Assembly (NCBI GenBank): GCA_032358255.1
Contig: JAULBX010025420.1
Location: forward strand, 1-61,599
Length of the DNA stretch: 61,599 nucleotides
From: Heterotrichella gracilis
Lineage: Eukaryota; Sar; Xanthophyceae; Tribonematales; Xanthonemataceae
Direction: 5' to 3'
A program made the position numbers and the translations under genes. The notes under the pieces were generated by a model. It saw only the letters and a program-made list of their open reading frames with translations. It did no database searches and had not been told where the DNA came from. This document shows positions 1-61,599 of this stretch, piece after piece (the first letter of the stretch is position 1; every line of letters starts with the position of its first letter).

Positions 1-1
1 A

Positions 2-76
<75 letters not shown>

Positions 77-80
77 ACAA
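1..80. repeat. (ATAA)n microsatellite
   Basis: About twenty uninterrupted AAAT/ATAA tetramers open the window and then decay into A-rich sequence. This is a simple repeat with no coding potential. Confidence 0.97.
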
Positions 81-1610
81 AAAAGTAAACAACAAATGTG
101 AAGACATCGTACAAGGTGCAATGCAGGGCAGCGTGGTGGGGATAGGGTGGTTCAGGGCGCATCCAGCAAGGGGGTGTTTGGGCCAAGGCTGGCGAACGTC
201 CATTGTTTCATGGATCATGTTTGATAGTATTGGAACATGGAACACACCTATGGACATATCTACTGTACAGGTTATGGCAATCGTAAATGGCAGAACCGGT
301 GGCAGCTGAGTAAGTTGATTTTTTGGCAACTTTCACATGTTGTCCTGTGAAGGGAATGTGACAGCACTTGGTGCAGCATGCATGGGCTTTTTGTGTGGGC
401 TAAGTGTGTCATCAAGTGCTTTCACATCCCATCACAGAACGACATATGTAATTTATCAGAATAACCTAACTTGTTCAGCTGCATTGGTGCATGCGCGGTT
501 GATTTTGCCACACAAATAGGGAAGTGATAGAAAGAAAGAAAGAAGAAAGGGGACGCACAAAGGCGTAGTTAGGCGCCCTACAGCACCAACCAGCCAGATC
601 GGCTGGTCAAGCACAGGTCTTAGCCAGTGCCAGCAGGCATTCATGCAAAAGGGTATTGCGTTTGGTGTACATAGCATACGACCCTTGAAAAGCAAGAAGT
701 TTGCAACTCAGGAATCAGGGCAACCACTCGTGGGGCACACCAGTTGCAGTCCGGGCTTGAGATGTAGAGACAGGGACAATGCCGGTGTTGTCAACAAGTA
801 GTGCGCGGCATGTCACACTCCACTCAGCATCCCTGAGGTGCCGAGCCATTGTCTTCACAATGTGCTGGCCTGTATAAAAGGCCAATTGGGTGTATGTGCC
901 AATCTAGTGGATGTACCTTGGTTGTTTTCCCAGTACTGATGTCACCATCACAACGAGCTATGAGTGGGCACAAAATCACAGCCTGCGATCAGGAAAGCAA
1001 AGTAGGCGCATGAATAGGAGTGGATACCAATATAAGATAGCTGCCTCCTGTTCATGCGCAGCTTTGCTTACCTCATGGCACGTTGTGATTCTGAACCCAC
1101 CCCTAACCTCGTTGTGGTGGTGACGGAATTGCTACCCTGCCAGCAGTGCGCCTGGTTACCTACAAATGTAGATCTCCGCATCATGTACATTACAATTTAA
1201 AGGACAGGCTGAGTAGATGTGTATCATTTAATTAATGTATTTCTTACAACTTTGGACCCCCTGGTAACCTCTATCTGCTGAGAGGGGCTCTTGGACTGTT
1301 TGGTTCATCGACACACCGGGTCACCCCCAATCTCAGAGAGTCCAAAACCACAGGGCACAGGCACACAAGTCTTAAAGAGACGATCAGATCTGATCGACTG
1401 TACAGAGATGATCCAGACGAAAGTCTGGGTGCTGATCACGGTTGCCACATTAGTCTGTTGGCATTTGAAGTGTGCCCTTTTTTGCGTTCATCCCCACCCC
1501 CGGTTGTAGCTAGCGGCCAGGCATACCGGCAGATGTTGTGAAACACACCAGTACGGGAAACCCTCAAGCCTCAGTGAGCTCAAGAAGTAGACTAGGCCTA
1601 ATAGGCGTTA

Positions 1611-1763
1611 TTGGCTGCCATGTGCGTTGATGTGTAAGGGACTATGCAGCTGCTGTTTTTCCCCTTTTGTCGGTTCTTACCTAACCATTGGCGTGGTATA
1701 ACCAACAAAAGGCGGAGAAAGCAACTGCATAAACCCTTACACATCAACGCACATGGCAGCCAA
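1611..1763. repeat. Long fold-back hairpin 1
   Basis: The outer 30 bases of the left arm (1611-1640) are the exact reverse complement of 1734-1763. Pairing then continues with mismatches inward for about 35 more bases, leaving a loop of roughly 20-25 bases. Size and shape fit either a fold-back transposable element or a long small-RNA precursor. No protein is encoded. Confidence 0.85.
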
Positions 1764-1970
1764 CGGGGCTGCTGTGACATATTCTCACTGGGGTATTTGT
1801 TTCACCCTCACACTGTGCGTTGCGCAGCTGCTTGGGGGCCTGTGCCCTAGGGTTTCATAGCATGAAGGCAAACCCTAACCACCACCAAACCATGAACCCT
1901 AGCTCATTGTGGACAGGGAGCGATTGTCACTGTCATCGTGGTTCTTGCTTGTATCAAGATTCTTCGTTAC

Positions 1971-2017
1971 ACCAAGGGGTATATTGAAAGAGAATCTCTT
2001 TCTGTATACCCCTTGGT
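1971..2017. repeat. Short hairpin
   Basis: An arm reading accaaggggtata followed by a purine-rich stretch pairs with its near-perfect reverse complement ending at 2017. Arms are about 22 bases and the loop is minimal. No poly-U follows, and no function is proposed. Confidence 0.7.
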
Positions 2018-2177
2018 TAAATTAGGAATCTGCAGTTGTTCATATCCCAAGTGGGTTTTAGGATAACTCAGCCGTGGACCTTGCAAACCGTCTGCAACGC
2101 CCAAGAATTCCATTTTCATTGTATGCACCGGCATCCATCCCAATCCCAGGGAGTAGAAAGTTCCCCTTGCGTGAACG

Positions 2178-2211
2178 TGCCCTAGGGTTTCTAGTAAAAA
2201 CCCTAGGGCAC
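2178..2211. repeat. Short hairpin with telomere-like arms
   Basis: A 13-base arm (tgccctagggttt) is followed after six bases by its exact reverse complement. The arms contain the CCCTAGGG/AGGGTTT word typical of the interstitial telomere-like motif seen across the window. Confidence 0.7.
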
Positions 2212-2619
2212 AATCACGCATGATTAACAGAGGCGACAGATCTGCGTGAGTTCACAGAGATGCTCCAGGCTGTTGTTAGGGTTTAGGGTTCATCCAAGGT
2301 AGGGTTAAAAGGTTGGCGCTGGTGTGACCAGAGCACATGCACGCACGTAGGTTTCGTGGCATGCCTTCAGCGTGGTGATATTATTGACTCATTAAAATTA
2401 CAAAATGTTAGCAGGGTCCTAATGAACACACCTTACCCAGCGCACACTAACCATGGACCATTCAGGAGTGTGCTGCGCCGTACTCGGTGCGCTAGGGCAT
2501 TGGTTGGAATGGTTTTAACATTTCTGTTCAGCGAGCACCACGATTTGTTAAATACTGAGTAGCGGCAATTAAGTCTGATCCAAATTTTTCCCTGCATGGG
2601 TGGGTGAACTAAGAAGCGC

Positions 2620-2810
2620 CTACCGGCACGCCAAAACTAGGCGGAGACCCACGAGGGTTTGGTGGCTGCCATTGAAATTTTTGCCAGGGAGGGTTGCCTT
2701 CCATATCTCTAGCATAATGAGGAGAGGACAGGCAGCGCTCCTTGGCATCTGCTTCAATGGCAGCCTCATATCCTTGGTGAGCACCCGCCTGGTCCGCCGG
2801 GTGCTCGTAG
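2620..2810. repeat. Long fold-back hairpin 2
   Basis: The segment ctaccggcac...aggcgg at the left pairs with the right-hand end near 2780-2810. The block ggctgccattgaa (about 2662-2674) pairs with ttcaatggcagcc (about 2754-2766). Arms are about 85-90 bases with scattered mismatches around a short centre. Overlapping small open frames on both strands are by-products of this symmetry. Confidence 0.75.
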
Positions 2811-3154
2811 GGATTTTCTTGGTCCACCGCGCGCCTCCCTGTTGCATGGCTCACACGCCTGGCAGTGCGTGTGTGTCTGTGCACCGGACCATGGTTGCAG
2901 CACTAGGGCCAACCATAAACCTACCTTGAACCCCATACCCTAATGCTTATATTGGCTTTGTAGACTCTGCAGCTGTTGCGGTTTTTTAAATAATGATTTT
3001 TCTCTATGATTTTTATTCAAAAATAATATCTATTGTTTTCAAGAAATCCCTTATCCCATGGATTGGACCCTATGAAAGGTAACATTGCCTTGTCATTTAA
3101 ATCCGAATCTCAGCAGAATGGTTCTAAGTAGTGTTCCATGCACCCAGACAAGCG

Positions 3155-3193
3155 TTGTTTGGCGCACGCCACACTGTGTGTGGTGCACCAAAC
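3155..3193. repeat. Short inverted repeat
   Basis: The left arm tgtttggcgcacgccacac pairs with tgtgtggtgcaccaaaca, with two mismatches and almost no loop. It may be the end of a degraded element. Similar 'gtgccaaac/gtaccaaac' words occur near 20950 and 21360. Confidence 0.6.
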
Positions 3194-3212
3194 AGTCCCG
3201 GTGGGTTCCTTA

Positions 3213-3371
3213 ACGCAGGCGGGGTCTGTGTAGTCGTTGACAAGCGCAGTTTATTTGGTTGACTGGCTTGTTACCTTGTTTGCCCTCATTCTTAAAAGGA
3301 GAGAAGCAAGGCAAAAGCCCGTCAATTGGATACACTGCGTTCGTCAACGCCACCACAGGCCTCGCCTGCAT
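3213..3371. repeat. Long fold-back hairpin 3
   Basis: The left arm begins cgcaggcggggtctg and continues through gttgac..gcgcagt. It pairs with the right arm ending in ctcgcctgca over about 70 bases with scattered mismatches. Size is close to hairpin 1 (159 versus 153 bases), but the arm sequences are unrelated. Confidence 0.75.
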
Positions 3372-3675
3372 TGAAGGCCTGCCCATGAAACACACTGGGG
3401 TACTGAATGCCCTCTTGGCCCCTGTCTGGTTAAGAGGTGCTCGCTTGTAATGTGTGGTTCACCACGTACATGCTGGTGCATCGTGCAGCAGCTGCCTGAG
3501 TGCCTGTCCCATAGGGTTTCACAGCATGAAGGCATAACCTAATCACCGACTCCTAAACCAGGGAGCTGTGCGTTCCATCCACTTGACCTTTGCCCTTGTA
3601 CTTCCATATAGCACTCCTTTGACAAGGGTTTTACAAGGGTTCCTCTCCCAGCACCCTCTTGATCCTGAATGCCAC

Positions 3676-3740
3676 TGTATCGAGTAGACAGATGACGGCT
3701 GGGAATGCCTTTTGTTTGTTTGTTTGTTTGTATCGAGTAG
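3676..3740. mobile_element. Tiny retroposed insert with target-site duplication
   Basis: A 12-base direct repeat (tgtatcgagtag) at 3676-3687 and 3729-3740 brackets a 41-base insert. The insert carries gacggctgggaatgcctttt followed by a (gttt)n tail. The same core plus gttt tail recurs near 8110 and 54604. A perfect target duplication with a simple-repeat tail is the mark of target-primed reverse transcription, so this is probably a severely truncated SINE- or LINE-like copy. Confidence 0.75.
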
Positions 3741-3912
3741 TCAGTTTCTCCAAAACTTTCCATGCGCGTTCAGTGTCTGGGCATGCAATGACCCACAATT
3801 GTTCATCGTCTATTACTCATTGTTATGTATAATTTACTATTATTTATTATACTTTAGATTTCATATAATTTTTTAAACCTCGACCCCACGCCCCTTTGCC
3901 ACCCGTCTGACA

Positions 3913-4217
3913 CTGGACCACTTCCGGATCGGCACGAGGGAGGCCCCTGCACAGCCCAGGCAATATAGGAAGTTAGAAACAATAAAAATGAAAATGTACT
4001 ACAAAAGTCCCTTCCTGTGCCTCACAGACCCTGCTTCAACCACCCAAAACCAACTTCATATTCAAATCCACATTCAAAATCACCTCCGATTGCACCCCCT
4101 GTGCTTTCAGCCAGCAGCAAATCCCCACAAATCCTCATCCCCCCCTGTGCCTCATTTAGACCCTGGACCATTTTTTGGCCAACCTGCACGAGGGGGGCCC
4201 CCTGCATGGCTTGGCTC
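3913..4217 (+). repeat. Tandem copies upstream of the first recognised exon (tail-anchored gene)
   Basis: The block around 4384-4440 (gaccacttcttggccgacct and onward) is preceded by two degraded copies, at about 3913-3960 and 4150-4217. The 4150-4217 copy is embedded in a tandem unit of roughly 225 bases that also repeats the cctgtgcc...aaccaccc flank. The copies are out of frame or interrupted, so they are not exons. Confidence 0.75.
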
Positions 4218-4383
4218 AATCTCCTCCTGTGCCCCTTGGACCCTGCATCAACCACCCAAAAACAAATTCAAATTCAAATCCGAATTCAAAATCACCTCAG
4301 CTTTGCAAACCCTGTGCTCTTTCAGCCATGGACCATTTGCACCAGCCCCACAATCCTCATTTCTCACCCTGTGCCTCATCCAG

Positions 4384-7300
4384 ACCCTGGACCACTTCTT
4401 GGCCGACCTGCAAGAGGGGGGCCGCCTGCATGGCTTGGCCCAGTCCAGCGCGTACCGCATCAAGCTGAGTGATGGCGACCGCAAGGAGTTGATCGAGGCC
4501 TTCACACAGATATTTGATGCTGCGCAGCGGGTGAGTGCATACACACGTTTTGTAAGACTTAGCAAATAGTATTATGTTATTTGCAAAAGGTGATTGCATG
4601 GATCCGATTGAGGCATTCACGCAGGTATTCAATGCTGCGCAGCGGGTAAGTTGATTTCTTTGATGTACATGAGGTGCATTGAGTAGGTGGTGTGGACTAT
4701 AGCATGAGGAAGATAAACCCGTCAATTTTTGGGTATTTGTTTTTCTACATACTAGCAAAGCTGCAGCTGGGGGAGGAGGGGGCCAACACTTACCTGCTGC
4801 CTGTGTGTCCTGTATCACCCCTGCAGAAGGGTTTTCAGCACTGTACCATCCACCTTCAACAATCGTTGAGTGGCGTGAGATGGTTGGCAGAGCGAGTCAA
4901 CACCAGGGCAGAGCGCTGCCGCTGAGACTCATTTAATTAACAGGACTATTTCCCCCTCAATCCCCTACCCATTCACCCACCCAACCGCCCGCCACCATCA
5001 CAAAGCAGTCAATACTACTCATGATTAGAAAACTCATTATTCCACATATGCACGTAAGCGTTCTGTGTTTTGGTGCCAGGTGGTTGATCGTGTAAGTCAG
5101 CACCAGGAGGGCAGTGCGGTAATCACTCCCGAGGACTATCACTCCCTGGTGGATGCAATGCAATCAGCAGAGAGCAGGGCTGCGGTACGCATAGTATTTT
5201 AGGGTATAGGGTATCACTCTAGACCACCGACATTAAGCCCTAACCCCAAGCCGTAAACAGGGGAGTCCTGCAGTATGGGTACTCCATGCCTTGCGCCCTA
5301 AATCCTCAAACCCTTAGTGAACCCTTGGTGACACCCTAGGCAGGGGATTTCTGCAATACGGGTTCCTTGAACCCTGACCTTGACCCTAAACCCTGCATTT
5401 TGAGGTGCTGTAGTATGCCTTGAAGGCTCGGGGTTTAGGCAATGCTCCCGCTGCACCAATGTGGGAGCTCATCGTGCTTATGTTGTTTTATCTTGAATGG
5501 GTGGGTGGGCAACCTGTGTGCCATTCAAGTTCAGGCAGCACCAGCACTATGAGCTCTCTCATCGTGCTGAGGGCGCCTTGCCTACACTCTACACCAAAAT
5601 CCTAATTTAAAACCCTAAACCCCACTGAAGGTGCTGAAGGTGCTGTGCCTAGATTCATGGGCAGAGTACACCAGATTTGAGATGATGTAGCTTGAGTTGT
5701 TACGAACTGCCTGCCAAATGTGCATGTATGCAGGGCTGGGGTGTAAATAAAGCTCTGGGACATACATCCAAACTATATGTGTATCATCCGGGTTTGTACT
5801 TGTTGATTTAATAGGCACCCTCTTTGTCTGCAGCAATTCCTTGCTGACCTGGAGGCCTCGCTTGGCCCTAAGCACATGCCATTCCACCTGGAGCATTTCC
5901 ACCAGATTGTGACTAGCCCCTTAGCACCAGAGATCAGCATCACGCAGGACTCCTACAAGGAGCTGGAGTTGATGAAGGTGATTGCATTTTATGTTGATGG
6001 AGTAATATTGATGACTGATGTTGAATTGTGGTTAAATTGAGTTCTAGTACTTCTGTAGTAAGGAGCTTGAGCTTGTGTAAATGCAATGGATTTGTTCAAT
6101 TGTATATTCACATCATTTCTGACCAAAATGCTTGTAGCAATTACTACATGCAATATTACTTGTCTTAACTAAGGGATAACTATTTCCATTTATAATGTGC
6201 ATCGCGCGGGAAGCATACAAGGGGCTGATTTGCCGGTCTTAGTTCTGAGAGATCCCAGTCCTATTACTAATAGGGCTTGTCAGCATACTCTTGGGGTCTG
6301 CAAAAGCTTGAGCGTTTGAGAGGGTATGCAATGGCTTGCCTTACATTGTCATCCAGGCTGTAGGATTGCCTATCACATGGGATGCTTCACCTCTTCACCC
6401 TTGAAGTGCTTGTCCTGCAGCAAGCCCTGGATTGCAGCCTCCAGAAGGCGGCAGGGGGGTACGACAATATGGCCATACACGACGTCAAGGCGGTGCACGA
6501 GGGGTGGAGGCAAAAATGGGAGGTAGGGTGTAGGGCGTAGAGTTGAGGGTTTTGCATTTAGGGCCCATCAACAGTGTTAAGGCGGTGCGCGAAGGCTACC
6601 AGCTGGCAGAAACAGGAGATAGGGTTTAGGGAGTAGGGTTTAGGGTCTAGGGACGTTTGATGACGAGAAGGGTCGCACCAGGGCAGGAGGCAGGAATCGG
6701 AGGTATGGTTTGAGCGTTCTGCGGGCAGAGGAAGGGTTTGGGGCTGGAGACTGAAGGGGGAGGCAGGAGAATAGAAATAGGTTGCAAACCTGAGGTAGGG
6801 GTTGGTGTAGGGTGTAGGGTGTCTGCCACAGGTGCATGCCACCATTGTACGTTGCATGCTGTAGTACAGATGCCGCAGGCTGAGTAAAGATGCCAGACTA
6901 GGTGTCAAGTTGGGCTATAAGGGTCGTTGGCACCTTTTTCAGGGTTGTCAGTATCGCCGGACAATGCTAACACCTGCACAAGGTTTAGCATTGCTCGGCA
7001 GTACTGACAGCACTCAAATGGTGTCAAGTACCCCCCATACCCCAACTTGACACCCAGTCTGGCATTTGGGTGTCATCACATGACAATCATCCCATGGAAC
7101 GAAATTGAAACCTGCTGTGTAATGACGGATTTGATGATCTGTACAAATGGATTACCCCCCCCTGCACATTTGGCTTTGCAGCGGGAACCATGCACTCACA
7201 AGCATTGGCAAATGAATCTGTGCATGTTACTGTTGTAGAAAATGGTACTCCCTACTGTAATCGGCTAATTGCCTTAATACACAGGATTTGATTTCAGATT

Positions 7301-7529
7301 CCAATATGTTACATCCCCATCCCCACAGGACCTCCATCCCGGCACCACGCGTGGGGAATTCCGCTGGGATGCCTACCTGGCAGACCTTCCCCAGCGCTGC
7401 CTGCAGGAGACTGTTGGGGATTGGCTGATCGAGCGCGCGGGTCTCATTGCGCTGGCCCTGCAGCTACCCAGTGCGTGGTTGGTGCTGGGGCTGGCACTGG
7501 CTGTGACTGCGCACAAGAGGAGGGACTGA
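4384..7529 (+). CDS. Tail-anchored protein, 3' part of gene
   Basis: Five exons fit without breaking frame, all with phase-0 introns: about 4384-4530, 5080-5184, 5834-5977, 6421-6522 and 7329-7529. Together they give 232 residues ending at a TGA. The protein is helix-rich and acidic to neutral. It ends in a single hydrophobic segment (ALQLPSAWLVLGLALAV) followed by a short basic tail THKRRD-like (AHKRRD), the layout of a C-terminal membrane anchor in ER, outer mitochondrial or plastid envelope proteins. I do not recognise the family. The start lies upstream of 4384 and was not found. Degraded copies of nearly every exon border lie in the neighbouring introns and after the stop. Confidence 0.6.
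4601..4645 (+). repeat. Echo of exon end 4530
   Basis: A degraded copy of the last 45 bases of the preceding exon, including its GT donor. It would read DPIEAFTQVFNAAQR, against ELIEAFTQIFDAAQR in the real exon. It sits about 70 bases inside the intron and lacks a matching acceptor. A further weak copy of the next exon's start lies near 4873-4920. Confidence 0.75.
6890..7065. repeat. Long fold-back hairpin 4
   Basis: This is the clearest fold-back in the window. The left arm starts atgccagacta and holds ggtgtcaagttggg. The right arm ends with the reverse complement (cccaacttgacacccagtctggcat). Pairing covers about 80 bases with about 15 mismatches around a loop near 6970-6985. It lies inside the last intron of the tail-anchored gene, so it would be transcribed with it. 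Confidence 0.9.
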
Positions 7530-7885
7530 GGATGCAGTCGGGGACTGGCTGATGGAGCGTGCGGATCTTATTTTTCCTGACGCTGCAGCTGCACAGTGCA
7601 TGGTTGGTGCCACCAACCCGGGCCGGGTTGGCACTGGCTGTGATCGCACACAAGAGGAGGGACTGTGGGTACAGTGGCCAGGCAACTTGGGTACAAAGGG
7701 TCCAATAATGACAAACAATAGAGGACGCAGATAGCGCTTACTTCCTAGCGCCGCCTGCAGGCGGCAGCTGGCAATTGGCTGGTTGAGAGTGTGTGCCTTA
7801 TTGCAATGGTCTCTAGCCTCCCAGTGTGCGGTTGGTGCGAGGTGGCACTGGCTGTGATCACGCACAACTTGTTGATGCGGGATTG
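7530..7885 (+). repeat. Two echoes of the last exon of the tail-anchored gene
   Basis: Sequence near 7534-7655 and again near 7741-7885 repeats the block from ggattggctgatcgagcgcg to gtgcgcacaagagg. The spacing is about 205 bases. Stops and indels accumulate with distance, so these are non-coding relics downstream of the true stop at 7527-7529. Confidence 0.75.
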
Positions 7886-8101
7886 AGCATACAATAAACG
7901 CCGCAACTGTAGTACGATGGGGCGTTCATTAGCAGATTTCATATGGCGCTCAGCAGCCTGCCTGTTACAGGAAAAGACCCTTGGGTTTTATCTGATTGAT
8001 CTGCAAGCATTACAGCCCATACGGCACGGCCAAAGGCTTTATCACTGTATCTGTAGTGCTGCCGCTTTTGTGAATTTCCAGCAGTGTTACACTCGCCAGC
8101 G

Positions 8102-8161
8102 TATCTCTTGACGGCTGTGAATGCCTTTTGTTTGTTTCTATCCCTTGAAGGAATAAAAATT
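8102..8161. mobile_element. Second copy of the gttt-tailed insert
   Basis: The core gacggctgtgaatgcctttt plus a gttt tail is flanked by tatctcttgacgg and tatcccttgaagg, an 11/13 match that may be an aged target-site duplication. It is the same core as at 3688-3728. Confidence 0.5.
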
Positions 8162-8458
8162 ATCAAGAACACTTGCATTCACTACGACAATGGTTCCACT
8201 TTGAAGCAAGAATCGCTGCAGCCCATGGAATCCAATTATACATGAACAGTTTGACAGTCATGGCATGCAATGCACAAGTGCCTTGAAGGACCTTATTTTG
8301 GGGGATGTCGACAGACACTGTAAATTACACTTGGGCGAGTGATTCTCCAGATCCTTGAGGAAATGAACAAGAATTATGCATTAATAATATCTTGTTCTCA
8401 CCACGCTGCAATGGCTTGCAATCATTATGGCAATACCTGCCATTCACTGTCACTCAGC

Positions 8459-8645
8459 TATGTGGTGTGGCTAAACCACCGAATGCCCTTTGTGAAGGTC
8501 ATCACGTCGGCATCAATCAATTTCCCAACATCTAAACCAATGCTGAGCACATTGAGCGCAGGCCATAAAATCAAATCCAAGACCAGCTGTAGGGTATCAT
8601 TGTCTTTGGTCAATCCTAAAGCTACCACTTGCCTTAAACAAATTG
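8459..8645 (-). other. Coding-like segment, possible orphan exon
   Basis: The minus strand holds an open stretch of about 60 codons ending in a TAG at the 8459 side. Its composition is protein-like and Leu/Val-rich; it contains LVLDLILWPALNVLSIGLDV. It lies downstream of the stop of the coiled-coil gene, so it would belong to another transcript or be a relic. No neighbouring exon with compatible phase was found. The rest of 7886-8828 shows nothing else. Confidence 0.3.
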
Positions 8646-8828
8646 CTTGAAGCCTATGGCGAATCCTAAAAAGCAGCTACCTATTGCAGGCTAATCATGA
8701 TGACCTCAGCGCCTGTGCTATGAAGGATGGTGCATAGTATTACTGGCATGACCATGTCCTGCAATAATCCTCTCTGTGATGCGTCTCGCCTCCCCCACAC
8801 CCTCTTAACACCCTCTCAAGATCATCAA

Positions 8829-11800
8829 TCACCTTTTTGCGTCAGCAGCAGTTCCTGTTTTAATGCGCAGCGCCGCAATGCCCATCCCCCCCTCACCTAG
8901 CACTGCACCAGGCGGGAACAGGCCAACCGCGTCATATGCACCCTTCACTGTCGCTGTTCTCCCTATGACCTTGACTGTGACTGTAGCCTCTGCCCCTTGT
9001 CCTGTGACCGACTCCTCTTCCCGCTTGGCCACTGCCACCATAGTGAACATGCGCTTGGTGGGCGATGACCTCCTGCTGCTGGGGCTGCATGGGCTCTGAT
9101 CCCCTTGCATCACCTCCCGCACCAGCTGCAGGTAGTCGTGGCACCGGCCCTGGGTGGCGCGCAGCTCCTCTGCCCTCACCAGCACGCTGTCCTGCGCAAA
9201 CCAACGGGCATAAACGGTCAATGGTAATCAACGAGGGTGGTTGGTTCATATTGTGCTGGGGATGAGAATTGTGTCCAACAGGTCTTGTTGGGGCGGTTAT
9301 TGAGCACTGCTTGTCATGCGCACCAATATTGTTTACTGTTGGTAGGCAATTTATTGCGAGAAATCACTCTATATAGCGTCCAGTGCTTGTGATAGGCATG
9401 GTTGCATGGCTATGGGTAAGCCGCAGTATACATGGTTGGAGGATCCATCCCAACTGAGGCGCGCATGTCACTGTACGCATGTATGTTGGAGGATGCATCC
9501 TACTTGCTGCACAGTCATGAACAGTGTTTGCAGGGCACAAAGGGATGTCAGGCCGCGCGCACCCACCTGCTGGGCGTAAGTCTGTCGCAGCAGTTGCTGC
9601 AGCGGCTCCTGCTGTTGCAGCTGCTGGTGTGTGTTCCCAGGCCACAGGATGGTTGCGCTGCGCCACAGCAGGAGCACACAGCGTGACATGTTGTACAGCG
9701 TCTTGCACAGCTCCATCAACTCGTTGTGCAGCTGGGGCAGACGAATGAGCAAGGTGTCAAATGCGCTGCTGTACCTGCGGGGGAAATGTACATAGAGAGC
9801 ACTGTTAATTAAATATCAGTAAGGGATTCATTGATTTCAATTTCAAGAAATCCAATTGGAGTACGAATTCGATAGTCACGAAAAAAACCAAATTTATAAT
9901 ATGGAATATATTGTCACTTTTGTGGGTTGCACGCAGTGTTTTTTAAAATACATTATGTACTGTCACTTAAGAAGGTAATACCTTGGTAGTGCGGCCAGCT
10001 GCTTGAGAGTCTGCTGGTTGTCGCTCCAAACCTCATCCACTTCGTGCAGGACTGCAGATGCTGCGGCCACCACATTGGTCATGCCGCGCACCAGATCGTC
10101 GTGTGCATCTTGCAGTAGCTGTGCGCTGGGGAGGCCGTTTGACAGGTACGTTGCCCACTTGCTCACCAGCCGCTTTGTGCCCACATCCAGGTGCCGTATT
10201 TGCTCCTGGAATGCCTGCGGGGGCAAATGGCAAGGATCAAACTGCTACTCAAAATTCAATTACCTAATCAAGGCCTAAATACACGACCAATTACTGGTGA
10301 ATACGCTGCGTTGATATGTAATGGCCAATGAATTACTGCCATGCCAGCCACCAGACCTGTGTTATTTTTAAACCAAGTGCCCAGCACGTAGAGTACATGA
10401 ACATATTAGTTTTCACATACTTGTTGCCATTCACCCATGCTGCTACAGTACGCCCCCAGCCCTCATTGGGCAGCGCAGAAGTAAAGGGGAGGTTCTCCAC
10501 CCACCTGCAGCTTCTGCAACCATGTATATGGTGTGGATGCCAGCATTGGCCACGTAGCGTTGGTGAGTAGCGCTTTGTACGCATGGTCCACCTGTGGATC
10601 GGTGTGTGCATGGTGATGCTATGGGGGCTGGCAATGTTGGTTTGGAGAGCCACAAGGTGCACCTTCCGATAAGTAGCACCATTTTGAATTGCCTACCATC
10701 TGCCACTTTGGACGCGGTGGCTTGACTAGCCTTGGCTTTTGAAATGGGGTGTGGCATACTCAGACATGCTACCATGGCTGAAACCTAATGCCATCCTGTT
10801 CCTTACCTGTGCCGCTTTGTCAAAAACTGAGCTGCACTTTCTGTTGAGGAGCAGATTGTTGTAGTTAAAGGCATCTGCTGCTTCCACATACCCACTGGCG
10901 TATTTGGCGCTGTACTTTCTGTTTGTCAGTGGGTATGACTCCCTCAAGGACCCGATGCACTCCACCAGCCGTGCAGACTCCCGTTGCAGCTGGGTCTCCT
11001 TCAACTTGCACTCCAGCACCAGGCACTGCAGCTCAAGCCGCTGAGTGGAGACCAGGACCCCTTCTGCGCCACTCTTGCCCAGGTCTGTCAGTGCAACACT
11101 CAAACCATCCTCCAGCTCCTCCAATCGCACCTTGAAGACCTGCAAGAACACCCATGTGTGACCACCAGCAGTGCAGGCTGAGCTGGAGTGCAAGTGTTTG
11201 GTATAGTGCACAGGGTAGCAAAGTGGGAGCACCAAGCCTGCAGTATTGGACTGTAGTGGCCTGCTGTAGTGGAGTGCAAGTGCACCAAGCCTGCACCTGT
11301 GGTGCTACTGTCCTGTGTACCTCGATGTCCTTCCACTGCAGCTCAAGTTCCACCATCAGCTTGCCAGTCAGTTCGGGAAGCTTGGCTCCCTTTTTGTAGG
11401 ACAGCACTCGTTGGGCCTGCACAGGCAAAACCTCCTCTTCAGTTGTGGACCAAGGTGCACCTAAAATGAAAGGTTGGAGTGGATTTACCGTCTTACCTTG
11501 TGCTTCACTGAAGCCCGGTTCCGTTCTGGCTCTGCCTTTTCGACGCATAGTCGCTCCAGGTCTCTCTCGGCTGTCTCGAGCTCACTCTGGGTGAGCTGTT
11601 CTTGTGCCTCACGTTGTAAGAACTGGAGACGCCTCCACACCTGTTGCAACAGGAGATATGCAGTAACTTCCCTTTACCTGAAGCACGCTTGGTAACCAGC
11701 CACTTTACCCTTGCTGGTTGGACACAGTGTGGAGTGCTGTGTTGGGAAGGGTGGTCAGGCGTCAACTGCCATCCACCGTTTATGGGTTGAGCCTTGCGCA

Positions 11801-11837
11801 ATCATACCTTCTCGCTTTTTTCAATAATCGTGTCCAT
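8829..11837 (-). CDS. Coiled-coil protein of unknown function, 497 aa
   Basis: Eight exons join in frame: 11837-11808, 11640-11497, 11416-11321, 11139-10807, 10591-10505, 10214-9982, 9774-9567 and 9191-8829. The start ATG at 11837 opens a ten-codon exon (MDTIIEKSEK) with a good GTATG donor. The first half is rich in charged heptads (for example FLQREAQEQLTQSELETAER), indicating coiled coil. The middle is helical, with a Gln-rich patch near residue 365. The C-terminal 100 residues hold a Ser/Pro-rich stretch (SPCSPSSRRSSPTKR) and a Val/Thr/Gly-rich end. I recognise no family, and there is no signal peptide or membrane segment. A role as a structural or scaffold protein would be a guess. Confidence 0.7.
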
Positions 11838-12611
11838 CCCTTACAAGGATATTTCAAGCCTAAGCGAAAGGCCTTCAAAGCAGACGAAGGATTGCTCGGC
11901 CTCTCGGCATCCCGGCACCAATCTCCGCATTCCACGAAGATGCGACAAAGAAATATATAGCAAGATGGGACAACCTGCTCAATACCTCGAGCTTTAACTG
12001 GTTCTTTACTTGGCAAGCATGCTTAAGCACTGCCGAGGCCGACAACAGTGTATTTAGGAGTACAATGTGCAAGTTACATAAAAGCAATACCGTACATAAG
12101 CCTTGAATTTGCAAAGACTGATTGCAAGCGAGGCTCATCTAATATCAAATGACCAGGCCAAAAGATTGCCACAACCACAAGTTAACTCCCTTTCTAAAGT
12201 TCCTGCTTCATGCTTTATGCATTGCCACAGCAGAAAATAGTCAGGGGGAGCATCAGGAAAATGCGATTGGGAGGAAAAACCCCATTAGCAGCTGGAGTTA
12301 GCGCAACGACAGTGTGCTAGTGGAGTTAGCGCAAAGACAGGTGCACACCTCTCACTGACTGGTGCTGTTTTGCCTGGCAACAACAACCAACAAGTTCATA
12401 CAATGGTGGCTACCCGATGTTAAGTAGGAAGTAATAGTTGTTCTGCCACCAACCACTGTAAACACATAATATTTACCAAGAAGGACTTGATGAACAATTT
12501 GAGCATCAACTTGCCTGAACGATTACCCAAACAATTTACAACACCATTGAACGCATCCATTACTGAGCACATAGAAAGCACGCGTAGCACACCCAAACCC
12601 ATACAGAAAGG
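11838..12611. other. Intergenic region
   Basis: This separates two genes on the minus strand. A direct repeat (ggagttagcgcaa followed by gacag) occurs twice near 12295-12340. No exon, hairpin or clear promoter element was seen. Confidence 0.6.
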
Positions 12612-15600
12612 CTACAAGCGCCCCAGGGCTGTGGTACCCGGTGCACGCACCACCTGACACACCGCAGGCCGCCCTCGCACCAAGCGGGCCCTCGGTGAAA
12701 CGCATCGATGGACCGCCAGCTGGCGTCCCGTCACCGCCGCTTTGCTGCCACCCATCCACCTGGCATCGCCACGCTGCGCGTGCCCCTGGCTGATCAGGCT
12801 GGGCCTGGCAACTCCAGGAGCCACGGAGCTTTGGAACCCTAGGGCAGGGTTTTGGAGCCCCAAGGCCCGCAACACCCCTCGCTGGCGCCTGGTCACAAGC
12901 CCCTTGCTCAACAAGCTGGTGCCATGCCCCCACATGGCAGCTCCATGCTGCGGGTGCCTTTGACTGAACCTGCGCGAGCCAGCTGCAGCTGCTGCAGTAG
13001 CCATAGCGCTTTGGGACCCTGAGGTAGGGTTTTCCGACTCCGAGGTAGGGGTTGAGGGCGCCTCGAGGACGGTATCTGGCGAGCCGCAGTTGCGGATGGC
13101 GGAAAAGTAGGCTGCCCATCGCGCGTCCAGAAGCTCCGCGGCTTCATCCGGTGCCACCGCGCAATGCATGCCCTGCGCGTGTGAGGGTCAGTGACAACAC
13201 TGATGCAGGGGTCCATACACAGGCCAAGAGGGTTGTAAGCACAGAACGGCATCTACTTTTACGGTTTTCCATGCACTCACATCAGCAAATACTTAAAATG
13301 GATCATTGGAGGATGGTGACGATTGCTATGTGGCACTAATCGCAGCACTGCACACAACGGATGCGCAGCTACAGTGAAAGGCATTAACCTTTGGTATCCT
13401 AAGTATCATTGTGGTAGGTATACCCCCCTTGCTATACAGGCCAAGTGCACCATGGCACAGTGTTTGCCCCACCTGGCCTTGAGGCACAGAGAGGCCCTGC
13501 TTCATGAGCAGGCTCAGCGCTCGCCCCCCCGCCAGCTTGCGGTTGAGGCCATAGCGCTCAGCCAGCCACTGCTCAGCAGCTGCATCCACCGCTGCTGAGC
13601 TCATGGGGTTACCTGCAAAACCATGGCATAGTAACGCACTCCCCTTGCTGTATCAAACGCCAACACTTGCAAAGCTGTACGCAGCAGTTGCAAAAGGTGC
13701 ATGCACAGGCGCTTTGTCAGGTTGGGCCCTGCATCGCACTCCCCATGCGGAGTAGGGCAGCGTGTGACGATTGCAAGCAGTGCATGTAGGTTACAGGGCC
13801 AGAATGCAGGGTAGGTGCATGCATGGGTAGCACGATGGGCACATATCAGGCACACATTGGCCAAAGTGAGGGCTAACCATACACATTACCCTGCCGTGTA
13901 ACCCCTTAAATCCACCCACCAGCCCCCGCCTCGCGCAGCATGCTTCCGCACGCTACACATACCCTACACCCCAAACCCTAACTCCCTGAGCCCTCAAAAC
14001 CCACCTTCCTGCCCCGGCCTCGCGCAGCATGGTCCCGCATGCCACACAAACCCTACACCCCAAACCCTAAATCCCTAAGCCCTCAAAACCCACCCACCTG
14101 CCCCGGCCTCGCGCAGCATGGTCCCTATACGCCACACAAAACCCTGGACCCTAAACCCTAGAATACCAAAACCTTACGCACCTGCCCCAGCCTCCCGCAG
14201 CATGGTCCCGTACGCCAGCACGCTCCTCCGCACACTCTGCTGCGCCATGCCCCGAAGCACCACCAGCAGCACCCCCCCACCCACATCCACAGCCCTCTCC
14301 AGCGTGATGCGGTTCAGCTCCGAGGCCACCTTGGTGCGGCGCTGCCTGAGCGTGCTGTAGATCTGGGCGGCCCTGCCCGCTACCACTGACAGCAGCGGGC
14401 CAAGCACCTTGGCCGCCATAGCGCCCTGCGGGAATAGGGTATGAGGGTTTAAAAGATGTTCACAATTGTGGAGTGGATGGTCCAGGGGGACCTTTAACAC
14501 CAGTTTGTGGTTCAGGGTCCAGGGGCTTTGGGGCGCTGTGATGCGATGGGGCGCGATTCAATGGGAAGGGATGGGAGGGTTACGCACAGGTTGCACTGGC
14601 AATGCCCTTGCAGTACATCCAGCGCCATGCCATGTCGCCGCACACTACCCATCACCCCCACCACCCGCCTCCCTGATGGGCACCCCCAGCCCCCACAACA
14701 GCCCCACCCCCCCCCACCCGCCCCACCCACCTCCCTGATTGCTGCCGCCAGCCCCACCAGTCCACCCGCCAGTATGAGCAGCAAGCGGACGGTGGTGCGC
14801 GGGTCCACCACGATGTCCCTGTCTGGGAACACAATCTCCAGGTCTGCCATGGGGATGTCGCGGAAGCGGCGCAGGTGGATGTTGTGGCGGGCAGCGGCCT
14901 GCGGGGGTGAATTAGTAATGAAATGGAAAGACAATCCAATGAGACCCTGCATGTTCCAGGTATCCTAAGCTGGTATGCATCTGCCATCTGCCCGAGAACT
15001 GTGCGCTGTACACAACTGGCCTCCCCACAGTGTGCTGTGGTAGAGATAGAAAAACTGGATGGCATGCTGCGGCGTGGCAATGCATGCATGATGATTCCTT
15101 ACCGAGTCCTCCGAGGGCAGCAGCATGGCCTCCGATTTCTTGACCTTCCCGCCTAGCTTCTTCCTGTACACCACGATGACCTCGCGGAAGGAGGGCTCAA
15201 GCAGCTCAACCTCCTGAAGGGACAGATGAATACAGGGATTGACATAATAGGTGCAGGTATGGAGAATCCGTACACCGGGTGTAACCTACATAGGGTAGCG
15301 ATCATAGGACCTAATGATTTAAGTTAGCAACGAGACACAAATAAATTTATCAGAAAAATTCATGAAATCAACCTTGCCATCATCAACCGCACTTACCTCA
15401 AACAGGCCCTTGAGGAGGGACCTGGTGTCTGGGAAGATCATGCGCAGGGTGCGCCGCTCAGCCACAATCTCAAGGTTGCTGTTGCCAGGGCCCGGCGGCC
15501 CCTCCGAGATCACCCCATTGCTCCTCCCAACCTCCCCCTGCCCCCCTCCCGAAACCACCCCATTGCTCCCCCCCGAGCCCTGGCTCCCTTCAGAAACCGC

Positions 15601-18482
15601 GGCAGTTCCATTGGTGCTCTCCTCGTCCTCTTCGAATATGCTCCCCTTGAAGAGGTCAGGGCCAAACACAGGCAGGTCCTCGCCGCTAGAGGACAGGTCG
15701 TCGGCTGACCCATCCTCCTCCTGGGGGGGCTTCTCTATCCCAATTGCGCCTGAGACAGCCTTCCGTACATTTGCGGCCTGCAGATGTATAGATCAAGGCG
15801 TAAACAGACACATTCAAAGCTTAGAAATGCAAATCTGCACCTTTTAGGGCCTGATAAATAGGAGAGGTTTCATACCTCAGATCAGGTATGAATACATAAC
15901 ACAAGGACCGCTGAGGTATGCGCACTAATGGCCTCCGCACGAAGGGCAGGGTTTGACGAGAAAGAACTTCAGCAGGGTGCGCGCACTATCCTCCGCACTG
16001 CTCCCATACAACAAAAGGCAAGGATCAGGGTTTATTCAAGGTTTGGGCAGGGTGTGCGCACCATCCTGCCCAGTTTCCGCACTCCGGCCTCCCTGGGATG
16101 CTGCAGCAGGTACTCCAGCAGCAGGTCAAGGGATTTCGATAAGAGTTTAGATTATTGACTTTAGAGCCATTGAAATTACAGTTCAACTAATCTGCCTGCA
16201 TTGCTGGGATGCCATGTGATTGACTGACTGATTAGGGTTTCTAGCAGGGGTGCGCGCACCATCCTGCGCAGTTTCCGCATGCCCGCCTCCACTGGGTGCT
16301 CCAGCAGGTACTCTAGCAGCAGGTCAAACTTCTCGTTCAGGTACCTGCCCTGCATCCTGGCCTGCAGTGGGGGTAGGTGGGAATGCTTTTCTGGTTTGTT
16401 TTGTAGAATAGGTGGGTACGCGCAGGTGCATGGGCTGACATGACCTTGCAACAGCCATACTAGTAGCCAGCCTTGTGCAGCACCAAGCAGTGACTTTATA
16501 ACGCCATGTACACTTTTTGATGGTCTGTATTGAGTGGCCAGCCCTCCCCGCATCCTCGTCCATTGCACGTGCAAGATGATGCTCTCCCTATAGCAGCTTC
16601 ATCTTGCTGTGTGTTATGTGTGGTTGGTCCGCCTGTGCACGATGATGACCTCCCCACCCACCCACCTGGTTAATCCCCCTGTGCATGATGATGACCTCCC
16701 CACCCACCTGATTAACCCCCCTACGCACCATGGTGACCTCCCCACCCACCCACCCACCTGGTTAATCCCCCTGTGCATGATGAGTATGCTGTCTGCCAGC
16801 TGTGGCAGCGCAGCCCTCAAGGTGGGGTTCTGCTCCCACAGGCGCGGCAGCAGGTCGGCGTCGATCTGGGACCAGTCAACCTCAACCGGGAGGGTCATCT
16901 GCAGGGGGGGCGAAGGGGGTGAATATACAAGGAAATACTTGCTGGGGATGGCCATCATGAGGCTTGCCTATGGACAGGAAACAGCTATGGCAAAGGATGG
17001 AGTTCTCAATTTTGGCCCACAGGCTCAAAAGTTGTATATGTGTATCATATCCCCCCACCAGGAACTCGTTCTGGCCGCAGTCAGCACCGGTGCTCAGCAC
17101 TCTGTAACAGGGCCACCACGTTCCCTCCCCATCCCACCCCACCCACCCCACCCCACCCCACCAGGCCCCACCGGCAGCCACCAATCCCACAAGAAGGATT
17201 TCCCCATCATTGCCAGTCACTTTATTTCACCCCTGGGGCCCCGCACGCACCAGGAACTCGTTCCGCTTGGCCGCCTCCCACTGCTGCACAGTCAGCAACT
17301 GGTACTCAGCGCTCTGCAGCAGGGCAGCAAGGTCCTGCAGGAACTGCACCTCCTGCTCTGCCAGCTGGCTGTCATCCACATCAACACCTGGTGCAGCGTT
17401 AGGAGGTGTTAGGTACGAGGTTTAGGGTTTTAGCGCTGAAAGGCAACACTTGGCCACGTGGGAGGCTTAGGGTTTAGGGTTTATCCTGGCACACAGCGTG
17501 GCTGTCATTGGCAGTGAGACCTGACGTGGTGTGGAGGCGCTGCGAGGTTAGGGTTTAGGGTTTTAGATTAGGGTTTAGAGTACATCCTGCTGAGCCGGCT
17601 CGCCTGCTGGGACCAATATATGGACATCATGGGATGTGTGGTGAGGTGAATAGTTGGTATGGTTGATGTTGTTGCGGTGGACCTGAGGCTGGGTGGTGAC
17701 ATGGGTTGGTGGCATGGCGGTGTGGTGAGGCTGGTGGTGGGTGTAGTAGTGTGTAGGTATGATGATAGTATGAGTATGGGTATGCAAGCCAGTGGATGTG
17801 TGGGGGTGTGGGGGTGGAGGGAGGGGTGTGTGGGGAGGGGTTGTGGGGAGGCAGGTGGGTGTGGCCATCTGGGATGTGGGGGGTAGGGTGCACCAGCATA
17901 GAACGAGAACCACCTGCTGTCTCGGTGCCATCGATGGCAACGAAGGGCTGGGAAAGGTTCTCAAACTTCCTGCAATAACACCCACATCCAGTGAGCACGT
18001 ATTAGCAAAGGGGGGCAGACCGTCCTTGTCATACCCTGATGCCCCAAGCTCTCCTACACAGTGCAAAACACCACCACCCAAGGAGGTACCTATTTCCCTA
18101 CCTCCTGATCTCGAAAAACTCCAGCTGCGTGACACCTTCGATGAGCTTACAAACAGACAAGAAGTTGGCAGCATCAGCTCCCAAGCCGTCTGCATGCATG
18201 CAAAAGCACGCAGGTCAAGGTTGCTGTGCAACGCAGAAGGGGATTCGACCCCAACCCACTTGGCAAAAGCAGCCAAAGGGTGCGCAAAGAAGTGGTACCT
18301 GCCAAGTCTGAGATCAGCACGTCTGTGGGGATGTTCAGGAACCTGTCTGGTGGGCATCGCACTGTGGCAGTAGCCCGGTCCTTTTTTTCCTCCATGCGCT
18401 CTGTCGAGAAGGTGTTCTGCAGGCCCTCAACCCCTAACCTGCCCCAGTCCCTGGTGTCCGCGAAATGGGCGTACATCAACAT
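12612..18482 (-). CDS. DUF3754 (TMEM143-like) membrane protein, 770 aa
   Basis: Twelve exons fit with matching phases: 18482-18299, 18189-18102, 17969-17914, 17387-17251, 16898-16758, 16361-16260, 15777-15397, 15213-15103, 14898-14731, 14425-14182, 13612-13473 and 13172-12612. The C-terminal third carries hallmarks of the DUF3754 family of plants, algae, cyanobacteria and animal TMEM143. These are EVIVVYR, then RRFRDIPMADLEIVFP, a hydrophobic segment (LLLILAGGLVGLAAAI), a second one, and the closing VDAAAEQWLAERYG and DEAAELLDARWAAYF motifs. A low-complexity acidic/Ser/Gly insert (exon 15777-15397) and a 150-residue Ala/Gly/Arg-rich tail are extra to the family core. Members are envelope or mitochondrial membrane proteins of unknown activity. 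ATG 18482 is the first in-frame start. Confidence 0.82.
13917..14181 (-). repeat. Three echoes of a DUF3754 exon end
   Basis: The last 35 bases of exon 14425-14182 (cagcatggtcccgtacgcc...) plus the donor site recur at about 14098-14132, 14011-14045 and 13920-13955. The unit is about 85 bases. Each spacer carries CCCTAAACCCTAA-type sequence. All lie in the following intron. Confidence 0.9.
16055..16150 (-). repeat. Echo of DUF3754 exon 16361-16260
   Basis: The copy spans the exon's C-terminal half and donor. It reads DLLLEYLLQHPREAGVRKLGRM, against DLLLEYLLEHPVEAGMRKLRRM in the real exon. A shorter third copy sits near 15965-16000. The copies stay open in frame but have no matching acceptor, so they are probably unused. 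Confidence 0.85.
16622..16757 (-). repeat. Three echoes of DUF3754 exon end 16758
   Basis: The block gttaatccccctgtgcatga followed by tgacctccccaccca repeats at a spacing of about 40-50 bases directly after the exon. Each copy preserves the CAG/GTGGGTGG-type donor, so the transcript offers several equivalent 5' splice sites in a row. Confidence 0.85.
17059..17110 (-). repeat. Echo of DUF3754 exon 17387-17251
   Basis: The donor end of the exon (caccaggaactcgttc on the plus strand) and the cagtcagcac...ctcagc...ctctg block recur here in compressed form, about 190 bases downstream in the intron. Confidence 0.75.
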
Positions 18483-19030
18483 CGAGTGCCAACGTAGAGG
18501 AGGCGTTGTATAGCTTGTGGATTGCTCGCAAAAGCGGTGTCTGGTATTTCTGGTTTCGTTACAGCCCTGGCAGTTTCCCGCCAAGATAACTTGTAGGGTT
18601 TTCTAGGGTGCCTTCTAAAGATGCACAAAGGCGATAATCACAACTGCTCGGTGACTACAAGAGCAAAGCAGACGGTGCCTACGAACTACGGGTACAAAAC
18701 AGAGACACTGTGGGGTGGTCCACACCTGCAATAAAACACCCATTCCATTACTACGCAAACGACACTAGGGCGTGCATGCTCACATCCTGTTGGGCTGAAA
18801 CAGCCACAAAATCACTGGTAAAATACACAATATACAAGCCGTCCTGCTCCTCCTTGAGAGGCATAAATCCATGGTGCTCCTGCAAAAACATGTGCTGCCA
18901 AGCTGGGCGCACATAACGTAACTCGTTTACTGACTGTTGAGAACAACTAGTGCTGTTGGGGGATAATGATAGTTGTGGAATAAGGGCAGAAAGCAACGCT
19001 GACATCGCTATATGATATCTGAAGCACGCC
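18483..19030. other. Intergenic region
   Basis: About 550 bases lie between the DUF3754 start and the stop of the upstream gene on the same strand. I see no exon, repeat or obvious promoter motif. Confidence 0.6.
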
Positions 19031-19918
19031 TCATTTGCCGCCAAGGCGTGAGTACTTCAGCAGCCCTTTCAAGCTGGACGCAGAACCCTTGTGTGGAACG
19101 CGCTTGGCTGCCTTGGGAGCCGCACCCAGCCGGGCATATCCCTGGAGGGCCTCAGCCATACTGGTTTTGCTGGGCTGAGTCGATCTTGGCGCCTCCTTGG
19201 CAGCCAGGTTGGCATACTTGTAGAGAGGGTCTCGTTTCACACGTGCTGACACTTTGGGCGCTGCTCTGGTGGTGGTCCTGGTGGCTGTGGGCTGCCTGGC
19301 ACCAGCTGCTGCCTGTGATGGCTTGGTGTTGGGCACAAAGGGCGACACAGGCTTTTCCTTGAACAAGGGAGAGGAGGCGAAGGAGGGAGCAGCCTTGCGG
19401 AAGAAGCTGGAGACACCGTTTGAGTAGGCCCTGGCCGCCTGGCTGGAGTATGCTGCTGCTGCAAGCAGGGAGTAGCCGTATCTGGCCTTCAGCAGGGGCG
19501 TTGCCGCAAAGTACAACGACTGCTGGCTGCTCTGTAGGGCATTGCAAGGCTGCGGGACAAGGTCTCTGGCAGCTGAAACCTTGGGTGTGGGGTTGGACCC
19601 TGTAGAGCCAGTGGCCTTGAGTGAGAACTATTGTGATGCTGATATTGTCCAGAACATAGGTAATTCGCAAGTGCTTACTGGAGCAACAACCAAACTGACG
19701 TACCTGTGGTGACATTGTACTTGAGTACTGCTGCTTTCACGGCGGTTTTCTTCTCAACTCCCCCTGCTTAAAGGGAGCACATGCATCAATACAAGCAGCC
19801 CAGCGGAGCAGGTGTTTTGGGTTCCAAACCATAGGTAGAGAACGTGCAGCCAAGCTAGTTGTCGCTGACCTTTCAGAAGCCTCTTCAGATTGCGTAATAC
19901 AAGAAGTTTCCTCAGCAT
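19031..19918 (-). CDS. Basic Ala/Ser/Lys-rich protein, 225 aa, possibly organelle-targeted
   Basis: Three exons join in frame: 19918-19870, 19763-19704 and 19599-19031. The third acceptor was placed at 19599 because the nearer candidate at 19615 breaks the frame. The N-terminus (MLRKLLVLRNLKRLLKG) is a basic amphipathic helix like a mitochondrial presequence. The rest is rich in Ala, Ser, Lys and Arg with few acids. It contains loose internal repeats built on a Tyr-x-x-Leu core: YKYANLAAK, GYARLGAAPK and KYSRLGGK. The family is not recognised. It could be an organellar nucleoid or ribosome-associated protein, but that is conjecture. Confidence 0.6.
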
Positions 19919-20650
19919 AGGCGCCATTGGAAGGGGCCCAGCAGCACCCAGTGAGGGCCTGCTAACCCCGGTTGGAGACCAGCGAAGTGAAGTGGAGATA
20001 TAACCACACCACGTGAATGCTCCACGAGTAACAGAACCCCACTAGCAATAGCGATAAGCAAACCTGGCGTGTGCAGCTTTTTGTTCGAAACGAGCACCTG
20101 CGCGGAACCCCTGACAAATGCTTCAGCAACAGCGAGGTCAGAACGAATGGAGGACCACCGCAACAGCTCGTTGGCGTCTGAATGCAATCAGAAGGCAAAG
20201 CCCGGCCAGGTTTGAACCCACGGAGTTGGCATTGCTGCTTGCTATGTATCAGGGATGAGCAGCTCCGACGAAACGAGTGTGTTTTCTCCTCGTGACATTT
20301 TCTGGTGGCCTTCCCTTGCATACCCTCAAGTAGGGTTCAACCTAAACGACCAGGTTTTGCAGCCGGGTTCATTTAATGAATCATTGTTGCACAGTGCACA
20401 AACGCCGTGGTTGTCGTTAGCCCACAGCGCAAGGGCAGCAGTGATTAATAACGGTACTGTATTGAGGCAACTATTCCGCAAGCAAACGTTTTGAAACCGG
20501 GTTAATTTAATTAATAAAAGGGGGTATGCATGCATGCATGCATATGAATCTGCTTGTACGCGAGAGAGTGGCTCGTGTATGCTTGGTGGGTTAATAGCGT
20601 GCTGAAGCCAACAGGGCTTTTGCTGCTGTCTGAGAGCAGTTGCCTAAAGC
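19919..20650. other. Divergent intergenic region
   Basis: This lies between the minus-strand basic protein gene and the plus-strand duplicated ORFs. It contains an AT-rich stretch near 20490-20545 with a gcatgcatgcatgcat tract and ttaatttaattaa, possibly promoter-proximal for the plus-strand unit. No exon was seen. Confidence 0.5.
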
Positions 20651-20860
20651 ATGGCCCAGCCGAGTGCTGACGAGATTGCGCAGGTGAGGGAGACAGTAAG
20701 GCAGGTTGTGACTGCAGAGCAACTGTTTCTGTTGTTTAACGAGGAGCACTTCAAGGTCTTGTGGAAGAGCAAGTACCGCACCGTCCGATCTCTGCAACGG
20801 GCATCAAGAGAATGCCTACTTCACACGCAGCTGCCTGAGGCGCTGGTTGACTGTTGTTGA
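20651..20860 (+). CDS. Small duplicated ORF, copy 1 (69 aa)
   Basis: The frame begins MAQPSADEIAQVRETVRQVV and continues as a charged, helical peptide, with FLLFNEEHFKVLWKSKYRTV in the centre. It closes with LPEALVDCC and a TGA. It is the shorter of two tandem paralogues and the substitutions between them are mostly conservative (see copy 2). The family is unrecognised. It could be a 5' exon of a longer gene, with the later exon near 21635-21891 read in another combination. The stop argues that this copy at least terminates here. Confidence 0.45.
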   Translation: MAQPSADEIAQVRETVRQVVTAEQLFLLFNEEHFKVLWKSKYRTVRSLQRASRECLLHTQLPEALVDCC

Positions 20861-21065
20861 TGCCCCACCCTGGTGTGTACTTACGTGCCTAGGAGAGTCT
20901 AGCCAGGACTAAGACTCTTAGTAAGAGAACCGTCCCGAGAACCATGTGTGCTGCGGTGTGCCAAACTTGCCCTTGTGAAGTTATCCACCCACCTATCTAT
21001 CCAGCTGGTGTGTGCTCCACTCTGCACAATTTGTTTTGCTGCTGGCTGAGAGCATTGCCTAAAGC

Positions 21066-21308
21066 ATGGCCCAGCCGAGTGCTGAACAGATTGCACAGGT
21101 GAAGGAGGCAGTAAGGCAGCATGTGGCTGAAGAACTACTGTTTCTGTTGTTTGACGAGGAGCACTTCAAGCTCCTGTGGAAGCACAAGTACCGCATCATC
21201 GAAGCTCTGCAAGTGGCATCAAAAGACTCTCTATTTCGTATGAAGCTGCCTGAGGCGCTAATTGACTGTTTGAGGCCCCTCCACAGTGGTGTGTACTCAC
21301 GTGCCTAG
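21066..21308 (+). CDS. Small duplicated ORF, copy 2 (80 aa)
   Basis: This paralogue of the ORF at 20651 begins MAQPSAEQIAQVKEAVRQHV with core FLLFDEEHFKLLWKHKYRII and end LPEALIDCLRP. Differences from copy 1 are largely Asn/Asp, Val/Leu, Val/Ile and Arg/Lys exchanges, the pattern expected of protein under selection rather than of junk. It runs 11 residues longer because the TGA of copy 1 is absent. Function is unknown. It may splice to downstream exons, but no junction with matching phase was proved. Confidence 0.5.
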   Translation: MAQPSAEQIAQVKEAVRQHVAEELLFLLFDEEHFKLLWKHKYRIIEALQVASKDSLFRMKLPEALIDCLRPLHSGVYSRA

Positions 21309-21634
21309 GAAAGTCTAGCCAGGACTGGGAGAACCGTCCCGAGAACCATGTGTGCTGCGGTGTACCAAACTTGCTGTGTACCAAACAGCCCTTGTGAAAG
21401 TATCTATCTATCTACCCAGCTTGTGTGTGCTCCACTGCAGTGTTTTCCTGAGACTGTTGCTCTTGCTGCATGCAGTGTACCTGCGGGTATTCTATCCTTG
21501 TGCGTGTGCTTTGAACCTACACCAGTGGGCTCCTGCTGTGCTTGTAACTGCATCGATGGTCGGCTTGCAGTCAAGGTGTACAGGGCACGTTGCTGCACCC
21601 CTCACCTTGCACTTACTTGTTCTTTTTGCCCCAG

Positions 21635-21892
21635 CGCAGGCTACAATCCCCAAGGTGTTAAAGTGGTTGGAGGACCCAAGAAATGAGTTTGGCGTCCACC
21701 TTGAGCAAAACCAGCGGATGGACAACGAATCAAACACCTTCGAGCCATACAGTGACAATGAGTCATTGTGTCATTGTGAGTCATTGTCATTCCGCAGCGA
21801 GTCACTTGCGTCAAGCAGCGGAGGACCAACGCCATTCGTGTCATTGCTCACTGAGATGTACCAGTTGTCAGCGGAAGGACTCACAACTGCAG
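21635..21892 (+). CDS. Probable exon of unknown protein
   Basis: An open segment after a CAG acceptor reads ATIPKVLKWLEDPRNEF and then an acidic/Ser-rich stretch. It ends at a GTAGGG donor near 21892. The composition (VSLLTEMYQLSAEGL) is protein-like. It lies 330 bases after the second small ORF and may be its next exon, though the phases I tested do not join. A tcattgtgtcattgtgagtcattgtc direct-repeat patch sits inside it. Confidence 0.4.
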
Positions 21893-22070
21893 GTAGGGGG
21901 TCATGCTACCTTGACTGTGACACCTGAAACTCACCAGAACCCCGGGGGGTGAAGTGGGCTTCAGCAATCGGTCGCTGTGGCAGCTTGCACACTTGTTGCT
22001 GCATCGTTGTTTCGTCGATCAAAACCCTTGAACCCTGAACGGTTGCGTTGCCTTTTTTTGTGCGGGTACC

Positions 22071-22847
22071 ATGCACCGCTACCGTGAGTTGTGCGAGCTT
22101 GCCGCTGCCAGGCGGACAGGAGCAGAGGGAAGCAACCATCACATGTTCAAGACTTTGATGGGACCATGCGGATCAGATGGCGATGAGCCTGTCCCCGCTG
22201 AAATCAAGGGGGCAACATCAGCACCTGCGGAGGGCATGGGAGACCACGCAATGGCCCCGCTCAGGTATGGAACCTGAGAAAATGACGATTGCATTTGTGG
22301 TCTTTCCAGCATTTCATTTTGTCAGGGGGAGATGCACTGCCCCTGCTATGCTCACAGCAGGGCGCCACACGCTATGGCAGCAGGTGAGAGCATGCTTCAC
22401 GTTTGCATCCTATTGCCATCCATGTAGCCATTTCCATTGCATAGAGTTAACTAAACGTTGGCTTTGGCAATGCCATGCATGGGTCTTTTTATATGCCTTC
22501 CCCGTCCACAAGGAGCTTACAAACAGATCTTTCTATGCTGCATACCAGCCAGTCAAGGCACACAAGGCAATAAGCCGATGCTGGCGTGGAACGCCTTACT
22601 GTGAATTGAAAAAGGTAAATTTGCACTGTAAATTTGAAAGTTGTATACCAGCCCAAGTGGTTCGTGATTGTTTGGTGCAAGCACTTGTAACATGGTTTTG
22701 ATGCCACCCCCTTGCCACATCCACAGCAGCTTGCCAGCAAGGCAGGGACACGGGGATCTGGGTATGGGATGGGGACAGGGCTGAGGGAAGTGTTCACAAA
22801 GCGCAGCCAGCCACCAGGGTTGGGCCGCCACCCAGCTACGGCTGCAG
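22071..22847 (+). pseudogene. Scattered exon-like segments, unresolved
   Basis: Three segments are bounded by plausible splice sites. They are 22071-22265 (ATG start, MHRYRELCELAAARR), about 22329-22383, and about 22729-22847 (GYGMGTGLREVFTKRSQPPG). They could belong to one gene with the PfkB-like segment downstream, but frames do not join cleanly throughout. I treat them as uncertain exons or relics. Confidence 0.3.
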
Positions 22848-23120
22848 GTGGGTCATGATACCGTGCGTATGAACCCTGAACTGTGCCAAAACTGTAACAC
22901 ACCCCATGGCAGCAGTGGGCGCATGCACGCGCAACCTGGCTTGCATTGTGTTGCCAACCACGTAACTGCTTCCACTGCAAGGGCTCTACCAAGCTGTAGC
23001 TTTGGCTCCAGTATCAGTTTCTAAACGAATAATTTTCACAATGTTTCCCCATTTGCACTTCAACTTTCAGTTGATGTCTTTTCTTCCGCAGGTGCTTGCC
23101 CGCTGTCGTAAACTAGGGGG

Positions 23121-23628
23121 GTGCTGGTGGTTGCATGAGGACAAGGGGTCATCCTACGCGTTAAGGCGGATGGAAAGGTGACCAGGGGGAGTGTGCCTGT
23201 GCTTGGCGTGGGCGCGTGGCGGACCACCACAGCAGGGGGAGATGCCTACTTGGCAGTGTTCCTGCACCGCATGGTGGGAGCAGGTGGGATGGAGGTGAGG
23301 ACACCAGCTTTTGCACTTTCTTGCACCTCTTGGGGGTTTAATTAAGTGGCTGCTTCAACTGATGTGGAGCATCATGGCCGGCTCCCAAGTGTAGGTGCAC
23401 AGGACAGGGGCCCTCGCTCCAAAAACCTGCTATCCACACCGCAACCCTCATCATTCAATATGAGGGAGCAATCAGGCCCTGGAATTACCCCCGCTCTTGC
23501 AGGCGCTGGCATCCGACCTCGAGCGCCTGCATTCCTTGGTGGTGTTCAAACAAATTTACCCCAGCGTGCGACGCGTTCACATGCGCCGGGGCGGGGCCGA
23601 TGGCGTCCCAACCAACGCTGGAGCGTAG
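23121..23628 (+). pseudogene. PfkB-like sugar/nucleoside kinase C-terminal remnant
   Basis: Two segments, 23121-23294 and 23503-23628, join in phase and end at a TAG. The first holds GVILRVKADGKVTRGSVPVL and then RTTTAGGDAYLAVFL. This resembles the PfkB second signature (DTTGAGDAF), where the Asp before the final Ala is the catalytic base. Here that Asp is kept, but the first Asp is Thr and GAG is AGG. An in-frame TGA at 23136-23138 interrupts the strand that should precede GQGV. Either an intron boundary hides it or this is a decayed copy. The closing RRGGADGVPT fits the usual end of the fold. Confidence 0.4.
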
Positions 23629-24440
23629 AGGGAGGGAGGGCATTCAGCACGTACTTAATTACATCCAATACATACGTGCAGTTTTTGCTGGTGGAAGGGC
23701 AATGACCATCACGGGACCAGGCACAGGGGCTGGTGAGCTAACAAAGGCTGCGTAAGGTGTCATGGGACCATGTGGAGGGTGGGCATTCAGTTCGTTCAGC
23801 AGTTGGTGGGCTTGGGGATTGTTGACATTGTTTACGGCAGCTGAGCGGGGGCGATTGAGCGCAATGTATTGTGAATGGCCATTTGGTATGCGTTGTGGCG
23901 CCGCAACGAAAGAAAATGGTGAGCATGGGGGACAATAAAATAGTGTCAAAATCGCCAAGCCAACCCATGATATTCACAGCACATCACACAGGAAAACTGT
24001 GATTCAGGTGGCACCTTAAAATCTGCAATATCGTGTGGATCTAGGACGGTTGACTAAGGACGGTGGACAAACAGTTGGCAAAACCCATACAACTGGCTGT
24101 CAGGTACTTGAAAAGGGCACGGTGCAGAATGTACAAGAATCCAGAGTATGTTAAAGGTACAGGGAAAACTTGAGTGCAGCTGAATATGGATTGTAGATTC
24201 CCTATAAAGACTGACTTACCTATTTATTGCACTGGAGTAAATACTCGCAAGGAAAAAATATTGGGCTGCACAGTGAAAAACTCCCAAGCAGAAAAGGTTT
24301 CATACCCTCAGAACCTCGCGTATTGCTAAGGGCGGTCACGACACAAGAAAATACATGATGTCGTTGCAACATTTATCACATCATGCGCCTGGCCTCGACT
24401 TCAGCCAACTCATGCGAGCCATGCCCTCCTACACCAGTAG
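23629..24440. other. Intergenic region between convergent genes
   Basis: About 800 bases lie between the PfkB-like remnant (+) and the carboxypeptidase stop (-). The only structure noticed is 'ggacggttgactaaggacggtggac', a short direct repeat near 24041-24068. Confidence 0.5.
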
Positions 24441-27400
24441 TCAGGAGTTTGCCATGTGCTGTGCGCCAGCCTCCACCGGTTGGCCGGTGGCAAGCGACAG
24501 GCTGCGCGTGAAGCGCGTGTACAGCTCCTGCACCGCCTCTGGCTGGTTCATGGGTGCCTCGTGGCCCTGGAAGGGGGCACACACAACAAGGGTCGCGGTG
24601 GCTCATTACCAGCTTGGGATGCCATCCCTTGATAACCCCATCCACATGACCATGTAGGTAGATTCCCAAACAGATTCCCGTACTGCTGGCAGTGTGAATT
24701 TTGTGACATGAAATGTGAAATTTCACATTTATGTGAGATTTGAGCCGCCATGATCTACTAGGGCGAGTGGGAGCAAACGATCGACACCCTGACACACCTG
24801 ACACACCTCTACCATAGAAATCAGAGTTCAGCTACTCACCGCATTGAACACCTTGACAAACGCCAGGTTCCCTTGCTCGCGCACTTTGCCCATGGCCACC
24901 CCCTTCAGACCAAAGTCGGACTCTGGCGCTGCCACAAAGCCCTCCCGCCCACTCCAGGGCAGCGCCTCCAGCCACCGCTCCTGGCCCACCCAGGGGCACA
25001 GCAGGTCATCGGTACCTGCAGGTAAAAACTCCATTGATAAAAAAAGGAAGGAAAAAAATAAGTTCTCAGCCTGACTTGAGCTTTTCAGTCGTCAACTACA
25101 AAGCGTAGGTCATTGGTACATGCAAATACATGTATCATCACAGGATGGCGCACCAAAGCTATATTGCTTGTGCAGTTTGTCGGCTGAATCTATGCCAAAC
25201 TACACCGGCACCACAGGACGCTGTACCCATGCATTAGGCATTCAGCTTTGCCTTCTGCCTTTCATCTGAGGTTGCTACAAAGTGCTTCAGCCTCACCTGC
25301 ATATATGAGCACCCTGATGCCGTCCTCCAGCATGGGCACAAGCAGGAAATCCCAGTTGTGCACCCAGTCCCAGATGAGTGCAGAAGCTGCCTTGGGGCTG
25401 CAGGCACCAGCCCATCTGCACCAGGCACCAAGAAAGCGATTCAACTTGACAAACCTCATAAACATATCCTATACTAGCTGGTTGAAATTTGTTATCACGA
25501 TTACTGAATGCATGGCGCAAGCAGTAAACAGCAAAGGGGCCTAACCTGGTTGGGAAATTTAGGACATTGTACCAGATGCATGGTGCACGCTGTAACCAGT
25601 AACATGGCTCACCGATGCTCGCCAGCGCCCAGCTCCCTGCGCACATCATCCTGGTCGATCCACCGCTCTAATCGGCTGAAATCGTAGCACAGGGGACCGT
25701 AGCATGGGGCGGTGACATCGTAGATGTTGATCCCAGGATGCAAGCCTGCTATCCTGCTGATGGTCACAGTCTCACATGTCCACTTTGACTGCTCGCACAC
25801 CGCCCGGTCGCCAGTTGCGTAGCAGAGGTCGATTGCGTACTCGCACTCAGGCACGGCCTGCGGATTGAGTCAATGTTTGAGCATCCATTGATTGATTCCA
25901 ATTATCAATATCATCATTGATATTACTAAGTTATCAGCCATATCAGTCATCAAATGACATATTATCAGGAAATCGATGGACTGTGCTTTTCTTGGCCATG
26001 CAAAGCAAAGGGCAATTAGCCAAGTTGTTGTCTTGCTCTGTTCACGTGCTCTGGATGGTAATTCATCCTGCCAATGCATTCTCAGCTTCAGCAAAACATG
26101 CCCTCCTCAGTTCCATGTTTTGCCATATCAGCAGATGCACCAACGAAGGGTTATTGGATTTATTTTTGCAATTTCATAGATAATTTGCTGTGGGTGTCAG
26201 TGAGCGATTTATACACCAATATTAATTTGCTGTGGGTGGCAATGAGCAGATTTGCATACCTTATTGAGGGCGGCCCGGGTGTTGTTGTCGATCAGCCCAG
26301 CCCAAAAGGCGTAGTCAGCATACGCCGTGTACTGGATCGCAGGGTTGATGATGGGGTTCCCCAATGCAATGCCTTTCAGGTTCAAGGGCTGTGCTAGCTC
26401 CCCGTCCTTGTTTGCCTGCCAGATGCGGTGCGCGATGTTCGGACCCATGTGCCCCTGCAAGAGCAAACGCCGTCAAGTGTGCCTAGTCTGAGACTCCCAG
26501 CAAACTAATAATCACATTCAACACTGATAACATCCAGGCGTAATCGGCCAAGCGGGAGTTGGTGCAGGGCATACCGCGTAGGATACTCCAGCAATGTACA
26601 AGTCCCTGGAGGCGAGGTCTGGATACTCTGCACACCACGGCATTCCATGTCACTTGGTGTATTATGGTAGGGCATGGCTAACGGTGTGATGGTTGTCCCA
26701 GGCAATGCACTAGCAAAAGATACCCCCATAGGACTGACCTTCCATGAACTGAACCAGGAACTGCAGCATGTGGTCTGCAACAACGGTCTCGTTCCACGCC
26801 CTGTCCCTTTCATCCTGCGCAGGGCAGTAACGGAGGAATTGAAGAAAAAATACGGAAAAAAATACAAGGATTTCAATAACAGTCTAGAGGGACCCAACCG
26901 GGGCTCACTACACTTTTGAATTGCAAGCCAGGCTTGTGCAAAAATTCTACAGCCTTCCGTGCAGGTGCAGGGATGTTATCGACCACGGCGACTCACCCCG
27001 CTGTAAGAAAAGCCAGTGTTCATGGGTTGGTCCATGTACACCACGTTGTGGCCGACGTCCCACCCAAACTGGAAAGGTTCTAGCTCAAGGTCCTCACTGA
27101 TTCTATAGGGTCCAGCCTCTGCAGCAGAAAAAAGAGTTGAGGGCCTGTGTTTGAGGCTGGGACAACTATCATGCTCTGGCCACAAACACCAAGGAGTTTT
27201 CAGACCCACACATACTAGGCAAGAACAAACTTCCAGGCTTACCATAGAAGATGGACAACGCTGCTGAGCATCCAGGGCCACCTGTGCAACGGGCAAAGGT
27301 CAGGTTTGTCTTCTATGTCAGTCAATGCCCACTCAGTGGGTGCCAGGTCACATGCCCAATGCTGACAGGGGCAATTCAGTCGGATGGGGCAAGCTTTGCC

Positions 27401-27707
27401 AAGATACCAGAAGGTCCTGTACCCCACAATGTTGTAAAGTTGGCCGGTGAGGCTTCCTCTACCCACCGTGCAGCCACACCACCACAGGGTCCCTGTCTCC
27501 CTGCTGCCTGCTACGAAACAGCCAGTAGAACATTTGGGCGTCGTAGGTGTTGTTGAGCTTGATGTAGCCACTGGAGCGGTTCGGTGACAACATTGAACAG
27601 TCACGGAGCGTTTCCTCGGGCAGAATGGGCTGTGTAGGGTGGGCTCCAACAATGCCATGAACCGCCACCGACACCAAAAATAAGCAGATGGCAAAGGTCA
27701 CCTCCAT
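24441..27707 (-). CDS. Serine carboxypeptidase, peptidase family S10, 463 aa
   Basis: Ten exons join in phase: 27707-27467, 27281-27243, 27118-26997, 26814-26739, 26627-26575, 26454-26260, 25857-25613, 25415-25297, 25015-24840 and 24566-24441. A signal peptide (MEVTFAICLFLVSVAVHGIVG) sends it to the ER, vacuole or outside. Family marks are WLHGGPGCSA, FGWDVGHNVVYMDQP and NTGFSYSG. The nucleophile Ser is in AGVSYAGH, the acid Asp in YAGTDDLL (third residue after Gly), and the His in GHEAPMNQP. The triad is intact, and the length is normal for the family. Two residues that bind the substrate's C-terminal carboxylate in yeast CPY differ: Asn in WLNGGPG is His, and Glu in GESYAG is Val. Substrate preference may therefore have shifted, perhaps to an acyltransferase or esterase role as in plant SCPL proteins. 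Confidence 0.9.
24711..24730. repeat. Perfect 20-base palindrome
   Basis: The sequence aaatgtgaaatttcacattt is its own reverse complement. It lies in the last intron of the carboxypeptidase gene. It may be a protein-binding site or chance in AT-rich DNA. Confidence 0.8.
26180..26260 (-). repeat. Local duplication in a carboxypeptidase intron
   Basis: The block aatttgctgtgggtg..a.tgagc is present twice, about 45 bases apart, at the donor side of exon 26454-26260. Unlike the echoes elsewhere, it copies intron rather than exon sequence. Confidence 0.7.
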
Positions 27708-28358
27708 AGTGGCCGCCTTTCTAAGCCCGTATGACAGTTTTTGAAAAGATGTGTTTGTACCCAGTGCTGTCAAGTCCACAAGTATGATACGGAGAAGAGG
27801 CCCAGCAGCACTGTCACCCCCCCAATGCACCCATGTCTTGTGCAGACGATGAGCCCTCGTCAAACCCCAGTGGCAGGGCGAAATTGGTATCTACTATACT
27901 TAACAGTGTGGCACGAGGTCTCTGCACCCAATTGAACAGACTCTGGCTCAGCCAGTATAGTATACTTGCGCCATTGTCTCCGTTCTCGCCACGCAGCCTT
28001 TTCCTCCGAAACCCCGCATTCCCTAAGTTAGGGTAATGCACCAATGCCATGGCGGTTGCTTGCAGGACACTGGCTATGTCCTGGGTCTTGTACCCATGCT
28101 ATACCCTGCAAACTCATGCCAAAGCGTTAGTCACCCATCAGTGATGGTTTGGATTGCAACGCCTAAGCATGACAACGCATGACCCATGCAATGCACTGCC
28201 ATTGGCCGTGCATGGCGAGTTATACTGTGCTCGGCAGTGCCCTCTTCGCCTCTCGCTTACGGCATTGGCATCCACAGGCATTCTTGGCACACAGCAGAAA
28301 GGTGGTAAAATAATAACTACAGGGCAATTTGTTAAAAAAACTGGCGCCAGCCTTACTG
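27708..28358. other. Intergenic region
   Basis: This lies upstream of the carboxypeptidase start and downstream of the PC-esterase stop. It should hold the carboxypeptidase promoter. No coding segment or strong repeat was seen. Two similar 'ctatact' and 'agtatagtatact' words lie near 27895 and 27955. Confidence 0.5.
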
Positions 28359-29870
28359 TCAATGCGTCTCTAGCATTCCCTTTGAAAGCAACAGCTTATA
28401 GAACAGCTGGTTCCACAAATCAGGCGCCCCAGGCAGGCACCAGTGCAGGCAATCTGGCGCTGTCCTATTCACACTCCAGTCCTCAGTGGCCCTGCTCTTG
28501 GCTATGGGTCGCAAGTTGAAGTCAGGGTGTGCATCACCCCTCAAATTGCTCATGCTCACATTGAGCACTGCAAAAACATCCCCCAGGCCCTGCCTCCTAG
28601 CCTCATCCACCCACAACCCATCCACGATGCCTGGCATGCGCCAGTAGAAGGGGTCTTCATCGGGGGAAAAAGTGGGCCGCTCCAGTGGTAGGGCATGGGT
28701 TTCACAACCATAGTGCCCCACAGCGGTGGTTCTGTACACCACGAGCCTGCCCCTGAAGTAGCGCTTGAGTGCAGCAATAGTGGACACCACTCCCTTGCGG
28801 TATCGTGCACCCCCTGGATCGTACTTGAACCTCCAGCCTACTCCCGTGTTCAGCACCACGATGTCCGCCTCCCGAAGCAGCTGAATGCTCCTATGATCGC
28901 CCCCCTGAGGCTCCAGGTTGTCATCCACAAAGGGAGAAAACTTTCCCCCTAGGCGCTTGATTGTCAGCCCGCTGCTGGTGCGCACAACCTCCCTGCCATG
29001 CACCCGCCTCAACAGCACAATGGGTGCCATGCCATTGGATAGAGCGGTCTCTGCGTGGCTTCGCCACTCATCCCAGGTGACAGCTGGACCCAGCAGGGCC
29101 ACCAGGGATTGGAACATCTGGCGCGTGACAGAGTCCCCAACCAGCAGCAGCGTGGAGTTGCGCAGGCCCTGGTTGAAAACCCGAGGGTTGAAGGCCCCCA
29201 ACCTGGACACACACAACACATGAGGAGGCTGATTAGGCTTTTGTTTAGGCTTTTTGAGCAACCAAAACCATTGCCCATATGTGCTAGTTGTGCCACTGGT
29301 TTGTGTGCTTGTGAGGCTGCAACCCTGGGCAGTTTTGGCTGCCCACCTGCACTGGGAAGTGCGCCACTGCCAGATGAGGATCCCCGCTGCTTTGACCCTG
29401 CAATTGTTGGGCTCATACACGCTGCACTTCACCAGGCCCCGGTTGCAGTCCTCCTGGAAAGGATATGCCCACTGCTGCGCCTCTTCAAAGCTTTTCAGCT
29501 GGCAGTGTGGTGGTAATTGGACCCAATGACCCATCAAATAGCCCTGTGAAGGGCCAAAGTCACAAGGAGGTGTGACCAGCTCGTTGGTAGGACCCAGGTG
29601 GCTGGTACAAATGGAAGACCCACCCAACAGCTCGTCGCTGTTCCCTTGTACATGGTTGAAGTCGTGGTGAAGCTTTCTTGCGCTCTGTTCTAAAACAAGG
29701 TCAGGTTGCACACTTGTGCCAGTAATCGGATGGGCATCGCACTGCTGTGCAGAAGGCTTTATAGAAAACGGCCTGTCCGCACTCGCAAGCTTAGGTCCAA
29801 ATAGGAAGGACGAAAGCTGCAGGAGTGTTATGCAATGGAGCAGAAGGGCAGTGTTGTGGTTGGTGCACAT
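28359..29870 (-). CDS. PC-esterase / TBL-type O-acyltransferase, 455 aa
   Basis: An ATG at 29870 gives MCTNHNTALLLHCITLLQLS, a signal peptide or signal anchor. A likely 144-base GT-AG intron (29346-29203) is a multiple of three and lacks stops. Removing it restores the family-like junction SQCR-LGAFNPRVF just before the GDS block. Catalytic motifs are LLLVGDSVTRQMFQSL (nucleophile Ser) and, near the end, DCLHWCLPGAPDLWN (Asp and His). These are the two signatures of the TBL/PMR5/PC-esterase family, which O-acetylates cell-wall polysaccharides in the Golgi of plants and modifies glycans in fungi and animals. N-glycosylation sequons are present. The upstream GTG-initiated extension was not used. 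Confidence 0.88.
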   Translation of the reverse strand: MCTNHNTALLLHCITLLQLSSFLFGPKLASADRPFSIKPSAQQCDAHPITGTSVQPDLVLEQSARKLHHDFNHVQGNSDELLGGSSICTSHLGPTNELVTPPCDFGPSQGYLMGHWVQLPPHCQLKSFEEAQQWAYPFQEDCNRGLVKCSVYEPNNCRVKAAGILIWQWRTSQCRWAAKTAQGCSLTSTQTSGTTSTYGQWFWLLKKPKQKPNQPPHVLCVSRLGAFNPRVFNQGLRNSTLLLVGDSVTRQMFQSLVALLGPAVTWDEWRSHAETALSNGMAPIVLLRRVHGREVVRTSSGLTIKRLGGKFSPFVDDNLEPQGGDHRSIQLLREADIVVLNTGVGWRFKYDPGGARYRKGVVSTIAALKRYFRGRLVVYRTTAVGHYGCETHALPLERPTFSPDEDPFYWRMPGIVDGLWVDEARRQGLGDVFAVLNVSMSNLRGDAHPDFNLRPIAKSRATEDWSVNRTAPDCLHWCLPGAPDLWNQLFYKLLLSKGMLETH

Positions 29871-30746
29871 GGTGGCATGCCGTTTCACCCATCTGCAGCT
29901 GACGGTCGTTCTACTTGTAAAACACTCACCAACGGAGCTCGTTAGCACTGGAAATAGTTTTGAGAGAGGAGCATAGACTATTGAGACTCTCGTGCCTCAC
30001 AGTGGTCCACCTTGTACGGGTTAGCGGTACGTGTGGACGCCATCGAAATGGTGGGAAAAGATGCCAACGTTTTTGGTGTGTTGACGGCTGCAGTGCTCAC
30101 CTTACAGAGCAATATAACGGTACTTGTACTTGTCAGTTCCCATACAGTTCTACCCGTGAACCAAACACAACGACAAACCGTAGCTGTTTGTTTTTGGCCA
30201 CTGCACCCTTAACCCTAAACTATGGCTCCCTCCAACACCTACTTCACTGCCAGCCCCCACTCCCAACGGCACACTAGCACACCACCACCTGCTCCCCCTC
30301 CCCCAAACCCCGGTACAGACAACTGTTTGCCCAAGACCCACTCCAAACCCCACCAACATGTTCAACTCTCCTCCTACTCCCCCGCAAGTATGCGCGTGGC
30401 TGGGTGGCGGCATATGCATACAACATACCCTCACTTGAAATCCTCAACGTCAGGCTCCGCATGCGCAAAATTGAGAAACAAATCCACCCCTTGCCACCCC
30501 ACCCAGCCCTTCATCCACTCCAACGAAAATGACCAAACACCACCCGCCCCCTCTTCAACTCTCCTCTTCCTCCTCCGCATAGATGCGCGTGGGCTGGGTG
30601 GCCGCATACGCCTGCATCATACGCCTGGTGTCCGCATCATGCGCCTGGTGTCTGCATCATCCAGCTCCCCATCACGCAAAATTGAGGCAACAAAATCCTC
30701 CTCCCCCGCCCCCACCCCAACCAAAACAACCACCCCCCTCCCCCCC
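29871..30746. other. Intergenic region with relics of the WDR70 terminal exon
   Basis: This lies between the PC-esterase start and the WDR70 stop on the same strand. The half next to WDR70 is filled by degraded copies of its last exon (separate entry). The other half, near 29950-30190, holds no recognised feature and should contain the PC-esterase promoter. Confidence 0.6.
30385..30672 (-). repeat. Two echoes of the WDR70 last exon
   Basis: The terminal coding block (MMQAYAATQPTRIYAEEEEE) is copied at about 30580-30672 and again, more decayed, at about 30385-30470. Both include the Glu-rich end and lie beyond the true stop at 30747-30749. Spacing is about 190-200 bases. Confidence 0.85.
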
Positions 30747-33700
30747 TCAACTCTCCTCCTCCTCTTCTTCCTCCTCTGCATAGATGCGCGTAGGCTGTGT
30801 GGCCGCATACGCCTGCATCATCCGCCTAGTATCTGCATCATCAGGCTCCCCATGACGCAAAATGGAGGCGCGGATGTCCTCCTCCCGAGGGTTGTTGATC
30901 TTGCCCTGCCCCTTGAGCAGGTACTGGGTGAGGAGGGTGCCGCCGGTGGCGCCCAGCCGCCCGCCGCGGCCGGCGCCGGTGACCGTCTGTGACACGGATG
31001 GGACAGGGGGATGAGTGGGGAAATTATTAGGAAGCGTGCGCTGTCTGAACCATCCATTGCTCCCCAAACCTTAAACCCCAAACCCGGCATAATAGCGTCA
31101 GGTTAGAGATCACTTGATGATTTGGGGTGTATATTGACCCTTAACCGTTACATGATCTCAAACGAGACTTTGAATCACTCGTCAACACACATGCAGGAAC
31201 GCAAACCCTGAACTTACCATGCCAGGATCGGGCTTGCGCTGCTTGAGGCCATCCATCGCCTGCTGTTCCCGCTTGCGCTTGGGATGGTTGTCATCCCGGA
31301 ACAGGGGCAGAGCGTGCGGGGTCTGAATGATGGCGGGAGCCTGGAAATCAAAGTCATTTGCGGCACGGGGTGCACGCGAGGCCACCAGCAGGGCCCCCCT
31401 CTCGCTGAAGGTGGAGTCGTAGAGAACCTGTGTCGCACCCCCCTTGCGGTCGCCTGCGGGTGGGGAGGTGGTGGGTGTGGGCGCTAGGGTGATGATGGTG
31501 GGGGCAAATGGGGAGGATGCTCAGGGGTACAAAATGGGGTGTGGTAGCGCAAAGCAAATTGAAGTGTAGAGCAAACAAGATGGCTACCGTTGATGCACCA
31601 TAAAATTACCCGGCTGGTGCCATCCCAACACCCACAGCTACAACGCCCTGCAACTTATGCCCACGCGGGGTGCACGCACTAGACTACTTAGCCCTAGACC
31701 CCCCAACCCACCTGTGCCCACGAAGATCTGGTTGATGCGCGGGTGCCACTTGATGGCGGTCACACTCAACCCCATGCCCACCCTCCGAACCAGCTCCATC
31801 TTAGCCTTATCGAAGAACAGCAGCGCACCCCCCTTGCCATCCCTCCCGGAGGAGGTCCCCGTGAGCATGAGGGACCCATCGGGGCTGAAGGTGCACTTGG
31901 TTGAGGTGTGGAGGGTGGGCAGGTCGGCAAACACGTGCAGGGGGGTCTTGAACTTGCGCACGTCCCAGACCTAGAGGGTGGGGGGGCAATATGAAAGTTT
32001 AGGCATGATGGACGGGGAATGACTGGCAAGGGTTTTAGGTAGGGTTTTGGTGAGCATGAGGGAGCCAAAGGGGCTGAAGGTGCCCTTTGTTGAGGTGTAG
32101 AGGGTGCGCAGGTTGCCAAACACGTGCAGGGGGTTCTTGAACTTGCGCACGTCCCAGACCTGCGGAGAGGCAATGGAGGAGGGTTAGGCATGAACAGAAA
32201 TGAAGCAAAAATGGCACAATCTACCGTGCTGGCGACATGAGAGGGTCCCAATATCCCTGAAATAATCAGTGGCGAAATATCGATTCAGACATCAACCCTC
32301 TCCTGCCCCTTTTCAACCCCAAACCCTGAACCCTAAACCCTAAAACCCACCTTGAGCGTCTCATCCATGCTGCGCGACAGTAGCAGGTTGCCGTCTGAGG
32401 AGAACGCCAGGCACGTGATCTCGTTATCCCCCTTGTGCGCCCCGCGCAGCAACTGTCCAGATCCCGACACAAATGACCAGGTCTGCTTGCCCATCATCTG
32501 CTGGCGGGGAACAGGCACCTGCGCCACCGCTGCTGATGACCCAAACTTGCCTGTGGGGGAGGGGGTGGGAGGGTTTACAGTGCATGGGGAGGTTGCGGGT
32601 GATCCCAGTGGCTGGTTGGTGTATGAGTGGGTGGCAAATGTGCAAGATGTGCAAATGACCAGGTCTGCTTGCCCATCATCTGCTGGCGGGGCACAGGCAC
32701 CTGCGCCACCGCTGCTGACGACCCAAACTTGCCTGCAGGTGAAGTAGGTGGGTGGTGTTAGGAGGGCAGAGCGGGGGTGGGTGGGTGTGCTTGCCATGCA
32801 TACACAAAGGACCACGTCTGCTTGCCATCATCCACTGGCACACACCACCCCTACACACACACACGAACAACCAGCCCCTCCCCATCCACCCACCTCTCAC
32901 GTCCCACATCTATATCTCCACACTGCGTTTAGGGTTCAGGGTTCTTCCCATGCCCTGCAGTGGCATTCAACCAATGGCAGCAAACAACCCCTTCCTCCCC
33001 CACATCCTTTCCACCCACCCACCTCTCACGTCCCACATCTGTATGGTCCCATCCATGAGCCCCGCCACCACCGCCCCCCCATCAGCGCTGTAGCCACACG
33101 CCGTCACCGCTATCCGCCCAGGCTTGTTCAGCGTGGGCTTAATGACAGTCTTCTGGTCCAGCGTGTGCGCATCCCACATGCGCACAGTGCCATCCTCGGA
33201 GCTTGACATCACGCTGGCCCTGCAAAAGGAGAATCCATGGGAGTTTTACACGTTTTGCTGTAGTTTTTTAGGGTTTTCCAGCCATTTTGTAGGGTTTGTT
33301 TCAGGGTTTTGATGACTGTCTTCCGGTCCAGCGTGTGCGCGTCCCACATGCGCACAGTGCCATCCTCGGACCTCACGCTGGACCTGCAAAAGGGTTTGGG
33401 GATTCATTGTTTCCCCCGGCAATTCCTCGTTCTTCCGAAGATTTTTGAGGGTGTTCTGAAGGCCTCCAAGCTTTGGAGGGATTTAAGGGGAATCAAGGTT
33501 TCTCTAGGGTTTTGTTGGCAGGATGCCCCAAGTGTGACACCCACATGGGAAGGCGACACGGGAATTGCATGCTCCTCAAAAACTGTAAGGAAACCCTACG
33601 GGATACCCCAGTGACTGCCTCCATACACACACCCTCGCCTGTCCTTTAGGTGCCAGTGCCCATCGGTTGCTGCTGACACATGCCCCTTGGTGTTCCTCCT

Positions 33701-36700
33701 ATCCTTCATACAACACCCTCATGCTACACGCTCCATGATTTACATAAAGCTGCTCCTGCCAAATCCCGGCCCAAATGACTTTCCCAGGGGCCAGCTTTCC
33801 CTCTGAACAAGCACGCAAATGGAGTGGCAGTGCCACCCTAAACCCTAAACCCTAAACTCTCACCTGTCCTTTGGGTGCCAGTGCCCGTCGGTTGCCGCTG
33901 ACACGTGCCCCTTGGTATTCTTCATATCCCGGATGTACATGTCGCCGCGTATGGTTTCGCCTAGCACCTTGCCGTCCCGATCATACACCTTGAGCTGGCT
34001 GCTGCCACTCACAGCCAAAAAGGCATCGCCTGCAGGAAAGGTGACGGGGATGGGAATGAGGGTCTGGGTACCGGCGCAGGGTATATTTTGTCATAGTGTG
34101 GACATTGCAATCATCTGGTTTAGCTTTCAGAATGGCGTATGGTTTCGCCTAGCGCCTTGCCGTCCCGTTCGTACACCTTGAGGTGGCTGCTGCCGCTCAC
34201 CGCCAAAAAGGCGTCGCCTGCAGGCAAGGATGGTGGACCAATGAAAGTAATAGTGAAATTAGTGTTACACATCATTCCAAGACCTCCCCCTTTTTCCTCC
34301 CAACTTCTTGAATCATAGGCACAGCACTGCACGCCTAGCCGCAGATATACACCCCTCGCGCTCCAGCTAAAAGCATGCTAGAGTTTACGGCACTTAGTTT
34401 AGGGTTTGGCATTAGGGTATCCTTCCAGCTGTGGTTCCAGCCCACAGCATACGCAAATTCACGGTCAAAATGAGGGTACAATACCACTGTAACTCCAGCT
34501 GACGGCATGCTAGGTTTGTGGTTAATGTTTAGGGTTTGGGCATGGTCACAAAGCACCCTTACCACTGGGGCTCCCAGCATGCTAGGGATTAGCGACATTA
34601 CGGCACCCTTACCGCAGGGGCTCCAGCTGCCGGCATGCAGCAGGTGGCCCTCTGCCATCTGACGGCATGCTAGGTATTATACATTAGGTGTTAGGTTTTG
34701 CCTTTAGGGCACCCTTACCGCTAGGGCTCCAGCTGACGGCATGGAGCGGGTCTGCAGGCTCCACCTCCCTAGGGTTGTCTTTACACACTTAGGTCTGCAT
34801 TTAGGGTTTGTCAGGGTCACAAATTACCCTTACCGCTGGGGCTCCAGCTGACAGCATTCTTGGGTTTAGACTTTAGGGTTAGGGTTTGAGCAAATGTCAA
34901 ACCCTAATATTAGGGTATCCTTACCGCTAGGGCTCCAGCTGACTGCATGCAGCGGGTGGCCCTCTGCAGGCTCCACCTCCCGGAAGCTCCTCAGATCCGA
35001 TTTCATCCCATTGAAGTCCCACATCTTGATCATGTAGTCCTCCCCCCCGGTGAGCAGGCGGGCACCGGAGTGCTCCAGATCCAGGCAGGTGACCTGGCGG
35101 GTGTGGCCTGCGTACCGATGGGGGTTGGGGTTTTGAGCTGGGGGGAAGAAGTGGGGAGAAGAGCGCATCGGTGGGGGGTGGGTGTTGGGCGGGATGGGTA
35201 AGAGCACATTAATGATGGCGTGCATGGTGTGGTGCAAAGCCGCAACCAGCAGGTGTAGGGCTTGCTGGTGTAGGGCATGGAAATACCCTGAAATGCACAA
35301 AAACGCAGTGTACCAACCCTTATCAATGCCACGGACTAAGCTGAAACTCACTGTGATGCATTGGGTTCCAATGCATATAACACCATGCTGCCCAATGCCA
35401 GGGAGTTAGGAATTTAGGGATTAAGGCCTTAAGGCTTGGCGCCGGGTCTGTGCCCTTACCTTTGAGCGAGATTTCGTGCGTGACCGGCAAATGGTAGATG
35501 TCCTCCTCCTCATCCTGCTCCCCGGGACCCACTCCACTGCCATCCTCATCCCCAGAATTACCCTCCTCGGGCCTGGGAGGACCCACAAAATCATCATCCG
35601 CAGCGTCCTCCCCTGCATCCCCACTCGGGGGTGCAGGCCCCACGAATTCCTCCTCATTTTCCACCCCCTGAGGAGGCCTGGAGGGACCCACGAGGGGGTC
35701 GCTGCTGGTGGATGCAATTTGGGTCCCTGGCCGCTGGGGCCCCACAAATGTGGCTGGTTGCGCGGTCGGGATTTTGGGGGGCCGCCGTGGGGGCCCCACT
35801 TCTGGCTGGGGTTTGCGCTGGGTTTTTGCCAGGGCCTCCTCAATTTTCACCCCTGCCTTCTCCTGCTCGCCTGGGGATTGGGAAGGGTGAACATAATTGA
35901 ACGCAGTGATAATATATGTAAAATAAAAAATAAAGGCCAGTGTAAGAAAAGGTACAAATTGGGAATTGGCCCCGAGTGTCAGATACGAGAATGGAAATGG
36001 GGATGCTGTAGGGCATGCTGCCATGGGTCAAGAATCACATCTGATACATCATCAATGAAGATTCATTGTCGACCACTGGTGGTGGGTCAACATGGCATAG
36101 TGGCTCGGGAAGAGCTCACCACCCTAAGGTTGTATCACGTTCATAGGGTCTGCAACAGGGTCGAAGGGTTTCCCACCACGCACCAAACGCCATTGGAAAA
36201 TGCGCCCGCAGCCCCTCATCGTACTGCGCCACATCCTCCACCACCACCGCCCCATCCTCCTCCCCTTCATCATCGCCACCATTCTCGCTCTCCCCGCTGC
36301 TGCTGCCCCCATCCCTGCCGTCATCCAGTGGACCCACATCCTCCTCCTCCTCCAGGGAGAGGGGGGCGGCTGTGGGGGCGGGGGCGCCGTAGTCGATCTT
36401 GGGGGGTAGCCGCCTGTGTAAGGGGCGGGGGATGCAATGCCCATCTTGATAATGCTATTTACGTTCAATTTCATCTATGGCTTGCGTGTGGGTTGTCTGT
36501 GTGCCTGGCGACTTTGACCGTGGGTGGCTGGGTGGTGTGGAAGCCGGCGCAGGTAGCACGGTGTGGCGTGCTAGTAGTGCATATTTTGGCCAACACAACT
36601 AAGCTTGAGGGCATGAGGTGGTAGCGGTAGTGGTGATAGCTGCAATGCTGGTGTTGAGCGATGCATGTGCAGCTTCGCTGCAATTATTTTGGTTATTCCA

Positions 36701-37561
36701 CTCCTTTTCGTTGTGTGATCCCTGGCCGTGCCTGGCTGCCCGGCTGATGCACCCCCGCTTGGCATGGGCTAGGTGTGGCGACGTACCTTGGCGCGGCGTC
36801 GTCCTCGTCCTCCGCAAATATGTTTCCGGACTTGGGTGCGCTGGGAGGCTTGGGCTTGAAGCCACCCTGGGTGAGGAGGGCAAGCACAGGGGTTGGATGG
36901 TGGTGGCGGGGGTGGGGGTGTGAGGTGGTCCCCTGGTGGACATGGGTGTCCATGAAGCCCATTCTACCAGGTGCAGCGAGTATTATTTCTGGTCTTGGAA
37001 ACCGTGCAAAGCTTTGGTTGGAAGTCGCCTTGAGGGTGCATGCGCGGTTGGGTGATGAACGGGGGCGGGGTTGGGAAGGTGGCGGTGGTGCGCTGGGATG
37101 CTGTACTGGAGTACCATATCCAGTGGTCCTCAATTCAATACCATTGCACCGGGGCATGGCGAGTATGTATCCGGGCGTGGGTGCGGTGCAAAGCTTTGCT
37201 TGAAGCCCACCATAGAGGGGAAACATGCATGCAATGCGATGTGAAGGTACCTTCCGCTGGGTTCAGGCCCTCCTTGGGTACACTGTAAGGTTTGAAGATT
37301 TACAAACAATTGTGTGCGTTTTCTACATACGTGTGGAGGTTTGCAGCACTAACCACCTACTTTTGTAATATGCATGCATATGCATGCCAGGTCGACCCAC
37401 ATGCATGCATACATAAAACACACTCCTCCGCACTCGTGGATCGAAGTAAAAAACAAAAGGAGTATGCGCACTTGTGCATTTTTCGCGCACCGGCATCGGC
37501 AGGTCGGTAGGACAACCCCGTGCATAGCCCTTACCAGTGAAAAGCCTGTTAGTCCCGCCAT
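30747..37561 (-). CDS. WDR70: WD repeat-containing protein 70 homologue, 742 aa
   Basis: Eleven exons fit in phase: 37561-37535, 36866-36787, 36413-36184, 35870-35460, 35107-34925, 34029-33864, 33219-33023, 32550-32351, 31970-31712, 31453-31218 and 30986-30747. The N-terminus (MAGLTGFSL, then PSAPKSGNIFAEDEDD) leads to an acidic region with EGLRAHFPMAFGEQ. Repeated VGPxRP-type segments follow, then DIYHLPVTHEISLKGHTRQV, the entry to the WD40 propeller. Blades include IKMWDFNGM, VRMWDAHTLD, IQMWDVRG and LKVWDVRKFKTPL. The C-terminal TVTGAGRGGRLGATGG and LLTQYLLK motifs are diagnostic of WDR70/GAD-1. In other eukaryotes the protein is nuclear and linked to histone H2B ubiquitination, DNA repair and spliceosome-associated complexes. 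The gene carries an extraordinary number of exon echoes. Confidence 0.93.
32045..32160 (-). repeat. Echo of WDR70 exon 31970-31712
   Basis: This is a near-intact copy of the exon's first 38 codons with its own CAG acceptor. It reads VWDVRKFKNPLHVFGNLRTL, against VWDVRKFKTPLHVFADLPTL in the real exon. It stays open in frame and has a GTTTTGG-like potential donor, so mis-splicing into it is conceivable. Confidence 0.9.
32653..32732 (-). repeat. Echo of WDR70 exon 32550-32351
   Basis: The acceptor and first 80 bases of the exon (GKFGSSAAVAQVPVPRQQMM) are repeated almost exactly, 180 bases upstream in the transcript. This is the least diverged echo in the window. A third trace (ccacgtctgcttgccatcat) follows near 32812-32835. 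Confidence 0.92.
33312..33384 (-). repeat. Echo of WDR70 exon 33219-33023
   Basis: The acceptor side (gtccagcgtgtgcgcgtccc...ctgcaaaaggg on the plus strand) is copied about 165 bases upstream in the transcript. It has a six-base internal deletion. Confidence 0.88.
34133..34222 (-). repeat. Echo of WDR70 exon 34029-33864
   Basis: The acceptor and first part of the exon recur. The copy reads DAFLAVSGSSHLKVYERDGK, against DAFLAVSGSSQLKVYDRDGK in the real exon. The copy is open in frame and has an intact acceptor. Confidence 0.9.
34430..34870 (-). repeat. Serial echoes of WDR70 exon end 34925
   Basis: The donor-side block (ccttaccgctagggctccag followed by ctgacggcatg) recurs at about 34830, 34718, 34610 and 34557, with weaker forms near 34435 and 34490. 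Spacing is about 50-110 bases. TTTAGGG-like words sit in nearly every spacer. Confidence 0.88.
36974..37225 (-). repeat. Two echoes of WDR70 exon 36866-36787
   Basis: Degraded copies lie at about 36974-37032 and 37159-37215 in the first intron. They read like GGLQAKLCTAPTPGYILA, against GGFKPKPPSAPKSGNIFA in the real exon. Drift is heavier than in other echoes. Confidence 0.75.
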
Positions 37562-37831
37562 GCCCCCGGTATAGCCCTTGCGCTCAGTCCGTTACCACGT
37601 CTTCAACGCAGCATGGCTATCGAGCAGCTTAACACTGTGCCCCACTAGGCAGAGCTACAAGCGAACTGCTGCAGCATGGGCTAAGGCTCGGGGCAGTTTC
37701 TTACAAGAGGTGTGAGGCCTCTGCTTGTGTACCGCGGAGCACTCGGCACTTATTGCAAAGTGATTTAAGCGTTTTTGTGAGGTTTTGCTAGTGAAGTGCA
37801 AAGGCTGCCAATACCTACCAGGGAGCTGCTG
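37562..37831. other. Intergenic region upstream of WDR70
   Basis: About 270 bases lie between the WDR70 ATG and the MITE. This stretch should carry the WDR70 promoter. No exon or telomere-like run was seen here. Confidence 0.5.
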
Positions 37832-38094
37832 ATATTGCAAAAACGTTTAGACATGACCCCCTCAATTTATTTTCTTCCATAGTTTAAACTGATCGAAAAC
37901 TGATCAGACGTTCGTAACGGTCGCTATGGCTGATCCAAGTTCGTCAAACGTGGTCAAAGGTCGATCGGAAGTCGTTTACAAGTCGTTACAAGTCGTTACA
38001 AGTCGTCCGACCGTTACGATTTCGAGTTTGATCAGTCCCAAAATTTTTCCGAAAAATATTTTGAGGGGATCATGTCTAAACGTTTTTGCAATAT
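37832..38094. mobile_element. MITE with long terminal inverted repeats
   Basis: A 263-base element. The first 34 bases (atattgcaaaaacgtttaga...) are matched, with one mismatch, by the reverse complement of the last 34. Pairing then continues patchily toward the centre (cgtaacggtcg on both arms). The middle holds a triple caagtcgtta/caagtcgtt tandem. The outermost TA could be a TA target duplication, which would point to the Tc1/mariner class. It has no coding capacity, so it would move only with a transposase supplied elsewhere. Confidence 0.88.
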
Positions 38095-38868
38095 AACAAG
38101 AAGATTTGTGAAGGCATTGCGCATGCATGGCCAAGTCCCTCCTCACCCTCATTAATCCACTTACTCCCCAGGAGATGTCCCACAGGAAGACACGTAATTT
38201 AACGAAATAGGAGGACCAAAGTAACAAAAGCCAAGGGGCCAGACAGAAAGCACAGCAACATAGCGGGCAGGGTCCTCTACACAAGAAAGAAAGAAAGAAA
38301 TGGGATGCACATGGGCGGGAGTCAGGAGCCACTGGCTCGGACCAGGGCGCCACGCCCCCCGCCCCCCGCTATACCCCTACTCCACGGCCATTGGAAAGCA
38401 CCACCAAACCCACTCAACGAAAGCGGAACCAAAAATCTGTGCCAACCTCTCATACGCCTGCCGCTCCCCTCAACAGGACACCAAGGGAAAGTTGCCTGCA
38501 ACCGATCGTGTAGGGGTGCCCAAATGCCCTTTGAGCGTTCAACCATAGGGTTTCCCACCACCAGTAAAACTCGCTGCACCCTTCCCCTCCACCTGCGGCC
38601 CCATGGGCATCGCCAGTGGGACTTCCACAGCCTGAGCCAGCTACAGCCGCCAGCCTAGTCATAGCATCTGTTTAGAACCGTACCAGTCTCCTTTAAAAAA
38701 CCTAGCTGCAGCCGCGTCCCCTCTCCCCCTTTCCTCAACTCCCAGCCTCCCAAACGCACAGGGTGTGCCACCTTGTAACCGCGATCACTCCCCGTCTCCT
38801 CACAAATGGCTCCCATGACACACTCCCATGCCCCCCCGGCTGGCCCCGTGTTTCCTCCCCGTTCCCCT
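38095..38868. other. Intergenic region, 3' flank of Tudor-SN
   Basis: This contains an (agaa)n tract near 38283-38300 and a possible 3' UTR of the Tudor-SN gene. No exon was identified. Confidence 0.5.
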
Positions 38869-41800
38869 TCACAGCTCTGGGTCCTCTTCCTCCCCTGGGT
38901 CCCCGTACAGCCAGATGCCTGTGTGCGCCTTGTGTGCCTTCTCCTGGGCTGCCTCAAGCTTGGCAAGCATATCCTTCACCTCGGCCTGCGGGCGTGGGGG
39001 AGGGGTGAGAGGGGAATGAATGCAGGGGGGTGAGAGGAGAATGCAGGGGAGTGCATGAGGGTGCTGACGCAGTTGCCTGCAAAAACGCAGGAGGTATCCC
39101 AGCTACACAAGCCTAGCGGAATGCATGGATGTCACATATTGACCCGCCATGGGGTGTGAAGACGTTATAGGCACAAGGGTATGAGAAGCCCTGTTTAGGG
39201 TTTAGGGTGTGGAAAGACCAGGTGAATGGATGCCAAGTGGCTCGAGCACGTGCTGTCGAACAAAAATGCAGTGCACTCCCAACAAATGCACCTCCCACAA
39301 CACGCGCCACCCTCCACCTCCCACCTCCTCCCCCCCATCCCCCACTCACCCTCGGGTGCCGCGGCGCCACCACGCGCGCCACCCCCGCAGCCACCATCTC
39401 CTCGTTCACGCTCGCGCCACCCCCCTCGGCCGGCGCCAGCGTCAGGTGCAGCCTGCCGTGGGCCTGCGAGGGGTCCTTGGGCTTGCCCACCACCTTCTCC
39501 TTCTGCTCCACCACCGCTGTCAGGCGCTTGCCTCCACCGGTGAGCTCGGCAAGGTAAGAGGCGGCCTCTGAGCCGTAGTCCTGGTCAAGGGTGGGGGCCT
39601 GCGGGTGGTGGGTGGTGTGAGTGTGGGTGGCGGGGGTTCAGTCCCCATACATATTTGTGTTTTGAAAGGAAAAATGGGAGAGCAAGCGACGAGCCACACC
39701 GCGGCTTGCGCAGCCGCTGGTTTAGGTGCTAGGGTTTAGGGTTTAGGGCAGGGACAAGGTGACCCCCTTGCCTCCCCACCCACCCTTGCACCCTCCACCT
39801 CGCCAGGATAGACAATTACAATCACACAGAAATGAACATTCCACATATATAATGAACATCCCTTCCCTCCTCTCCTCAGGCCCCCTGCATTCCCCACCTT
39901 GACAAACGCCAGTGTGGCCAGGTGCGCCTGCGGGGGCACAGCAGCCAGCGCAGGCTCCATGGCCCGCACATGCTTTGCGGGCACCTTTTCCCGGTTGCCA
40001 AAGTCCAAAAAGTAGATGGAGTAGACTGGGCTGAGGGGGTTGGTGCGGTCCACGCGCTCCACCGATGCGCGGTACCACTGGTTGTCAAGGGAGAAGAGCG
40101 CCACGCACTGGGCGCCGGGGGCGAGCGCGCCCTGCAATGGGGGGTGAGGGGTGGGGGGGTTCAGGCGGGAAGGTAAGAAGTCGGGTGGTGGTGGGGCGCG
40201 CAGCAGGCAGCTTGCGGTATCGAAAGGTCATGACTATCCCAATGAAAAGTCAATATTTTTACCTCGGCGATTTGCATGGATGCAGTTTTGAGCACCATGC
40301 CCAGAGTTTAGGGTTTTGAGCAGCATGCCTGCCACAGCAAATGTTGTTCAACTTTCTTTCAAGAAGCGCGCCCATCACAGCCATTGCACCGCGCTAAAAA
40401 CACCAACAAACCCCCCTATATTCACGTGCCCCCCTCCCCTCCCATCCCCTCCCCACCACCCACCCCGCTGCCGCCCCCATCCTCCACACTCAGCCCCCGC
40501 AGCTGCTCCTCGATCCACCCCACGCGGGGCTCGTCAGCAAACTGCACAAAGAAGGAGCCCCCGTCTTGCACCTCGGTCACCACCACAGCGCGCGCCTCGC
40601 GGCTAGTGGGGGCCTCGGCTGCGCCGTTGGTCTCTGCGGGGGTCTCGGCCTCGGGGCTGTAGCTCTCCCACACCTGCGGAGGGGTGGGAAGGCGGGGTAC
40701 AGTGGCAGTGGCGTGCAGTTGACTAATCTTGGTGGTTTTGGTGTGCAGGTTTAGGAGTTGAGCCCTGATTATATTGTGAACTTTGTAATTGTGATTTGAG
40801 AAATTACCATCATAATTTAAAATATAGGTTTTGGTGTGCAGGTTTAGGAGTTGAGTCCTGATTATATTGTGCACTTTGTAATTGTAATTTGAGACGTTAC
40901 CATTCAGGCATGTTTCCGCAGCTCGCCAGTTCCCTCTATGACCACTGCCCCCACCTACCCACCTTGAGCCTCGCCTCCCGTGCCCGCTCCTCAGCAGATA
41001 TCAGCTCCCGGGCCCCCGGCCTGCCCGAATCAAAGCTCGAGTGCAGCTTGGCAAGGCCCGCCTCAAGCAGTGCGGGGCCCAGATCCAGTGGTTGCTTGCC
41101 CAGCACCCGCAGGGATCCCAGGAAGGTCCCCACCCTGTCCACGGCTTCTACCTCCACCTCCACGTCGCGCTGCATGCAGGCCTCGCGCGTGAAGCGCAGG
41201 GCCTCCGCCCAGTAGGGCTCCTCCTGCGGGTGGGGAGTTGATCTGTACCATTTGGGATTTGATACTTGGAGGTTTCATCGTGTGGGGTTTTTGCAAGTGA
41301 AGCGCGGGGCTTCTGCACAGCAGGTGGGGCCTGATTCGTAAAGCACTTGATCATAGTTGATCATACCAGAAATTTATATCAGATACAACCATCGGTCAGA
41401 GCGGTCACGGATTGTGCAAGTGCAACAAAAGTCCAAATGCCTACAGTTTCCTATTCCCTGTCTCGCACCTTGACCGCTGGCCTGCCTGCTGAGGCTGGCA
41501 TGCCCTTCTGCGGCGTCCGCACCCCCGAGGGGGAAAACGCAAACGCCAGGCTCTGGCTGGGTACAAAGATCTTGAGCCTGTGCCCGTTGAGCACGTACTC
41601 GCACACCCCCTGCAGCTTGCCGGCACGCTGGAGGGAGGACAGGAACTGCTTGGCCCTGTGGTGGGGGGTGGGGGGAGGGGGCGAGTGGGGGCCGAGGGAT
41701 GGGGGGTTGGAGGGGCCACTGACAGGACTGTGAACGCCCTTCTTGCTGGTCTTGCCCTGATCCTCAGCAGCCATCAGGGCTCAGGGTTTCAGGGTTTCAG

Positions 41801-44800
41801 GGCATCGCGCTTAGGTTTTCAGGGCTCAAATTCCTCAGAAGGTCCACTCACTTTGCGCCGCTCTCCCTCGAGAGGTCGTTGGTGCGGGGCTTGGGCGGTT
41901 CCCTGCTGCTGTGCGCCCCCTTCTTGCTTGCCTTGCCCTGGTCCTCAGCAGCCATCAGGGACTCGTAGTGCGCAGAGCGCTCATCGTCCGATCGGTGCTT
42001 GATCACGCTGGCCAGGCCACGGATCAGGAGCAGCTCGGCGGCGTTGGCATCGGGCTGCGGTGGGGGTGAAAGGTTGATGCAGGGTTGAGATAGGCGGTAG
42101 TGGGGGGTGGAGGGGTGTGTACACTACAAAGAGCATTCTGGAATGGCCCATGCTGTGGTGTAGTTGGCCAGGCAGCAACTGCTGCAATTATATGTATGGT
42201 GTGGTTTGATCGGTGCTTGATCACACTGGCCAGGCCACGGATCAGCAGCAGCTCGGCGGCGGTGGCGTCAGGCTGCGAAGGGCGGGAGCAGGGTGAGGGT
42301 TGTATGGTGGAATTCCATGCCTTGGTCGATGTGGACACCCAAGGCCACATGGGTTGGCCTCGTCACTAAGGACTCCAAAGGCAAAGGAGATATAAAGTGG
42401 TACAAGCAATGCCAGGACATTAATGGGTGGCGTAAGCTTGCTAAGCTGACTGCTGATCTGCCTTTTGTGCCGGAATGCCAATAGTAACATTCATCATAAT
42501 GATCCAAACTAAGTACCTTGCCCGCCTCCTTGATTGTGACTGTGCCGAACGCCATGACGCGGTCCGAAGGGGCGTCCGGGGCACCGGGGGCGGGCTGGAT
42601 CTTGCGCGTGTACTCCATGCTGACCTGGGGGAGGACAAAAGGAAGTAGTAATATCAGTGCACATGTGGCTCAATGTGACAAGGCAAAGCAGGCAATAATA
42701 GGCATTCTGGAGATATCAGTGCCTTTGTGCACCCAGCGCTCCCCCATGTCTCACATCGTACTCATCAGAATTGTGGCCTGCGTAAATGCAGCTTAATCCC
42801 ACCTACTCACCTACACCCACACCGCGCAACTATCCCCCACCCGCACCACCCATCACCCACACGCACCTGCACCTCCCGCCCAATGAGCCTCTGCCGCAGG
42901 AACTCCTTTGCCTCTGGCGCCCATGCCTCGCAGGTGTCTGAGGTGCGGCCCATGCGCGGGGCGCGGATGCTGGACAGGTTGATGCGCCGCTCAACCTCTG
43001 CAGGGTTTAAGGTTTAAGGTTGGTGTGGTGTGGTGTGTTGGGCAAGGGTGGGGTGTGGGTGCGCATGCCAGAGAGATGCAGCGACGCTCAACGTCTGCAG
43101 GGCGGCGAGTGTGTGCGTACGCCGCAAAGTGTGGGTACATGTGGGCGCCTGGATGTGGATGTGAATGTGTGAGCATGTTGAGTGGCACGTAGCCCTCCCT
43201 CCGTTGTCAATGCACTAAGACCTAGCCAAAATAAGAAATTAGTCCCAACCCCGTCATTAGGAGAAAATATTCGAAAATGTTACTACTAACCCCACCTGAT
43301 GCAAAGTCCTTGACCACCACGCAGTCCCCGCTGACCACCTCAGTGACCACCCCAGTGAAGTTGTCGCTCAGCTTGGCGGAGTTGGAGTTGAGGGGCACGT
43401 AGCTCTTCCACATGGCGACCTTGCCCTGCTTGGCAGCGCGCTCGGCCTCGCGCAGGCGGAAGGAGCCAGTGGTCATCATGTTCAGGCCCCACTCCACAGT
43501 CTGCGGATGCGCAGGAATTGGGTTTAGGGTTACAGGGTTTTAGCGGATGATGGATTATGGTTTACCCCACTCCACCGTCGGGTTTAGGGTCCAGGGTCTA
43601 GGATGTGCTTGGCCTCACGCAGGCGGAAGGAGCCGGTGGTCATCATGTTCAGGCCCCACTCAACGGTCTGCGACTGCAGGTACAATTTAGGGTCACAGGG
43701 TGTGGGGTTCAGCGACGTCCAGGGCTTCAGGTTCAGTGTTTAAGGTTTAGGGTTCAGCATGTAGAATCTCAGATTTAAGGGTTTAGGGTTTATGGTGTGC
43801 CCAGCCTTGCGCAGGCTGAAGGAGCCAGTGGTCATCATGTTCAAGCCCTACTCAACAGTCTGCGGGGGGTTCAAATGCGCAGTCTGCTTAGGGTTTGCTC
43901 GGCAGGGCCCCCGTGGCATCTCCACAGTCTACGACCGGCGAGGTTCATGTATGCATGCGTGCAACTGACCAATTGTCACCCAACCCACCTGGCCACCGCC
44001 CACAACCGTTCACCCATCACCCACTTTGACAAGTCAGGCATTTTTCTTTTATCACAAACATTACTTACCTTTGCGAGCCCTGCGTTGACCAGTGTCAGTC
44101 CCAGGTCTGCCTCCTGGTCCCCATTCTCGAAGTACACGGTCCCAAACAGGTTGTTGTACTTGTCAAGCCCCTCAAGCACCACGCGCACTTCCCGGTTCAG
44201 GGTCTTGGACTCGCTGAAGAAACGGGCTTCGCGGGAAAAGGGCTCTGCGGGCGTCTCTGGGGAGGCAGCAAACATATATTCATAATTAAAAAGGTAGCAT
44301 ATATTTAAAGATGTTATTTTGAAGGATTGGGGTTTGTGATGCTGTACACAAGGAATGTTTTTGTGCAAGGACTGCGCTGCAAGAAGGTTGTAAACGCACG
44401 ACCGAGGGGACCAACAGCATAGGCCACTGCGCTGACCCTGAACCCTAAACCCTAAACCCTCGTACCTGAGGATGCCGCCAGCGCGGATGCGGCCGTGCTG
44501 ACCCCCTCTGCGTTCACGTTGGGCTGCGCCCGGCGGCCCATGGATGGCGCCTGGATGCCGCACAGCATCACCGTGGCTGGCTGCAGGTCGGGCAGTGTGG
44601 TCACCCGCAGCGTGCTCCCGTTGGCCACCTGCTCCACTATAGCCTTGATGGGCTTGCCCTTGCCGACGGTGGCGAACAGCATGGCCTCCGCTGCGCCTGT
44701 GGTACGCAGGACAGGGATGGCATGAGGTACAGGATATTAAGCACACAGCATATATCCTTATAGCATGTAGCTTAAGATCTACTTAGTTGTAGCTATGTTG

Positions 44801-46038
44801 CTGTATAGGATAGGCGTGCGCCGTGCACTGCAAGTGCCTGCTGAGGGACTGGCAGCATGATATGCTCGATAGGGGTTGGCATGAAGCTGGTGTGCACATG
44901 CGGGGTGGTCAGGGTGTTAAGAGCGAACATGTATGCGCCAGTGTCTCCCCAGCAGGGACATGCACTCATAGCCTGCACAAGACGTGTGCAACATGGCCCG
45001 ACCAGCATCGCTAGACATGATAGCAAGATGTTACTTGCACTGGGGGTGGCACGTCATAGACCCTCAACATGCTCACCTCGCTCCTCGATGGCGGGTGCAC
45101 TCCTGATGGCACGCGCAGCGGCAGCGGCATCCTGCACCACCACACACACCACCGTCAACCTCAGTCAGTCCGCCAGGCACACAGGCCACACAGGCTGCCC
45201 AAGTCATACTGGTGTGGTGCACAGAAAAGGCGCTTACCTTGGTCCACAACCCCTTCCCTTGCGCCTCAGCGTCGTCCTGAGCCTTCACCAGGTCGTCATA
45301 ATAGGGGCTCTGCGCCCCACCAGCCGATCTCACCTGTAACATATACCTCCATCAGCCCTTGATGGACCCCTATGGGCTGTCCGAGCACATGGGATGAGAA
45401 CAAAACAGGTGCACACCTTTGCAAACCCGTTTTTAACCACGGCGACTGCGGTGTTGATCTTCTCTGGCTCCAGATACACGGTCCCAAACTCCCTGCCGGG
45501 GATGTTTTCCAAAGTGTAGTCAACCCGAAACACACAGGCCTGCAGCAGTCGCCCATCAGTCAGCAACCCCATCAGCCATCACACACTATTGCTCAATGCG
45601 TTGATGTACGCCACATACCTTGCCAACTGCCAACTGCCGCAGGAACTCTCGACTCTGCCAAGCAAAGGCTTCATCCCTCGTGGTCCCGTCCCGCTTGCCC
45701 TGTGTGTTGCATTGGAGTGGTGATGAGTCCCAGCAGATGCCATGCAAGGACGCATGACTCAGGATCCTCAGAGATAGATGTGCTTTGCTGGTGCCGAGCC
45801 AGACTAGGTGAAAGAGGCGAACGTAACTTCAAGTTGCGTATAGTGTGTATAGTTCCAGACTGTGGTTGGACCAAGTGAATGCCGCATCGCGAAGGGAACC
45901 CACCAGTTTGGGCGCTATCAAAGACGACAGCGTGATCCTCTTCTCGGCTGGAATAGCACCCGCAGGGGCAGAGCCCATCACGACGATCGTATCGCCGCTG
46001 GGCACTTCCTTCACAGTGCCTCGCATCCATGCCGACAT
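38869..46038 (-). CDS. SND1: Tudor staphylococcal nuclease (Tudor-SN, p100/SND1), 937 aa
   Basis: Seventeen exons fit in phase: 46038-45904, 45699-45619, 45539-45417, 45333-45238, 45131-45077, 44696-44466, 44256-44069, 43500-43296, 42997-42867, 42624-42517, 42054-41852, 41655-41469, 41223-40963, 40673-40464, 40131-39898, 39598-39350 and 38985-38869. Four SN-like OB folds are followed by a Tudor domain fused into a fifth. SN1 opens MSAWMRGTVKEVPSGDTIVV and runs on with FAWQSREFLRQLAVGK. SN3 holds RINLSSIRAPRMG. The Tudor domain shows LFSLDNQWYRASVERV and YFLDFGNREKVP. The C-terminus (GIWLYGDPGEEEDPEL) is typical. The protein acts in cytoplasm and stress granules in RNA stability, splicing and small-RNA pathways. 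Length is close to the usual 910-990. Confidence 0.95.
40720..40910. repeat. Tandem duplication of about 95 bases in a Tudor-SN intron
   Basis: The block ttttggtgtgcaggtttagg through gaactttgtaattgtgatttgaga occurs twice in a row with few differences. It is intronic and AT-rich. Confidence 0.9.
41722..41778 (-). repeat. Echo of internal part of Tudor-SN exon 42054-41852
   Basis: The segment reading MAAEDQGKTSKKG in the intron matches MAAEDQGKASKKG in the exon and continues for about 50 bases. This echo does not include an exon border. Confidence 0.85.
42196..42276 (-). repeat. Echo of Tudor-SN exon 42054-41852 start
   Basis: The acceptor and first 70 bases (PDATAAELLLIRGLASVIKH versus PDANAAELLLIRGLASVIKH) are repeated about 220 bases upstream in the transcript, with the tgcgg flank also copied. 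Confidence 0.92.
43062..43104 (-). repeat. Echo of Tudor-SN exon 42997-42867 start
   Basis: The acceptor ctgcag and the following ~30 bases (reading DVERRCISLA versus EVERRINLSS) recur about 100 bases upstream. They are separated from the exon by GGTTTAAGGT-like sequence. Confidence 0.7.
43596..43865 (-). repeat. Two echoes of Tudor-SN exon 43500-43296 start
   Basis: The acceptor plus about 65 bases (TVEWGLNMMTTGSFRLREA) are copied at about 43610-43675 and 43797-43861. The nearer copy is almost exact. The farther one has a stop (TVE then TAG). Telomere-like GGGTTTAGGG runs fill both spacers. Confidence 0.93.
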
Positions 46039-46438
46039 CTTGGTGCAATCGAACTAGCAATCAGACTCGACAATTGCGTTGGCGATGCTGTGGAATTGGC
46101 GACTAGCGTTGATACTTGACCTCCTTTGTGTCAAACAAGCTAGTAATAGTGTTGATGGGCTAGTGATGAAGGAGGCATTTGACATTGGTCCAGGTGTGCC
46201 GTTCCGAGGCACTTGCAACTTGAAGGGTGCACACACGCTCTGAAACCACCTGCCAATCTGCTGTTCTTCCAAGGCTAGCCCAAACACCCGTTCACTATTA
46301 CAGCAAGTCTACAGCCAACATACGACCGTATTCCTCCTTGCAGTTGTACCGTTGTAGGCCTGTAACAGCAAAACAACCTGCTAGTGTGAACACACTCAGC
46401 ATGTGTAGCCCTGGGTAGGTGTGAGGTGTGCACTCGCC
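46039..46438. promoter_or_regulatory. Divergent promoter region of Tudor-SN and MOS2/GPKOW
   Basis: Exactly 400 bases separate the two start codons, and the genes are head-to-head. I see no TATA box or obvious motif. The region should contain both promoters and both 5' UTRs and may act bidirectionally. Confidence 0.55.
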
Positions 46439-49400
46439 ATGGCAGAAGGGGGCAAGGGTGGGTTGAGCCTGAACCTGCAGTTCCAGCCCAAAAAGCCAGC
46501 CCGGAAAGTGGAGGTTGAGGAAAAGAAGCCTGGCGTTACAAAGGACTATGTCGTTGGCTTCACCGATGGTGGGTTGCAGAGCAAGGACCCCGTCAAGGCG
46601 GTGCAAGCTGGGCACAAGGTGATAGCAAAGCTTGAGAACACGTACCAAACAGGAGCCAGGAAGCACAATCCCAACAGGTGCGAACGTGCATTGCGAGGAA
46701 AGCAAGCTTCTTTACACACTGCCATATGCATGCATATGCCCTCATGCATGCCTGTGCCCAGGGATCTGCAGCAGTGCACTGGGTACTTGCATGCGTACAC
46801 AGGTCCATTATTTGTGGACATGCATGCAACCGATTGCAGTCTGCGCCTGGTCTGCGTGACAATTTATGATCTCGCTTGCATATGCATGCATACGCGTCCC
46901 ATGCGTGCACTGCATATTAGTTTGGTAGATTTTTGGGAGTGCAAAGCAGTGCATCCAGATGAGCGGTATACATGCCTTCACCATCCAATCTTTTATAGGC
47001 ACTGCATATACCCATCTGTGTATCGGCAGGTTCAGTGCAGTTCAGCTGCACACAGCAGGGTCAATGCCATATTGCGTTTGCAGCAAAACTATTTGCACCC
47101 ATGTCCCAAAAAAAATCACTGCATTACAAACAGCAGCACGTCAACTAGTAGCGCTCAGATGCCTCATTCCCGGGCCCTCCAGTCACTAAGTACCGTTCAT
47201 GGCAGGTTCCTCCCACCGAGCTCAGATGATGTGTTGGACCCCACCCAGCTATCAGACGACAAGTTCGAGGCCGCTGCTGTGCTTGTTGCCAACACAGCAG
47301 ACACCCAGGTCCAATACGGGCTGAACCTGCGCGCAAGACAGGTGCGCTGCTGTAGGGCGAAGGGATGAGGGCTTTCAACCTTGCCCAGGCTACCACACGC
47401 CCGCACGTACACCTTGCATTGGGAGCTGCATTCGACAACACCTCATGCATCCACCAGCTTGCATGCACCGTTGCAAAGCCCATCTAAGCCGTCAGAAAAC
47501 ATGCACAGCTTTGCCCCCACCCATAGTGGGTTTAGGGTTTAGGGTTGCCATCTGCCATTTGGGTTCCACTATTTGTAATTTTTGCTAGAAAATACCATCT
47601 GGTGCATCCTCAAGCTGATCCGCTTGCCACTCAGGACAATGGTAATGGCAGCCAAGCGCAGCCCCGGGAGGTGGGCTCCTGGGCTGACCGGGACCTCCAG
47701 AAATTCAAGGAGGACCTCCAGAAGCTGCCCCCACAGGCTGACCTGGAGGCGTATGAGGCCATGCCCATTGAGAACTTTGGGGAGGCGCTGCTGCGGGGCA
47801 TGGGGTGGACGGCGGGCCAGGCAATAGGTATGGCGGTGTAGGTTTTTAGGGTTTCTAGGGGAAGCGTTGGTGCGGGGCATGGGGTGGACGGCGGGCCAGG
47901 CCATAGGTCATGTGGACACCATGCGCACTTGCCATGTACTTTGAATGCAAGCAGCAGCACTATCACCACCTACAATCATTGCCGATCACCTTTCAGGGTT
48001 TTAGGGTTTAAGGGGCTGCCACTCGCACCGCATTGATCACATGCAATACCCTTATGTGCACATGCACATCGCCACATTATCACCACCTCCACCCCCCACA
48101 CCCACCCAGGCCTGGTGCCGTGCCCTCTTAGGTTTTTTGTTAGAGAACCAGCGGAACCGCTGTCCACATGCTATGCATGTGCAGAGTTGCAAATGCGCAT
48201 GGCAGCGCCATCACCCCCCACTTGAACTCCCACCCCACACCCCAGGTCGTGCCAAGGAGGAGGTGAAGGCCACTGAGTTGGTGCGCAGGGAGGCGCGGCT
48301 GGGGCTGGGGGCTAGGCCTGCGCCGCTGGAGCCAACGCACAAGAAATACATCAAACCAGGTGAGCGCCCGGCCTATTTTCTTTGGCCTAATCTTTAGGGT
48401 TTTACATTGAAGTTTTATGGTATTGAATGTAAGGGTGACACTGCTGGAGCCCATTTACAGGAAGTATGGTGCATCAAGCCAGGTGGGTGGGCTGTCGACC
48501 TGCTTAAGGGTTTGGGGTTAGGGTTACTCTACCTGCTTAATGTAAGGTTTTAAGGTGCACGGTACATTTAGCCAGGCGGGCGGCATGTCTAGGGTTAAGT
48601 TAGTCTAGACTTAGGTTCGAGACTAAAAACGAAAGTGTGGTTAGGGCTGAGCCCTTCTAATTCCCCAGGTGAGAGCCGGGAGGTCCCCGCTGAGCTGGTG
48701 TACCTTGATCAGCACGGCAACCAGAAGCACACCAAGGGTCTGGACGAGGTGCTGGTGGCGCGGCCGCAGCCTGGTGTGCAGGCTGGCAAGACCATGCGGG
48801 TGGTGGGAGGGCGCCACGAGGGTTTCCTGTGCGAGGTGGTGGGGCTGGAGCCAAGGGAGGAGGGGCGGTCAGGTGAGAGGGGATGGGAGGAGAGGGATGT
48901 GTATGTAGTGTGGCTCCTGCCGCTGCCCCTGGAAGATTGTGTGCTTTAAAACCCTAAAAGCCTGTGCAAACCCCCAAACCAAGTGCGTGCACAACCCTGC
49001 CTCTGCTTGCGAATATTTTTTGCAGCATCCATGCTTATTGACACTGGAACGAATGTACATAATAAAGATCTTCATGAATCCCTGGCCCTGCAGACCGCGT
49101 CCGCGTGCGCCTGCTGCCCAGCCACGAGACCGTGACCGTGCGGGTCAAGGAGGTGGGGGAGCGTGACGAAAAGCCCGAGGGGAGGGAACCCAAGGGGGGC
49201 AGCGGCAAGGGGAAGAAGCACCAGGAGCGAGGGGAGGAAAAGGAGGGGCGGGGCACCAAGAAATCCAAGCCCGACCCTGCTGTGGCGGATGCCTACCGGG
49301 AAAAGCCCTGGCTGGTCCCTAACATCAGGGTCAAGGTGGTTGATAAGAAGCTCCAGGGGGGGAAGCTGTATTTGAAGAAGGGGGTGATCTTGGATGTGCA

Positions 49401-49972
49401 GCGGCCGCTGGTGTGCGACGTGCTGGTGGACGACACGCAGCAGGTGGGTGGGGGCAGGGCTGAGGGGTTAGGGGTTAGGGTTTCATGGAAATGGGCTGCG
49501 GCCGCTGGTGTGGGACGTGCTAGTGGATGATACGCAGCAGGTGGGTGGGGACAGGGCTTGCCTTGCTTCCTTCCCCTGCTTTGTTTGTGCCTGTCCTGTG
49601 TTGCGCTCTGCCGGGTGTGGCTGTTCTGCCTGTGAAGTTCCCTGCCGCTCTACCCGCTCTATGCTTTGTGAAATATCTTTTGAAATGTTTTTCGGTGTCT
49701 TCTGTTTGGACCTAGTTTGCTGATTTTGCATATCCCTCCCACAGGTTGTGCAGGGTGTGGCGCAGGCGCAGCTTGAGACGGTGGTGCCTAAGCGGGAGGG
49801 GGGCAGCGTGCTGGTGCTGGTGGGGGCACTCAAGGGGAGCAAGGGGAAGCTGCTGAAGCGAAACACAGAAACGGGGCTGGCGGCGGTGCAGATGGCAGCG
49901 GACTTCTCCATCCACAAGCTGTCGCTGGATGACATAGCGGAGTACACTGGGGCGGATCACGACGATGATTGA
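46439..49972 (+). CDS. GPKOW: G-patch and KOW domain protein (MOS2/GPKOW), 487 aa
   Basis: Seven exons join in phase: 46439-46677, 47206-47341, 47635-47827, 48246-48359, 48669-48872, 49094-49443 and 49745-49972. The start (MAEGGKGGLSLNLQF) is followed by DYVVGFTDGG. A G-patch follows (MPIENFGEALLRGMGW, then AGQAIG), then two KOW motifs (VVGGRHEGFLCEVVG and VLVGALKGSKGKLLKRN) separated by a Lys/Glu/Gly-rich linker. The end IHKLSLDDIAEYTGADHDDD matches the family. In humans GPKOW joins the activated spliceosome. In Arabidopsis MOS2 supports immune-gene splicing and pri-miRNA processing. Length agrees with homologues (460-480). Gene order head-to-head with Tudor-SN suggests shared control. Confidence 0.94.
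47862..47907 (+). repeat. Echo of MOS2 G-patch exon end
   Basis: The last 43 bases of exon 47635-47827 and its donor are repeated 80 bases later with three changes. The spacer is a TTTAGGGTTTCTAGGG-like run. Confidence 0.92.
48438..48484 (+). repeat. Echo of MOS2 exon end 48359
   Basis: The block ctggagccaacgcacaagaa followed by atacatcaaaccag is copied in degraded form (ctggagcccatttacaggaa, then gtatggtgcatcaagccag) with a GTGGGTG donor. A TTTAGGG spacer lies between. A further trace, 'tttagccagg', is near 48568. Confidence 0.8.
49495..49540 (+). repeat. Echo of MOS2 exon end 49443
   Basis: The last 45 bases of exon 49094-49443 plus the gtgggtgggg donor are repeated almost exactly (RPLVCDVLVDDTQQ versus RPLVWDVLVDDTQQ). 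The spacer contains GGGGTTAGGGGTTAGGG. Confidence 0.93.
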
Positions 49973-51256
49973 GCGGGGAGGGAGGGGAGCGGTGGGGTGC
50001 TGGCGGGGGGGCTCAAGGGGAGCGAGGGGAGGGCTGCTGATGTGCATGCATTTGGGGGGAGGGGGGCTGGCGGTGGTGCAGCGTGTGGTGCTTTCCTCGA
50101 CATATAGATGAGTGGTGGATATGGAGGACGTTTCTGATTACAGTGTGTGGTGGGTTTTGGGGGGGTTCATATTGCACCTTGAACCATGGCTCAATAGCCT
50201 GTTGGGTTGTGGGCTGTGGGTTACCATCTGCACAGACTCGAACCTTGCAGTGGCCTGCTTATGCAATACAGCTACAAGTTCTGTAACCAAGACCTTGCGT
50301 GCACAAGAGGTACACGTTGGGTGACCCCACCCAGGCCCTGTGTCAGTGGCGCTGCAACCTCTGGCAGGTGTAGTGCATGTAGCCATCTGAACGTTGCAGT
50401 GGTCTGCTTATGCAACACAGCTACAAGACGTGCAACCACACACGTGTGTATACAGAAACATGTGTCGTATGGCCGCGTTTAGGCTCTGCGGCACAGCCTG
50501 CGTCAGTTGGCCTTTGGTATGCAGTGCGTGCATGTGCGCCAGGTGCATGCACTTCCCATCCACACCTTGGTCCCACCGGCTGGCAGCACCTGCGTGCACG
50601 CACACGTGCTCCACTAGAGACGCGTCGCATATCCAGTTGCTGCCACCCGTTGAAGCGCGTCAGCCACCCCAGGAAGCGCGTCAAAATTTGTCACCAACCC
50701 GGCTGCCAGCAGAGATAGCGCGCCTCGGTGTTGCACGCGGTTTTCGAAAGCTTTGCAAGCCTACAAAACCAGCAACACGCCTTCTTTTCCTTCATCTCAA
50801 GCTTGCGTATCTCCTGCGATCCTCGTCGCATCCTCTCCCGACACGCTTGCTTCCTGCTCGCAACCACTGCACCCGCCTACACGTCTCCAAGTCCAACAGG
50901 TAGGTGGTGAGCCCTTGATACTCGTTTCAGCGTCTTGTCGGGTGCTGTTGCTTTGCCCAGTCCTTCCTTGTTCCAACGGTGTGGCCCTTTTGCAGGCCGT
51001 TGCTTCACCCTCTCAGCACAGCCTACGCAGCCCCTTTCGCCGCTGTTTTCTACTCTTCTGACGAGTCCCCGAACCCGCAACGTCCGTTTTCTAAAGTTGG
51101 GTATGTGTTACTGCAGTTCAGAGTCAGCGTGTCGCTCATTTATGTCGCTTTACGGCGTTGCCCGCCCGTTTTTCCAACGTTGGCATGGCGAATGGCATGC
51201 ACCCAAACGCGTGGTTCCTTGCGCCCTCGCTCCCACATCGAACTCACCCAACCCCT
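49973..51256. other. Intergenic region with tandem repeat
   Basis: The block gttgcagtgg.ctgcttatgc followed by aa.acagctacaag occurs at about 50231-50285 and 50389-50440, spacing about 155 bases. G-rich remnants just after the MOS2 stop repeat part of its last exon (ctggcgg..gggctcaaggggagc near 50001-50025). No gene was recognised up to the next start. Confidence 0.6.
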
Positions 51257-54200
51257 ATGCGCGTCTGTAGGACTACTGCCCTTGCAAGAATGCCTCGGTC
51301 CAGGACCCTGACGCGCCTGCAAGCGTTGGCGTTGGCCATGCTGCTGGGGCAGCTCTGCTTCATCACCGTGAACAGCGGTACCAGCGTCCGGCACACCACC
51401 ATGTCCGGTAGGATGCAAGTGATCTGGAAACATGCGCCACCATTCTGTCCGTTCTGTTGTCGTGGTCCCATCCCAGACTGACTGGCATCGTTTTCCTCCC
51501 AGCTTCGCGCGTATGCATGCATGCATCTGACGCGTCGGCGTCAATCCTTTACCCCCCGCCCACCTCCTCCAACCCCGCACCGTTGCTTCCAACCCTTAAC
51601 ACGTTCACTATCTACTGTATTGCTGCCCGTTTCGCAGGCGTCTTGTACAGTGGATCAACACGCACGCCCTTGGCGGGCCTCAGCCCTGTCAACACCTCGA
51701 GCACCCAAGTGGACGACGGCTATTGCCCCTCTCCCAGTATGAACGTCACTCGCTATTGGGACTCTCAACCGGTAGGTACCCTCACCCAACACGTTGCTGC
51801 ATGGACCCTGCTGCTCCTGCCTTGGCCTCAGGTGTAAGCTGTCTCTAAACCCTAAAGGGTAAAGTTTAGGGCTGCAGTGCAAAACAATGCACAGCGCAGC
51901 GGCCACCACTCAACCTCCTTGAAACCATAACCCCCCTCTTACCCATCTCTTACCCTGTTTCTCCTGTCCCCTGTGCAGACCACAGCCACCGTCATGTCTG
52001 CCACCAAGGCACCAATGCGCACCACCAACCTCACATCCACCCCCCTGGCCTACACCTCCCCTCTGCTGAACTACAACCCCCCCCCCTCTGGGCGGCAACA
52101 CCTCCCCGTTGGACCCCAACACCATCTTCCTGGGCTACATATCTACCCCCTACACCCTCCTGGACTACACCGGGGCTGCCGCCACCCGCCAGGACAGCAC
52201 CATCAGCCAGCTCACTCCCCTGTGCTACACCCCCACCCCCCTGGGCCAGGTCACCGCCCCTCTGGGCTATGGTGTCACAGAGGGGTGGCGCTTTGATCAA
52301 GCCTGCCTCCATGTAGGGTTAGGGTTTAGGGGTTAAAGCAGCCTGAGTCCAGGAAGGGTTTCAGGGTCACCATAGTAGGTTTCAAGTTGGGGACAAAAGA
52401 GGGTTAGAGTTAGGCCTTGTCTGCAGTGCCCTCAGCTGCCTGGCACTGGTGTAGCACTGTCATGGAAGCTTCAAGAAGTACTGCAATCCTTGTTGCAGCC
52501 GCCGAGCCCCATTGTCACCTGAGTCAATTCCTGTTCTCTCGTTCTTCTCCCCTTGTCTCCTTCAGAGAAACCCCCTGCCATCCCCTTTGGCCCCACACCA
52601 CCTAATTCCCTTTCCTCCCCTTGGCGCAGGAGTCCTACCCTTCCACCTTCTTCAATGAATGCCAGTCCCTGACCACCCCCTGCCTGAGCCGCAACTCCAC
52701 ACCCACGACCAACAGCAGTGCTACAGCCATTCATGCCCTTTTTCCACTGCGATTGTAGATCGGCTCTAGCCAGGATGCAACAAAATGCCATCCTGGTTAA
52801 ACCGTAAAGCCTTAAACCCTGATCCCTAATCCTAAACCCTACAGCACCCTTTGCGTGCGTGTCGCTGTCGCCACAACCTGCGCAGGTTCCCCCTCTACCG
52901 CCACCTTTGGTTCGGACTTTTCACCACCACTTTACGCAAGCCCTTCCCTCACCTGCTGCCTCATTGTCCCTGGCCCTAAACCCTTCATTACAAACCCTAT
53001 ATACTTGTGCAATCCCCGTCCCCCTCAGCGCCCCCCCCCCTCCTCTCACATCACCTCACCCCCTGCTGACATGGTCCCAAACCCTAACCCCAAACCCTGA
53101 ACCCTAACCTCACATATCTGGGTCCTGTCCCTGACCTAATCATGGCCTTTCTCCCCCTCCTCACAGTCAATTTATGAGCTTTACACCACGGTAACCACGG
53201 GCGCCAAGGTCATGCTGCGGGTGGCAACTGCGGCCTTCAGCGCAGCCACCCTCAACTGGTACCTGGTCAAGGCCTTGGCAAAGGCGCTCAAGGCAGCCTC
53301 AACATGCGTGGCCACACCCCTGTTTTTCCTCACAGGGGTGAAGCACGCCTGGCTCGTCTCCAGCGTCTGGTCCCTGGCAGTGGCATCCCTGGGATGGGCT
53401 GCAAAATTCTGGATTTCCCAGACCGAGGATTCCGTCATGTGGCTCGCCCAGCTTCCTCTTATCCCAGTCGGGCATCGCCCCTGCTTTGGGCTGGGCCGCC
53501 GAGGCCGCCTTCCCTGCATCTAACAGAGAAGTTGCCGTGTTTTGGGCGGCCAAGCTGCTGTGGACCCTAGGGTGCTACATGGCAGCAAACCACATGGTCT
53601 GGGCGACAGTGCGCAGGGTGGCCAGGTACCTGAGGGCGCAGGCAGTGGCGGCAGTTGCTGGGGTGGCTAACTGGGTGTGTGCCAAGGCAGAGGCGGCAGC
53701 GGTGCAGGTGGTCTCCTTCCTGTGGGCCCAGGCAGTGGCGGTGGTGTCCTGCAGCGAGGTGCAGCTGGTGCTGTTCCTGGCAGCTGCGCCTGCGGTCTGG
53801 GACCTGAGGCTTGTGACAGCCGGGGTTGGAGCCGTCACCATGATGGTGTACCTCACCAAGGTAAGTGCCTTCAATACCTTGAGCCCTGAACCCTGACCCT
53901 AAACTGAGGCTGTCACAATGTTGGCGTGCCTCACCAAAGTGAACCCTAAAAACAAAACCCTAAACAGCACCTGGCCTGATCAGCCTGACAGTCTGCCAAC
54001 CTTACCTGCATGCCTGAGAGTTGATGTAGGGTTCAGGGTTCAGGGTTCAGGGTTCAGGGTTTAGGGTTTAGGATTTGCCTGCTCTGTATCACCCTTGGCA
54101 GCATGCCTGACAGTCACTGGATCAAAGTAGCCGCCAGCTGGCGTTATCATGTAATGCCCTGATGCGATGATCTGACACCCTATTGATGTAATCTAAACAA

Positions 54201-54438
54201 GATTTTGCAAACGACATGGACTGACACCCTGGCGTGCCTCCTTGCAGGCTGAGGGCCACCCACAGCCAGGCGCCGGCAAGCACAAGGGGAGCACAACCTC
54301 TCAGACCGGGGGGGGGCAAGGCTGTGCCCGACGCAGAGCCATCACCCACCAGGCGCTGTGCGCACAAGCATAAGCGTCGGCATGGCGGCTATGGACGCAA
54401 GCGCAGGCATGGGGGACAGCGCAAGGGGCGCCGGTCGT
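51257..54438 (+). CDS. Secreted/membrane protein of unknown function, frame interrupted
   Basis: Exons 51257-51407, 51638-51771, 51979-52312 and 52630-52759 encode a signal peptide (ALALAMLLGQLCFITVNSG) and a Thr/Pro/Ser/Tyr-rich ectodomain with Cys residues (TPYTLLDYTG, LTPLCYTPTPLGQ) and N-glycosylation sites. Segments 53167-53860 and 54248-54438 encode several hydrophobic Ala/Val-rich helices (VKHAWLVSSVWSLAVASLGW and others) and a very basic tail (HKRRHGGYGRKRRHGG). The frame is broken three times, each consistent with one surplus base: in the C run near 52077-52086, somewhere at 53455-53490, and in the nine-G run near 54308-54316. These may be assembly errors, or the locus may be decaying. 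A TAG at 52757-52759 also allows two separate genes. No family was recognised. Confidence 0.45.
54000..54075. repeat. Interstitial telomere-like run
   Basis: Four GGGTTCA units grade into GGGTTTA units, six or more heptamers in total, inside the last intron of the previous gene. It is one of the longest such runs. Others lie at about 13975, 14060, 17465, 17545, 32320, 33835, 39730, 44440 and 47525. Confidence 0.9.
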
Positions 54439-54599
54439 GATTCTGACTCCACAAGATGCGAATCCTTCTCCTGCTATAATCTCCAGTACCACCAATATTC
54501 CTTTCTCAGAATGTTTGACACCAATTTTCTCTTCTCAGTATGACATTGTGGACTAAGTGTCCCACAGGTGTGCCCTTCAGGGACACACAAGGCCATAAG

Positions 54600-54655
54600 T
54601 CGTTGACGGCTGGGAATGCCTTTTCAACGTTTGTTTGTTTGTATGTTTGAAAATC
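54600..54655. mobile_element. Third copy of the gttt-tailed core
   Basis: The core gacggctgggaatgcctttt is followed by a short interruption and (gttt)n. It lies 160 bases after the previous gene. No target-site duplication was found here. It may be the source of, or a sister to, the copies at 3688 and 8111. Confidence 0.55.
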
Positions 54656-56204
54656 CCAGGCTGGCTGACCGATAAATAGACCCTATGCATAAATGATATT
54701 GTGCTCGCTACCTCATGCTCGTCATTTATGATTGGAGTTGCTGTACGTTTCCCATTTCTGCTCTCCAAATGTATAGTTACAGGACATATGACGATGGACG
54801 ATTTTTACCAAGTAGAATAAAATTTCTTCACCACTGCTGCCTTATACATGGCGCATGGTCCAGCGCAGCCAGTCAGTCTGCTAATCTGGATGTATTGCTG
54901 GAAAACATGTAATTAACTATATAATGCTCCAGCAGTGTCCATCCCGCAGCACCAACCTTTGTAACCGCAGCAAGAAATTTAAACTGCGGTGGCCATTATG
55001 CAGCCCCTATTCACGCACACTCCTTGGCAGCGCCTATTCCCAGGACCCACTTCCAGCCACATATTATGCATCCACTCTGTTCTTGGGCTTTGTTGCTGCA
55101 CCAGATTCGCACAATGGCCAATATCTACCCGGCATTGCAGGACACTACCACCCCCATGCGCACACAGATTCTCAGGCCTGTTGCCAATATCTACCCGGCG
55201 TTGCAGCACACTACTCCGCTACCCCACATCTGCCTGCTGCCTGCCCACTGGGCAAGGGTGACAAGATAATAATAGGACCTAATATTATTTCATTACCCTA
55301 TCCAGATAATGATGGGTCCTATTATATACTTACTACCCTTGCACTGGGTCACGGTGACCTTCTTGCTGAGTGGTCTGCGGCTTCACCCTGCTGGCCTGCT
55401 GGTGGCGGCGGTGCAGGAGGCGGTAGTGGCTGGGCTTCAGGGTGTGCTGACCGCCTCATTGAAATAGTGCACCAAGCGATGCAGGGTGCCTGCCCTCCCA
55501 CCACAGACCTGCAGCAGCACATGCATGTGTTCATGCACCAAGGAATTTCAGGACAACCATAATGTGTGGTAACAGTGCATGATGTAAACTGCACTGTTGA
55601 GCGGTGGAGATTTGCTTTGCAAGATTGAGGTCCCGGATCAACTCAGCAGCAACGAGTGGCTGGCGAGGGGTATTTGTATCCTAAGGACACAGACAGCTGC
55701 AAGCAGCGCAGTACACCTGAGTACACCCTGCGCGTCAGGTGGCCCGCGTCGGGGGTGTGCTCAAATACTAATTATTCGGCATTTAAATTGATTGAAGTTT
55801 AAATTAATTAGTAGCCTCGTATGCTGACTTGGAAAATAATATACCCCTGCCTGCGCTCCCGCAACAGATCTATGGCAGCACACATGCATGCTTTAGCACG
55901 AGTTACATGAAAATCCTCAAATGCAGCAGTATAGGAGTGCGTTGTTGCACTTGTATGATCCCATTGCATGCGTCACTACTATACTCGTCATGGCACATGA
56001 ATCAGTCCGACTTGGAACTTAGGACGCATTGCAGCAAAGGGTTTGCTGCAATGCGCTTTCATTCCCAAGAAGACCATATGCACCTGCACTTTAGCCTAAG
56101 AGATCTGCAATTCTAGGCCTGGCTGCGTTATTTATAATCAAAGTATTTGTTTTGTGGATACCATGGAGGGGATATTTATTGATTCTCACCTTATGGACTT
56201 TGGC
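54656..56204. other. Intergenic region with relics of a distant exon
   Basis: Several short segments (near 54846, 54925, 55505 and 55865) resemble the exon-like region at 60650-60950 and its flanks. A 30-base direct repeat (gccaatatctacccggcgtt and on) occurs at 55114 and 55181. A small inverted repeat (ataataggacc...ggtcctattat) lies at 55266-55326. No intact gene was seen. Confidence 0.5.
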
Positions 56205-58141
56205 TCACATGGCATCGTCGGGCACCACACTGCAGCCTTTCATGCCCAGTAGCCACTCAACATAGGCCCCCGCCACTGGTTCACTGAAGTCACGCACCAC
56301 AATGCGCTGCAGGTTGTCATGTCCCATCTCTGCAAGATAATTAAGCAGTAAACCAATATGGATGGCTTTTTTGAACAAGCGTCTTGATTCATTTTCATAG
56401 TATGGAGTAAAGTGTAGATATCTCGAGCGCAGCAATTCAACATATTACCAAGTGAAATTAGAATACGGTATCTACATGTACCTTATGATGGCAGTTACAA
56501 GGAACAGGAGCTGAAGTGGGGTGTAGATTGCAATCCTGACAAAACCACAACTACAGATCCTGTTGCTTGCACCTGCTATCAACAGCTTGCCTGGTATGAT
56601 ACAGTGCCTGATACCAAACACCCTGCAGACGTATGCACACTTGTATCTCTCATTTAACCAATTATTCGCTCTTTGAGAATAGTCATCGATCGACAAGCCC
56701 TGGCTTTGGGAGACAACTCCAAGTTTGGCCCGCTTATCCGCACCTGCCTCCAAGCGTGTCTGCAGAGTGCAACCTGATGATATCAGTAGCACGCTGACCA
56801 GGGCCCTCTTCACATAATCTGCCAGGCCGTGCACCACCTCCTGCCTGTCACTGTACTTCCATGTAGTCATGCACTCGGCACCATCCACAATCAGCGCAGG
56901 GGAGGGGCTCCCAGGCTGCCTGGGTAGCCCTTGCTTCCAGAGCTCCAGAATCACCCTGTCATGCAACAGTGTGTTGTGAACTGTGGTAGTAAAGCGCTGA
57001 GGGGATCAATTGCGCTGAGATTGAGAAGGAAGAATTTGGGTTTAGGGTTGTAAAGCAAGCAAGGTGGGGCGTGCAGTCAACAGGGAGACAATGGAGCACG
57101 CATGCACTTGCCAATGGGGATGTATCCACGAGGATTAAATATCACAAATTCAAGGCACGTTATCTTTAGCAATCACTTTCCAGTAACCTTCTAGGCTAAA
57201 GGCCAATGGTACTCAGCTCACCTATAATGGCACACAAAATAACTCACGTAAATGTGAATAGCTGCCCTATTGAACGAATATATATGTGTCTGGCGGAAGG
57301 CCGCACACACACAAGGGAGGAAATGCCAGGCAGGAGCCCTCTTTCCAACCCTAAACCCTTAGGGTAATGATCAAGCCTTAGCTAAGCAAGTACCTGATGC
57401 AGTGACAAAACCTTGTCACTACACAGTACGAGGGCATTGCTTGAGGAAGAGACAGAACGGGGAGGCCCTGGGTCAGCCACGAAGGCTGGTCATTCCCTCA
57501 TGGCGTCCCAAAAATACCCGCACCTGACTGCTCCCGAACAGATGTCTGTTTTGGAGAGTGGTTCCCATATGCCGGGCTCTTTGCAAACCCAGCCACAGCA
57601 GTATGCCCACAGGAACCTGGCAGCAGCAAATAAATAAATAAAGAAGTAACTGCGCTCCTCATCTCATGAATGAGGGCGTTAGTTGAGAAAGAGACAGAGT
57701 GAGAGAGAGCCAGCCTCGGAGGCTGATCATTCCCTCACGTGTCCCTTGCCATTACCTAAGAGCGGCAAATCCGCCCTGCTGCTTGCGAAGCTTGTCCGCA
57801 GCTGCCGTTGACAGCCTGTCGCAAAACTCCTCAGGGCTTTCACAGCCGACCATGGGGTACCCCCACCCCCCCTCTGCGCTGCAGTCCAGCCACACCACGT
57901 TGTCCTTTCCTGCAACAAAAGCCTCCACGATGGCGCTCTTGCCGCTCTCAGGAGGGCCAGTCATGAGGCCCATGCTGGGAGACTGGCCGGTGTACCATGC
58001 TTCCAGGCGCTCCATCTCGGCCTCTCTGCAGTAAATGGTGACATCTTTGCTCGGCTGGTAGAGTAGTTGGCTGGTGCTGGCGGCGTGCGCTGAAGCGTGC
58101 AGGCTGCGGCGCTGCTGGCGGGCAGGCTGGTGGGGGATTGC
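56205..58141 (-). CDS. P-loop ATPase (STAND/archaeal-ATPase type), C-terminal 230 aa
   Basis: Three exons join in phase: 58141-57756, 56955-56774 and 56329-56205 (TGA). The 5' exon or exons upstream of 58141 were not found. The reading starts with an Arg/Ser/Ala-rich segment (ARQQRRSLHASAHAAS) that could be part of an organelle presequence. LYQPSKDVTIYCREAEMERL, a typical lead-in to this ATPase class, comes next. Walker A is GLMTGPPESGKSAIV, Walker B is ALIVDGAE, and a later strand is SVLLISSE. VRDFSEPVAGAYVEWLL matches the region after sensor 1. The protein stops soon after, lacking the usual helical lid, so it is short for its class or uses a different end. Its role is unknown. Confidence 0.65.
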
Positions 58142-59583
58142 CTGGAGAGGACACGCTGTGTATTGACAGGCATGTGTTGTTTCCATGCTGCTGTATACTG
58201 CATATATAACGGTTGAGATCATGCACTGGCATTTTTAAGATGCAACTTTTCACATATATGGTATATGTGATATACCGTAATGTGATATACCGTAAGGTAT
58301 ATATAAGGTAACCGATAGATCCTGTATCCACACACCTGTATCATTTGTCATGTAGTTGTCACACATTGGCATAGAATGCCAGGGAGACTTGCATGCATGC
58401 ACCCTATGGCAACATAAGCTTAAACCTGTGCAATTTGATTGCGCAATTGCTTGGTTGCAACTCAGTTGCAGTCTAATGCAGTGTAATGCTCTGCAGTGTA
58501 ATGCATACTTCATCAGCATTTCTGTGAGTGCAGACACCAAGTCACCTGCACCTGTCGAGCAAACTGAGGAGGCTGCATGGAGCCATGGGGTTGCTCAAAT
58601 CCATTGCTGCACCTGAAGGATGCAGTCCAGTGCCTGGTACCAGGTGTTGCGCCTACCATGCCCTGAAAGACACAAAAGGTGGCTTTAAATAAAAATGCTT
58701 CACTTGAGAGATCATCATGGGTGCAGTTTGAGCATGATGCCTACTGCAGTGTGAAGTCAAAGGTTAGGCTGCAAGATACATATAGCTATGGATTCATGGA
58801 GTCAGGAGGGCTAACCAACTTAAAAAGGGTGTGCAAGCAACACTCCTCTTTTGTGAAGCAAAAGTTTGCTTTGTGATCATAGGAACAAACAAGCAGTGAA
58901 GCTAGCAAGCGCCAAGATATCCACTCAGAACCTGCAGGGTGTGGGTGTGGCACGTCCTATGCAATCTGTTTTCAGTGTATCTACTGTTCAACAACCAGCT
59001 GGACCAGGTCTCCTCTTTTGGAGGCACTTGCTGCCCGTACCTGCTTCCCACCACTAGCCAAACTCTGCAAGCTTATTGTGCTCATCATGGGGACACGAGC
59101 TTGCAAATGGTTGGTGTGCTTGGCGTCACTGAAGGGAAGCAGCCAGCCTGGTACCTGCGCTTGCCGGATCGAGCTGGTAGTCACTGACAGTACGAATGAC
59201 ATCTGAGCAGCAAAGGGCAGTAAGTTTGGGCCTGTCAGATCTGTTGAGAGCTTCAGTAGTAGTAAGCCTGAGTAGTAAGCTGTATGTGGTTCAGCCTTTC
59301 CTATGCTACCCTTGACAATGCATGCATAAAGCTGCCGTTGCAACGCTTACTCGTGCTAACTCAGCACGGCGTGCAATAAATAGCCTGCAAGTATACACAG
59401 TGGAACGCACGGCCATCCGTGTGAATCTGATGTCCAGAATTGGCTTGCCGTGTGGGGCTCTAGGGCTTGGTTAGGACAGTCGTCAAGGTTAACACCGCAC
59501 CTTTGGCTGTATTCCTGTTCGTACTTGTATGGACTTCACGTAGACTCTATAGATTTCAAAATACAGATCAGCGCTGCAAGTTG
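58142..59583. other. Region without a resolved gene
   Basis: This should contain the 5' end of the ATPase gene. Candidate first exons near 58550-58660 were tested and their phases do not fit. Near 58255-58310 two copies of gtgatataccgtaa and palindromic tata-rich sequence occur. Open stretches near 58690-58870 (+) and 58981-59343 (-) are ambiguous. Confidence 0.4.
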
Positions 59584-60291
59584 ATGTTGTTCAGCAGCGA
59601 AGATATGGATCTGGTCCAGCTGCTTCTGTTGTCATGTGAACAGGTTTCCATCGTACGTCTCCCTTCTGCTAACCCTAGACTAGGGTCTAGCCACCTGCTC
59701 TGAAGGCTGAAGCTCAGCAAGTTCAGGCTTGGCCATACTAGCCATACACTGCTTATACCCTCAGGCTACCTTGCTACCACAATCAGTTGCTGCAGCTTTG
59801 CCATTCAAAATCGCTGTGCAATTTTTACTAGTGAGTACTCGTACAATCTTGCTATGCGCATATGATGGGGTTCTAGATTTCAACATCTCAGGCCTCTTGC
59901 GCATGTGGTGCACCTTGATGTTTTGATTCCGCCATCTACAAATCTCGGCTTTCAGCGCTCCAACTTCAGTCACCAGGTAGGATACGTTTGCTGGCAGAAT
60001 TTACGGTATACCTGAGTGCCTGGCACAGATTATGCATGAAGAATAATGTCTTGTTTACAAGCCCAGAACTTATTGGTGCATTACCACGGCTCATCAGCAG
60101 TGCGGGCTAGCGGAGTACATGGCATTACTATTGATAAGCTTACGGCAATATGCCAGCATCACTCTTTTCCATTACAAATCAAACAGCAAGGTACTGAAGT
60201 GCCATCGCAAGGTGGTAGCCTCTACAGGAGGCTGACACGCATGCGCAGGAAGTACAGGAAGCTCAGGCCTGCGCTTTGCCTTGCCCCGTAA
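59584..60291 (+). CDS. Possible small four-exon gene, 123 aa
   Basis: Exons 59584-59643, 59765-59830, 59956-59976 and 60067-60291 all meet in phase 0 with proper GT and AG sites. The ATG at 59584 gives MLFSSEDMDLVQLLLLSCEQ, then ATLLPQSVAAALPFKIAVQF, a seven-codon exon RSNFSHQ, and a final exon ending in the basic SLYRRLTRMRRKYRKLRP and a TAA. The small exons and consistent phase favour a real gene. An alternative acceptor at 60062 gives another protein-like frame (PRTYWCITTAHQQCGLAEYM) ending near 60232, so the final exon is uncertain. The family is unrecognised. Confidence 0.42.
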
Positions 60292-61599
60292 TCTTATAAT
60301 TGATTTGATAACGCGAATAATTTATTGGCCGCACTGCAGGAAATATGTGCAATGCTCTCATGCCACCACTTACTTCATTATAATGACATGCAAAAGCCAA
60401 GCTGATCGACTGCAAATTCCATGAAAGAGCGATTAAGAACAGCACTCATAATATCCTTGACAAGCAATTGATTAATAAAGCACGGCCCCCCAGGCTGGTG
60501 AATGTAGCCTGGCCTAAATCAGCCCGTCCCATATGAGCCATCTGGCTTGCCTGATACATCACGCCTTCAAAAACCCTCTAAGGGTTGATCATCCAGCCTG
60601 GCTAACCTCCACCTCCTCCCTCCCATACCATGCGACACCACTACCGCCTTACACTTGGCGCATGCTCCAGCGCTGCCCACCCCGCAGCAACAGCCCTCTA
60701 AATCAAGGTCCCACAGCAATACATTGAAATTGCGCCAGCCAGACTGCAGCTCCTCCCGCAGCAAGGCACTCAAATTGCCGCAACGCCAGGCTTCAGCAGC
60801 CATGCTCTCATGCAGCTCAGGCCTCAGCAGGGCCTTCCAAAGGGCCTTCACCCTCACCCCTCCAAGCTGGGTGCGCTGTACCCATCTGGTACACCACGCG
60901 TTCCATTTTGCCTGCATTCCCGCCGGCCACCTGCAGCAGCACACAGGCATGTGCTCATGCACCAAACCACCAAAAATATACTGTTCTATAACACTACATT
61001 GAACATCAACATATTAAATATTTCATTATCAATTATGTCTTCTGCAGCAGCACACAAGCATGTGCTCACGCACCAAACGACCAGATATAACCATGGTCAT
61101 GCAGCAGCACTGCCAAATGGTGGACAGTCGCCCTGCAGTTGGTCCTGGAGCAGGACGCAAAGGGCGTGCAGTGCATGGCATGGTATAGGGCACAGCATAG
61201 TACACTAGGCTAAAATTGCAACCGCAACCCGTTCAAGTGGTTTGCCCTCCCGCCACATCCCCCAAGGCAGTACACATGCATGTGTTCATGCACCAAGCCA
61301 TGTAAAGAAGCAATGCAGCAGTTTAGCAGTGAACAATTGCTCTGTTGCATTTGTTAGCCCAACCACATGCGTCACTGCCCTTGAGCCAGTCCTTTCATGC
61401 GTTTGGACCATCTTAGGTACATCCAATGTGGACCACACCCAGCCCCACTACATGAAAGAGAGTCCCCGCTGACAGCGTGCTACTTGCACAAAATACAACA
61501 ACTGTGTTTCATTATTTCTTCCCGCAAGCTCCTGCGAGTAAACAAAACCATGCAGAGCATGCGTGACCATACACCTGGTCAATCAGGCCCCGATAGTCC
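60292..61599 (-). other. Exon-like segment with dispersed echoes, unidentified gene
   Basis: On the minus strand about 60655-60940 stays open and reads ALWKALLRPELHESMAAEAW and SALLREELQSGWRNFNVLLW, which is protein-like. Its acceptor side (ctgcagcagcacacaggcat, then gtgctcatgcaccaaac on the plus strand) is repeated near 61040, 61265, 55505 and 55870. The stretch 61265-61390 resembles 55865-55985. The gene probably extends beyond the window. No family was recognised. Confidence 0.4.

Follow-up and report, generated by a model that had tools for sequence, protein, structure and literature searches.

Decaying copies of exon edges and telomere-rich filler at splice borders in the alga Heterotrichella gracilis

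Introduction

How do partial copies of exons come to lie in the introns next to those exons? The question arises from a 61,599-nucleotide stretch of contig JAULBX010025420.1 of the xanthophycean alga Heterotrichella gracilis (the window). An earlier note, made from the sequence alone, had described in it recurrent, degraded copies of neighbouring exon borders (echoes), mostly including a splice site and lying close to the exon of origin (the source). We examined these echoes in the window and in a sample of the genome.

Sample and gene models

The sample comprised 26 sequences of the genome, the window and 25 pieces of ten kb picked by position. Gene models came from a self-trained HMM, and the exon-intron borders in all counts rest on these models; seven pairs in which the HMM had annotated the echo as an exon were reassigned manually. 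Two pieces (L004 and L020, GC.33 and.37) were omitted from the placement, control, k-mer, block and detection analyses; they hold 0 of the 125 pairs described below. Two of 62 pairs were left out because the border was unmappable (L028 8260 and window 16717), and one further pair (L010 6121) was left out of the filler-composition analysis.

Echoes in the window

Self-comparison of the window yielded 39 direct repeats less than 2 kb apart, 37 of them separated by 66-416 bases. At distances of 100-500 bases there were 30 direct repeats and one inverted. Altogether 41 repeat pairs were found in the window, and mapped echoes adjoin 15 of its 158 splice borders, confirming that exon-border echoes exist there. 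The count of more than 25 in five genes given in the earlier note is roughly correct when members of arrays and copies at the ends of coding sequences (CDS) are included; strictly border-versus-intron pairs number 16, plus three after setting aside an echo mis-called as an exon. HMM models mis-called echoes as small exons at least three times in the window. Pfam recognised all four predicted proteins submitted (SNase/Tudor, GPKOW, serine carboxypeptidase and, from L011, an amino-acid transporter), and single reading frames were recognised as WD40, SNase and PC-esterase.

On the plus strand, an acceptor-border echo at 4013..4221 (source 4225-4445, 81%) has an alignment spanning nearly all of its spacing of 212, and a donor-border echo lies at 4606..4651 (source 4491-4536, 85%). 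In the GPKOW-like gene, the donor-border echo at 47858..47908 (source 47779-47829, 92%) is separated from its donor by telomere-like filler at 47830..47857, and that at 49491..49558 (source 49394-49461, 90%) by the same kind of filler at 49462..49490. An echo of the last-exon end (49976..50040; source 49794-49856, 82%) lies directly past the stop codon.

The remaining echoes are on the minus strand. At 13908..14217, donor-edge copies form an array in which the spacers are CCCTAAA-like (source edge 14176-14215). Donor-border echoes lie at 16050..16129 (source 16248-16327, 89%) and 16629..16691 (source 16717-16783, 87%), the latter being the window pair with an unmappable border, kept out of the decay and filler analyses. 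Beyond the stop codon of the WD40 gene, 30361..30640 is an array of copies of its last-exon end (source about 30747-30867); such copies just past stop codons had been described in the earlier note as well. For the acceptor-border echo at 32050..32161 (source 31861-31972, 91%), similarity of the intron sides past the splice site is not significant. Another at 32652..32755 (source 32470-32572, 91% over 104) is 98% identical in its exon part, in agreement with the near-zero divergence noted earlier; for 49491..49558, with an exon part at 88%, "almost none" was too strong. Further along are a donor-border echo at 32882..32915 (source 33011-33044), an acceptor-border echo at 33309..33393 (source 33139-33229) with telomere-like filler in between, a donor-border echo at 33631..33704 (source 33856-33929) with (TTTAGGG)3 a few bases past the true donor, and an acceptor-border echo at 34135..34229 (source 33947-34041, 92%). 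About five donor-edge echoes form an array at 34350..34857 (source 34909-34981), several of them followed by telomere-like sequence. The SND1 gene has an acceptor-border echo at 42208..42277 (source 41990-42059, 93%) and two echoes of the acceptor at 43440-43506, the inner at 43607..43672 and the outer at 43804..43865. The stretch before the outer one, 43686-43796, matches, at 75-78%, repeat arrays that close contig C173 and open contig C712. Telomere-like filler had been absent from the earlier note.

Placement at splice borders

Across the 26 sequences we found 125 pairs of local direct repeats. An exon-intron border was paired with plain intron in 55 of them, as against 19.4 for randomly shifted pairs (sd 3.9; none of 500 shifts gave more than 33), with the limit that pairs within one array are not independent. 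The earlier note had named, as evidence that would count against it, echoes no more frequent at exon borders than elsewhere; with the window excluded we found 39 of 84 pairs of this type, where 14.0 were expected (sd 3.4). Recurrence, inclusion of a border and closeness to the source are borne out, and the echoes occur genome-wide, not in the window alone. In all, 48 of 698 splice borders have an echo. The echo lies in the intron abutting the source border in 54 of the 55 pairs, upstream of the source for 28 of 29 acceptors and downstream for 26 of 26 donors. The spacing between source and echo is mostly 60-240 bases, and the copied exon part is 12-110 bases long. Only a single border is involved in each of the 55 pairs.

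Not all of this excess calls for a special process. Duplication within an exon disrupts the protein, while splicing can conceal a copy that spans a splice site, so part of the border signature would arise without such a process. Exon-exon pairs (2, expected 5.1) and exon-intron pairs (9, expected 14.0) fall below expectation, which is what selection predicts, and copies derived from exons are about 1.3-1.4 fold easier to detect. The excess remains after these corrections; by a rough estimate, event density at splice borders is then about 3-6 times that in non-coding sequence. Pairs at CDS ends are present but not above chance (8, expected 10.8).

Decay of the echoes and their intron sides

Mismatches between source and echo were.083,.079 and.182 at the three codon positions (959, 961 and 954 sites; 60 pairs), and the changes comprised 136 synonymous, 143 non-synonymous and 4 stop changes. 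This pattern, together with the four stops, shows that the source is constrained while the echo decays neutrally. The non-synonymous and stop changes, with one border per pair, also uphold the view that the echoes are not whole-exon duplications. Alternative exons were rejected on the codon pattern; acceptor spacings have no excess of multiples of three, as judged by eye.

Plain tandem duplication by slippage or unequal exchange could produce copies of 60-250 bases anywhere in the genome, with purifying selection and a faster decay of the intron half shaping what is seen and no filler involved. Selection and detection would account for part of the border excess, and arrays are common. Intron growth is also near the copy spacing in two comparisons with echo-free tandem paralogs, in which the intron with the echo exceeds its counterpart by 254 in the case with spacings of 97 and 149, and by 243 in the case with an outermost spacing of 218. 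However, a tandem copy should carry intron sequence along with the exon edge. In the intron-extension test, which covered 47 of 48 borders (the filler of one was not measurable), intron-side similarity at identity of at least.88 (31 of 47 borders) reached a median of 38% of the length that a tandem copy predicts. It fell below half of the prediction in 71% of these borders, as against 0-3% under simulated neutral decay at like age, which keeps 97-100% of the intron-side similarity, a result that depends on the indel rate assumed. Where the intron half could be aligned over 25 nt its mismatch was.21 and that of the exon.11, only a twofold difference (27 pairs).

Overall, similarity was less than half of the prediction in 33 of the 47 borders, so that in these a direct repeat flanks inserted, non-duplicated sequence, as staggered-break repair would leave. 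The other 14 reached at least half and fit plain tandem duplication, which counts against a filler-based explanation. As an account of every case, tandem duplication is rejected by the decay simulation; it fits about 14 of 47 borders, and as the general explanation we consider it unlikely. Residual intron length had a median of 302 under an insert-only model and 219 under a filler model, and introns without echo had a median of 267.

Telomere-type repeat between source and echo

The sequence from source to echo surpasses other introns in telomere-type repeat (TTTAGGG) by a factor of about 4-5, and unsupervised k-mer ranking of the filler put telomere words first. Among the matches listed, exact 35-base TTTAGGG arrays occur at the starts of contigs C70, C140, C526, C609, C717, C770 and C824 and near the ends of C46 and C173, with interior ones too. 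Given these arrays and the top k-mers, the filler repeat is the alga's own telomere repeat.

Telomere repeat covers 23.6% of the source flank inside the filler and 6.9% of the flank beyond the outermost echo. Cover is higher in the source flank at 31 of 48 borders and lower at 3, and the cluster bootstrap of the difference gave.118-.220. At borders that lack an echo the figures are 6.6% for 327 donors and 4.9% for 323 acceptors. Tandem copying would leave the two flanks alike, and their unequal cover speaks further against plain tandem duplication. The same comparison of source, echo and echo-free borders rules out a pre-existing border motif that was copied along.

Telomere-like tracts already present in introns may instead have been fragile or fork-stalling sites that provoked a template switch into the nearby exon. 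Of 213 telomere-like blocks, 163 are in introns, and direct repeats flank 64 of these 163, compared with 18 of 167 control intron positions. At L011 a telomere-like stretch follows the donor even in the paralog without an echo, and the stretch may therefore be older than the echo. Against this, direct repeats flank 0 of 34 intergenic tracts, and telomere cover past the outermost echo does not exceed that of controls although a co-copied tract would be expected there. We regard this origin as quite unlikely.

It is also conceivable, though improbable, that selection keeps telomere-like sequence because it helps splicing to choose the true site over the competing site of the echo. The excess of pairs at splice borders with none at CDS ends would agree, as would the restriction of the telomere association to introns. 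In acceptor fillers the sense strand nearly always carries the C-rich form of the repeat (376 vs 18 bases), as a pyrimidine tract needs. Donor fillers, however, show both orientations about equally (321 vs 269 bases; 10 vs 11 fillers), and echo-free borders carry little telomere repeat.

Origin of the echoes

The echoes are direct and local, exceed chance at splice borders, decay neutrally and are mostly separated from their sources by unduplicated sequence rich in telomere words. We hypothesized that short duplications with filler, made by break repair or template switching, are retained where splicing conceals the copy. The decaying exon-edge copies with a telomere-rich stretch in between point to local duplications in DNA repair hidden by splicing, and we favour this reading tentatively, at a little under an even chance. 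A break or stalled fork would occur close to a border, repair would re-copy the exon edge (12-110 bases) with its splice site, and filler, often telomere-repeat sequence, would be inserted between source and copy. Such an event would disrupt the gene if it fell within an exon. If it spanned a splice site, the original site would still function, and the second copy would become intronic and decay. The greater length of the echo-bearing introns in the two paralog comparisons agrees with this reading as well. Some founder echoes may later amplify into arrays.

Several results count against this repair-with-filler reading. If the process took no account of splicing, CDS-end pairs should arise too, and these are at chance level. 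A general repair filler should also act in intergenic DNA and at CDS ends. Direct repeats, however, flank 0 of 34 intergenic and 1 of 16 exonic telomere-like blocks, compared with the 64 of 163 in introns, and telomere words are nearly absent from the fillers of the eight CDS-end pairs (0 of 1204 bp) and of intergenic pairs (1.5% of 1998 bp). Telomere content shows no relation to intron extension (p=.92) and no trend with age (Spearman -.09, p=.56); a rise with age had been suspected from bins of 9-14 borders but did not reach significance on this test. The possibly older tract at L011 counts in the same direction, as does the L011 acceptor, where the paralog is closer to the source flank than to the echo flank (scores 22 vs 14).

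RNA-templated copying, through pre-mRNA cDNA or reverse splicing, would end at splice sites. At 11 of 47 borders (4 of 31 at identity of at least.88) intron similarity does break off no more than 8 nt from the splice site, and single pairs reach 91-97% exon identity. Intron similarity extends more than 8 nt in the other 36, CDS-end copies require no splice site, and casual inspection of the alignments showed no echo fused to the preceding exon; such an origin is very improbable. A bad assembly join of two haplotypes or strains end to end could yield exon-like copies with unrelated introns, but it has hardly any probability given exon-part identities from 71% upward, one-sided neutral decay, no N in the 20 pieces examined and two echo-rich loci without a second copy among the scored assembly matches, the decay pattern and the missing second copies being the grounds on which haplotype merging was rejected.

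Relation to known intron remodelling

In the tandem genomic duplication model of intron gain, each repeat pair links the two borders, donor and acceptor, of one newly formed intron. The echoes resemble it in being local exon duplications concealed by splicing, but donor-acceptor pairs of one intron number 0 of 125 here, and the model was rejected. Introner elements are a recurrent, lineage-specific form of intron remodelling. The echoes share this character; the k-mer ranking brought out no element common to echo-bearing introns besides telomere words. When one echo-rich locus of 3.8 kb was searched against the genome, it matched itself and six short segments, with no long match elsewhere.

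The earlier statement that no known route leaves this signature was too strong. In mammals, telomere repeat is described at internal double-strand-break repair sites, sometimes with target duplication, and is read as staggered-break repair; duplication accompanies 3 of 66 loci in horse (plus 2 complex), 6 of 130 in rodents and 4 of 25 in primates, and the 31% of human interstitial telomeric loci that are intronic are called compatible with random insertion (PMC7215372, PMC2246262). The echoes share the telomere repeat and the direct duplication. They differ from those loci, where duplication is the minority, in that the repeats are degenerate and are enclosed by copied exon edges, with flanking duplication seen in introns but not in intergenic DNA; insertion regardless of gene structure does not describe the block counts given above. 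In Daphnia pulex, direct repeats in introns are read as staggered-break scars and introns as growing by repair, and the repeats that an intron has in common with the exon beside it measure 4-12 bp and are a mark of recent intron gain (PMC4202315). Direct repeats inside introns and intron growth are shared, but the echoes copy 12-110 bp of exon and extend existing introns, and the string "telomer" does not occur in the text of PMC4202315. Direct repeats of 4-30 bp between the two borders of one intron are read as insertion scars in PMC11782384; the echoes are likewise direct repeats at intron borders, but they are longer, copy one border and sit within the intron.

The best reading of the phenomenon is a variant of known repair-driven intron remodelling. 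Intron growth and the origin of intron sequence are seldom visible, and this one genome shows dozens of events of varied ages in which source, copy and filler can all be read. Gene predictors can take echoes for small exons, which would place spurious repeated peptides in proteins. The telomere motif names a candidate repair pathway. It is possible, though doubtful, that breaks at exon-intron borders, healed with short telomere-repeat runs and re-copying of the exon edge, are a standing source of intron length and sequence in this lineage.

Echoes at splice borders

The assembly containing the window comprises 68.5 Mb in 903 contigs, from which 25 ten-kb pieces were picked by position and blind to content; with the window included, the sample amounted to 311.6 kb. 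A home-made exon-intron HMM, trained on the sampled sequence, yielded 78 genes with 349 introns (mean exon 176 bases, median intron 285 bases, acceptor form TTGCAG|G), and Pfam recognised all four of the proteins submitted (SNase/Tudor, GPKOW, amino-acid transporter, and serine carboxypeptidase). Two pieces, L004 (C1) and L020 (C100), have GC contents of 0.33 and 0.37 against 0.50-0.59 in 18 others and are without direct repeats less than 500 bases apart; their contigs are perhaps of organelle or foreign origin.

Local repeats were counted from at least 38 bits. Direct repeats are spaced mainly by 60-240 bases across the sample, and at spacings of 60-600 bases 124 repeats are direct and 5 inverted. 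An exon border is paired with plain intron in 55 of the 125 direct-repeat pairs spaced 25-600 bases. Moving every pair to a random position within its own sequence (500 runs) gave 19.4 such pairs (sd 3.9, maximum 33), although members of one array are mutually dependent in these counts. The earlier note had reported copied exon edges in introns of the window; they are genuine and occur beyond it, as 39 of 84 pairs are of this type without the window (14.0 expected, sd 3.4). These echoes, decaying copies of a true exon edge (the source), are a true feature of the genome extending well beyond the window. The same control showed no excess of intron-intron pairs (17 vs 21.4 expected) or of copies of last-exon ends (CDS-end pairs, 8 vs 10.8); intergenic pairs were below expectation (13 vs 32.2) and within-exon pairs scarce (2 vs 5.1). 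Since some copies sit beyond stop codons, splice site involvement is not universal, yet the excess is confined to splice borders.

Adding seven pairs whose echo the HMM had called an exon and removing two unmappable ones left 60 pairs, with echoes at 48 of 698 borders. Their distribution is uneven: piece L010 has them at 7 of its 30 borders and the window at 15 of 158, and 11 of 24 sequences lack them altogether. They cluster strongly by gene. L013, one of the 11 echo-less sequences, does hold acceptor copies at an exon missed by the gene model. The gene at L010 1758-9055 is RCC1-like by eye. The window also contains a tandem duplication of 416 bases with 80% identity (20618-21436), its longest repeat pair; an AT-rich 93-base tandem repeat, 94% identical and without an exon part, in a predicted SND1 intron (40734-40903); and an (ATAA)n microsatellite opening the contig (1-89).

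Selection and detection may account for part of the excess. Duplications inside exons would be eliminated, and border pairs were 1.3-1.4 fold easier to detect in simulation. Taking about 70 placements per border, a rough and gene-model-dependent estimate gave about 1.0 events per kb of placement at borders vs 0.1-0.2 in introns and intergenic DNA, which leaves a roughly 3-6 fold border excess after filtering.

Decay of the copies and the intervening filler

The copied exon part spans 12-110 bases (median 47 in 55 strict pairs), and the echo lies upstream of its source at 28 of 29 acceptors and downstream at all 26 donors. Mismatch at codon positions 1, 2, and 3 was.083,.079, and.182, and source and echo differ by 136 synonymous and 143 non-synonymous changes plus 4 stops, indicating that the source is conserved and the copy mutates freely.

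TTTAGGG is the plant-type telomere repeat. Exact TTTAGGG arrays lie at contig starts and ends, indicating that it is the telomere repeat of this genome; more arrays occur inside contigs. Telomere words rank top by excess among 6- to 8-mers in the filler separating source from echo. Six-base words of (TTTAGGG)n cover 19.0% of 5628 bp of filler and occur in 39 of 51 fillers; cover is 4.9% in introns, 3.9% in echo-free introns, 2.1% in intergenic DNA, and 1.05% in exons. In like-for-like flanks of the 48 borders, it was 23.6% beside the source vs 6.9% past the outermost echo (bootstrap range of the difference.118-.220, by sequence), higher on the source side at 31 borders and on the echo side at 3. 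Borders without echo had 6.6% (donor) and 4.9% (acceptor). One SND1-gene filler matches TTTAGGG-bearing contig-end arrays. Direct repeats flank 64 of 163 intronic telomere-like blocks vs 18 of 167 control intron positions.

Two tandem gene pairs, in L011 and L013, each combine an echo-bearing with an echo-free copy. The L011 intron with echoes has 608 bases vs 354 in its paralog (spacings 97 and 149), and that of L013 has 373 vs 130 (outermost spacing 218). The difference in intron length is thus close to the spacing of the copies with the filler counted in, though it may instead reflect deletion in the echo-free copy. In L011, the start of the paralog's intron, compared at the donor, scores 37 against the sequence past the echo and 18 against the filler, which is what a newly added filler would give; at the acceptor the order is reversed (14 vs 22). 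The echo-bearing L013 paralog apparently has a GC donor (CAG|GCAAGT, 4460-4480) and the other copy GT.

Origin of the echoes

Several results argue against a simple telomere story. Flanking direct repeats were found at none of 34 intergenic telomere-like blocks (8 of 176 intergenic control positions) and at 1 of 16 exonic blocks. Telomere words are absent from the 1204 bp of CDS-end fillers and cover 1.5% of 1998 bp in intergenic and 9.0% of 1119 bp in intron-intron pairs. Telomere content of the filler showed no relation to age or to intron extension, and one echo-free paralog already has a telomere-like stretch past its donor. The repeat is without strand preference in donor fillers; in acceptor fillers its strong bias (376 vs 18 bases) may reflect only the pyrimidine-tract need of a new acceptor.

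Simple tandem copying fails as an account of most echoes. Whole duplication of exon edge and intron predicts an intron-half match over the spacing minus the exon part. Simulated neutral decay, presuming a single indel rate and ordinary introns, left a median 97-100% of this length readable at exon identities of about.95 to.87, and 90% at about.81. The observed median was 38% at the 31 borders whose identity reached.88 or more, of which 71% fell below half the predicted length and four ended at most 8 nt from the splice site. In 21 of 60 pairs, the intron sides were no more alike than the 95% level set by mismatched pairs. Where the intron half aligned over at least 25 nt (27 pairs), its mismatch was.21 vs.11 in the exon half, a twofold difference that matches neutral decay, so intron evolution is seemingly not too fast to read.

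Our data show directly both the filler and the border excess; beyond that, the echoes are best read as repair-made duplications over exon edges, often with telomere-type filler. Repair would duplicate sequence across the exon edge and frequently add such filler. For mammalian telomeric insertions at breaks, two reports give target duplication in 3/66 horse loci (PMC7215372) and in 6/130 rodent and 4/25 primate loci (PMC2246262). Others describe internal direct repeats in 55/90 Daphnia neo-introns (PMC4202315) and direct repeats of 4-30 bp close to splice sites (PMC11782384). The combination of border echo and telomere filler did not appear in the titles and abstract openings listed by searches of the open-licence literature, which is weak evidence of novelty.

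In the window, the gene model called echoes at 32124-32159, 33348-33383, and 42225-42272 small exons, so that the WD40 and SND1 proteins it predicts contain doubled peptides. Such miscalls are probably a pitfall for annotation throughout this genome.
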